From positions 63,501 through 127,500 of the forward strand of contig JAIGNY010001621.1 in NCBI GenBank assembly GCA_020152595.1: DNA of 64,000 nucleotides, given 5' to 3'. This DNA is from Chiridota heheva (lineage: Eukaryota; Echinodermata; Holothuroidea; Apodida; Chiridotidae). Position numbers and translations under genes: made by a program. Below are positions 1 through 64,000 of this stretch, in pieces; within the stretch, counting starts at the first letter, position 1, and each line of letters begins with the position of its first letter. Under the pieces are notes generated by a model. The model did no database searches. It was not told where the DNA came from and saw nothing but the letters and a program-made list of their open reading frames with translations.

Positions 1-2279
1 ATCTGCGAATTAATCTGCAGAGTAAAGGGTAAAGCTTGGCATGTGCACCTGAAGTAGACATTTTTCAAACATGAACCTTGCACGGAAAATCCCAATATTG
101 GCAATGCAAATTCTCCGATCTCGCGATAGGCAGATAGGACCGATGAAGTAGATTACGTAACGTTAATCTGGTCATATCAATATGGGATGGGGTGGGGGAG
201 GATGGTGGTGGTGGTGGGGGGAAGAAGGGGGTGTTCGTTCAAGCGAACGAGCGAACGAGACCCTTTTGTTGAGAAAGTGCCCTTTTGTTGAGAAAGTGCC
301 CTTTTGAAATATCAAGGAATAACAAAATAATAAACACCTGGAATTTCAGTTTGTTGCACTTTTATACGAAAAACGAACCCCCTTTCAAATTCCTGGCGAC
401 GAGCCTGGAATGCATCAGTTTCTAAATAGATTACCATTTTGCCAGAAGTATTGTAATGTAGAACACAGTCATGTTTTTTGTGGCATTGAGGGAAAATATT
501 GTTTTGCAAGAAGCTGCATCGAGGGAGAAAAATAATCCTTGCAAGCAATCTGACCGGAATTTCAAAGCTTAATGTACCAGATCTGACGAAGACGAATCTC
601 ATCAAGATCGGAGTTCCGAGGTTTGTCGCTGTTACCTAGGCAACCTCTGTCAAAAAAGAAATGCATTAAAAAAGAAAAAGAATAAGACAATATTATAACA
701 TATTTATGATAACAAAATACAAGATGTCATCAATTTTAAATCTGAAATGCTCGCATGTAACCCATCCCATTCATCACACAGCTCTGGCTATGTCTGTTGG
801 TATTCAGTTGTTTATTGACGTTTCTCTCTAAACGCCTAATTTCACCCGAGGGTCTGTTCAAGTGCAGTAGCTCTTGGCATATGTTTGGCAGATCCTGCTT
901 ATGATAAAATCACCAGTTGTCATCTCCGCTCAGCCACCAAGTCGTGCACCAAAATTAGGTTGAGTAACGGTTGTATCAGAGTTCATAATATGTCACTACT
1001 GTTTTTTTTGCTAGATTCATTTGATTTAATGTGGGTTTCTGGGAATATTTTCATATTTTTGTATAGGATATTTTAGGGTAAAGTTTAATAATAAATGGAG
1101 ATTTGCGGACAAAGCTTTAGCCGACTAACATACTATTTTGGAAGTATGATGATATCAGCGCAGGGGCGTCGGACGTTAGTGTCTTTTGGGATAAGATGAA
1201 GCTTGAACCAAACTTTTTTAGTATCAGATGGTGCTCTTGTACACAAACTGACAGGCGGTGGTCAATTATACGCACCGGCCAAAGGTACAATGATTCACAG
1301 TTCTAGCAACTGCCAGACAACCAATAACAATCATAATTTCATTAATTAAACATTCGGAATTACAACTAAACTCTCATCTCTCCGAAAAATTTCAATTGCA
1401 ATTTGAATTATAATTACAGTGTAAATGTATGGTTAACACATACCAAATCCCAACCTTGCCATATCCTTTAGTTTTCTCCCTATACGGGCAGCCCTTTAGC
1501 GGTTTCCAACGGTTATAAAAGTGCATGGTTCACAACAGTGCTGCGTTGAGAAGAGGGGAGGGGTGATAGCCTCTCTGGATACCATGTGTGTTGGGGATGG
1601 ACCAAACTTTACACGTCATTGTTTACAACACTGATCAGATGACTTGAGAAACGCCCGCACAAAAAATCCCCACCCCTTCTTCTTCACCACTTTCGCTGAC
1701 TCTACATCTTTCGGCGTGCACCATGTATATTATTTATAGTGATTCAGGACAAGCACTGGTGGTGGCATTATTCCCTGCAAAATATGGAGCTGTATATTTG
1801 ACTGTTTGAAATCTCTTGCTGTTATTAGGGCAGTAGGACGGATTAAATCCATGACTGATAACTTTCAACAGATGATACATGCCTGTCATAGACTCTCCAT
1901 TTTGTCAGTTAACGATAACTGCCTGAGCCTCTGTTTGACATAAGGGTCTTGTCATCTTCTCTTTTGTTTATACAGATTCACTAGAAAATTGATTTCTTGG
2001 GATTTGTTTTTACGAAAGACGTTTTGGAAATGTTTTGATGTGTTCAAGAGAAAGATAAAACAATCAATTAAAATAAAGTATAAACAATTTGAATTTTTGG
2101 TTTTGCAAATTGACGTTGTGGACAGATATGCGAGTCGAATGTGTATTAAGTCAAATGATGTTAAACATCACTACTGCTGATAAATAAACATAAATGCTGA
2201 CATAATGATGTTTCGTGATTGGAATTGACCTCGAACTTAAAGGTGTATGAAAATGTAGAGGCATCATTAGCTAAATTGC
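1..2279. other. Non-coding DNA, no gene recognised
   Basis: No reading frame here has recognisable protein content. The stretch holds a G-rich run around 182-232, and a 19 bp direct repeat (CCCTTTTGTTGAGAAAGTG) at 261-279 and 280-298 with a partial third unit to 306. Around 1163 there is CAGGGGCGTCGG, which resembles the terminus of the hAT-like elements found elsewhere in the window. Confidence 0.6.
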
Positions 2280-2704
2280 TTTGAAATTAAGTAAAAACCA
2301 TCAATTAGCAAGCAATTTCATCAGGTAAAATCAGCCTGACCATTTTACATCATTTTTGAATATCAGCCAACAATTTGAAAATTTTATGCAAATTTTGTGA
2401 TGTATTACAACAGTACAAGGTGACCTTGGAATTGTCTTGTGTAATCCTTTTCATAAAATCTGTCCTAAATCTTTGAAGTAGTGCAGGATGCCCCCAATCA
2501 GATTCAAGCAGGAATAAACTTTCTCATCATTTTCAGTGATTAAGATTTAGGAAGAATTACATAAAGATTTTGAGCTGTTCGCGCCCAGACATACATCACA
2601 CAATTTGCATAAATTCAAAATTGATCAGCCATAAATATAAGCCTAAAAGTCTATTTTCAAAATTCCCAAGCTGATCTGCTCAGGTTTCAATACTCTCAAT
2701 TATT
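2280..2704 (+). repeat. Dispersed host repeat (HR), copy 1
   Basis: This segment is alignable by eye with 5820-6312 and partly with 42930-43635, 61020-61110 and (inverted) 33600-33760. Shared landmarks are AAATCAG..TGACCATTTTACA.CATTTT and, further on, CATTTTCAGTGA and ATTTTGAGCT. It has no coding potential. Copy A of the CAGTCCGG element follows directly, as copy B follows the 5820 copy. The class of the repeat is unknown. It may be an old insertion or part of a larger composite element. Confidence 0.5.
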
Positions 2705-3257
2705 TAGTCCGGTCCACGCTTCCGAACAGGAGATCTTCCGATCGGGAAATTTGTTGTCATTATAACCCACAATGCACCTTTCCAAATTCAAATCGCTCTA
2801 AATGTTTAACAGGTTTAAACCAAAGGTAGGAAAAATCTATGCGAAATCTTCAAATTTTAATGATGTAACAGAACGATAGAATTATTTTTTCCATTTTTAC
2901 CAGCGCAAATTTGACTTTCACCAGGGAATTTGTATGTAATCTTTAAAAATTAATTTCATTATTTTTTGAAGAACAGATTTTAACATTTTAATCACCAGCA
3001 AAATTGAGCTCAAATTATACAGAAATATTAATTCCAATATCATTTTCAAAGTATACAACTTCAGAATTACAGAATTTGACAAGCAAAAAATAATAATAAC
3101 GGCTGAACTTATTAGCAGCAATTTTAATTATGGTGACTGCGCATGTCTCGATCTCAAAACAGGGGATCTCAGGAGCGTGGACCGATCAGGAGCGTGGACC
3201 GATCAGGAGCGTGGACCGATCAGGAGCGTGGACCGATCAGGAGCGTGGACAGAACTG
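2705..3257 (+). mobile_element. CAGTCCGG-end non-autonomous element, copy A (subfamily 2)
   Basis: The left end reads TAGTCCGGTCCACGC and the right end is the inverted form (reverse complement CAGTTCTGTCCACGC). The interior matches copy G at 53747-54238 nearly throughout, including the stretch around ACCAGCGCAAATTTGACTTTC and the segment beginning CGGCTGAACTTATTAGCA. It contains a CCGATCGGG palindrome near the left end. The possible flanking duplication (TTATT/CTGTT) is poor. A short minus-strand reading frame inside it also occurs in copy G but looks like a by-product of shared DNA rather than a gene. Confidence 0.65.
3171..3250 (+). repeat. 17 bp tandem repeat, 4.7 copies
   Basis: The unit AGGAGCGTGGACCGATC starts at 3171, 3188, 3205, 3222 and 3239 (partial) with no mismatches. 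It lies at the right terminus of element copy A and includes the GTCCACGC-type terminal sequence, so the element's own end has been amplified. Confidence 0.95.
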
Positions 3258-4729
3258 CTGTTAGAAATTGCCATACATTCCAGCATGTGTTCATATAGAC
3301 CTTGAACTGTTTAAGGTAGTTCGCTTTGGTCTGTTGGTTAAAATGATGTCAGCAAGTTCCTCGAAATATGACCTATTTTTTCAGAAGAAATCAAATTGAA
3401 AAACAAGAATAGAACAAGATTAAGTTCACGGGGTCTGACTTCAGTTTAATCAAAGGATTATAGGTCTGACATTGTCTGGAACAGATCGTTTGAGAGAAAT
3501 ATTCAAGTACTGGATTAAAGTAAATGGAGGATTACTCCAAATTGTCTCTTAAGAATCTATTATTTTGGCAAGAGATGGATGCATTTTAGATAATAATCAT
3601 CACTATTTTGATGGGCATCAAATGGGAAATTTCTATACCGCTCCGTCTGTTCGTGGCGTATAGTTAGATTGTTTTCACTAGGCCGAAGACATTAAATATT
3701 CCTACAATTGACTAATCATGATCTAAAAACTTTCCGATTTACAGAATAGTCAGATAGAATACGCCTAATCTTGTAGAAGCTTTTTTATATTTTATTAATT
3801 TTCAGAAAGATGTTTATATTTCCGGTGCGGTGGACGGGGTGGAGGTGTGATAGGTATGCAACTGTCGTAAATGCTCCCAAAAATATATAAGTGTTGTGCC
3901 ACCAGATTCAAACATCTTCCGCCGTCATGCAATCCTGCATGCGAACTACAATGATTTCCTTCCAAAACGTCCCACAGATACTGGGATGTCGCTAGGGTCT
4001 TCTGAATGAGGGGAAGGGGTGTAGAGGGTGATTCGTGAAGGTGCCTGAGGAGGAACTGTTGATTTTTCAACTGTCATGTTCATTTTTCCAACTGGCGTAC
4101 TGTAGTCAGGTAGTAACATCTCTGCACCGATATCCCCTTTAAATGGCAAAATCATTTTCAGTGTCACAGCGAAACATTTCACATGTTGAATCTAGATTCT
4201 ATAAATAGGCTAAGAATAATTGCACCCCCAGATAAGTGTGCTGTGATGAAAGTAGAGGGCGGTAACTCATCCGTTGCTTCACGATAGGGACGTAATTCTT
4301 GGGTCTATAAATTAAAAAAAGGAGAGGGGGAGGGGAGGAGGAGGCTGCATAAAAACCAACGTTTTAACTAAGATGTACATCTTGAATCCAAAGATTGCAT
4401 AACACTTTTTTCTTTACATTTTGCTTTTTTTACTTTCGGCCAAGTGTGTGTGTGGTGAGAAAGTGTCCACAAAAATTTGATCAAAATGCTGAAATATTGG
4501 TCCAGAAAGTTGATATATACTTAAAATAAAAGCACAAAACAAATGATTTTAAAGTCTTTTTTCACCCTTAATCTTTCATAATATTTTTAATGCAAATTTC
4601 AAATCTTTGGACGGCGATACTCCATTACAAATGGAAACATTTACACAATAAATTTACATAAGTACAATAATACAATATTGCCATCTTTATGTATAAACAT
4701 TACAAATTAAATCCTATAATTTTCTTACT
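3258..4729. other. Non-coding DNA, no gene recognised
   Basis: Only short, unsupported open frames occur here. A purine-rich run (GGAGAGGGGGAGGGGAGGAG) lies near 4320. No repeat family could be assigned. Confidence 0.5.
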
Positions 4730-4733
4730 TTAA

Positions 4734-4964
4734 AGGAGCACTAAACCGAAAATTGAGAGCGTTCGTTTTTGTTAATTTCACAAATATATTATTCACAAAA
4801 GATCAATAAACTTCATGCCTCCATAGCTCACAGACGATTCGAGGGCAAATGTTGCTTGAATATTCATATTAATCGCAATATTTCTATACCGTTGCGTCTA
4901 AAAGAAGCATTTGATTTTATGGGACCCCCAAATATGCGCCCTCACTTTTCGGTCTAGTGCTCCT
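4734..4964 (+). mobile_element. TTAA-flanked MITE, family T1, copy 1
   Basis: A 231 bp element is bounded on both sides by TTAA (4730-4733 and 4965-4968). Its inverted termini are AGGAGCACTAAACCGAAAA on the left and, as reverse complement, AGGAGCACTAGACCGAAAA on the right. A second copy lies inverted at 43031-43260. The TTAA duplication is the hallmark of piggyBac and Kolobok transposons. The AGGA start does not match the usual piggyBac CCC terminus, so a Kolobok-like origin is my inference. There is no coding capacity. Confidence 0.85.
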
Positions 4965-4968
4965 TTAA

Positions 4969-5819
4969 TTAAAAACATAAGCATTTATTCAGTAATCAGC
5001 TGGGATATTAACCGCATTTATGACAAGAACAAAATAAATAACGTTTTTTTATAATAAAAAACACGCCTGGAAATTTCACGTTTTTAAAGAGTGACTAAAG
5101 AAAATCTATTGTACACTTCATGAAATATCAAAATAGCATTACACGAATAGTGTGAAAAAACATTTGCGAGCATTTTAGAACGACAAGTTAATCAGTTAAT
5201 TACAGTGTTTTAATTGTATTATTCTTGTGTTTGCAGTTTGATAATCAATCAATGTTCAATTATGTCTAAAAGACATTCAATTCTGGAATAGTGGGACTAA
5301 AATGTTCACGACTGTTTTTTCCCCATGCAGTATCTGACCTGACCTTTCACCCCACTTTCGAATATTTGATCTTAGGACTCATGAGGGACAAAAGTTGTTG
5401 CTATTAAACACAAACGATCTAAGCTGAGGACTAACACAGCTAACAAAGAACGTCCCTTCCTTCAAGTGCGTTAGGAGTCTCTTAAAGCTTCCTCTCCAAA
5501 CAGAGGCAGAGTGTTCGAGTGGTCCTTTTAGCGCAGACTGATGACGTAACCGTATTTATTCTTACATCTTGAGGAACTTGCACTATAATCAGTGGAACAA
5601 CAAGACAAACTCTCTGATACAAAACGTCTGGATACAAAAGTTTGCACCGATGTTTTGTTCTCACGAAAAGAAGCAACTTGAGTGACAAAATCACTATTTG
5701 TTATGCCATACCATTCAGCCATTAACAAAGAATCTCATGGGTATGCACAAGTGCCGTTTTGTTCAAAGTGGATATTTTTAAAGATCTGTATAGACAGGTA
5801 ACAACTTTGGGCTTAACTG
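4969..5819. other. Non-coding DNA, no gene recognised
   Basis: AT-rich DNA with short unsupported frames. Two overlapping minus-strand frames around 5482-5728 share the same DNA and neither resembles a known protein. Confidence 0.5.
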
Positions 5820-6312
5820 GGAGAAAATAATATATAGCTCATGAAAATAGTAACAAATTTTATCAAAATCAGTTAAAATTTGACTATTTTACAGCATTTT
5901 GATTTTAGAGCACTGTCATAATAAATTGTACAAATTTGATTGTAATTTTGTGACATCACAACAAAAAAACCTATTAATTTCCTTTTGTTAATGTATTCTT
6001 CAATATCTGATTATACTGTTCTTTGAATGGGAGAAGTTGAATATGACCAACATATCTATATCCTCATGCCCTCTATAAAAATTTAGCAGGAGAAGAAATT
6101 CTGATGATTTTCAGTGACAAAATTTTGGGGCAGAAATTTAAAGAATTACAATAACAATTTTGAGCTTTCCACTCCTTTCATACATCGAAACTTTTGCATT
6201 CATTACAAATTCTTGGAAGTATGATTAATCAGGTAATCATAACGTGGAAACGATACTTCATTGTGTTCCGCTGCTCTTTTCAGAATTTGAAGCTTTCTAA
6301 GGATTATAATGT
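5820..6312 (+). repeat. Dispersed host repeat (HR), copy 2
   Basis: Homologous by eye to 2280-2704 and 42930-43635. Landmarks are ATCAGTTAAAATTTGAC, TTTTACAGCATTTT, TTTGAATGGGAGAAGTTG (also at ~43352) and ATTTTCAGTGA. Copy B of the CAGTCCGG element begins immediately after it, at about the same offset from the landmark as in copies A and F. Confidence 0.55.
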
Positions 6313-6839
6313 TAGTTATGGTTCGTACCGCTGATAAGTCCCCCGATCGGGAGACTCAAGCATGCGCACTGAGCTTACAGTGATATATGGAAGTCGCCAT
6401 TTTTATTGTGAAGTTTCAGTCATATAACGCTTATCAGTTATTTCATTGAAGGTTTAAAACAAAGTTTGCTTTGTTCATATTCAATTTCGCGAAAGTAAAA
6501 CAACAGCTATCACGCAGTTATTGCTAAAGAATTTTCACAAATCCACGTTATGTCTTATAATTTCAGAAAACCTTGTTAAAGCGCGACTGCCTAACGATAA
6601 CACACAATAAGAATTTATAACTTCTCAAAAACCGCACGGTAAATTTTAAAAGCGCACGTTGAAAAGGTATTTCATTTGCCATTAATTGAAATCGTGAAGA
6701 AAAATTTGAACCCTTTGCAGTGGCCGAGTTCCCCGCGATCGAAATGTGTCTAATTATTTTCTTATTCCTATACAAACTTTAAATTTGAATAGATGCATCG
6801 TGGGATACTTCTGTAAAGGATCCCGTACGAAGCGGACCG
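6313..6839 (+). mobile_element. CAGTCCGG-end non-autonomous element, copy B
   Basis: The left terminus is diverged (TAGTTATGGTTCGTACC). The right terminus reads GTACGAAGCGGACCG. A CCCCCGATCGGGAG palindrome sits at about 6350. The interior is nearly identical to copies C and E and, inverted, to D and F: GCATGCGCACTGAGCTTACA, TTTCAGAAAACCTTGTTAAA and GCGCGACTGCCTAACG are shared. No clean 5 bp flanking duplication remains (AATGT/ATATA). Confidence 0.75.
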
Positions 6840-7530
6840 ATATAACTGTCCATATACATTTAACGAAAATGGTGCTCCGAATCTTTTTAAAGTACAAGGA
6901 TACCTAACAATGGCCGTAATATGAAAATTTACCGAAAATCATTAGCTAGTAACAAATCAAAACCAAAACAGTTAAACATTAATCATTTTACATATTTATT
7001 TCAATTTCTGTATCGGACTCCGCAATATGCAAATTTGAGTTGATAAACTTATGCAATCTGGCGATTCAGTATGCCCGTGGTATAGAAGCGGGAGGGAGGC
7101 AGGGGGAGTTTAGAAGTCCCCTAGCTATTTCGAGGTGGGGCTAAACTACATTTCATAATCGAACGTTTCGAGCAGATAACGCATTGTTGCATGTCGCAAC
7201 TTTAAACTTGGGGAGAAGAGCCCCCTCGCTCACAATTTAGCTGTACACCACTGGTTGAACTTACAAAGTAGATTAAAAAGGACATTAGAAAATAAAGGAA
7301 TTTTGGTCAGCCTTATATCAACAGATAAATAAGGAAATAAGATGTTGTATCAGAACTTGAGGTTCTTTCTTTCATAACTGAAGTATATAGATTTATGAGG
7401 TGTCACAATCTGACAATAGTACTTCAAAAAGACACTAATTTAAACATGAAAAACATCATTTTGAACAAAAAATTGATTTAATTGTTGTTACAATCATTTC
7501 AGAAATTTCATCTTTGTAAAGTATGATTAA
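6840..7530. other. Non-coding DNA, no gene recognised
   Basis: Nothing recognisable except CTGTACACCACTGG near 7240, which resembles a weathered hAT-type terminus (reverse complement CCAGTGGTGTACAG). Confidence 0.45.
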
Positions 7531-7788
7531 AGGAAAGGTATCGTCTCCTAAATAATATTGGAAGTGAACGCCGCCGTGATGGTAACGTCACTTCCGGTTT
7601 TCAACTTTCCTTATTGATTCCGAGAAATCTGTCAAGTTTTCAATAACAAATGTAGGCTTTAATGTTCGGTCCGCTGAATGTGTTATCGAAACATCGCAGA
7701 TTTCTTGCAATCAATAGGAAAAATTGCAGACCGTTGCAAGCACGGCGGCGTTCACTTCTGAATGTGTTTATGGGACAATACATTTCCA
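7531..7788 (+). mobile_element. TTAA-flanked MITE, family T2, full copy
   Basis: A 258 bp element flanked by TTAA at 7527-7530 and 7789-7792. The left arm starts AGGAAAGGTATCGTC and reaches GAAGTGAACGCCGCCGTG. The right arm is its inverse (GCACGGCGGCGTTCACTTC, then GGGACAATACATTTCC). Long arms with a short centre would form a hairpin. Single-arm relatives lie at 26701-26797 and 33186-33280. A Kolobok-like origin is inferred from the TTAA duplication only. Confidence 0.85.
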
Positions 7789-7815
7789 TTAACAAATGAA
7801 AGTATCATGTAGAAT

Positions 7816-8273
<458 letters not shown>

Positions 8274-9550
8274 AGCCTCTTAAAATGCTCAAAAAATGGT
8301 GGGAAATTATCAGAGCGAAAGTTAAATTCAAATAAAGACATGTAAATAAGTGTGAATTGTATACATTTTTCAAGATTCTTCAAAATCTGTTGCATGAAAT
8401 CGAAGATTGAAAGACCTTGGTAGCAAACAAGTTCGAATCTTCCCTTTTTTTGAAGATTGAACGGATGTCTGGAAAACTGTTTGCACTAACATTCATGCTG
8501 CACCATTCCGTTTCACAGTAATAAGATCGTTCTGTGCGTAACTGTCAAATTCATTATGTTCCAAAATCACCTGGTAGGGGTTAAAGTGCAAATATGTATT
8601 TTGGTTGACAATATAAACAATATTACGCAGACAATGTGGCTCTTTACTGATGGCCACGTTTAGAACATTTCAGCAAAATGTTGGAATTTTGCTCTTTTAC
8701 GCTCTTTTTAATTGGCTTGAAATGTTAAATTAAAGAAAAGTATTCTTGATCAATTCCGTTTTAGGTATTGATGTAAACAAATCAAAATCTTATTGATTTT
8801 CTGCTTTTCATTATATATTAAAAATAATTTTTAGTTTAATATTTTACCATGATCAATTCTAGTGTAATATGGTTTTCCCACGTATAAACTAAGGCCTATT
8901 ATCATTACTTTGAAACAATTTAATGGACAAGTAAAAAGGATAGCAACTGTGCTGCAATACACATTGTTTTATATCAGTTTGGTGGCACCTTTGAAGAAAG
9001 TTTGTAGACAAGGTTCACAGCATCGATCCTAAAGATATTTTCTAGAGATTTTAAACGAAATTGGCCAGTATATGTTCACGTCAATAATCATGCACTTTGA
9101 TAATCTATAATAATATAGTGAACCATTAAGGTATGACTTCCGCTATGTGGGCATCTTTAATAAATGGCGGATCAAAGATGTATTTTGTGAAGCAAAGATG
9201 CTTTAATTTCTTAACTGCTATGCAAATTGTTAATATCCACAAGACTACAAATTTACGCATTGTGCATGTTGAGCAATTTAGACAGCCTGGGAAAATATAT
9301 CTCTGCTACCATCATTATCTGGAAATGTGCTGTTGTTAATGTATTAGTGCATTACCCTTTTCAACACAGTTACAAGCTATAGTGAGAAATTGTAATTTTA
9401 AAAAGAACGCAGTTTTACACATTTTACAAATGCGCGTAATAAATTACAACAATATAAATTAATTATATTGTTATATGTTTCATTAAAACATTATAAAACG
9501 TACTTTTCTTGGAAGCATGTTGCGAATTTACCTAAGAGATTTAAACACAC
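8274..9550. other. Non-coding DNA, no gene recognised
   Basis: AT-rich DNA with no recognised repeat family or convincing coding stretch. Confidence 0.5.
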
Positions 9551-9805
9551 AATTACAATGACGGGGTCGTCGCCTGCGTATTCGGTTATGATAGTAACAA
9601 TGCTATCACGAAACGCTTAATACGACCCGGACGAGAACACAGGTACGACGTACGGACAGACATAACATCGACAACCAAGTCAATGTCCATGGCCTTTGAT
9701 AACCCAGTTGTGGTGCACTGGCGTGTCTACCCAACCCAGGCTTGAACCCAGGGCCTCGTGGTCTGTAGACATGTATGATAACCGCTACACCACAGTTGGT
9801 AGACA
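9551..9805 (-). mobile_element. tRNA-derived SINE, copy 1
   Basis: Read on the minus strand, the element starts with a tRNA-like head at 9805-9724. It has an A-box-like TGGTGTAGCGGTTATCA (9776-9792), a B-box-like GGTTCAAGCCT (9738-9748), and acceptor-type arms TGTCTACC/GGTAGACA that pair over 8 bp. A non-tRNA body follows, containing GTTATGTCTGTCCGTACG and ending GACCCCGTCATTGTAATT at 9551. The body and head match 49156-49380. The A-box resembles Val/Asp/His-type tRNAs. The T-arm pairing is imperfect, so this is a retroposon and not a functional tRNA gene. Confidence 0.85.
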
Positions 9806-10362
9806 AGAATTTACCTAAAACATGCTCTCCCTTTAAATATACTGTCAATCTACACGACATTTTCTTGACTAGTTTTAAGATAGTTGAAGACAACTGGACG
9901 CAAACTGATGGGAATAAAGTAATGAGTTGTAAACAAGATGCATGCACTGATAATTATCATGAACCCCCGTCGTTATCATCATCTTTTCATCAGCACAAGA
10001 TAATGTGCTTAGAGGACCATTAACAAATAATACACTCAACCAACTTGCATTGAGTTTCGGACAGCTATTGACCAGTCGCCATTATACGAGTAAGACAGAC
10101 AATAGTCGTCATTTGTTAAAAACCTTCTCACTGTCATTTGGTTCAATAACATAATGGCGCATAGAGTGTTTTGTACCCGTGAAGACATACAGGATAAAGC
10201 ACTAATGGTGAATGTAAGAAAGCATACAAGGAGTTTGGTTTAGACTCGGTATTGGCTGGATTTAACTGTGGGAGAGTGTGTGGACAATGCTATGTAATCA
10301 ACTAATCATATACATAAAACGTACTATTTAGATTACAGTCAAACAAGCAGTGGTGAAAGTGA
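9806..10362. other. Non-coding DNA, no gene recognised
   Basis: No protein family or repeat recognised. It separates the SINE from the duplicated DNA 3' of the Fz gene. Confidence 0.45.
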
Positions 10363-10578
10363 TTTAGAATTTAAAATGTACATTTAAGTAGTTTGATGAA
10401 AATTGCCTCTATTTTTAATATAAGATAAATAATAACCATGTATCAATATGTTAATTGAAAAGAGCCATTTGGGAAAATAATTTAGAATTTCAAATGTACA
10501 TTTAACGATTTTGATGCAAGTTGCCTTTATGCTAAGAATATATGATGAATATTAACCATTATATTTTAATTGAAACTG
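10363..10578 (-). repeat. Direct duplication of ~95 bp (two copies, ~118 bp offset)
   Basis: GATTTAGAATTTAAAATGTA at ~10361 and ATTTAGAATTTCAAATGTAC at ~10480 start two copies that continue through TACATTTAA, TTGATG.AA.TTGCCT and TTAATTGAAA. Together with the larger duplication next to it, this shows that DNA downstream of the receptor gene has been duplicated more than once. Confidence 0.8.
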
Positions 10579-10696
10579 AAGTTGTGAAAATCTGTTTTAA
10601 AAGTTAAAAAAATCATTTTGTACGTTACCAGGTTACGACCGCTGAAAATTGTATGTTAAATTCGTAAGTTCAATTGAGTTTAACTTCATTTCATGA

Positions 10697-11056
10697 AGCA
10701 TTCAATAACATTTATTGTTATATATACTTAATTATTACATATTATTTGTGACGTCAATATTGAAAAATACCCAGTAAGCAACGTATTTTAACACAAATCT
10801 TATAACTGATGATCAAAAGTTAGAATCAATCAGTTTAACATCACGAAATGTTGAGTTGAAAAAAATGTTTAAAGCTGTATAATTATGCATGGAATTTCTC
10901 AAGTGTTTTAAAAAAGAAACATCAACATTTCACAACATAATCTTTAAACTCCAGTCAATGGAAGTGGCGTCAGATATCCGGTGTGCTTGGCTATCCGATG
11001 CCTTGGTCTCCCCAGCAGACGATCTCAGAATTCCCTCCATGAGTGCAATGTTTACC
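10697..11056 (-). pseudogene. Decayed tandem duplicate of the Fz5/8 3' end (C-terminal codons plus 3' UTR)
   Basis: Read on the minus strand, 11056 to about 10945 matches the last ~35 codons of the intact receptor. The KTxxxW region is present as TLHSWREF followed by an in-frame stop (TGA where the intact gene has TTA, Leu). The tail is recognisable (RHRIAK, PLPLTGV) and ends in TAA at the same place. The similarity continues ~240 bp into the 3' untranslated region and stops abruptly at both ends, giving direct repeats of ~355 bp (10697-11056 and 11082-11438). The copy lacks any extracellular or membrane part, so it cannot encode a receptor. Plus-strand open frames over both copies are antisense shadows. 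An AATAAA signal (minus strand, 10711-10716) lies at its distal end. Confidence 0.88.
10711..10716 (-). terminator. Candidate poly(A) signal AATAAA for the Fz5/8 transcript
   Basis: Plus-strand TTTATT reads AATAAA on the coding strand, about 610 bp 3' of the receptor stop codon, at the far end of the decayed duplicate. The equivalent position in the copy next to the intact gene (around 11099) reads AATTAA. Use of this site is inference. Confidence 0.4.
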
Positions 11057-11324
11057 CAATTGAGTTTTCCAATTCATAAAAAGCATGCAATAGCACTTAA
11101 TTGTTTTATATACTTAATCATTAATAATAGTTGTAATTTCGATAATGAAAAATACTCAGTAAATAACGTACTTTAACACAACTTTAGAACTGATGTTCAA
11201 AAGTTACTTTCAACCAGTTGCACATCACGAAACGTTAAGTTTAAAAAAGTTTTAAGCTGTATGTCTATGCACAAAATTTCCCAAATGTTTGAAAAAGAAA
11301 TTCCAACATTTCACAACATAATCT

Positions 11325-12968
11325 TTAAACTCGAGTCAATGGAAGTGGCTTCGGATAAGCGGTGGGCTTGGCTATCCGATGCCTTTGTCTTCCCAGCAGA
11401 CGATCTAAGAATTCCCGCCAAGAGTCCAATGTTTTCCCTGTCCAAATCCATACCCCTGAGGTAATTCCAACAACTAAGCACATGAAATATCTAAGCATAT
11501 ATATTGAATAATCAGGTTTGTACACCTGTGAACTCCCCTCACAGGGGCAATTCTGTGACTTTTGCCACTCTTCCCGAGTTTGTTGTTCATAAAAATAGCA
11601 CCCAACAACTATCGTAGCTGGTACCGTGTAAAGTACAGAAAAGATACCAATTCGAATCATTAGTTTTTCTAATTTGTCCGTTTTTCTGCCACCTTGTTTG
11701 ATGACGTTTCTTATTCTAAAGAGAGATACAAATCCAGTTAATAGAAATGTTGAGCCCAAAATGAGATACGCAAAAAGGGGTGCTAAAACAAATGCTCGCA
11801 GTTTGCCGACATCTTGGTTTCCAACATAGCAAATACCGGAAATGGGATCCCCATCGACAGAGCGTAAGAAAAGTATTGTGATGGACTGTATGCTTGGAAC
11901 GACCCAGGCAGCTAGGTGGAAATATTGCGAATAACTCGCAATCGCCTCCGAGCCCCATTTTAATCCGGCGGACAGGAACCAAGTAAATGATAAAATGACC
12001 CACCACAGAGAACTCGCCATTCCGAAATAGTAGATGAGAAGAAATACTGTGGTACATAAAGCAGGACCAGTTGCGCCATATCGCGCGTATTCACCGTCAC
12101 ATGCAACATTTTCATGACCAGATATCAGGCTTATAATAAACCCTGCTGAAACTAACATATAACATCCGCTAAGAAATATAATTGGGCGTTCAGGGTACTG
12201 AAAGCGGTCCATATTGATCATATATGTTAAAACGGTCATTAACGTAGAAAAGAAACAAAATATTGACCATAATGCAATCCAAAATGTAGCGAATGCTCGC
12301 TCGTCGGGTGAACCGTAGGCGCTGTAGCATGACACGGCACAATTCGGAACTTCGCCCGTAACCACTCGATTGAAATAATTGTGTTTTTCTGGAACAAGTT
12401 TAAAAGGTTCATTGCATGAACATGGACAATTTTTAACAGTTACTTTCGAATCTGGATTTACTGGTTTTGTAGGAATTGGAGGCAGCGTTGGTTTGGGCGT
12501 TCCGTTTTCTGATGTATTAAAATCCATGCATAGATTGTTTGGGTTTTCGCCATAAACTGGTAGGTCCTCGCAATGCATTCTGTCGGGCCATGCAAACCCA
12601 TATTGTCTCATGAGAGGGGCGCAGCCCGCTTTTGCCCGTTCACAAACAGAACGGCACGGTGGAAGCGGTTTGGGATAGTTTGTGACACATATAGGTGTGT
12701 ACATACTGCATAAGAAAAACTTGAGATCCGAGGAACATTGTATTTCAACTAAAGGCCAAAATTGATGGACTTCAAGACCTGCTTCGTCTTGCGAATAATG
12801 ATTAAAAGAGTTTGGCATGTACGTTAAATTATAACCAATATCACGGCACATAGGAATAGTAATCGGTTCACACTTCACATCACGTAATGCAGTCACATTA
12901 ATATACAGATGAAAAAAACAAACAGTACAAAAAAGCAGAAAATTCACAGAAATAACTGGAGTAGCCAT
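11325..12968 (-). CDS. fz5/8: Frizzled receptor, Fz5/8 subfamily (intronless coding region)
   Basis: This encodes a 547-residue seven-pass Wnt receptor of the plasma membrane that signals through Dishevelled. A signal peptide (about 1-27) precedes the cysteine-rich Wnt-binding domain, whose ten conserved cysteines are all present: 33, 41, 78, 87, 94, 105, 109, 116, 133, 147. The blocks NHYSQDEAGLEVHQFWPLVE and RQYGFAWPDRM are near-diagnostic of Fz5/8. N-glycosylation sequons occur at 24, 47, 151 and 155. A Pro-rich linker and a second Cys cluster (181-214) lead to seven membrane helices between ~225 and 511. The Dishevelled-docking KTxxxW motif is KTLDSW (512-517). The 36-residue tail ends PLTRV, a class I PDZ-type end matching the LSxV ends of Fz5/8 rather than the ETxV ends of Fz1/2/7 and Fz4. 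Start: the ATG at 12966-12968 is the first in-frame ATG. An in-frame GTG two codons upstream is not a plausible eukaryotic start. A single coding exon is usual for this subfamily. No frameshift or missing key residue is seen. Confidence 0.97.
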   Translation of the reverse strand: MATPVISVNFLLFCTVCFFHLYINVTALRDVKCEPITIPMCRDIGYNLTYMPNSFNHYSQDEAGLEVHQFWPLVEIQCSSDLKFFLCSMYTPICVTNYPKPLPPCRSVCERAKAGCAPLMRQYGFAWPDRMHCEDLPVYGENPNNLCMDFNTSENGTPKPTLPPIPTKPVNPDSKVTVKNCPCSCNEPFKLVPEKHNYFNRVVTGEVPNCAVSCYSAYGSPDERAFATFWIALWSIFCFFSTLMTVLTYMINMDRFQYPERPIIFLSGCYMLVSAGFIISLISGHENVACDGEYARYGATGPALCTTVFLLIYYFGMASSLWWVILSFTWFLSAGLKWGSEAIASYSQYFHLAAWVVPSIQSITILFLRSVDGDPISGICYVGNQDVGKLRAFVLAPLFAYLILGSTFLLTGFVSLFRIRNVIKQGGRKTDKLEKLMIRIGIFSVLYTVPATIVVGCYFYEQQTREEWQKSQNCPCEGSSQVYKPDYSIYMLRYFMCLVVGITSGVWIWTGKTLDSWREFLDRLLGRQRHRIAKPTAYPKPLPLTRV

Positions 12969-15031
<2,063 letters not shown>

Positions 15032-15235
15032 TATACAGTTTAACGTGATGATGATTATTTGTTGGGTAAGAACAATGACGATACCCATGTTAATGGTAAT
15101 GATGGATCTGATTATGATGATAACGAAGACGAGGGTGATAACGACAGTGATGATAAAGATGACAATGCATGGCAGCATGGTTGAGATATTCTCGATTATG
15201 ACGTGATGATGTTAACAACGATGATAATGATTACG

Positions 15236-17359
15236 AGTTTTCCTCCTATGTTCCCTAGCCCTGTATAACTAAATCCATGCCGGTTGGTTGAGACGAAAAT
15301 GGATGCAGTACCCCCTCCCCCACCCACCCCCCTCGCACCCCCCCCCCTACCACCCTCCTTCTCTCCTCCTTATATTTCTGTCTTTGTAACTAAAAGTATT
15401 GATCTGCACCAATTATGCATGGCCAATTGTCACATGTTTGTTTTCAAGATTTATCATTGCGGATGAAAAACATGTACGGATTTCCAACTTTTCTGTACCA
15501 AACAAAATAGAGAACAAAACTTTCCTCATGTGTCCAGGCAAAATAATCTTAAAAAACATTCGAATCCAAGCTGACCCCCTCCCCTCCCCTCCTCCCGCTC
15601 TCTCCCTAAAAAATAAAAAATACGGGAATAGTCGGAAGTTTTGAGGAAAAACTTTGGAACTTAGGGAAAAGCCGGATATTCCAAAGATAGCTGGTATAGG
15701 CTTGAACTCTGTAAGATCGATCGCGTACCAAAACAATCCAACATACTGAATTTCCGTTGTACACATTTTCCAACTTTTTGGAAATTTCCGGACAAGAGGC
15801 GATTCCCATCCACCCTCCCTCCTTTTTGACGCCCCTGTGACCCTATCTCTGCGCTTTTAATTTGAAGACTGAAGGGAAAAAAGAACAACAAAGATAAGAT
15901 TAATTGCTTACAAGGATGCAACGTGAGTCATGATTCTACTTTACATTATTTGCATATTTTTAAAAAGCCGAGGCAAGCTTCCAAACATTTATATTCATGC
16001 CAAAACAAGATTAATGAGTACTTTTACCAAGTCTTTGTTCTTCCTCTCCTCTCATTTCATTCACCATTGTGTTAATTTACCCGTAAATCAATCCTTTCAA
16101 ACATGATTAGTAAAACCAACTTATCATATTCTCATTCACAAAACTAGACTGCTATATGCAGATATGTTCGATACCAAAACTGGAGATTCCAGCATGCGCC
16201 AAACAAGTTGTTATTCTTTTAAGTTCTCGTTGATTGATGGGTGTATAGCATTATTACCTTACTTACCCTCCAGCAAGTTTACCCAAGTCTATATCTTATG
16301 ATTATCATACAAATTTTTTTTTTTTAGTTAGCGAAAGTATAAATATGAAGTTGGAGTTGCTCAAAACGTGTACTTTGTATACAGGACGTGACAAATATAA
16401 AAAAGTTCCTTTTCTATTGGCAGACGTTCACGCATATGTAATTTTACTCCAGGCGAAATATTCGGCGCCAATTTGTAGTTCAAAGTTGATGACGTTCAAT
16501 GATATGAAAGCTAAGTTTCTGCAAGTACAGAAAGAAGTCGGTCAAGAGGTTATTAAGTTTAAAAACCTTTAAAATAATTCATTTGATGGATATCAATCTT
16601 TGTAAACAAAATTTTCATTTTGTGAGTACATCTTTGGTCTTGGTTCAAAATATAACAGACTATATCTTTACGATTAAAATTGTTTACTGATGCTTTTCAG
16701 TAAAACCGTTTCAAGGAGGCAGCAATGACTAACATGCTTTAAATGTATTTACAACCATTAAAGTAGGAACACAAGTCATCACAATTTGTTAGAGATTAAC
16801 AAATTTACAGTTTTTTTAAGCTCTGCGCTTGAAGTAGGAAAAGAAGTAGGACACACAAATAAACCAAATAAAATTTAAAAAATGGGAATAAGTCTAAGTT
16901 CCTGGTTCCAACGTATGGACGTAGCCAGTGAGTAGCAGTGGGAGATGAGCGCCCCCACACACACACACCTCCTTTGCTAAATGTCAATTTTATTGAACTT
17001 CTGAGAATTCTCTATTTGCCAATTATCTGAACAATGTAGTTAATTTTCCTAAAACGTTGGTCAACAATTTTCAGAATCAGCCAATTTTTCGATTTTTTTT
17101 CCGCCAAAGATAGTTCAGTCCCCGAGTCCTCCTTCCCCCCCCTCCCCTTCCCCACCATTAGAGATTATTGACGTAGGCTTATAATTAGAAAATCCTATTG
17201 GGTCCGGTTCAAATTTAAAAAAACACAGAGGTCACCCCCAATATCCTTAAATGTCTGGTTACGTTCCTGCCCCAACGTGCCCGTATCGGTCAGAGTCCGT
17301 TCATCGGTTGAAAATTTATCATAAAAGGAATAAATTAAAAGTCGTAGATCCTTGAAACA
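15236..17359. other. Non-coding DNA with C-rich runs and hAT-like fragments
   Basis: A C-rich run spans about 15310-15355, so the minus strand is G-rich. Another C-rich run lies at 15572-15606. GACGCCCCTG near 15828 is the inverted form of a CAGGGGCGTC terminus like that of the hAT-like elements. A 75-codon plus-strand frame at 16345-16572 is not low-complexity but matches nothing I recognise. No gene can be supported. Confidence 0.45.
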
Positions 17360-17399
17360 GGTAAAATTCGAGGTTTCTACAACTATCATGCTGAAATAT

Positions 17400-17763
17400 T
17401 CAAATATATTTTCAGGAAATTTCCTTTATTTCCTGGCAATTTTCTTCGATTTTCGGAAATTTCCTTCATTTTTGGGCATTTTTTTTCCTTTCGATTTTCG
17501 GGAAATTTGGTCTCTTACTGCAAAATTTGGCCCATGGTCGGGAAATTTCTTAAATTTTTGCAAGTTTTGGGAAATATTGCCAAATTTGACCAAATTCCAA
17601 ATAATTTGACAATAATTTCCCTCTATTTTACCAATTTTTCAATTTCATTTAAATAATATTCCAATTTTACATCAAACCGGGCAGAAAGCATGGAACCGGG
17701 AGGTTACATTTTCTCAAGGAGGCAGCCGCATTTGCCCACCTGCCCCCGCTTTCTACACCTCTG
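17400..17763 (+). mobile_element. hAT-like element fragment with internal TTTTCGG minisatellite
   Basis: Degenerate ~20 bp units around TTTCCTTCATTTTCGG fill 17400-17640. They are followed by the same tail as the element at 23595-24083 (CCGGGCAGAAAGCATG, then CTACACCTCTG at 17753-17763). The left end was not found. No coding capacity. Confidence 0.6.
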
Positions 17764-18639
17764 GTTGCAGCGTTAGCTGGTTAGTAGACTAAAATCAGTT
17801 GCACCTTCTCAACGGCTTGCTAAAGTGAAAATTTAAGATACTTTGCGTCACATATTTGCATATATCATTTTTGAAAATAACCAGCCGGACAGACAATTTA
17901 TTGATTGACAAAATAATCATTATTCTTAATTGAGAGTCATGTCATTTTAACATTCAGTTATTAGTTCGTCCTTAAGCAAAATGAGCAAATATTTGCTTCC
18001 ATGTCTGTACATGATGCAGGATGCAACTCCACAGGAACACGGTGCGAACATATGACATGAAAGACATGATTCATGCTGTACGTGACTATCAGTCAGTAAC
18101 TCGTTCCATTTCCAAAAGTTATATTTTTGTATTAAAACCTTTTGTTTTCCAAATTGCAGCTGTACGGCTGTTTTTTTTTGCACGGCTGCACGGATGCAAC
18201 GTGAAGTATGTATGACGTAACGATGACAGTCAAGAAATTCGGCGGAGGCTTTGAAACGGGAGTAAGGGGCTCATCCTTCTGAAAATTTTATCAAATCTCA
18301 CTCAAAAATATCGATTACTCAAGCTGTCAATTTCGTCAATTCAGTCATATTTGGCGGGCCATTAGCAACGTTTTGATTCAATCTTCACAAAAATATTTTC
18401 TAAAATGACCTTTAAATTTCCCGAAACTTGGTGACTATTTCCTGAAAATCAGACATCGTAGAATCAAAATGCTTTCTATACCTAAATAAAAAATCAAATA
18501 AAGAGGGAAAATAGATGCAACAGAGACTATTTCAGAAAGACAAAATATTACGATCATGCAAAAGAACCAAATTGTGACGATTTTAAAATGTCATGTTAAC
18601 TATACTTTCACGATTCGTATAATTTTAGAATAAATATTT
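17764..18639. other. Non-coding DNA, no gene recognised
   Basis: Overlapping frames on both strands at ~17947-18215 share the same DNA and neither looks like a known protein. Confidence 0.5.
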
Positions 18640-19420
18640 ATTCAAATTTTCTTGAAGCAGTAGGCTAGGCCTAACGTTAGTACTTCCCGTAGTATCGTCG
18701 GACTGAAGTCAGCTGTGTTAGTATGGCTGCCGTTAGTGATGGCTAGCCGTACGGCAATTCCATTGTCAACCCGTACTGAGGGATGTGCATAATAACTAGG
18801 GCTACCCCCGTTACAGGCCGTTTACTCCCCCACTGATCTCTTTTTTTTCTTTGGCTGACGTTCACTGATTGCTGCCCTAAAGTGATACCCTACTGACATA
18901 CGTGTTGTGACAATAAGTAGGCTAAGCCTAGGCCCCGTGATCCGACATTTTACGTTTTACTGGTATAGCTGGGTGATTCAGCTTGTAATGTTAGGCCTAA
19001 TGTTAGGTCTTACACTTTAACGTCTACTAATGGCTCAAAATTCACCGTAAATTCTGCAGGCAACATGCAAGGAATGGTCAAAGCTTTCGATTCATGCAGG
19101 CCTAGCCTAATTCACCTTTCGAGCGATTTTTGGAGGAAGTTTCACTCGGGTTTTCTGTCTACCAGTAGTAGGTATCTTACTTTGACCCAAGGTGTAACGT
19201 TAGGCTTTATATAGACGTTAATGTTAGGCCTAACTGTACTCGTTAGCCACATTGTATGTAACAAGTAAAGCGGTTCACGGCACAGATGTGATGGCCGATG
19301 TTCGCCAAATTTCAATCCTCATGCATACGTGGCCTCAAAAAACAAAAATAGGCCTAGACTGGTTACGCGTACGGTAATTAAATGAACACTTACGTTAGAC
19401 AACGTTAACTTCAAGACCTG
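18640..19420. other. TAGGCCTA/TTAGGC word cluster
   Basis: About six occurrences of TAGGCCTA-like palindromes and several TAACGTTAGG words occur within 800 bp (for example near 18663, 18925, 18991, 19099, 19220 and 19349). The stretch is richer in CpG than its surroundings. The frequent TAGGCCTA word is something I associate with echinoderm genomes. It could be a remnant of a repeat or a promoter-type region. No exon could be identified. Confidence 0.45.
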
Positions 19421-19736
19421 AAGACCCGGCAGGACGGTCGCCCGGCCACGTCTTTTTTTCTTCTTCTGCAGGCAAGAATTGCCAGTGCAGATTTTTTCAG
19501 CCAATCATATACAAGAATGATGCCTCCTCGACTTTCCAATTACAGCATGCTGAATTTTTGCCCAAATTTTACGACTGCATAAAAGTCTAACCGTGCGGTT
19601 TATCGCTAATCAAAATAAAAATAAAAATGTGTGTTTAGTTTTTGGCAATCTAACATTTGTCCAAATTTCATGTTAATTGGTCAATTTTATCATAAGTTAT
19701 AAAGACTTACATGTTTTATTAATATTTATTAGAGTA
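19421..19736. other. Non-coding DNA, no gene recognised
   Basis: No recognisable feature before the (ATT)n tract. Confidence 0.5.
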
Positions 19737-20287
<551 letters not shown>

Positions 20288-20635
20288 ATTTTGAGTTTCG
20301 TTGTTTCTTTTGACTGATTGATAAGAGTCAGATGTACACCAATACATGAAACCATCTTGGGCTCTTGACAGCAAAATATTTGTAATTTTGTATTATTTAT
20401 GCGGAAAAAAAACCTTTAGGATCTTTAAATTTGGAAAATATTTGCTTTATTTTGTTCAAAATTACGAAAAATCCTCGGCCAGTCTCAGGGTAAGAGCCCT
20501 TGAGATTGTGACCACGAATTTACCATGGACTTACAAAGGAATGAGTCTTTAAATGCGGATAAAAGTCATCTGCTTTTGTGAAAATATGCATAAGCTTTAA
20601 GTGTAAAATTAGTTACAAACAATGGCAGTGGGATA
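20288..20635. other. Non-coding DNA, no gene recognised
   Basis: No feature recognised. Confidence 0.5.
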
Positions 20636-21237
20636 ACCCGCGGGCGGGACGCCCGGCGCTGAAAAGCGAGCGAAGCGACCGGTAATCGGCGCTGGGGCCA
20701 GCGGCGCTGGGGCCAGCGGCGCTGGGGCCAGCGGCGCTGGGGCCAGCGGCGCTGGGGCCAGCGGCGCTGGGGCCAGCGGCACAGGGGACAGCGGCGCTGG
20801 GCCAGCGGGCGCTGGGGCCATCAGCGGTGGGTGCTGGGCCAGCGTCGCTGGAGCCCGGGGATCGCGTAATGGCGGTAACACACCGAACGCGACGCGGCGA
20901 GCGATATTTTAGATAATCATACGGGAAACAATATTATAAGATGACTTCTTGCTTACACATGATGAAGTTTATCATTGAGACTTTCTGATGATACTGGAAA
21001 ATTTGCTAGAAATGCTGTTTTGATCAAACCGGAGAGATTCGCTTTAATTTGCTATAATGGGCGTAGAAACGCCCTTTCAATCAATTTTCAGTTATCATCT
21101 GAATAGCCACACGATGACGATCCATCTATGAAAACAAGAGGTCAAAATGTTTCCTTTCCTTTGTTTTATTCAATTGTATTTAAAAAATTGCTCGCTGCGT
21201 CGCGTTCGGTGTGTTACGGCCTTTAATGCCCGCGTGG
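20636..21237. mobile_element. GC-ended fold-back element
   Basis: Arms of about 40 bp are inverted repeats. The left arm (20871-20911) and right arm (21181-21221) share GTAACACACCGAACGCGACG and GCGAGC. Beyond the arms, ACCCGCGGGC (20636) and GCCCGCGTGG (21237) are again mirror images, so the element probably spans 20636-21237, with the minisatellite at 20687-20858 expanded inside its left arm. The GC-rich arms contrast with the AT-rich centre and surroundings. No target duplication is obvious and there is no coding capacity. Confidence 0.6.
20687..20858. repeat. GC-rich 15 bp minisatellite (~10 units)
   Basis: The unit GCGGCGCTGGGGCCA is repeated perfectly from 20701 to 20775 and continues with variants (a 14 bp and a 16 bp unit, then decay) to ~20858. 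The minus-strand frame through it encodes an APLAP repeat. I regard that as an artefact because each unit is a multiple of three and there are no flanking coding signs. Confidence 0.95.
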
Positions 21238-22236
21238 AACTGAAGCGTTTTTAATGGTTTGAGACCTGAAAGTACGATTCTGAGACATGTATAGCAAAGA
21301 TGAATTATAACGAATATATTTTAAGGCGGACAAAACCAGAGGAAAAACGAAAGAAATATTTTTTAGCCAAGGTGGGGCGAAATCGGCATGGACAGATAAA
21401 GGGCAGTACGATTATGCGCCTTTGGCAGGGGCGAAATCAGCATAACTTAGGAAAGATTATATTTGTATGGGCACTTATCACAGTTGGCATGGGCACTTAG
21501 GGCGCATAGCCGTTACGCCACTGAACATTGGTTTTACTGGGGTGGAAACTACTCAACAGGGTCTACACAATAATATGTAGTATTTTTAAAGGAATTCCAG
21601 ACCTATATTTTCACCATCGGGTTCCAAACTTACATTTTCCATGGTTTTATACGAAATTGTTTAAGTTCAAAATAGTTCAACTAAAATTCTATGAACACAA
21701 TAATCAGATAATAAAAGAAACAGGGAAAACATGTTACCCATGCTTTATATGCTTATTGAATAAATTCACCTCGACAGCTCGATTTCGTGGACAACATTTA
21801 AAGCATTTACTAACATTGGATATCATATAATGCTGGACAGGGTCGTACACAGCGGTGGAGAGGGAAGGGAGCAGTTGTAAAAGAAATGGAAAAAAACGAT
21901 GGAAATATGTATCATGCACATTCGATCTATGAAATCATGTGGTATTAGAAAGACGTTTTAAAAATTCGCTTAAGTGTTTCTCCCATGTCCATCGAAAAAT
22001 CCCTGCATACGGCCACGACAAGGCCGTACACAGCAGTTCCCCCAGAAAGTATAAAAGTATAAAATATTAATCATGCATGCACATTCGACCTCTGACAGTC
22101 TAAAGTCATGGGGTATTAAGAATAACGTTTTCAATTCCTGCGTATATGTTGCTGTGATAGTGTATCAACTTGAAGGAGCGATAGTGAACGGGGATGTTTA
22201 GAAAAGAATCCGCTTTCCCCACCTTTACGTGATTAA
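21238..22236. other. Non-coding DNA with a hAT-type terminus
   Basis: At 21509-21523 the sequence GCCGTTACGCCACTG is the inverse of CAGTGGCGTAACGG, a terminus typical of hAT MITEs. The partner end was not located. The rest is featureless. Confidence 0.4.
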
Positions 22237-22789
22237 AGGATTAGTTCAGTGGTCAATCAAGTCCATCTTATATGAAAGAGGACTTCAAAAGAAACAAAAT
22301 AGTGACAAAAGCATTTAAATATCTTATTCCGTTCAGGAGATATTGAAGTTTAAAGCTGTCTTATCTGTGTAGAAATGACTGGTGTTGATGTCCTCATCCT
22401 CACATTCTTAGCAATTGTTAATGTATTTTAAAGAAAGTTTATTTAATTTTCCTACTATCTAAATTATTTTTCTTCGAACTTTCTTCAGGTGGTACATTAT
22501 AAATGTCCTTACTAGATTCAGTTTTACTATTTTTCTGACACATCCCATGGTTTTTAAGCCTAAAAATCGCAGGATAAAATAGGATGGAATACATAACGAC
22601 TTTGAGGAATCTGAGGCTATGACATCACAACTAGTCTGATTTCAATCGTTTCTACACAAATGATACCACATTGTTAACTCTAATATCTCATTAACGGAAT
22701 ACATTTTTTGAATGGTTTCTTCACTATTTTGTTTCTTTTAAATTCCTGGTTTATATAAGATAGATTTGCTTGACCCCTGAACTTATCCT
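22237..22789 (+). mobile_element. TTAA-flanked MITE, family T3, with ~150 bp inverted arms
   Basis: Left flank TTAA is at 22233-22236. The right flank is TCAA (22790-22793), a one-base-decayed TTAA. The left arm starts AGGATTAGTTCAGTGGTCAA and the right arm, reversed, reads AGGATAAGTTCAGGGGTCAA. The similarity continues through AAAAGAAACAAAATAGTGA, TATTCCGTT and GTGTAGAAA. A second, partial copy lies at 57000-57380. The AGGA start is shared with families T1 and T2. Confidence 0.8.
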
Positions 22790-22793
22790 TCAA

Positions 22794-23594
22794 GCTGTAA
22801 AGTGTCTGCAGAACCATACTTGCAACTGTGTTCGCTTTTTCCTGAATTCCTTCGAAGCCGAAAACAACTTTAGTACTTTGTATTATCTGGTGATGGTCAC
22901 TCAATTGACCGTTGTCAGGTTGTGTATCAGTGTATGTTTTCGCACGCGAAAAGTGTGAGTTCGCAAGAATTGGACGTCCATCACAAGAGAAAATAGGACA
23001 AGTAAACACTGAAATAATAACAGTTTTCTTATTGCAATTTCGGATTGGGTTGGGTGGGATTTTTGTGTGAATTAATTTAACACCTTGGACGTAAACTCAA
23101 CAATACAAGAAGAATCGAAAGCATGTCATCCATTGTTTTCTTTCATATTATATTTTCTTTGTTTAGGTTTTATAAAGCTCAAGCACGCAATACCACCCAG
23201 TTTGTTGAATGGATAAATATTGCTACTTCTTTTAACGTGAAATCCTTCTTAAAAGTCTGACATACGTCGATATGGATTTTGTTCTTTACAATTTAAACTC
23301 TTAGCAGTGTAAGATTAGAACAGGGCGCTATGGGTCTTCTTTACACTGCTCCCTGATTAGAATAAGTTTCGCACGTCAATTATTCAGAATCAATTCAAGC
23401 AGTCAAGCTTAAATCTAGTTCTGTTGTGAGTAAATCTCATTAGTTAAATCCGATTTTTTTTTTTTATTTCAAGTTTATCATTTGATGTATGAATGTAGAA
23501 TGGTAGAGGAAAATACGGATCCTTTCATTACACAGTTGCGCGAGAATAAAACTTTACGAGGTTACAATTGCGAACAAATGGTGTTGGTGGGTTT
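22794..23594. other. Non-coding DNA, no gene recognised
   Basis: No gene or repeat family recognised. The small frames over 22680-23009 belong to the adjacent MITE arm. Confidence 0.5.
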
Positions 23595-24083
23595 CAGGGG
23601 CGTGTATAGGAAGGGTCACCTCTCAGGGGGCAAGAACCAGTCATGAAATTTCCCGGTTATAAGCGGAAAATTTGCACTGGTAGATTTAGTTTCATCGCAC
23701 GTTACTGCTAATCGGAAAATATCAGAACATGCTTCAATTTTCGGGAAAAGTTTCTTCATCTTCGGGATGTTTTCTTAAATTTGGGCAAAAAGGTTCCCTC
23801 AATTTCATAATTTTCGCGAAAAAATCCTTCATTTTCGGAAAAATTCCTTTATTTTTGGGAGATTTCCTTCATGTTTGAGAAAATTGCTTCATTTTCGGAA
23901 AATGTTGACAAATTTGACCTAAATTGTTGAATAATTTTACTCATATTTTATCAGTAATACCATCTTACCAAACCGGGAAGAACGCTTGCAAACGCGAACG
24001 GGAAATCCTCTCAGGGGCAGTTTGCCTACTTAACTCCCCCCCTCCTCCCCCACTCCATCCCCTATTTACGTCCTACGCCTCTG
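23595..24083 (+). mobile_element. hAT-like non-autonomous element with 8 bp target duplication
   Basis: The left end is CAGGGGCGTGTATAGG, the right end CCTACGCCTCTG. The element is flanked by GTGGGTTT (23587-23594) and GTGGGTTG (24084-24091), a 7-of-8 match as expected for a hAT 8 bp duplication. The interior is a degenerate minisatellite of ~20-22 bp units around CCTTCATTTTCGGAAAA. Relatives lie at 17400-17763, 35281-35490, 36425-36600, 38375-38715 and (inverted) 55640-56121. No transposase is encoded. Confidence 0.82.
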
Positions 24084-24091
24084 GTGGGTTG

Positions 24092-24579
24092 TTGGGCTCA
24101 GTCAAGTAAGTCTCATTTTGTCCAAATCACGATTGGCAACGACTTTACAGAATGCTATTTCACAAAAATAGCCAAATATGTGCTGCATCTATGGGACACT
24201 CCATCTTCCATGCAATTCAATACTTTATGATTTTCTAACATTTTCATACTTTGCTTGTCACTAGCAACTGCATGGTTCCAACATCGCGTGCATTGCGTGA
24301 TAACTTGTTATGAATGTCCGAGTCATTTAATGGATGTTCAAGTTAGTGCGAAGGATATCCCGACATACTGAGATTGTCAAATGTCTTATACCATCTGACC
24401 ATGATCACGAGAAATCACAGTTGATTCATGACGTTTTTCATGGTCCATATATACTTCAAATAAACATCAGCTTCTGTTCTTCCGTTGTCGATCAGTTTGT
24501 CGGAGTACATTCCTCCAAAACAGCGGATGAATGCAGTCTTTTGTGATTTTTAGAAAAAACCGTTAAAACTACTTAGGTA
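24092..24579. other. Non-coding DNA, no gene recognised
   Basis: A 70-codon plus-strand frame at 24334-24546 has normal composition but no recognisable family. No support for a gene. Confidence 0.45.
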
Positions 24580-24581
24580 TT

Positions 24582-24956
24582 TGTTGTGATTGTTTACCAT
24601 TTTTGTTGTGATTGTTTACCATTTTTGTTGTAATTGTTTACCATTTTTGTTGTGATTGTTTACCATTTTTGTTGTAATTCTTTACCATTTTTGTTGTGAT
24701 TGTTTACCATTTTTGTTGTAATTCTTTACCATTTTTGTTGTAATTCTTTACCATTTTTGTTGTGATTGTTTACCATTTTTGTTGTGATTGTTTACCATTT
24801 TTGTTGTGATTGTTTACCATTTTTGTTGTGATTGTTTACCATTTGTGTTGTGATTGTTTACCATTTTTGTTGTGATTGTTTACCATTTTTGTTGTGATTG
24901 TTTACCATTTTTGTTGTGATTGTTTACCATTTGTGTTGTGATTGTTTACCATTTTT
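24582..24956. repeat. 22 bp minisatellite, 17 units
   Basis: The unit TTGTTGTGATTGTTTACCATTT repeats about 17 times over ~375 bp with no length change. Variants are G-to-A (GTAATT), GTTT-to-CTTT and one T-to-G in the T run. The array has no spacers, which distinguishes it from a CRISPR array. It stops sharply at 24956. Confidence 0.97.
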
Positions 24957-25700
24957 GAAAAGAGACTACTGGCACTTGTCAGTAAACAGACAGTGTTAAT
25001 ACACCTTTATTTGTAATTCTTTCTGTCAATCATAGAATTTTATATAATTGTATCATACAGTCATGTATACCACAACAGCAAATCGCAAGGCATGCATTTG
25101 TTTGAATTTTGACTTGACTTCTTGACTTAAAGAATTGTGACATGTGAATTGACTTGATAGAAAATGATATGTGACTTGACAACTTGCGAGCAAATGAACT
25201 GTGACTCGACTTTACTTGCGAGTAAATGACTTGTGACTTGACTTGATTTCCAAAAATCAGACACGTGACTTGAAAAAGTATGACTTGATTACAACTCTGG
25301 AACAACAACTTTGCATTTCGGGAGAAGTTCTAGCTCGTTCGAAGGGTCAGTGACGTCTTTGAGCATGATTTCGCAATATTTTTTTTATTTCGACTTATTT
25401 AGCTTAAACTATATGCCGAAGTTTTCGAGACTTAAGCGGCTCTTAAATATTTGGTCTGTTCGTGGCCTTATCTTGGTTAGATAAGTATATTTATATCTTT
25501 GGGTATATCTCGTGGAAAACTTAGCTTTGAAGCATTTGGTTTCAATTTCGTGTTCAGATGCAATCTCAACTTTGCTGACAATCTATCAAAAACGTCTTCG
25601 TGAGGGGTATATGCAAGGATTGGAGTTGTCTCGTTTATGATATTTCTTCTAGTCAAATTATATGGAATAATTCTAACACAAGGTTAAATAATGTGATAGT
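24957..25700. repeat. Degenerate GACTTGA repeat region and flank
   Basis: From ~25110 to 25300 the words TGACTTGA, GTGACTTGACTTG, ACTTGCGAG and similar recur about ten times, indicating an old short-unit tandem repeat. The remainder to 25700 is featureless. Confidence 0.6.
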
Positions 25701-25720
25701 TTACAATTAAGACTGATTAC

Positions 25721-26500
25721 ATGCTGGAGTTAAGTATGTTTCAGATATTACGTCAGACTCAAGTTCTGGTGGTAACTTCTTGGCTTTTCCTCAGTTTGCT
25801 CAAAAATGTAATATTGTTAAATTGCTGTTTACTTACTACTATTGTATTGTCCATACTATCTCCTGCAGTAATCTTTTACCTTCAAAGTATGTTGTTTATT
25901 ATTTAATATTATTACAAAAACATATTCCCGTGAGAGTGGATGCCCTTTCAAACGAAAATGGAGTCATACTTTCCAGAATTCTGACTTAAGTTGGCAGGAC
26001 ATCTTTAGTAATTGTTTTCATTCTGTTTGCAATAGTATGACTACATTATTTTCAATTTCGGTTTATTCATTTTATTTTAGGGACCAATTCGATGTTATAC
26101 AACTTTAAGATGAGAGATGATAATCTCTGGTTTTTTTGTAATGCTAGTGAGGAAACCCCGGAACATTTGTTTTGGACATGTCACAAAGTTCAACAGTTTT
26201 GGGGCTCTTTTTCATCTTCCATTTTACCACCTCATATGTCTTTATAAAATTGTATCTTTCGGTTTAATAAAAGAAAATGATATTAACAACTCTTACAATT
26301 TTGTGTTAATGCATGCAAAGTACCATCTATATTCTTGTAAACTTCAGAACATGACCATTAACTTTCATATCTTCAAACGTAAATTTACAACTATTCTGGA
26401 TGTTGAAAAGTGTATTGCTCATAAGAATAATACAGATACCAAGAACGAGCATCTTAGGGCTGCGTGTCAGTAAGTTCATTGACCTGAGTACTTTCTGTTC
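25721..26500 (+). pseudogene. Tx1/L1-like LINE remnant (3' part of the reverse-transcriptase ORF)
   Basis: Broken frames on the plus strand preserve the C-terminal end of a non-LTR retrotransposon ORF2. Around 25955-26107 one frame gives WSHTFQNS..WQDIFSNCFH. After a frame change it continues FKMRDDNLWFFCNASEETPE, then HLFWTCHKVQQFWGSF. The C..ETPEHLFWxC..V..FW pattern is typical of the zinc-binding region after the reverse-transcriptase domain in L1/Tx1 elements. A further frame (26117-26473) carries the terminal basic segment. Several stops and frame changes make it non-functional. The 5' part is absent. Confidence 0.72.
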
Positions 26501-26700
26501 TCCTGCACTCTGGAATGCTGTTTGATATTTTTTCTTTCTTTCTATCCTCTTCTTTGTATAACCAAGAACCATAATTGTCTTCGATTCACTCTATTTATTT
26601 TGTTCTCTTGTATTATACAAAGTTATTGTTTAACTATCAACATGATCAAACATAAGGGCCTACATGTGTTATAGATATCATTATAGATTTTTCGCACTCA

Positions 26701-26797
26701 ATAAGGAAATTAGATAACGGAAGTGACGTTACCAGTACAGCGGCGTTCAATATTGAATGTATGATGTATGCATTATGTATGGGAAGATATCTTTCCT
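26701..26797 (-). mobile_element. T2 MITE, single-arm copy
   Basis: ACGGAAGTGACGTTACCAG, then GCGGCGTTCA and ATCTTTCC, match the inverted left arm of the MITE at 7531-7788. TTAA follows at 26798-26801. The other arm is missing. It lies 14 bp from a long (AT)n tract. Confidence 0.75.
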
Positions 26798-26813
26798 TTA
26801 ATGTCCAAGAAGG

Positions 26814-27293
<480 letters not shown>

Positions 27294-27304
27294 ATCCAAA
27301 ATCC

Positions 27305-28660
27305 AGTTCCATGAAGTTCCTTTGTAAGTCCGTTTGTGAGCTCATTAGACTTGTTGCCCTTGTCCTTCTTGATTTATCCGCTGCCTTCGACACTGTGGAT
27401 CATAGCCTGTTAATCAATCATCTTAAAAATATTGGTTTTAATGAAACTATAATACAGTGGTTCATGTCCTATCCAACTAACAGATCACAATGTGTACATA
27501 TTAATGATAAAACTTCTTCACCACCTAAGCTTGTATACGGTGTGCCGCAGCGGAGTGTACTCGGTCCGATTTTGTTTTCCATTTACACTAGTTTCATTGG
27601 TAAAATTATATGTAAATATGATCTTCATTGCCACTTGAATGCCGATGACACACAATTATATATATCGTTTAATCCCAATCAAGCTGAAGCAAATATCGCA
27701 CTACATAAACTTGAATTATGTATCTTTGAAATACGCAAGTGAATGTCCTCCATGTTTTAAAGTCAAATAATGATAAAACTGATTTTATTGTTCTTGGTTC
27801 CAAACGTCAGCGTAACAAAAGCAACCTCCCTTTTCTTCAAATTGGTAATGCTCAAGTATGTGTAGCCTCTAAAGTTCGTAACCTTGGCTCCATTTGTGAT
27901 GCTGATATGTCAATGGCTGACCATATCTCTAAAATTTCTAAATCTTCATCATTTCATTTACGTAGCATAGGAATAATCAGAAAATATTTAACAATGCCTG
28001 CCACTGAACAACTAGTTCATGCTTTTGTCTCTTTCCGCCTTGATATGGGTAACTCTTTTTTATATGGTCTCCCAGCCAATCAAATCAAACGTCTCTCCCG
28101 CTTACAAAATATTGCTGCCAGGATTGTTACCCTAAGTAAACCAAATGAACACATTACTCCCATTTTAAGGAATTTACACTGGCTATACCCATTCATCATA
28201 GAATTGTATTTAAAGTACTTGTTTTTGTGTATAAGTCTACTCATGCATTGTCTCCCACATATATTTCTGATCTTTTAATCCCATATAAGTCTCCCCGCCA
28301 GTTCATGCGTTCTAATTTCAAACTTCAATTAGCTATTCCACGTACTTTTAGAGCATGGCGTAAACGTTCATTTTCTTCTGCTGCCCCGTTTTTATGGAAC
28401 AGACTTCCAGACAACATCAAACTTAGTCCTTCCCTCAATTCTTTTAAATCATCATTAAAGTCATTCCTCATGTGTTCTGATTCTGTTCACTTTTGGGCTT
28501 ATATTTGTTCTTGTATGTATGTATTTTGCAGTATTCTGAACTATTATTGCTTTTTTGTTCACATTGTTTTGCATTAATTTTTGTGTCGCTGCGCCATGAG
28601 CATCACTTTTGATGCATACTGGCGCATAACAAGTGTTCATCATTATTATAAACACACGAT
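27305..28660 (+). pseudogene. L2/CR1-like LINE, 5'-truncated and frameshifted
   Basis: The reverse-transcriptase core is clear: [13 protein letters not shown] (~27367), [13 protein letters not shown] (~27540) and the catalytic block as NADDTQLY (~27640). The usual aromatic residue before ADD is replaced by N, and the usual G of GVPQG is R. The frame ends at a TGA (27739-27741) and continues in a second frame (27739-28278, with DKTDFIVLGSKRQ and LQNIAARIV) and a third (28227-28577, with FSSAAPFLWNRLP and LNSFKSSLKSFL). The 3' end GGCGCATAACAAGTGTTCAT followed by a short ATT run matches the tail style of L2/CR1 elements. The copy is truncated at its 5' end against the (AT)n tract and is non-functional. 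Confidence 0.88.
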
Positions 28661-29242
28661 GCCTGACAGCTGTAAGATCTACAGATCGGCAGACAGTTTA
28701 AGTCGAAGAGGCTTTTTGATGATTATGTCCTCGAACAGCAGTCAACACAAATTCTAGTTGACTTTAATAAATATCCACACACTGAATGAATGAAGGCAGG
28801 TACGGTAATTCTCCATGTAAGAGAATAAGACACAGTTAATTGTAATTGATGAAAACAATATTTTATTTCTGAAAATATTGTCACAATGCTCCAAATCGAG
28901 AAGATTGCATCAGCAGGTCAGCATGAGTCACTGTATGATCATCGTATAATTTTCTCCAACTGCGCCACCCAATTACTGAATCATATAGTGCCATTGCACA
29001 ATCTTCGTCTTCCTCAGGAATGTTGTGAAAGGTCGCATGTTACAGTGGTCACTGAAGATGAAGGAAAGTCTCTGTTTATTGGCGGCGTGCCAAAGACTCA
29101 AAACCTTTCAATCAGATTTTGTTGCACTTGAATTAAGATAGAAAAGATTTATAAAGAAATACCAAGTTGCCTTATATAACTCATCACAAAATTTGCATAA
29201 AACATGCAAAATGATGCATGAGATTTAAAACTGCTGTAAATT
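28661..29242. other. Non-coding DNA, no gene recognised
   Basis: An 81-codon plus-strand frame at 28886-29131 has no recognised family. Part of 29150-29242 resembles the HR repeat. Confidence 0.4.
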
Positions 29243-29837
29243 CAGATCGGTTCGTACCGCCGATCGGGGTACTTAATAAGTCTCCCGATCAGGAGACTCA
29301 AGCATGCGTACTGAGCTTACAGTGATATATGGAAGCCACCATTTTTATTGTGAAGTTTCAGTCATAGACGCTTATCAGTCGTTTCATTGAAGGTTTGTAA
29401 CAAAGTTTGCTTGTTCATGTTCAATTTCGAGAAAGTAAAACAACTTCGTTACTATCACGCGGTTATTGCTAAATGATTTTCACAAATCCCCAAGTTATTT
29501 TTTATAATTTCAGAAAACCTTGTTAAAGCGCGACTGCCTAATGGTAACACATAATAAGAATTCATCACTTTTCTTCAAATTTCTCGAAAACCGCACTGTG
29601 AATTCTAAAAGCGCACGGTGAAAAGATCATTCATATGCCATTTATTCTAAATCGTGAAGAAAAATTTGAACCCTTTACAGTGGTTGAGTACCCCGCACTC
29701 GAAATGTATCTGATTTTTATATGTTATTCCTATACAAACTTTGACTTTGGATAGATGCATTGTGGAATACTTTTATAAAGGATCCCTATTTAGTTTTGAA
29801 CAGTCTTGTTCTCCCGATCGGGGTATGAACCAGACTA
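29243..29837 (+). mobile_element. CAGTCCGG-end non-autonomous element, copy C
   Basis: A 595 bp element bounded by perfect 5 bp direct repeats AAATT (29238-29242 and 29838-29842). The left end is CAGATCGGTTCGTACCGCC and the right end, inverted, is TAGTCTGGTTCATACCCC. CCGATCGGGG and CTCCCGATCGGGG occur at the two ends. The interior matches copies B and E in this orientation. No coding capacity. Confidence 0.92.
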
Positions 29838-31753
29838 AAATTGGTGAATGCTTAAATTATTTTGATGAAATATTTTGCTTCTATGCTGGTTTTTAATAGA
29901 TTTTAAAGCAATTCAGCTAATGTTGCACATTCACTGCAAAACAACGAATAATCAAATTTGACCATGGCCAACTCTGCACCATAACATGGTCAAATTTGAC
30001 CATAATATTGTAATTATGGACAAAATCGACCATATTATGTTAAGTTGATTCGGTACTGATTTTGCCTATGTTATTGTAAAAACTTGAATTCCTTTTTTAA
30101 AGAGTGTATTTTAAAGGAAGCAATACAAATGTGTTTTGCCTTTGTAAGTCTGTGTCATGTATGTTCTAAATAGCAAAGCAAAGCAACAAAAGCTGCGAGA
30201 CATCTTGCGATGGCTTCAACTTAAAGAGGCGATATCGTCATATGTGCACAATATTTAGAACTCCTTTCAAATGTTTTGATTGGTTGAAATTTTGCCGCGC
30301 GATTCGTTGTCTCGTATTGCAAGGTATATAGTTATTTACAATGCTCTGAAGGACATTACGCGAGTTAGCCCAGTTGTTTACGGCGATCAGAAGTAGTTTT
30401 TTTTCTCAAACCAACAGTCATGAGTTCGAGCCCCGGTAGAATGTTTATTACACTTTTGCTTTTATCTTCTTCTTTTTTTTTCTCAGTAATTCACATTTAG
30501 TGACTATTATTGTAGTATTATAATACTGATATTTCACTTTCGCTTTTTCTTTCTGACAAACGCGTTGAAAAAAAAGAAAACAGTTTCTCGTCACAGCAAA
30601 GAGTAACGTAATGCGCTGTGTATGTAATTCGGCACACACAGCGTACATGCTAGTGTCTGGATGTACAAACAGACAGTGGATCGGATCTTGCGTCAACAAC
30701 CGGAAGTGACGTCAAAATATGGCATCCCTAATTTCACCGTATTTTAATGAGACGAGCCTCCCTCTTTAATCAGTTAATAAGAAATACATTCTTGAAAAAT
30801 ATTTACTTTTTAAATGACATTGAATTATTTGTTTACCGGTACCAAAATTCGGCTCAACGACTCAGTGCAGTTTATAACATGGTATAGATCTGAGTTTCAT
30901 AAATCACTGAGCCTCCAACAATCTCCTGATGTATCTCTAGGGGTTTATCCAGCCTTTCTGATGTGGGGAGTGGGCGCCGAGAAAAAATGCTAATGGTATC
31001 AAATATTTTCGAACATTTTGTCAAAATATCAGTTTATAACACTCTAAGGATATTAAGGAGGTTAAATTAAAAAGAGAAGAAAAAGTTAAATGGGGTCGTA
31101 CGTCCCGTCGACCCCTGGCTACACACTTTATCCTGATCAGGACCATACAGGGATATGCTAAAGTAACATGTCCCTTGATCATGCATGACGAAACCCATCA
31201 ATTGATCATGTGAAGCTTTTCGGGCGTATTTCGTTTTTTTCCTGGGAGGGGGAAGGGGAGCTTTGGCCCCATAAAAAAGGTTCTCATATAGGACGTTATA
31301 ATTCATCCTACCTTAATCAAAAATTAAAGGTTTTTGTCTTAAGTTGTAGATTTTGGTTCAAAAATGAAGATTGTGAAAGTTGAAGATGTTTGGTCTAGAA
31401 TTCTATCTAAAATGAACAATAATTCAGCCTCGATACGAATAAAACATGGCAACATTCTCTGTTTTCTATGATTCATTTAATAGTTCAATCAAAATTTCGG
31501 CTTTGAAATAAACCTCTTCTAAGGTAGACGGCTTGCAGTGGACCATGACAAGATGACTGTATAGTTTGGTACTGTTTTGGATACATCATTGTCAAAGGCA
31601 CGTCTCCAATCATGACGAAAATATATCATGAATTAATGTTGATGGTACATAACCTAACCATCAGACCATTTACAGCTGCCTGTATATCTGTATATGCTAA
31701 TGGATCAAATATATGGCTAAAATGCTAATAGTATCAAATGGTAAAAAAAATAT
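29838..31753. other. Non-coding DNA with palindromes and a weak tRNA-like motif pair
   Basis: 29843-29940 resembles 33680-33760 (part of the HR repeat). An 18 bp palindrome, ATGGTCAAATTTGACCAT, lies at 29986-30003, and its half recurs inverted at ~29952. At 30366-30376 TAGCCCAGTTG and at 30422-30432 GAGTTCGAGCC resemble tRNA A and B boxes, but a run of eight T lies between them. No gene is supported. Confidence 0.45.
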
Positions 31754-32371
31754 TAGTCCGGTTCGTACCCCCGATCGGGAGAACAGTTTTGTTCTCCCGA
31801 TCGGAAGAACAGTTTTGTTCTCCCGATCGGGAGTTCCTTTACAGAAGTATCCCACAATGCATCTATCCAAATTCAAAGCTTGTATGGGAATAACTAAGAA
31901 TCAGACACATTTCGAGCGCAGGAAATTCAACCACTGCGAAGTGTTCAAATTTTTCTTCACGATTTAAAATAATGGCATATGAATGATCTTTTTACCGTAC
32001 GCTTTTAAATTTCACTATGAGGTTTTCGAGAAAGTTGTAGAAAAGTGATGAACTCTTACCATGTGTTACCGTTAGGCAATCGCGCTTTAACAAGATTTTC
32101 TGAAATTATGAGAAATAACTTGGGGATTTTTGAAAATTATTTAGCAATAACTGCGTGATAGGAACGAAGTTGTTTTACTTTCGCGAAATTGTACACGAAC
32201 AAAGCAAACTTTGTTACGAACCTTCAATGAAACGACTGATAATCGTCTATGACTGAAACTTTACAATCAAAATTGCGGCTTCCATATATTACTGTAAGCT
32301 CAGTGCGCATGCTTCAGTCTCCCCATCGGGGGATTTATTGAGTCCCCCAGTTGGCGGTACGAACCGAATTG
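31754..32371 (-). mobile_element. CAGTCCGG-end non-autonomous element, copy D (inverted)
   Basis: A 618 bp element. The plus-strand left end is TAGTCCGGTTCGTACCCCC; the right end is GGCGGTACGAACCGAATTG. Flanks are AATAT (31749-31753) and AACAT (32372-32376), a 4-of-5 match. The left end carries three near-copies of CTCCCGATCGGGAG spaced by AACAGTTTTGTT, so the palindrome has been multiplied. The interior is the inverse of copies B, C and E. Confidence 0.9.
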
Positions 32372-33185
32372 AACATACAATACCAGTATATCATATTATA
32401 CAGCTGCGTAAGTGTTTAGTATATACAGTATATACTTAAATGCAACGCATGGAAGATGTCTTAAAGTAAATGCATGAACCTGAAGGACATGTTAATTAAA
32501 TTGTCGAGCGTGGGCCAGGTTAAGACAATATTGTAATCACTTTTTCTGGTAATTACTTTGGTAATCAATCAAATGAAAAAGCTCTCTCTCTCTCCCTCCC
32601 TGTTACTCATTATTAGACAATGCTATATGGGTAGTCGCGTCTTCAGTTTGTTTTCTAATGACAGAATGAGGTGAACAGTAGACGGACGAGATGCAATTTT
32701 AATAGAGAAATTAGTTGAGCAATCGTTAAGTACATCAATTATCTTGAATTCAGGCAACTTTATGAATAGGGTGAGGAGACGAGCTGACGGTAGTCTGTGT
32801 GTTTTAATCTACTCGTTTTTAGCAACTATACGCATCTTGAGAGTAATTGTATTTTTTTGTAAACATCTTGAACTCTTTAATATTCTTAAAAACCATCAAT
32901 TCTATATTTGGTGTCTATAGCCATTTGTTCATTAATGAAATTGAATTTATTCATCAATATGATTGCCTTAGTGGTCAAAAAATCTATCTTTTCTGTTCTT
33001 GATAAAGGGCAGATAGAGGCCAAAAGAAAATTGAAAATGGTCACATGTTTGTGCAAAAACGGCTGGTATAAAGTCTACGGTATGATAGATTCACAAGTAG
33101 GGTAAGATCCACAGTTTTTTAATAATCGTCAATGTATTGAAACCAATCTTACATTCTTGTAAATAATTGAATAAACATTATGATT
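32372..33185. other. Non-coding DNA, no gene recognised
   Basis: Short (CT)n run at ~32581-32598. Otherwise featureless. Confidence 0.5.
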
Positions 33186-33280
33186 CCTCGCGATCAATCG
33201 GTAAACTTAAAAACCGGAAGTGACGTTACCAGCACGGCGGCGTTCACTTTTGAATGTAGTTATAGGACAATACCTTTCTT
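33186..33280 (-). mobile_element. T2 MITE, single-arm copy
   Basis: AAAACCGGAAGTGACGTTACCAGCACGG continues to TTCACTTTTGAATG and ends TACCTTTCTT before TTAA (33281-33284). It is the inverse of the left arm of the MITE at 7531-7788. Confidence 0.75.
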
Positions 33281-33284
33281 TTAA

Positions 33285-35280
33285 AGGTACAGATACAAAA
33301 GGTTTTTGGTGAAAATAACATGTGTAAAGTTCATGTTGGGAGTAATCAAAGTGTTTTAACATATTAAAGATTATATGTAATGTACCAGTATATGCTTGTA
33401 CTTGAACACGAAAACTATCTCAAAATGCTTTTGTTTTTCTTAATTTCTTCCCTTAATTTCAGACCTTGAAAGGTTTGAAATTTCTTCTTCAGCTTGAGGT
33501 TTGTTAGCAGTACAGCAAAGATCAAATCCTCTTCATTAGAATTATCTTTGCTTTTCAAATTGTGTTAAAGACATTATTGATTTACATATGAAAATAAATA
33601 TTATATCAGTACATCACAAAAGTGACGCAAAAATTTGCATATTTGCCCCTATTAAATAAAAAGCTGTAAAATGGCCGATTTGTAGCAGTGCCGATGTTGA
33701 TGAAATGTTTTGCTTGCTTCATGTTTTTTTCTTTCATTTTTTAGAAGATTTTAGATCAATGTTGCCTCTACCTGTCCGTATACTTTTAAAATAAAGCATG
33801 CCAATACTGCAACGAGCCACAATATGCTCTTTTGAAGGAATATTCCAGTGACTTTTCATTTTCATACATATAATACATATGGAGAACAATTAAAGAAACA
33901 AATTGTTGAGAAAACAAAAATTGTTGATATCTTATTCTATTTTGATTGCATTTCAAAGATTTGTTGAGAAGTGATCTTGGAGTGTACATGCAGACATGTG
34001 TGATGTCATAATTGCAGATTCAAGATCATTTTTCTGCATTTCATTGAAAATTAATCTGCATCTTTCAAAATTATTGGAAGATGGAGATTGAAGATGGAGA
34101 ATATTAATGATTGAAGATGGAGAATATATATATATATATACTTTACAAGAACATGATTTACCCATCTGCTCATGTATGTGCTCATACACTAAAAATTATT
34201 CATTTTCTAGAAATACATTAAGAATCATGAAGCAATATTTTTACTTACGAGAAATGGTCCGTCAATCATTCACAGTTAATGTACACATCACCTCAGGCAT
34301 ATGATATACAGCTATTTTTATTACCAGTTTACAAACAAATTTCTCCCACTAAGACACTTATCACAGATAAGTGATATTTCAATCACAAAAGTGCCCTGAT
34401 TACTCAGCACTGGCTTTCTGTAATATTATAGACATAAATAACCTTGGGCAACTTGGCTGTGGTGTGCAGGTGGATGGCAGATAAACAATCATTGTTTGGT
34501 GTGGAAACACAATGCACAATACACTGAACAGAAAGTTGGGTTAGTAATTGCCATACCTGAATTTTCAGGATTAATTCAGGTGTCGGGTGCGGATAGGCTT
34601 AACGAGAAACTTTTCGGCATGTTATCTTATATCTGCAATTATGACATCACGCTTTACGATGCAAGGTTACTTTTCAGCATACTGGTGAAATATTTGAAAT
34701 AAAATAACTTACAAACGCATCAAGATGGTTTTTACACCACTTTGTTTCAATCTGGCTTTAAGACTATCCTCTGACATGTAAATGAAAACGAAAATTCACG
34801 GCAATATTCCTTTCAAACAATTCCAGTATTTTACATACACCAAAATGAAAAATTGCTTCATTGCGTACCATTTTAACTCACGGTGGTATCTGTATTTTAT
34901 CTGAGTATATAGCATTATTTGTTAGTTTGTTTATAAACAACTTCTATTTTCAAAATGAAGTTGTTACCGTTATACTTCTGTTTGGTACTTAATACACTCT
35001 GTACCAGAATAGCAAACAACAATTTAGTTATCTATTCTGGTACAGAGCTTTTAACTACCAAAAAAGGAGTATAATGGCAATGTGAAGGCTTTATTCTTGT
35101 CCATTTTGACAATCGAAATCCATTTTGAAAATAGAAGCTGTTTATATTACATGAAAGATAGATCATGATCAGATGAAGAATAATTATTTCAATGGACTAA
35201 AATTTATCTTCGTCATATACAATAATGGGAAAGCGTATGGGCTCAGGAGGGAATACATATACTGTTAATGTGCAAGTATG
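33285..35280. other. Non-coding DNA with HR fragment and a short tandem repeat
   Basis: 33600-33760 is an inverted piece of the HR repeat. At ~34078-34130 GATTGAAGATGGAGAAT is tandemly repeated before a short AT run. No gene recognised. Confidence 0.45.
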
Positions 35281-35490
35281 CAGGGGCGTAGGAAGCGGGA
35301 GGGGAGCGTGGCGCCCAATACATTTTCCAGGAGGGCCAAGTACCATTTTGGCCCCTCCAATAATGAAGGTCTAACGAATGCTATAATTTTTGTGCAATTT
35401 TTTCCGCGACATTCATTAGGAAATTTTCTTCATTTTTCGGAAATTTCATGAAATTTGCTTAAATTTTCGTGCAATTTCGTTCATTTTCGG
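35281..35490 (+). mobile_element. hAT-like element, 5' fragment
   Basis: Starts CAGGGGCGTAGGAAGCGGGA and runs into the TTTTCGG minisatellite (CTTCATTTTTCGGAAATTTC) before stopping. It is the left half of the family exemplified at 23595-24083. Confidence 0.65.
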
Positions 35491-36424
35491 GTTAGAATAG
35501 GGTTGTCACTGACCAGCTGACTGACAGAACAACCTGGGTGTCACTGTTCTGAGGTACATCGTCAGCCTGATGGAAGTGAACACTTGTTGTCTTCTATCAC
35601 GTGATCAGCATTTTAGTGGTAGAACTTATGCATTGCAGCCACCAATTCCCAAAGGTCAGTGTCGTCAATTCATGGAAAGGGAGGGAGAAGGTGGAAGCAG
35701 AACTTGTCTTCCCCACTTTCAGGCAGAATTTGGAAACTGTATAAGTTTAAAAAAAAACATTGTCCACTTTGTGGGGGAAAAGTATGACCCCATGTTCCCC
35801 CCCCCCCCCCGCCGCAATGTTTGAATGAGAATTACATGCCTGCTTTGTTATTAGGAAGCAGGCACGTTTGAAGCGAAGAAACTCGCACTTTCTCAATAAG
35901 AAAGTTATATAACAATTACCTGCTTACTTGATAATCTTCGTGTTGAAATTTCTCTAAGCCGGCAAATTAACGTTCATATTATAAGGTCATGAAGACAACA
36001 GCTTTGGAGAAAGAAAGTTTTGAAGAAAAACGTTTTTTTGGGGAAATGTGATTAATGTTAAATTCAAGTGATAAAGTATAGGCACTTACATGCCTAGGCT
36101 GACTGCACTTAAGGGTAAGTGTTTTTTCTCCCATTATTTCTCCTCTATTTCTTTATCATTGTTATGGCCCTAATGGGCTTTCGTATTCATCTGACTGGAT
36201 CATTTATAATCAATTTCATGATCATGAACATTTTCACCAAAGAAAGCACGGCCGCTATTTGGAAAATTTTGTCGCCAAATTGGACAAAATTTGGCACTCA
36301 AGAGACTTAGAGAGTGATTTGGCAACGGGAAATAATTTCTGTCGCCAAAAATATATTTGGCACCAACATAGAATATTTGGCACCAACATAGAATATTTGG
36401 CACCAAAAGAGTGTTTCATATTTT
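35491..36424. other. Non-coding DNA with C run and 20 bp tandem repeat
   Basis: A run of C occurs at ~35797-35810. ATTTGGCACCAACATAGAAT is repeated at 36355-36374 and 36375-36394, with a partial third unit. No gene recognised. Confidence 0.5.
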
Positions 36425-36600
36425 CTTTATTTCTAGGCAATTTTCAAGTTCTGTTTACTGGAATCTCTTTGTCAATTTTCGGGAATTTTTTTCTTCAAAT
36501 TTCGGATATTTTCCTTTATTTTCGGGATATTTCCTTCATTTTGGGAAAATTTTCTTAAATTTCCGGGAGTTGTTAAATATTCTTTTCATGTTTTACTAAA
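36425..36600 (+). mobile_element. hAT-like family fragment (TTTTCGG minisatellite)
   Basis: Units such as CCTTTATTTTCGGGATATTT and CCTTCATTTTGGGAAAATTT match the interior of the 23595 element. The ends are not visible. Confidence 0.55.
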
Positions 36601-36645
36601 TTTGAAGAAAACAAATTACCAAAAAGAATTTTGCTTGCGTATATT

Positions 36646-37217
36646 CACTTTGATTCGTACCGCCAATCGGGGAACTCAATAAGTTCCCGATCGGGAAGCA
36701 TGCGTACTGAGCTTACAGTGATATATGGAAGCCACCATTCTTATTATGAAGTTTCAGTCATAGACGCTTATCAGTCGTTTCATTGACGGTTTGTAACAAA
36801 GTTTACTTTGTTCATGTTCAATTTCGCGAAAGTAAAACAACTTCGTTACTGTCACGCAGTTATTACTAAATGATTTTCACAAATCCCCAACTTATTTTTC
36901 ATAATTTCAGAAAACCTTGTTAAAGTGCGACTGCCTAACGGTAACACATAATAAGAATTCATCACTTTTCTTCAAGTTTCTCGAAAACCGCAGGGCTTAT
37001 TTTTAAAGCGCACAGTGAAAAGATCATTCATATGCCATTATTTCAAATCGTTAAAAAAAAGTTGAACCCTTCGCAGTGATTGAGTAGTGTCTGATTCTTA
37101 TGTTATTCCTATACAATCTTTTGAATTTGGATAGATGCATTTTGAGATACTTTTGTAAACGATTTCCCGATTGGGAGAACAAAACTGTTCTCCCGATCGG
37201 GGGTACGAGTCGGACTG
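36646..37217 (+). mobile_element. CAGTCCGG-end non-autonomous element, copy E
   Basis: A 572 bp element flanked by perfect 5 bp repeats ATATT (36641-36645 and 37218-37222). The left end is diverged (CACTTTGATTCGTACCGCC). The right end, inverted, is CAGTCCGACTCGTACCCCC. CTCCCGATCGGGGG is at the right end and TTCCCGATCGGGAA at the left. The interior matches copies B and C. Confidence 0.9.
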
Positions 37218-37222
37218 ATATT

Positions 37223-38374
37223 AGCGGCATTCACAATAAAGATTTGTTGTATCATTTTTAAATGTGCTTCATTGTGACCAACGTTTGACACTCAAAGGTT
37301 GCAGTAAATCGGTACCTCCTCACTGATGATTTGGCACCCAGCAGCAAATTGCATTTGGCAACCCTGCAAGAAAGATCCTATCAACTGATGTCATTGACCT
37401 CCCAACCCTGGTCAATCACCAGGTAATTCTTTTACCGCCATAGATAAACAGACTGACGGACCCTGATCCCTCTCTCGAGCTCGATGATCGTTCCGTTAAT
37501 CCATTAAAGTCCATCGGATACTGGGGGAAAACACGCCGTCGGCAATTGGACCGAAAGGAATTTGGTTTATCAAGAGCATCGCCATTTCTGTAAAACTTAA
37601 ATCCACATGAAAAATGCACTGGAATATTTCTTTAAACAGTAAAAGGCTTTAAAGGCTTGCTATTCATTCACTTAAAGTTGTATATTATAGTGTCGAGTCC
37701 ATGAAGCTATGCAACTTGAAGAAACAGTGCAGGTCGTGATAACTCGCGGTTGGCAGGGTGAAGAAATAATTCTCATCAGTCAGCAGGTCAGCATAAAGAT
37801 TAGGATGTACGAATTTTTCGCTCTATACCCATAACTTCAAGTGTTGACCACAAAAGAAGAATACGTATAGAAACCAACCATGTCCATATCACCGTGATTA
37901 TCAGCATGGTAAGGTGATGTATGTGTGGAGTGTGTGTGTGTGTGGGGGAGGGGGGGGGGGTGCATTATTCTATTGTAGGCAATAATATATCTCTACCCAA
38001 AATATTGACAGGGCATGAGGGTAAGCTCGGCTGCGTATTAGCCAATTTTATATAAATACGATCTAAAGTGCATAGCGACCACTTCTTGCTCTGAATAATA
38101 ACCTTTCCAGTTTTGTTATATTTTATTATCAAGTACTGTTCAGTTTGCGTCCCTAAGATATATGCACGCCCTGGACCTTGTATAGCGCCTATAGCCTTGC
38201 CTAGTGATGGTGCACGCCCTCTCCACAGTTCAATATTGGAAACAAGTTACTCGACAAAGTACCATGGAAACAAGTCTGAATATGTTAGTATAGGCCTACC
38301 TCTGAAGATCACACAATCCATGCATAGGATTATCGTTTACACTGAATTGTTGTAACAATCAAAGGTAGACACCA
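37223..38374. other. Non-coding DNA with GT/G runs
   Basis: A (GT)n run followed by a G-rich run lies at ~37925-37961. No gene or family recognised. Confidence 0.5.
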
Positions 38375-38715
38375 GTATGCCGGTAGAATTGGGGAGGGGG
38401 CGTCCGGATCTTTCCTCCTTTCTTTCAAGTAGTTTTGACTGTTTGAGTCACTATTAAGTTGATACGAATATGTTTTGCTTAAACATTTTCGGAAAATGTC
38501 CCCAAATTTCGGGAGAATTTCTTCAAATTTTGAAAAATGTTGCCAAATTTGACCAAAATTTCCAATAATTTTACCAAATGTCCTTTCAAATTTCATTTAT
38601 TTCAATAATTTCCTAATTTTACCTTCCAACCGGGCAGGAAGCATGCATGTAACTGGGGAAGGTGAAATCTTCTCAGAGGGGTAGTTTCCCCTCCCTTCAC
38701 TTTCTTACGCCTCTG
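38375..38715 (+). mobile_element. hAT-like element, 3' fragment
   Basis: Contains ACATTTTCGGAAAATGTCCC and similar units, the tail CCGGGCAGGAAGCATGCATG and the terminus CTTACGCCTCTG at 38704-38715, as in the 23595 element. The left end is uncertain. Confidence 0.65.
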
Positions 38716-41700
38716 CTCCCCCATTATCTTGTAGCGCCGCATCTGCTTTAGGAATTTTTGTCTAACGATGCCATTTTCCATCCGTTGGTCAACCAGTCAG
38801 CCAGTGAAAATTCCTTTAAAACACTTGAAAAGCCCTGCATAACTGGTATTATGTAAGAATATATTTACGGCCGTGACTCAGAGAAAAGTGCCCGAGAAAT
38901 TAAAAACTAAAAAAGATATCACATCTAACCAACCCATGAAAAGCATGGCCCTGTGGTATAACCAATAGTTTCGCCACTATCTTGGTCCTATTTGTACCAA
39001 AAAAAAAAAAAAACCTTAACCGCTCGTACCTCTCGCATCATAATACCTGAATATGTTAGGGGTGGCGGAATAATCTAGGGGGGCGGGGTGAGGGGGGGGC
39101 ACAGGACTTGAGGATCACTTTCTGACTGAAGTACATGTACGACAGCATTATAGTCCCCCTCTCCTCACCTGGAAAATTTCTAACTTACATCGATCCGAAA
39201 ATTACTGGTGACCTTGTTTCATTTTGATTGATTTGCAAGACGAAAAATTGTCATTTTTATGTCAACATATTATGGGATCAAAATTCGGGAAAATACAAAA
39301 CTTTTATACCAAGATCCACAACAATTGAGAAATTTATTGATTATATGTCTTGTAATCGGAAAGATTTAGATCATGTTTAGTCAATTTTATTTATATTCAT
39401 TCGGAATATTGAATGTGAAAAGCAAAGAAGGGGTAATACGGGTTCAGGAGGATTTTTATAATTTTCTCAGTTGCACAACATTAATTAAACTCAGTATATC
39501 TGATTACATTAGACAAGATTCAAAATTAAGTGTGCAGAATCCAAATTCACCTCTTCAGCGACTCAGAGGCTAGGGCCCCCATTGTTAGTGTTTCCCGGGA
39601 CCCCAAATTAAAGGGCCCCACTATATTAAAATGTGGGTTGCTTGCACCGCAGCAGCAAATCTTGGTGTTACTTCCTTCAATTTGTCAACAAAAAGATCTG
39701 TTATAATAAGGTGACATGTCTTAATGTTAGAAAGAACAGTCAATTTTCATGGAGTACTTTTTGAACTTTTGCAAATATGATGGGGGAGAGAGCGCACGTC
39801 AGTCTACGACAGGGGACTGGGTCCTCATTGTTAGTTGCCCCGGGCCCAATTTCAGAGATGCCCCTCTAATTAAATTTGCGGGGGTGCCTTGCACACTTTA
39901 ACAAGGTCTTAATTTAACCAGTTTTTACTAATTATAATCGGGGAAAATAAAGGAGGTATATGTTATTGCTTGGCCTGTTGGCCCCCAACCATGCCAACGT
40001 TGTCTTTATCAGTTTATGGGAAATTAGAAATATATTATATGCGCGTAAAATTTTACGTCTTTTAGTCTTTTTCAGGACGATGTTTGTGTAACTTTCGTCA
40101 ACAGACTAGTTCAATGAAAAGCTTAGATATGTAATCTAAAAGCAAACGTTTTTCAATGTTTTGAAGGGCCTGGAAAAGGCCACTTTTTAAACTTTTGACG
40201 AAAGTGTGTGTGTGTGTGTGGGGAGAGTTGGGGTTGGGGGGGTGTTCCCTGTGCCACCGTTTCAGTTTTCTCCAATATGTATGTGTACAGGTGTATATCA
40301 TGCAGTCATGTCTTCATTTTTACAATTGAAATAAGTGTTGAACACATATAAAACAGTTCCAAAACAAATAGAATCTGGATATTGTTTTCTAAAGACTTAT
40401 GAGTAAGAATAAATAATTGAGAATCTAGAAGAAGAATACAAATTCTCCTCCTTTGTCCCCATGAGGTCACCGCTCGATGAAGGTCTTGTTCACCTTTGTC
40501 CTTCACGGTTCGATAGTCGTTGACATCGGTCGTTTTGTCAATTGGTATTATACTTTCATCTGTCAATCACTTTGAACCATAATTGTTGCTATAGGGGAAA
40601 TATTAGTTTGAATTGAATGATCAAATTTGATTAGGGGTTTTCGTAAATTCCATTTCAATCAAAATCGCTAATTCATACATCAATTTCTGGGCTGCTAGGC
40701 TGTTAGGGGTAAATGTTTGCTTTTCTGCCTACTCATCAAAAGAAGTTACATGACAAAGAAATGAATCTAACCGTTAAGAAAATATTTGCAATAAAAAGTG
40801 CAAATAGAACGATCAAATATGATCATGCGACAATTAAGGTAGGATGTGTATATCATCAATTTTCTGAATAGCAACGTGTTTGTTTCCTTGAAAAATGTTT
40901 GCATTTGGTTGAAAGAGGTAACCTTTTAAACATACGCTTACAATGAACTAGGTCGAAAGTTTAATACCCGCAAAACATACCTTGGAAGGTGTGATAGTCC
41001 AAGTGCACGTTATTTTAAGTACCTTCATGTTCCCATTACAGATATTGTACATACCGTCCGAATCCCATAGGCCTTTCACATTATGGAACTTGAGGCGGGT
41101 GGTCTAGGCGAAAAATGTACCGGCATGTTTTGCCAGTTAATTAGGAATATTTTTGTCAATTTTCATGTGCATTTATAATTATGGCAGAGGGCTTTCAAAG
41201 AAACACATTGGTAAAAAACATATCTAATGATATCTAATTCCGTTTAGGGATTATTGCATTTCAAAGATTTCCCTTTTGAAAACTGAGTGGTACAATAAAG
41301 ACTGCGATACCATAGTTGGTTGTATACAAGCATATTTGCAAGACAATTTTTTTTGCATTTCTATAAATAAAAAAACAAACATTTTAACCTATCTCTTGTT
41401 ATAAGAATACCACATACATGAGCAGTTGGAAAAGCATGCATGTAAAGTACATATTTATAGGTGTAGGAATAGGTGTGTGTATGGAGAGGGGGGGGCACTT
41501 TCCACACTTTTCCGAAAAATGACAAAATAAAAAGTGCCCCTCAATTACTGTCAAAGGTGCAAGAACTGTTGGAATGTGTGTACACTTTAAAAAAAATATA
41601 CAATAGTGCCCCTTTTGAAATAAAGTGCCCCTTAATTACTGACCCAATAGAAGGAAACTGGGTACTTTTCTTAATTTTTCATTAAAAATAAAAAAAAAAC

Positions 41701-42423
41701 TTTTCTTTTTGGAAGTGCTCGTCAATTGCCAAAATTGTCTCTTTGAGAAAAGTCATTGACAATGATTATGCATTTGTTGTGTGTCGATCATTAATTCTAT
41801 CTACAGAATTTTGTCAGTCCTATATATCTGTACAAACGGGGAATGTCCCTCATTGCAAAAGTGCCCCTTTCTAAAAATAGAGTGCCCCTTTTACTTTGTT
41901 GTTTTGGGCTCACTAATTGATGACTTGGAAAGTGCCCTCTAAGAGGTCATTCCCCACTTTCCGAAAGCTTCTCTCAATCACTAAACAAACATGTTACCGG
42001 GGAAGTGTCACTTTGGTGTGTCACTTCGCAGATGTTACTAATTATTTCATTATAGCACTTTGCTCGTAGTCGGGTTTTTACTCCTAATTTTTAACTTAGT
42101 TTATATGGACAAGTATTCATTTATATCTATCTATTTATTCATTTCTGCAACATAACGTGTGACATATATTATAATATACATTAAAAACATAATACAAAGA
42201 GGTAGATGATTATATACAGAGCAGCATATATCATTAAATGGATTCGCATGGTTACTTTTTATGTGCAATTATTTACATGATAACAAATATGCAGAGGAGA
42301 CTTGGAGGACGCAGTGCTTATTTGAATTCCAGGCCACCCAATAGAAGAAAAAAAGAAGAAGAAAAAAATCAACACTAATTACTTAATCCCACCCACACTA
42401 CATGATAGGGATGATATAAAGGG
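38716..42423. other. Non-coding DNA, no gene recognised
   Basis: G-rich runs near 39080-39100, a poly-A run at 39000-39013, and a GT/G run at 40205-40242. The stretch 41465-41960 repeats AGTGCCCCTTTT-like words, similar to the start of the window (261-306), suggesting a shared old element. No frame here is convincing. Confidence 0.5.
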
Positions 42424-42930
42424 TCAATAATTATTTATCAGATATCTTTTAAAAGCTGATTTAAAGGAGTTTAAGGATCCCTGGGTACGTAAACACACAT
42501 CTAAAGAATACTTGGGGCCACTTATGCGTAATGTCTTTTTGGTACAATGAAGAATTGTATGTACGTTGATAAAAGTTATCCTTGTTACGTGTATTATGAA
42601 ATGAACATCGCCAACCTTTGTGAAAAACAGAAGAATAGAAATTGGATGTAAGTAGATTATGATTATACTTTTACATAAAAATACCAAGTTGACATTTGTG
42701 TAAATTAAATATGTTAAGAATACGGTTCTCCTAAAAAGGTCTGTAGTGTGTTCACGGTATGTTACATTGTAGATAAATCTTACAACACGCTTCTGAAGAA
42801 TGAATAGATGATTAACAATAGGCAATAGATGGATAGATATAAGCCCCGACAATAGAACAATAACATAGTATTGCAACAACTTCAGCTTAAATAGTTTAAA
42901 CAATACTAACCACCATCTGACGATACAAAC
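42424..42930 (-). pseudogene. LINE remnant, C-terminal part of reverse-transcriptase ORF
   Basis: Minus-strand frames retain LQKRVVRFIYN, TDLFRRT, LRISGPK and SLNSFKSAFKRYLINNY. This is the order seen after the reverse-transcriptase domain in Jockey/RTE-type non-LTR elements (LQKRxVR..., then GPKxWN..., then FKxxLKxYLL). The middle is frame-disrupted: the continuous frame reads low-complexity Ile/Phe where the family has other residues. The 5' part is missing. Non-functional. Confidence 0.68.
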
Positions 42931-43635
42931 AGCAAAACCACATCCAAATCAGTTAAAACATATGTCCATTTTACAGCATTTTAAAACTTAGATACCTAAT
43001 TAGCATATATTGCCGATATATGTGACTTAAAGAAGCACTAAACCGAAAAATTAGGGCGTATTTTTAGGGGTCCCCCCAAAATCAAATGCTTATCTAGCAC
43101 GCAATGTTATGGCAATTTTCTGGTTAATATGCATATTCAAGTGACCTTTGCCCTTACGTCGCTTGTAGGCTATGGAGGCATGAAGTTTATCGATCTTTCG
43201 TGAATAATATATCTGTGAAATTCGCAAAATAAGCGCCCTCACCTTCAGTCTAGCACTCCTTTAAGAATGGGATAACTAGAAAAATGATCATGTCATGGAG
43301 GTTTACCTCTATGCTGTTTGTCAGTCCTTCCCATAAATATTTTGAATGGGAGAAGTTGGCAATAGTGAACACGAAATCGGATGCTTGTTATTATAATTTT
43401 GGCCCAGATTTAGCAGTAGCTCGCAATTCGAAAAACTTTGATATTTGAAATTTGGGAAATAAATATTAACAATTACATTAGATAATTTTAGTTGTATTCC
43501 TTTTCACATCATTACCTTCAATTTTGCACATGTTGAATTGTTTTACAAACTTTAATTTATCATAATTTAAAGGAGCTGGCGGTCGAAAATTGATGTACTG
43601 AAAACCTTTGATACAAATTTAAAAGTAATCATAAT
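42931..43635 (+). repeat. Dispersed host repeat (HR), copy 3, interrupted by a T1 MITE
   Basis: AAATCAGTTAAAACATATG, TTTTACAGCATTTT and, after the MITE at 43031-43260, TTTGAATGGGAGAAGTTGG match 5820-6312. Copy F of the CAGTCCGG element follows at 43636. Confidence 0.55.
43031..43260 (-). mobile_element. TTAA-flanked MITE, family T1, copy 2
   Basis: A 230 bp element between TTAA at 43027-43030 and 43261-43264. Termini are AGAAGCACTAAACCGAAAAA and its near inverse TTCAGTCTAGCACTCCT. The interior is the inverse of copy 1 at 4734-4964 (shared CATAGCCTAC-type and AAATCAAATGCTT words). Confidence 0.88.
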
Positions 43636-44216
43636 CAGTTCGGTTCGTACCCTCGATCTGGAGACCAGCTCTCGATCAGGAGAGATTTTACGGATGTATC
43701 CCACAATTCATCTATCCAACTTCAAATTTTGTATAGGGATAACAATAATCAGACACATTTCGAGTGCGGGAACTCAACCGCTGCGAAGGTTGAAAGTTCT
43801 TCTTCACGATATGAAATAATATTATATGAATGATCTTTTCACCGTGCGTTTTTAAAATTTACCGTGGAATTTTTGAGAAATTTGAAGGAAAATGGTGACT
43901 CCTTATTACGTGTTACCGTTAGGCAGTCGCTCTTTAACAAGATTTTTTGAAAAGAAAAAAAAATAGATTTAAAAAAATTAAGTTTTGTTCGGTAATTATT
44001 TTTGACTAACATTTTAATAAATATTATAAAGTCAAATCACACTTTTGTTTCATCATTTTAGTGCAATAAAACAAAGTGTTCAGAAATAATACACACATAA
44101 AGCGACTACACCAAAGACTATGGCGAAGCTTCGTTATTGAATAGACTCGTACTGCGCATGTCCCGATCTCCCGAACGGGCAGGGTGATCTCCCGATCGGG
44201 GGTACGAACCGGACTG
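43636..44216 (-). mobile_element. CAGTCCGG-end non-autonomous element, copy F (inverted)
   Basis: A 581 bp element flanked by perfect 5 bp repeats ATAAT (43631-43635 and 44217-44221). Ends are CAGTTCGGTTCGTACCCTC and, inverted, CAGTCCGGTTCGTACCCCC. CTCCCGATCGGGGG is at the right end. The first half matches copy D. Most of the right half differs and has its own A-rich stretch, so this copy is rearranged or chimaeric. Confidence 0.9.
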
Positions 44217-44869
44217 ATAATTATTTCTTATTAATACTTAAGCAATTTTTAAGGAAATAAATATTCGAAATGTCTTATTTCAAAATTTCTTTGACTTCCT
44301 AAAAACGCTCATGATTATTTCCTACTTATAAGTCAAAGATGATCAACCAAAAATTAAACTTTGGAACATGTTACCAATCATTTCGTTGAAATAATGAAGC
44401 AATCTTATGCTTACCCAATTTGTTTGTACATCATTGGCTTATCAATAACAACAACAACAACAACAACATTTGAATACACAACACTAAACGGACAAACACG
44501 AAAGTTACCTGCATTTTCCTTTCAGGCGGCGTAAATCAGCCGTCAGGTTTCGCTTAACACTTCCGGGGTGATAAAGTACATAGAAATAGACAAACAAATA
44601 TATTAAAATAACAAGTCAGAGTCCTAGATGACTAACTGACTAAGCAAACAAGACTGGGTGAACCGGTGAGTGAGGAGGTGCCAAGGGGTTGGGGATAGTG
44701 GGAAGAGGCGGGAAGTAAATAGCAGCGGGGGAGGAGGATTTAAAAAAGTGGGGAAGGAATTAAAATAGAACTTAGTCGGAAGGTCTATCCCGGTGGGAAA
44801 AAAAAGGTAAAGGTTAAGAGGCGAAGGGTGTTAAGAGGGTCCTGTGCGCATATCTAAAAGTTGAGTAAG
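44217..44869. other. Non-coding DNA with short (CAA)n
   Basis: About seven CAA units lie at ~44447-44468. A purine-rich stretch runs from 44650 to 44830. No gene recognised. Confidence 0.5.
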
Positions 44870-45489
44870 CAGTCCGGTAACATGCCTATTAATGGGAACA
44901 TAAATATTCCTAAAAATGGGAACATTTTGCTACATAAAAGCCACCATTTTGTGATATTTCCCATGATCCTTTGCTATCCTAATGTTAAAGCCTTATGCAA
45001 TGTTACATATTCAAATTTGAAACACGTTTGGGAAAAATATCTTTGCTAGGGGAAACTTAAACTAAAACTCATGAAAATACCTTCATTACTGTCATAGCTA
45101 GAGCTTTTCCACTCCCATTTGATATGTTCACCATGCCGTTTTCGAAATATTAGTAAAAAATAGAGCTAGGCTTTTAGGCGCGAAACGGCCATTTTGAAAA
45201 TTTAAATATTTTTCAACACAATGATTTTTAATATTTTAAGTACATAAATTAGAAACTATGGCATTCTATCGGAACATCTAAACAATATGTTTTCAAATTC
45301 TTGTGTGTTATAAATGTTCTTATTAATAGAAACTATGACATTCTATCAGAAAATCTGCTTTAATCTATTAATTAATATAATCTATTAATTAATAGAAACT
45401 ATGACATTCTATCGGAAAATATGAACAATGTGACTTCAATATTCTCGTGTGTTATAAATGTTCTTATTAATAGGCATGCTTCCGGACTG
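44870..45489 (+). mobile_element. CAGTCCGG-end non-autonomous element, copy H (subfamily 3)
   Basis: A 620 bp element with perfect 5 bp flanks GTAAG (44865-44869 and 45490-45494). The left terminus CAGTCCGGTAACATGCC continues through TATTAATGGGAACAT. The right terminus, inverted, is CAGTCCGGAAGCATGCC, then TATTAATAAGAACAT, so the arms are ~30 bp. The interior differs from the other copies and holds an internal duplication of GAAACTATGACATTCTATC with AAATGTTCTTATTAATA. It lacks the GATCGGG palindromes. Shared termini and duplication length place it in the same superfamily. Confidence 0.9.
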
Positions 45490-45589
45490 GTAAGATAAGG
45501 TCTTTTATGTTGCTTGTCTTCACTAACTGACTAAGCTGATTTTCCATGCGATGAGAAACCTGTCTTTGAGAAGGAGGGGGGGGAAGGGG

Positions 45590-46246
45590 GCAATGGCCAG
45601 AGACTAGAGGTCAAGAAAACAGGTGCGCCACGGAAGCCGAAGTGTAAGACGGAGGCATCAGTTCTGGATGACTTGGAGTTTGGCAATATGGTTAGTCGGG
45701 GTATTGAAGGTAATAGGAAGGCCGTACTCAACGATAAAGCGAGCAAACTTCTTGTTGAGTGTAAGGAGAGAATTAGGAGAAGGTAGATTCGAGGGGGAGA
45801 CCTTGCGGAGACGTGCGAGAGTTGCGCGAGACGAAGTCGGCCTTTTGAATGGGAGGCCTTGATATAGGTGAGCCAGGGGTGAGGGCGGAAATTGCTGGTG
45901 AAAGTGAGCCCGAGGAAGGTAGCTTTGAAGGAATGGGGTACTGGAATACTATTTGAACCTTGGGAAAACGGTAAGCTTTTACAATCCTGCGATTATAAAT
46001 GGGTAGGGAGACAGTTTTAGTGACGTTGATTTTGATTATCCAGGTAGAGTACCAGTCGGTGATGTTGTTGAGGTAAGGTTGGATTTTGGAGCCTTGTTGA
46101 GACAGGAGTCCAAATCAGCAAATAGCAATTTCACTGGTAAGGAATGAAGAGATTATTGTCTAGATAGTCGGAAAGGCGCTAGGCAATAATCTTTTCAAAA
46201 ATCTTCCACAACGTTGGAAGTATGATGGGACGGTAGTTGTTTATCA
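45590..46246 (-). pseudogene. Jockey-like LINE remnant with internal deletion
   Basis: On the minus strand, the start of a non-LTR reverse-transcriptase domain is visible at ~46246-46130: NNYRPIILPTLWKIFEKIIA, a stop, then RLSDYLDNNLFIPYQ. A deletion follows. The sequence then resumes downstream of the catalytic region with LADLDS.LNKAPK, YLNNITDWYSTW and KINVTKT (around 46110-46020), and later a TFLGLTFTSNF block (~45930-45900). The order and motifs fit the Jockey/I group. Several stops and frame changes make it dead. Confidence 0.72.
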
Positions 46247-46249
46247 TAG

Positions 46250-49155
46250 GTCGTACGCACTTTGTTACTGTAATGGCGTTGATTAATTTGTTCTGATGTT
46301 TAAAATCTCAAATTAGAGACCTCCTGATGTTAATTCCTTCCTTTCCTTAGTAAAACAGTTACGTAAGCTTCAAGTCAAAAGTTGTTTACAGTATTTTTTA
46401 AGTCCTAACAGCCTAATATCAGCATGGAAGCATAAATACGGAGGTCAGAAAAGAAAGAATTTGCGGGCTCCCTGTTAAGCATTTCGCAAGTAACAATTAC
46501 AGAAGGATTAAAATAGATTAGAGGGCACTGTACCACTGTAAGTCCTCTTGAGCCGGGGTAAAGAGTGTGCTTGAAGATGTCTATCAAGCTTGAGTGTGTC
46601 AATCATTGTATCTCAAATAGCTGGTCACTGAAAGAGAATTTCCTCCCCGTGTAATTACTATCAAAGACTGCAATAATGAACCAAAATCGACTTTAGAAGT
46701 GGTATTACCAGATTATGTCATCATGGCAAAGTTGAACTGTTGTACACAAATTTTCCCTCAAAACTGCATGCAATTTCTTTTTAATGGCGCTGGCCAGAGT
46801 AGTGGTGCCATTTCGCTATTCTGGATCAATAACAGGTAACAAACAGGCGAAGGTAAGTAGCTATGTCAAGAAACTGTGATTTCCGTGCAAATTTGTGCGA
46901 TTTATGTCGAAACCCGAAAATAAGAAAAACATTTCAATGTTGTATAAAACAAACCTTCTTTTGCCGAATTATTTTTGCAATTTTCACCCAAAATTATTTC
47001 TAGCGTCCAAAGGCAAAGTAAAATAACAGATTTTTTTTTATCATGAACAATGTAATCTGGCCACGTATTTGTTGATATGAATATCTTTACATACAGACAT
47101 ATACGTATTTCTGTATTTGTGCAGTTTCATGTTTCTTTCAAGTTTTTATGCAATGAGTCGATATTTTTTTTGATGAATAAATAAAATGAATGAATTATAA
47201 GAATATATATATATATATAAAAATTATAATTTATATAATTATTATTATTGTTATATTATCAAATATGAATAAGAAAAATGAATAAGAGGAATACTTATCT
47301 AAGAAAATATATTCATGATATACCGTGTTTTTTTTGGTATAATATACCGTATAAACAGATAAACATTTACATTATTTTAAAGTAGTTCTTACATAAAGTA
47401 TATACCGGTAGCCTTTCTTTAATCTTAATTGAAGGGCTTAATTAAGATGAATATTGACCAAGAGTGCACAAGACGTCTTTTCTCGATCCATTAAGATGTA
47501 CGTAGTACCCAAACTCTTAGGTAATACATGTTTAATAAAGTTAGTAGTATATCAGTGTCAAAACTCCATTTACCAGTTTACCCGACAGAAGAACTGAAAA
47601 ACGGCATCACAGGTTAAATTTTCTCTGTAATTGCAAATATTCGTCATTAAAAATTGACAACTTATACAATTGAACGATTTATAAAATGTTTTCAAATTCT
47701 TCAGATTACAAATCGCAGGTAAGTATAGTTCAATCAAATTCTATTTTCAGATTCAGTAGTTTGTGTTACTTACAAATCGTGACACCAACGTCAAAAATGT
47801 GACCAGCAATTTTCTCTTCATACATTCTCCACTTTTCTTAAGTTTTTGGAAATTCTATAATAGTTGGAGACAAAGAAATACCTAGTTTGAGACTGAGCTT
47901 ATTCTGCAAGTCAGTCACCCAAGAAACGGTTAACATAGTATTTATATTAGGTGCAGTGAGTTTTTGAAAAGTGAGGGGGTAGGGGGTACTTTTCAAGTTA
48001 TATATCCCCATCCTAACCTGTGGATATGGCTTTTTTCATTTTCAAAAAAGGCACTTTTGTCATTTTTCGGAAAAAATGTGTGGGGGCAAGTGCCCCAGGT
48101 TTTGTACCTATGGTGGGGTGGTCGGGTGGTTACGATAAATCATAACCATTTCTATATAGAAGTCACAAAATCCAACTTTTCAGGTCTATCTGTCTGTTGT
48201 CAGTCTTTTTAAACTACATCGGTCTAGCGTTCTTATGCGCAGCTATTCATGGGGTGGGGTGGGTATGCTTGATTGTGATTATAGCAGTTTGTCCAGAAGG
48301 AAACGAATCATCGATATTCACCCCCTACCAAAGGTTTGAGAACAACCCACTCCCTTCCTGCTCCTACCTGGGATGAATCATGCATCGCAGAAAATGAGAG
48401 TGCATCAATGCATCAGTTGTGAAAACAGTTTGAAGATTAATAAAGACAGATAATTAGAAGAAGATTCTTTAAATTAAAAAATGACCACTCCAATTGTTGT
48501 ATCTGGTGAACTGGACTGAGGAATTAACATCAGACGTGGAGCCATGAGTATTAGGCGTTGGGCGTGGGAACCGATCACTCAGTTGAGTGTGCTCATGAAT
48601 TGGAGCAAGCATAATGGACCAATGAGGTATGGGGATAAATATACATATATATAATGATTGACCAAAATCGGAAAGGGGGAGGGGCGGGGTACATGTACCC
48701 TGCACCATGCACAGTAATCTTTTTCCATGTGCTTTCGTACATGTTTGTTGTCACTGTGCATGTCTCCAGTGACGTCATATAGTACACGCCCCTGCCATTT
48801 ATTTGGTGTAGCTGGGGATGAGTGAGGGAAGGTTCAAGATTATTTACCTGCAATTGTATAGTTAGTTACTGAGGATAGGCCTATATGAAATTGGAGAAAA
48901 AATATGTAGAGACTATATAGGCACTACTTAAGTGACATAAAATGGAGTAACAATCGGAGCACATAACATTAATTCCTGACAAAAGACTTCTATGACCACG
49001 TGACCATTTCGTAAATGATAACTTAAGCATGTTTTAACTCCTTTACGTTTTTGTTTTCTACTTTTCTCTTTGTGTATTGTATGACTTATTTCATATTCTT
49101 ATCAGCTTATCAGAAATAGGGAAACATTTCAATTTTCAGAGAGAGAGAGTTTATC
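46250..49155. other. Non-coding DNA, no gene recognised
   Basis: Short AT run near 47205-47220. No repeat family or convincing frame. The GC-richer piece around 48480-48850 has overlapping minus-strand frames in all phases, none with a known domain. Confidence 0.5.
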
Positions 49156-49380
49156 AATTACAATGACGGGGTCGTCGCCTGCGTATTCGGTTATGATAGT
49201 ACAAATGCTATTTAATACGACCCGGACGAGAACACAGGTACGACGTGCGGACAGACATAACATCGACAACCAAGTCAATGTCCACGGCCTTTGATAACCT
49301 TTAGTCTACCCACCCCAGGATTGAACCCGGGGCCTCGTGGTCTTAAGGTATGATAACCGCTACACCACAGTAGGTAGACA
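49156..49380 (-). mobile_element. tRNA-derived SINE, copy 2
   Basis: Matches copy 1 (9551-9805) from GACCCCGTCATTG at the 3' end to the tRNA-like head at 49303-49380. The head has acceptor-type arms TGTCTACC/GGGTAGACT, A-box TGGTGTAGCGGTTATCA and B-box GGTTCAATCCT. It is shorter by small deletions in body and head. Flanking target duplications are not evident. Confidence 0.85.
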
Positions 49381-52300
49381 TGTCAGGTCTTTAGTTAAAC
49401 AATCTGGTTTAATGCAAATCAGGCATTCATTATTGAATCTGTTTTTTTGCTTTTTTTCTTCTTTTCTAAATCCCCAAGAATTGACTTTTGAGTGGCATGC
49501 AAGTAAAAGGTCTGGTATGCTGGCTTTGTAGAATTTAAATTTAAAATTTTTAGAAATGACCGGGCCGCATAAAAAAAATGAGAAGCTATATCTGTATATG
49601 GCTTTTCTGAAAATGTGGCTTTTGTGTGGATTTTTCGAGAATTGTTTGGCCACAAAAAGATATAATTTGGCTTTTTGATCATCAGCATTTTTTTTTTTTT
49701 TTTTGCTAGTCTGCTAGTCTCTGGCTGTATAGAGATTTGCTTGGCTGTAAATATCTTATGTGGCTTCATGATGGCCCATTCTTCAAAGACTTTGATGAAG
49801 AAAAAGGTTTATTTTTTAATTTCATTACTTTTATACCACGTGATATTTTGCATGTTTCAGAAGTTACGTAATAACATTTTTGTTTTATATTTAGTACTAC
49901 ACTTTACCCCTCGCAGATAAACTCCTGGACCAGTGGACCGGCAGTAGCCGATTCCTTTCAATATTTAATATTTTCTTGACTTGATTACAGCTTAACTTTT
50001 AACAATTTCAGCTTAATTTTTTTTTAAAAAAAAAAAAAATGATTTGGCGTTTTGCGCCTGGGATGATCTACCAAACCATGGTTGTGATACAAGAACAATC
50101 TGGATTACTAAGTAGGTTGATATTTGTCATCATATCGTTCAATACTTATGAGTTATTTCATTCGCTCCTCGTTGTGTGTGTTCCATTTGTTGATGGATGG
50201 GTATATTTTGACAGACTGAGAATGTCAAGCGTAAATGGAACATGTTTTGTGATTTCTTCGAATCTTCAACCAGAGAGATGGGATATACCATTTCCCTGCT
50301 GGAACCGCTCCGAATTTGATCTGTGTGGAAATATGAAAAACAAAGTGGTACCTTTAGTCGGTTCTGAACACACATATTATCGTATATAGTCTAAACTGAG
50401 GGGGTACATTTGACAGAAAGGATGAATTTCGTTTACTATGGGTATTTTCAAATGTTGTAGTCTATTACTAAATGACTATATGGTTGATACCTAGTCACGG
50501 TATGGTGACCATGCAGGACGCTGTACGCATAAACGACAAAGGGCGAAACTCAAGGTGAATGCACTTTCCATGACCTGATGACTAGAGTAAGGGCGGACGG
50601 GCAGGAGGTGTCGCCCTTTAAAAACTTATATAGCCACCCATGGAGGCATAACGTACTTTACTGGATCTAACAAACTCTTTTTTCCCTTGTTTCATATCCT
50701 CATTGGAAGTATCAACCAAAGAAAGTGCTCTCGCTGGATTTTCGCCACTTTGCCCTGACTTCTTTCCACCACCCCGGCCCTACGTAACACCCCTTTCCAT
50801 CAATAATTGAAACTAGCGACGTAGATGGCAGAGCATCAAGTTCTGAACAGAACAGGTTTGCTTTCTTTCTGACTTATCAGATTATAGCTGATCATAGTCC
50901 CCAAAAATAAGTTTAAATATGCGTGACGTCGTAATTTATGCCTAGTCCAAGATCACGTGATTCTATGATAAATTATCTATGATAAATGTTCTCACATCAC
51001 TCATATAACATCTTCGCATCAAAATGCTGATAAAATGCAGCCTGGCGTTTTCCAACGGTGTATGTGGGGAGGGGGTGCGTGGGGAGGGGAGGAGAGGGGC
51101 ATAACTTTCCTCTTGGCGGAGGTGGGAAGTTCACAACCACCCGTTTGTTATTTTGCGTCGGTTATTGCAACAACACTCTCCTCAAAGCCCAACTGTATAT
51201 CTCAAACTAACTCACTAACGTTGTAATCCCAAAGAAATTAATTTATTTTCATAAATAACACTATGATGAACTTCCTTCTAACGTTGTGATGCTGGACAAC
51301 CCTTCTCACAACAGCACAATTCTTTTCTTTTGAAAACGTCTGATAAAGTCATTTGACTTTCCGACAACTTTGTCGATAAAAGCACTGAAAGCACTGGTGA
51401 TGGGTTCGATTCATAGTTGTCATTTGTGTAATTGATATGATGTTTAGTCTTCTTACATGTCTTATACATCATTCGATTTTACAGGCAATTTTTGTGTTAA
51501 CATGGAGATTATAACTATTTAGCAATATAATTGAAAGTTTTTGGGCAAAACATTGACTCTAATCATGACAAGACAATCAGTAATAGGTTGGGAATGCCAG
51601 ACACCACTGGGATTAATAGCTTCCCACTTCATGTTTGTGACTCCCAGGTACAGTGCACCTCAGAATGTCTCATCATATACCCATTATAATACCAATTATC
51701 ACACACACTTGTACTTAATTCACAATGGCTCACAGGCCTAGAGTGTATTTACACTTAGCCGTGTATTTACATTTGCCTATGCATGTATGAATCGTGTCAA
51801 ATAAGTTTTCATATCGTTTCACCACAGAAGCTTTTTCTCGAAAATCCACCATACTGCCATAACACACCGAAAAACTTTCTCAGATCTTCTCAGTTTGTGC
51901 GGTTTTGAGGTAAGGATCATTTTGGGAATATTTTAATGCAAAACGTTCCTCAATAAGAACTTTTAAAATAAGTTTACTCGCCGCAAATTTGTGTAAAAAA
52001 TATCATATACTAAATGATTTTCATTTATGTCCATTTTAAGGACTTATTTGTATTTTTGATGTCCTGCCTTGCAAGATTATACTTGATATTATGCTAATAT
52101 AAAAATATATCATCAAACTCTCTTTTGCAATTCATAATTTGATGAAATTTTACGTTCTATGTTGTTCGTGCACACATTGCAAAGTATATGATTTGTTAGC
52201 AATTTGACAAGTCACTTACGCGCGAGCATCGTACAGTAATCTGAATCTGTCTAGTCTATGCACACGTCACGGCCATTTTCATATCCTTTTGCCTTGCTAA

Positions 52301-52919
52301 AGGTTTAGCATTGCTTTCCCGAGAAAACAATTCTTTTTCACAACCCGAAAATGTTCTTTATCTCACACTTTACTGGGTTTCTCTTTTTTTTTTATGATAA
52401 AACGGAAAAAAGGAAATACATCAAGAACTGTAGAAAACTCTTCAAAAAGATACAAATTAAAAAAAGGTATCGTAAACTACTTTCTTATTGCGAAACACGA
52501 TCAAAGAAAGAAGGAGTTAACGTTTTGCAAAGTTTTTCAACTTCCGGTCGGTTTTGACAAGTAAGAGTCTTCGAACAAGTTCGAATCCATCAAAAATAGG
52601 AGAGCAATCATGTGTGTGGCGCTCTACCGTATTTTTGTCACAGATATATAATAATACATCTGCGATTTTTGTTGGAACAGAAAAGAAAAAAGTTGGCGCT
52701 CTTTGAGAAATGATTTGCAAGTCTTTCGTGATTTATAAAGGTAGCACGATATTAATGAAAACTTAAATTCGGGATCTTTTCAGTATTCTGGGCCCGTTTT
52801 TGAATTCGAATCAAAATGTACGCACACAATAAACCATCAGGCCGCGAGCCGGCCTCTTTGCAGGCGTGGCTAACCTTGAGCATATAGATCGAAATTAGCA
52901 TGTACCGCTCAGATGGCAC
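49381..52919. other. Non-coding DNA, no gene recognised
   Basis: A T-run lies at ~49687-49703 and an A-run just before 50039. A 116-codon plus-strand frame at 50039-50389 starts in the A-run, overlaps a minus-strand frame and matches no family I know. A G-rich run lies at 51063-51103. A 68-codon frame at 52351-52557 is Lys-rich and unassigned. Confidence 0.45.
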
Positions 52920-53680
52920 CGGTTAGAAAATTGCTTAAAATCGTTCGATGGCGAAGCCGTGGTAGGAGTCCAGAGACTGAAGCCCCGGAAGCATTGCGTT
53001 TCTCATAAGTTTGGGAGCAGAACATTGCTTAATAGTGTGTCCTAGTCCCTGGAAGGCTCCAGTGAAAGCCCTGCATTTCTCGCGAATTTTGAGAGCAGAA
53101 AACTGCTTAATGTTGTGTCAACTTTAAGGTTGAAACTTTGTAAGGTGCCCAAGGGGGAAGCCCCTGGAACTTCCTGGTTTCTCGTAATTTTTATAACATG
53201 AAATTGCTTAAACTCATGTCAATTGCAGGGCACTGTTTAGGAAATCGTTTAAAATTAAGAGCGAAGCCCTGGTGATTTTGATAGCAACAAATTACTTAAA
53301 AGGATGTCAAATCTAGGGACGAAGCTTATGGAATATTGCTTTATATTGTGTCAACTCCAAGGATGAAGCCTGGGTATGGGCCTAGATTGCGAAGCATCGG
53401 AAGTCCTACGTTTCTGGTGATTTGGGAAGCAAAAAATAGCTTGAAATTGTAAGCCCGGAAGCTCTAACATTTTCCTTGATTTTGATAACAGGAAATTGTT
53501 TTAAAATGTGTTAAATCTATTGGGCGAAGCAGCTATACGTTTCTCGTGATTTATAAATCAGAACATTTGTTTGACATTGTGTCATGCAAATCTAGGGGCG
53601 AAGCACGGGAAGCATGCATTTCTTGCGATTATGATAGCAGAATTTGTTGTATCATTGTGTCAAATCCAGGTGAACAGGTG
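52920..53680. repeat. Degenerate tandem array, ~70-90 bp unit, about nine units
   Basis: The words GAAGCCC(C)GGAAGC, TTTCTCGTGATTTT, GAGAGCAGAAAATTGCTTAA and TTGTGTCAAATCTAGGG recur in the same order from ~52930 to 53675. Starts of the GCTTAA landmark are near 52933, 53027, 53115, 53206, 53293, 53335, 53429, 53494 and 53563. Units differ in length and sequence, so the array is old. No reading frame runs through it. Confidence 0.75.
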
Positions 53681-53746
53681 AAGTTGAGCGTTCAAAAAAT
53701 GCTCATATGTATGTATCATAAACTCTCAATCCATTACTTTGCTAAA

Positions 53747-54238
53747 CAGTCCGGTTCAGGCTCCCGATCGGGAGATTTTCCAATCGGGAGATTTCTTGTC
53801 ATTATAGCCCATAATGCATCTTTCCAAATTCAAATCTCTGTAAAGAAATACATAACGGTAAAATTGAACTGAGTCAAAGGTAGGAAAAATACATGCGAAA
53901 TATTCAAATTTTATTGGTGTAACAAAACGATGAAATTATTTTCTCCATTTTCACCAGCGCAAATTTGACTTTCACCAGTAAATTTTAATCTTAAAAATTA
54001 ATTTCAATATTTTTTGAAGAGCAGATTTTAACATTTTAATCATCAGCAAAAGCTCAGATTTTACAGAAATATTAATTCCAATATAATTATCAAAGTATAC
54101 AACTTTAGAATGACAGAATTTAACAAGTAAAAAGAAATTAACGGCTGAACTTATTAGCACAAATTTAAATTATGGTCACTGCGCATGTCTTGATCTCCTA
54201 ATCGGGAGATCTCCCAATCGGGAACGTGGAATGGACTG
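53747..54238 (+). mobile_element. CAGTCCGG-end non-autonomous element, copy G (subfamily 2)
   Basis: A 492 bp element. The left end is CAGTCCGGTTCAGGCTCCCG; the right end, inverted, is CAGTCCATTCCACGTTCCCG. Two CCCGATCGGGAG/CCAATCGGGAG motifs occur on the left and two related ones on the right. The interior matches copy A (2705-3257). Flanks CTAAA/TTGAA differ by two transitions. Confidence 0.85.
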
Positions 54239-55639
54239 TTGAATATTTTGTTGTTTGTGTGACAAGGGCCAAACCCTAATTTCACAAAATACATAATTGA
54301 ATTAAGTTGAATAAAAATTGTAATTAATATGAGAGCTCACAAAGTTCTTTCGTGAAGATTCCAATCTTTCAAGCATGATTTTCTGCCTGTTATAACTGTA
54401 GCCTAGTTGCGTGTGAATGTGCCTACTTTCACTCTACTTCGAATTAATACTTATAAGTAGCTGCTACCTCACAGGTAGTACACCATCAGTTACAAAGTTG
54501 AAATATTGAAATGCTAATCATGCAAAAAAAGTTCAAATTTGAAATAAATTTGTAAATAGAGGATTGAATATTATTTTAAAGTTAGTTTTCAACAGTTAAA
54601 TCTGCGTACAATACTTCAATAGACAAAGAATAGTAGAGAAGGCAATGTCTGAAATATGCGCTCATGCCTGAAATATCCTCTGTACATTTGTTTGCTTATA
54701 CCTTTCACAAAAACTGATACAAAATGGGTTTTTGCAAACCTTATATTGATGAAAATGTCGACAAACACAGAAATAGAATCTTCATAATTATGTCCGACAT
54801 GTCCGAGAACTTGATTATATTATTTTATTTCTGTATTAAAGTTGTCTTTTCCTGTTCATTGTCAATTTTCCAAAGACTTTATCTCATAATCTCTAGGTAT
54901 TTCAAATTACATCTCAAAATGTCAAATGAATTACAAATCCGTTTGCTAAAGTCTAAAAGTATAGCCTATGACTGTATGTGAAACACCGACGTTATAGATA
55001 CTGGGCCGGGCGAACAAGAGACTGCGCTAGTTTCTAGTGCAGCAGTTCTCCTATAAACAGCAGAAAAAAGTATAGTCTTTGTAATCAGGTGATGGGGATT
55101 TCATTAATAAAATCGCAATACAACTTTCATGTTCTACATGCAAATACAGCGGCTCCTATAGTTACAACACTTGGTTATTTTTTGGTTTAACGAAGCTGAT
55201 TTTTATGTTTCCAAAATTTGTTAGAGTCACTATCTGCAGATTATGTCATTTTGAAAATAAGTCTCAAAACATATCATAGCCAATATAGGTTTACCACCAA
55301 ATTCTATAAATATTCTACCTCTAGGAGAGCTGGGTTGGTTTTTCTTTTAAAAGTCAAACAATACTAAAGCAAATAACTTATTGGTCAGTTAATTAAGACT
55401 TCTTATTCTTGATAAAGACAGGCATCAAACTCATTGTTATGTAGAACAAAGAGTATTGGGGCAAAGGAGTGCTATCATGGGGACTGTGTGTTAAAAATAT
55501 TTTGTATGAAACTGGGTTTGCTAATGTTTGGCAAGGGCAGGGAGAAGGGATCATATGCATTTTTATACCGCGTACTTTTGCGAAGCAAATTTGCTGCGAT
55601 CTCAAATCAGCAGGGCATATTCTTCAGAAAACTTGGCAC
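54239..55639. other. Non-coding DNA, no gene recognised
   Basis: An 85-codon plus-strand frame at 54724-54981 has no recognisable family. Nothing else stands out. Confidence 0.45.
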
Positions 55640-56121
55640 ACTCAACTCTTGAGATCAAGATCAATTTGGTGGTCAAGCCGGTGGGTCAGATTCTCCTTTT
55701 AAAGAAACTGCCCGCAAAGGAAAAGAATTTCCCGAAAATGGAGTTACAGTAGGAATAGCTCCAACAACCGAAAAAATTGTACACAAATGAAAGAAGTTTC
55801 CTTTAAATTGGCCCACAAATTTCCGAAATTTTTTCGATAAATAAAGGCTGGTCCAAAAAGGAAGGAAATTGCCCGAAAACCGAAGAAAATTGCCCGAAAA
55901 CAAAATAAATTTCTCAAAAATTGAAGAAAAAAAATAAAAAAATGAAGGAATATTTCCCGAAAATCGAAGGATATTTTCCGAAAATCTGAGATTTATCGAT
56001 CAGGAACAATTTGAAAGTTAATAGAAACTTAATTTAGCAGTGCAATTTTTCCTCTTGTAACATGGAATTTCCCCCAATCCCGCCCCCTTCCCTCCGAGAG
56101 GGTACCCTTCGTACACCCCTG
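55640..56121 (-). mobile_element. hAT-like element (inverted copy)
   Basis: The end at 56121 reads, on the minus strand, CAGGGGTGTACGAAGGGTAC. The interior contains repeated CCGAAAATCGAAGGA- and CCGAAAACCGAAG-type units, the inverse of the TTTTCGG minisatellite of the 23595 element. The other end is uncertain. Confidence 0.62.
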
Positions 56122-56999
56122 TTTTTAATGTATAAAAAAATCGAAATACATGAAAGAAAGGACAGCTCAAAATCTGTAATGTAATTCTTTCAATTTAAAT
56201 CAACCCCAGAATGCCTTACTAAATTTTGATGAAAAGCATGATTAAAGCTTAATTAAAGAACATTGGGGAAAGATTGAAAACAAGGAATTTCATTGGTTTT
56301 CTCTTAATTATGTCACACATTTAAACACAAATTTGTATAATTTATCATAATAAGGCCTTTAAATTCTAAATGCTTCACATGGGATTTGCTACGTTCATGG
56401 TTTATAGGCCTAGTGTATTTTCAAGTTGTTGCTATCTGTCTGAATCTTTAAATTAAACATAAACCTCAAATTTGTAACTCAGCAAATGATAACAAAAGCC
56501 ATCCAGCTAGCGAAAACTAATCTTAATACCTACAAGGCATGCTACTTTGTCATATTATTAATGCTTTAAGTAATGAGACTGTCATTTTTACCTGATTTGT
56601 CTTACAATCAAGCCTATGATCAAATCGTTGACCTACATGCATTCCTGATTTATTTGATCTAATTTGACTTTGTCAGTAACTTGATAACTTAATACTTTTA
56701 TCATTTTGCTATACAACATTCTTACCTCGTAAATTAATGATTTCAATGAAAAATGCGTACCTCTGACATAAAAAAATACCTCAGGAAATGCCTTAATATT
56801 CTAGACAAATTAGTCTATATGACGTCATAAAAGATTAATTTCCATAAAACTAGGTTAAATTTTAATTCAAACAGCGTATATTTTAAGGGCAATTTTCCCT
56901 GTTTGAGCTTCTGCATCATACACATATTAAGTTTTATGTCTCTCCTGTGCATTCCATCGCATCATAGATCTGTAGATAGATTTGGGAGTTTTCATGTGA
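56122..56999. other. Non-coding DNA, no gene recognised
   Basis: AT-rich, featureless. Confidence 0.5.
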
Positions 57000-57380
57000 C
57001 AAAAGATGTCGAAAAAACAAAAACGTGAAGAAAGCTTTTCAAAATCTTATTCCGTTAAGGAGATATTTAGGTTTAAAGTTTGGCTGTTTGGTATCATTTG
57101 TTTAGAAACGACTGAAATCAGACTAGTTGTGATGTCACACCCTCAGCTTCCCCAAAGTCTGTATGCATTCTGATACATTTTTATGAGAGTATTTGGTTTT
57201 ATAAGTGTTTTTAAAGCTGTTGGATATTTCACAAAAGTACTAAAACAGAAGTTAGTGAGGTGCACATTTACCACCTCAAGAAAGTTTGAAGAAAACAAAT
57301 AATAAAGTAGTAAGATAATAAATTAATTTGTTAAGAAAGTGATGATGAGTGTGAGCAAGACTAGACTTTTCCACACCAGT
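57000..57380 (+). mobile_element. T3 MITE, partial copy
   Basis: TCTTATTCCGTTAAGGAGATA, TGGTATCATTTGT and GAAATCAGACTAGTTGTGAT match the arms of the MITE at 22237-22789. CACCTCAAGAAAGTTTGAAG matches the inverse of its interior (~22475-22500). The termini with TTAA are not preserved. Confidence 0.65.
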
Positions 57381-59216
57381 CATTTCTTCAAAAATGAGAC
57401 ATAACTTTAAACTTGAACATACTGACAGAAGTGGTTTCTTTACCGTTTTGTTCCTTTTGTTGATGATAATCAAGCTCTGCGTCTAATAATGCATGTCAGC
57501 GTATCGTAATTCTGCACATCTGTTGAAAAATTGCAAGTTAAAGCGTTGCGAGACTGTTACAGTAGGAAACATGACCTCGATTGACCCGAAACCCGCAAAC
57601 TTTAATCAAAATCACGTGACAATCAATTTAAATTCGAGTGATGAATTTCCATTTAATCTCTGTTCTAGATCAGGGCAATTTGCTCTAAAACCGAAGAACA
57701 CATATTCATTGTATGGATACACAATAAAAGACACGACTTTTAAGAATTAACGACATCGTTTTATGTCACAATGTGAGCACTACTTTTCGCACAACAGCCT
57801 ACGAAAGATAAAAACGTGATAAAATTGACAACCGACCGATACAAAAAGGAAGGGAAAAAAATTACGGAAAAAACAACTTACCATTTCGTGAAGTAAAATC
57901 AAATGTTGTTTAAGCAATTTCAAATTCATCTAAGGACAAATCACAAACCAAGAGCCTAAGAAAAGTTATATCACGATTCGATTAGATCCGCTGTCGGACT
58001 GAATTGAACGCCATGATTATAACGCATGCGCATTTAGTGTATGTCCGTAAAACGGATGTACAACACCAATAGACGATCTACAGCGCTGCTGCCTCTCAAA
58101 AACAACTGATGTTATTGGAGGGGAAATAAACGCTTGAGGTTTACAATATACTCCTAAATTCGATTGTATATCAAAAGAAAGAGTTTTTTTGTGATTTATA
58201 AGAGTAATTTCATACCTTATTTCAAGACTACCCGTTATATCAGCTTTAGCTTTTGAAAAACCAGATACCTCCCAATTTTTATAACTGTCAAGTTTAGATA
58301 GATAAGTAGGCCCCATAAGTATTTTACGGACCCAATTTACCTCATTTAATAATATGAAGTAGCATCTATTACAAATTTTTTGACATTTTTTTATTTTTGT
58401 ATTCCTCTCTGCCAACAATCGAACACAATTTTATGAAATTTAGTGAGAGGGGCTCTGAGTTTTCATATTTCGCCTGAAAATTGAGTTGTTTATCTATTAC
58501 TCTTTTGGTATTTTGTGGCAAAAGTTTGGGTTTTTTTTTTTTATCATGGGCCACCCCAACCCCTCCCCCAATAGCCCCCCATAGGTCATCACTGTTTAAT
58601 GGGAACCCCCTTGTTGAATTATTAAGAACACATTACTGTAAAGGGGCAGGCTTCTAAAAAAAGTTGTACAAATGTTAATTTGCAGCTATTCTCATATACA
58701 TAGCCTGAACAATAACATGCTCTGTAGTCAGTGGTGAAGCCACGGGGTGAATGGGGGAGGGGTCCTTTTACAAAAATTTTCAAAAAGTGGGATAATCTTT
58801 GTTGTTTATATATATTTCGCTTTTCAAATTGCCTTCAGAATTGAGCTAAATTTGAACACTTTTGTCTTTGGAGGGGGTCTTGGACCCCTCACTTTTTAAA
58901 TGCTGGCTACACCACAATCAGTGGTGCATCTATCGTCCTTGGGGGAGGGTTTTTTGTGTTCGGGTCCTTGTCCAAGTGTTTGCAATATGACATTGCTTGA
59001 GCCGCTTACAATTACGTTGAGATGTACGCAAACACTTTAATCACACTGGCATAGTACTATAGCATGGAGGTTTACCCATTAAAACTGGTACCTCATTGGC
59101 TAGAGACTCTGGGAATAAAAGCACAAACCTGATATGCTGGCACTTTTATCTCCAAGTCACTTGTGTCTCCTTACTAAGAACGTCGCTGGGTATTCTGATT
59201 GAGCTCAGGGTCTTCT
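57381..59216. other. Mostly non-coding DNA with two unassigned frames
   Basis: An 85-codon plus-strand frame (57493-57750, true ATG) and a minus-strand frame of up to 133 codons (58017-58418) have ordinary amino-acid composition but no domain I recognise. Either could be an exon of an unknown gene or chance. Around 58733-58915 the paired words CAGTGGTGAAGCCA and TGGCTACACCAC suggest a short hAT-like element. Confidence 0.35.
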
Positions 59217-59293
59217 GATGGTGGTGGTGGAGGAGGAGGGTGTGGGGAGGGGGGGGGGGTGGGGGTGGAGGGGGGAAGGGAGGGGGGGGGTTG
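59217..59293 (+). repeat. G-rich tract with G-quadruplex potential
   Basis: Starts GGTGGTGGTGGAGGAGGAGG and continues with several runs of 5-9 G to 59290. More than four G-runs separated by short loops on the plus strand. The frames through it are low-complexity. Confidence 0.85.
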
Positions 59294-62200
59294 AGGCATC
59301 AGTTTTCAAACTGGGTGGATTTATGAGGGTTCCCAAAAAGAACGGTTGGATTTCCAACTGCCATGTTAATTTTCCAACTGGCGTCCCATTTTGTTTGGGG
59401 GAGGGGGAGGCACCCCAACCCCATAAAATGACGGCTCTGCTCCTTACCAACCATGTTGTAACATACCTGGTAGGAATGTTTATCTCTGAAAGTTTTATAA
59501 CTCACCTGTGTAACATGGAACTCCAGACTTGGTTTAATTAACATTCCAGCTTTAAATAAGTCTGTCCATCTGTCATGAATTTAAGTGGTTCTTCTTCTGT
59601 GGAATGTGAGGCAAACTGTCAATTGGGAGTGAATAGGGTGGGACATGAAGGGCACTGTCACTAAGAAATCCATTGGAAAATAAAACTCTTGACCAATAGA
59701 AGATCATAAATAGTTGCATGTAAGGGGTATGCATAACACCGCTGAGGAGCAGTCCCCACCACGGAGCTCGGATAACCTATAATATTAAAACACTATCAAG
59801 AGGGCTGGGGCAGCCTATCGCAAACAATCATGGGAAAGGCCTGAGAAGAGTAAAATGATAGGAAAATCAGTGACTATAAGGCGTATAAGTGATATAGTCA
59901 GAGGGCTGTGCCGGGTCTCCTTGTCACTAACTGCCAGTCTGTCAATGTTATGATACTATTTTCATCTGGATGTCCTTGAAGATCATCTGAATGATCCAAG
60001 GTGCTTCCAAGTTTCCAAACAGAAATCGAGTTATTATAGGTCACTGCAAATTTTCCATTCACTGAATTCCAACCCCACTGTGTAAATAAACCGTTTTCAG
60101 AAAATCCTGAATGTTTAATACAGGGTCTTATCTAAGGTTTCACATGAGTGGCATAATCCAATAAATAACCAAACGTGGCACCACCACAGTACTATAGAGT
60201 CCCCAACCCAATGAGCATATCTTAATCAAGATCATGATAGCAATTTTTCATTTTAAAGGGAAAATGTACCTCTGTAACAGACATACATCAATATTTGAAT
60301 GAAAGGTAAGTATTAACACAATGTGGTTTCCTTTCCCGCTTAAAATTTTGCCTCACACTTTTCAATGAAATCATTGTAGCACTTTTGTTTTTTCAAATCC
60401 AATTAAATTTTAAAACTGATAGTGCATTACTCTTTTCCCATTATCTATTAAATCATCTCAAAAATAAGCATTTTAAAATTGGTCATAACTTTTCTCTGGG
60501 CTGTCAGATTGCATAGAAAATCTTTTCAAAATTACTTTTATACTTTCCATCTTTGTTTCTGACAAAAATAAACAAATACATTTTTGGATTGGTTTCGTGT
60601 TACACAACACATTACTTTACGAGTGCAGGACATTCATGTGTACCTTGCAGGTCTGTTACATTAAGCCTGTCTGCTATTTCAATTAAAAAAAGTGGCTCCA
60701 TCAGATCTACAGTAACCTATAACACAAAATACATACAAAACTGGTATGTCTATCCTTGTCTGAGGCAGATGAATTTATACATAAATAATTAGGGGAAATA
60801 AATGGTACACAAATACATACATTCACAAAACACTTAAGAAAAGTCAAAGAAAATACTTTATTTGATAGTACAATTTATTCATCTCTTTTGGTTCAAATGT
60901 AAGTCTGGTTTCAACTTCATCACAAATAAGCAATGCATTAAACCCTTCGTATGTATAAATGCTTCTTTTAAGATATATGGATGTGTAGCAGCAACTTATG
61001 CTAAATTGCTTTAAATTCCATGGAAAATAACAAAAAGCAAATTATCCAAATCAGTTACAAATTGACCATTTTAGAGCATTTTAAATTTTCAGGCCAAAAT
61101 ATGCAAATTTTTCTTCTTCTTCTCATGTATGAGTGGGCGGAAATTCCTATTTTCTTATGTAACCTCTTTCTTTTGTTTTTTAATTCATTGTCACACATTT
61201 GTGAAAAATGAAAACAAAAATTAACCAAACGTTTTTAAATGTTGACCATACCCTTAACCATAATCTAGCAGAAATAGACTTTGTCCTCATTTTCAAGAAC
61301 TGAAATTTATGAATGAAATATAACAAATTACATAAAGCTTTTCACCTACCCATTCGTAAACTTTTAAATTTTGATTTGGACTACAGGTATATTCTACTTT
61401 ATATCTGAGCAAGCTTGTTTTGAAGGACCAGGCATCAGTTAATAATGTAATTGAAGTTAGTTTTAAATTCAGTATTCTAAAGCGTTGTGAAATAACACAA
61501 CAAATCAATGTTCACCTATCTGCCTATTCACACAAATGCAAAGTGTTGGTTGTCTCGTGAGTGGAACTGCCCTTCATTTTCCTTTTTTTTTTTCTTCTTC
61601 GAAATTGTAATCTGCAATAGTTTTAAAGAGAGCAACTAGCATTTGTTTTGTCATATCCCACAATAAAAAATAAATTCTCTCAGTCAATAGAAGAAAAAGA
61701 CAATATATTACAATATACAAATAGTTTATATCATAGTGCATTACATCACATATTATACATACCCTTAATAAAGCTCAATTTTTGATTTGCTGTGTCTGAA
61801 ACTTAATATGCTTTTTAACTAGACTTCCTTGTCAATATTTTCTTGCACCAAACTGTAAAGAAAATGTTGTAGATGTCACTAGTCTTTTATGACAGCCTTT
61901 CGAAGTATGTGCCTATGATGTACTACAAATAAAAGATTATTAGATATCAACAAATCTATCAATGCCTCAACCTGATGTCAGAAAATGGACAAAAAATCTC
62001 ATCAATTTATTCTGAAAGAATCCTTAGAAAGTTCAACTTATTTTCCTGCTCCTCCACATCATTTCTTTTTGTACAGTGCATAGAAATGCTTAACATGATT
62101 TTGCACTCTAGAAATTAATTATTGTTTTATAATAATAACATTATTGTTAAAGATGGTAATTATTGACCATTGTCCAGTTACATGGCACTTTACTTTTTCT

Positions 62201-64000
62201 TAGTTGAGTTTTCTAAAGGACCAATAATGATATACAAATCACTGCGGTTTGCTATACACATTTTTAAACCAAATGTGTTTTTTTAATTTAAGTTTTGAGC
62301 CATTTCAGTGTTGGAGCAATAATTTAAATATTTTTGTAAGTAGCACAAAGAGTAAACTAAGTAGACAAAACAGCATTGTAACAATGTAAACATTGACCCT
62401 TCTTACATTGTGGGTTTCAAAAGTGAGGATTTATATTTAAAATATCGAATTTAAATCAAAATATATATCTTTTTCCCCTAATATACACTGTTCTGAAATT
62501 AATATGATTTGTTATTTCTAGATATACCGTATAGGGGCCTTGAAGCAACATGCATGAAGGCATTTTGTGTACAAATCAATTGTTAGCTTTCTTATGAATA
62601 AAGGTGAGAAAAATGGCTGCAATATAATAGCAGAACTATAAAAGAGAGCAACATTCCAAACCGTATTGCATCCAATTTATAATCTTTTCAATCTACTAAA
62701 ACAATATAACAGAATAAATGAACTGTAATGACAAGATTTTTGAAAACAGTACACACTGTTGCTGTAAAGTCCTGTCAACAGTACACTGCTTTGTATGCTG
62801 TTTACTGTATCTAAGGAGCCAAACTGAGAATCAACAGAGTTAACCAAATTTGTTGTCTATCTCAGTATTGCCGAAGAAAATGATAAGTTCTTCAGATGTA
62901 CATGTACTATAAGATTGTTTTATGGGGCCTGTAAAAGCATGAAATAATCACAAATCTGCAATGTAGAACAACAAGCATAAAATGTTTCAAATTATATCAG
63001 TTCTGAAATTATCAAGACTGACAAAAAGAACATCAAAATAGTGTATAGTACTGTAGCTAGTTCCTCACTCAGTAAAAAAACGAAAATACACACAGTTATT
63101 TCTGCATTAATCTGTTAATGCTCTCCACTGGTCTGGCCACAGTCCCCTAGCTTGATTTAAAAAGGGACAGTGTGCTAGACTTGCTGCGGGCACATTAGTG
63201 CGTGCGAAACGCTGCGTCTTTTCGACATGTTGTCCAGGGGCCCCGTAAGGCTCAAGCCTCTGGTGAAGAAGTTCTGCGATTTTAGTTATAATCATGCCTC
63301 TGAATGAAATTATTTTGATTGATGAGGACCAGTCATTAGCCAAACAGGACATTTGTTTCCTATGCTATCATTCTGTGTTCTGTATCCGTGTAAGGTATTC
63401 ATTTATGAGGTTCAATAAGATTATTAAGGAAGAATATATATATATATTTGAAATAATAATAATTGTTACATTTTTTTTGAGGGGCATAGCGGACCCTCAG
63501 GGGGTTAGCGAGCCATCGGAGGGGTAGGGCGGGATGTGAAACAGCAAAGCTAGGGGTCTGAGCCAGATAATGATAAAGAGTATGCTTCAAATCAACTCAG
63601 AAAAACAGCTCTACCTACAGACCTATGTGCTTAACTTTTCAACATGCCAGAATTTTGATAAAATCGTTTTTGGAACAAACAAAAAACATTTTGTTGTAAT
63701 TTAAACTAGTTAAAGTTTTATAAACATGCTATATCAAGGCGTTGTGTAAGGTAAATATACAATGTATGATCAGGCACTGCAAACTTACGTTCAAAACCAA
63801 TATCAGGTTTATGTTATGTTTTTGTGATCTGTGATCCAAAAGTAAATTGGCACATTTTTGACAAAAAAATAAGTCGCGAAAAAGTAGCAAATGATCAACA
63901 TTCATTAGCAGTACCACGATGCAATTTTAAGGGTTATACTATTTTGTAACTGTGCAGCCTGCATTGCGTCTGCATGACAATTTCAGAAGTTGACACAGAA
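59294..64000. other. Non-coding DNA, no gene recognised
   Basis: A fragment of the HR repeat lies at ~61020-61110 (CCAAATCAGTTACAAATTGA, then ATTTTAGAGCATTTT). A GC-richer patch at 63107-63352 supports a minus-strand frame of up to 81 codons that could be a terminal exon but matches nothing known to me. The rest is AT-rich and featureless. Confidence 0.4.

Follow-up and report, generated by a model that had tools for sequence, protein, structure and literature searches.

Non-autonomous DNA transposons with a 5-bp target duplication in Chiridota heheva, most likely hAT5-like

Ends of hAT elements usually start with CAG, and the termini of Transib elements are CAC. Within hAT, groups with 5-bp (hAT5) and 6-bp (hAT6) target duplications are mentioned in PMC12730594, which refers to Kapitonov and Jurka 2007, and hAT5 is called unusual for its 5-bp target site duplications (TSDs) in PMC9004415. 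The target preference of Hermes is given as nTnnnnAn (PMC10368747). PMC3276498 lists the targets NTNNNNAN for hobo, GTCCGGAC for the P-element (modal TSD 8 bp), GTTNAAC for 1360 (modal TSD 7 bp) and CCANTGG for the Transib elements hopper and transib2 (modal TSD 5). The Drosophila virilis foldback element Tetris carries tandem repeats in its terminal inverted repeats and also occurs as satellite-like arrays (PMC4079207).

We examined a 64-kb window (the whole stretch of DNA analysed), in which the original prediction had placed eight copies, A-H, of a single element family. All eight copies were present and proved to belong to mobile elements with a 5-bp duplication; they do not form one family, since their internal sequence gives three. 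The first includes copy C (29243-29837, + strand), which is flanked by a perfect TSD, AAATT/AAATT (left copy at 29238-29242, given without strand; right copy at 29838-29842). Copy B (6313-6839, +) has degraded ends, is 85% identical to C over 513 bp and has flanks AATGT/ATATA that match at 1/5 positions. Copy D (31754-32371, -) is inverted relative to C, 86% identical to it over 579 bp and flanked by AATAT/AACAT (4/5), and copy E (36646-37217, +) is 86% identical to C over 577 bp with a perfect ATATT/ATATT. Mutually, B, C, D and E are 79-86% alike. Copy F (43636-44216, -) is a mosaic and a partial relative of this family: its ends and about 270-330 bp are common with B/C/D/E, the rest is different, and its TSD ATAAT/ATAAT is perfect. 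The second family consists of A (2705-3257, given without strand) and G (53747-54238, +), 84% identical over 479 bp, with flanks TTATT/CTGTT and CTAAA/TTGAA, each matching at 3/5 positions; the right end of A contains a 17-bp tandem array (3169-3250, 4.8 units). The third and abundant family is represented by copy H (44870-45489, +), which has a perfect TSD GTAAG/GTAAG and gave no match to the other window copies at the threshold used.

Our reading of the flanks agrees with the prediction, in the perfect repeats of C, E, F and H as well as in the 4/5 match of D. Given the base composition of the window, at least four perfect 5-bp matches in eight copies at a fixed offset have a p of about 3e-10. 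The literal sequence CAGTCCGG is found at both ends in H only and at one end in F and G; the remaining ends are variants, for instance CAGATCGG/TAGTCTGG in C and CACTTTGA/CAGTCCGA in E. When up to 3 mismatches were allowed, a 16-base end occurred 8 times in the window versus 0.22 times expected from shuffles. Extra copies beyond A-H were not detected in the window at E 1e-4. In line with the claim that the window has no transposase, none was seen inside the eight copies. Also present in the window are a reverse-transcriptase fragment and an open frame in which Frizzled and Fz domains occur, as would suit animal DNA.

Across the genome (1.10 Gb in 3744 contigs) the ends of all three families are numerous. 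Exact matches amounted to 1011+958 for the 24-base H-type end (reversed control 0), 269+269 for the 16-base B/C/D/E-type end (reversed control 0+0) and 197+197 for the 18-base A/G-type end (reversed control 0); viral contigs gave 0 matches to the 24-base H end. The consensus ends are CAGT, and the bases following the shared CAGTCCGG vary by family (TTCGTACC, TCCACGCTCC, TAGCATGCCTATTAAT). We determined an H consensus of 487 bp, in which 30/32 end bases are inverted and all six frames contain stops. Sixteen genomic H copies, 477-498 bp long, are 3.3-6.4% off this consensus; the 20 H loci read were the top of 40 scored among 4185 candidates and are biased to well-kept copies. Copy H of the window is 6.4% off the consensus and is longer through an internal duplication near its right end. 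The H family is short, has inverted ends, lacks coding capacity and is present in many copies, and the target duplication of the B/C/D/E and H copies is of constant length (5 bp), as is characteristic of MITEs. In the window the three families are represented by MITEs of roughly 490-620 bp with CAGTCCGG-type termini, cut-and-paste DNA transposons that are non-autonomous.

The duplication length was assessed in 38 two-ended copies: five from the window itself (C, D, E, F, H), another 11 of B/C/D/E type found at 18 loci, and 22 H-type copies, of which 20 loci supplied 19, L102 one and L103 two. Left out of this set were window copies A, B and G, seven loci lacking an end pair, a single H locus and, in L102, two other copies with arrays, of which one is truncated and the other runs off the end of the stretch. 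Identical 5-bp flanks were found in 25/38 copies (B/C/D/E 9/15, H 16/23), with matches of 4/5 in ten more, 3/5 in two and 2/5 in one. Mean flank identity was 0.91 at length 5 versus 0.23-0.36 at lengths 2-4 and 6-10. Exact flanks of 2, 3 or 8 bp were present in 0 to 3/38 copies and of at least 6 bp in 0/38. The set contains no A/G copy; one A/G copy outside the window (L096, 530-1021) has perfect flanks ATTAT/ATTAT. Among the copies assessed, 5 bp is the only length that stands out, as predicted, and the predicted distinction from elements with 2-, 3- or 8-bp duplications holds with it. A search for the empty site of one H copy (L046), using its joined flanks, gave no such site, the hits being the occupied locus itself and some short, incomplete alignments.

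The duplicated sequence itself is not random. At position 2 of the duplication we counted A 18, C 16, G 0 and T 42 (38 sites read on both strands, n=76), position 4 being the mirror image. T at 2 or A at 4 accounts for 42/76 (p 2e-5), and G at 2 or C at 4 for 0/76 (p 2e-7). Information content is 0.56 bit at positions 2/4 versus 0.04-0.29 at the other printed positions, the value of 0.29 belonging to an A/T-rich position nine bases upstream. A separate group of 19 single ends, 12 from loci where unusual bases follow the 24-mer of the H end and seven others, gave T at position 2 in 16 and A at position 4 in 10 (p 5e-6), with G at 2 in none and C at 4 in one; this single C counts against a hAT-like target rule. 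The target rule is nTnAn, symmetric and a preference. Compared with the published motifs, nTnAn fits hAT, is common to P, so that it is not diagnostic, and is opposite to Transib.

Transib or RAG-like elements come to mind as well-known animal transposons with 5-bp duplications, a length that hopper and transib2 share with the elements described here. The ends, however, start with CAG (consensus CAGT) and not CAC, and CCANTGG, as we read it, places A at position 2 of the duplication and T at position 4, the reverse of nTnAn. End sequence and target preference both speak against Transib, which the original prediction had likewise disfavoured, and we regard this origin as extremely improbable. 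A P-superfamily transposase with a shortened stagger would account for the target rule, as in the targets of the P-element and of 1360, too, position 2 is T and the penultimate base is A. The genome also has P-like transposase genes: PF21787 gives 46 matches, of which nine lie in open frames of 523-663 aa. Against it, the modal TSDs of these two elements are 8 and 7 bp, lengths found in 0/38 copies here, and no PF21787 match lies near the element ends listed, as judged by eye from lists of which most are partial. We consider a P-type enzyme very unlikely.

The original prediction had excluded hAT on account of the 5-bp length and left the superfamily unassigned. The exclusion fails because hAT groups with a 5-bp duplication are known, and leaving the elements unassigned is not supported either, hAT5 having the same length and nTnAn being hAT-like. 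We consider it probable that the transposase for these MITEs is of the hAT kind, most likely from the described hAT5 group. The likeness comprises the 5-bp duplication, the CAG start of hAT ends and a T...A target preference of hAT type; the comparison with hAT5 itself used the duplication length given in its published description. Hermes and hobo resemble our elements in a symmetric preference for targets that have T in second and A in penultimate place, a feature also of P elements, and differ in their 8-bp duplication, the canonical hAT length, versus 5 bp here. Nothing here requires a new superfamily. A transposase encoded elsewhere would act in trans, binding both inverted ends, excising the element and attacking nTnAn targets by cuts staggered by 5 bp, and gap repair there would then leave the 5-bp duplication. 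The shared CAGTCCGG may be the cleavage-site contact and the family-differing bases inward of it a family-specific binding site. A hAT-kind transposase could recognise CAGTCCGG together with inner motifs that vary by family.

We searched for an autonomous partner by five routes, and in the parts of the genome read a transposase-bearing copy with CAGTCCGG ends was not found. For PF05699, the hAT dimerisation domain, 150 of 1120 candidates were scored and 55 loci were read (30 of about 3 kb, five of 7 kb and 20 of about 2 kb); for PF14291 150 of 500 candidates were scored and two further loci were read. Six hAT loci were also extended upstream. None of the hAT elements at the loci read for these domains is bordered by CAGTCCGG. 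Ends of CAGTCCGG type do occur near some hAT loci (L039, L043 and upstream of L079), as does the 7-mer in L027 and L034; in our reading all of these pieces point away or lie outside the hAT border, and none of them borders a hAT. Six hAT families have shared borders with other ends, namely TAAGGATG, TAGAGCTGTG, one near AGTGTTTGCACC, CATGGGCG, CATTGGCG and CAGCGCCG. Candidate 8-bp duplications were seen at L039, L040 and the L065 locus, the other hAT loci being without readable border. These different ends and the three candidate 8-bp duplications count against hAT5.

Among the apparent candidates, a locus with CAGTCCAG on both sides is not delimited by it, as similarity to two relatives continues past the supposed 3' end, and was discarded. 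A PF14291 match on C637, 2.2 kb from an A/G-type end, belongs to a hAT whose 97%-identical copy (L105) lacks that end. Further ends lie at larger distances, 4.6 kb from a PF05699 match (C3029), 6.9 kb from a PF05699 match and pointing away (C521), and 9 kb from a PF14291 match and pointing away (C406). Facing-end pairs were sought among 100 of 538, 67 of 67, 100 of 1969 and 100 of 394 listed places, distances between lists being judged by eye. The facing ends on C22 are two MITEs facing each other, and those on C36 belong to three H copies with terminal arrays. L091 and L093, considered as a longer element, have some 35 bp beyond the end in common as well and look like two forms of a single locus. 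At 57 places the 24-mer of the H end is followed by unusual bases. Twelve of these places were read: ten hold whole or fragmentary H copies, in L124 another repeat interrupts the sequence, and L119 departs from the H sequence after 83 bp.

These observations bear on a further explanation, that the elements represent a DNA-transposon superfamily still to be described, or some unclassified group that makes 5-bp duplications, with CAGTCCGG and nTnAn as its signature. It would agree with CAGTCCGG-type ends being common to three families with different interiors and being found on no hAT element with a readable border. Since the described hAT5 already has 5-bp duplications and the target preference is hAT-like, we hold such a group to be a rather doubtful source and favour the hAT5 assignment.

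Some H copies carry their own end as a tandem array. The right end of H copies in L102 carries 4-7 head-to-tail repeats of its terminal 74 bp, and most of these units start with CAGTCCGG or a one-base variant. At 305-1230 of this locus the array lies within a clean CTTTA duplication, so either the array travelled with the element or it expanded after the element had landed. Among the H ends listed, other places on C36, C47 and C87 again show spacings of 74-75 bp or double that value, a recurrence that favours the spread of an array-bearing form. In the H consensus position 74 is followed by CAG, the same bases as at the terminus, and this 3-base microhomology could have started the array. In L005 the 85-bp unit consists, in our reading, of 31 bp of flank and 54 bp of end; as the unit includes flank, this array arose after insertion. 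Tetris is similar in being apparently non-autonomous, in having tandem repeats within terminal inverted repeats and in occurring also as satellite-like arrays; its unit is about 220 bp, versus 74 bp here, where the unit starts exactly at the element terminus. One could go further and propose that a transposase lineage beyond all described superfamilies, still encoded in the genome, mobilises the elements of the form CAGTCCGG...CCGGACTG whose 5-bp targets follow nTnAn, some non-autonomous copies carrying their own terminus as a travelling tandem array. We think this unlikely.

In summary, these DNA transposons are real, high in copy number, well defined and non-autonomous; they make a 5-bp duplication and are most likely hAT5-like. 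Three MITE families are now structurally defined by their ends, 5-bp duplication, target rule and copy number, and a 5-bp duplication by itself does not exclude hAT. The 74-bp terminal arrays provide a clear case of a transposon end that has become tandem DNA. If the hAT5 assignment is true, the comparison of nTnAn with nTnnnnAn would imply an enzyme that has retained its contacts with the second base from either cut while its stagger is 3 bp shorter.

Terminal sequences of two of the MITE families, H and B/C/D/E, are tandemly repeated at loci outside the window. At locus L102 the right end of the H element, an abundant family, forms arrays of 74-bp units at positions 305-769, 4246-4545 and 5069-5585, with 4-7 copies of the unit, and a clean 5-bp duplication, CTTTA, encloses one array of this end (305-1230). 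At the B/C/D/E-type end in locus L005 a tandem array of 85-bp units extends from 1717 to 2961, each unit being composed of 31 bp of flank and 54 bp of the element end. A further H right end, at L119 (C2575:67310), departs from the H sequence past 83 bp.

P-like transposase domains (PF21787) gave 46 matches in the genome, for example at C3339:24013, C1505:18895 and C418:97902; nine of the 46 lie within open frames of 523-663 aa.

Loci L091 and L093 are found on separate contigs and apparently represent one locus; about 1.5 kb of repetitive sequence distinguishes the two, which are perhaps uncollapsed haplotypes.

The window also carries, on the minus strand at 11325-13001, a 558-aa open frame that contains a Frizzled (PF01534) and an Fz (PF01392) domain. 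A short repeat, TTAATACGACCCGGACGAG..., is located in the window at 9542-9704 and 49154-49299 and recurs in L003, L043, L053, L056, L077, L083, L088 and L099, the L099 copy sitting within a MITE copy.
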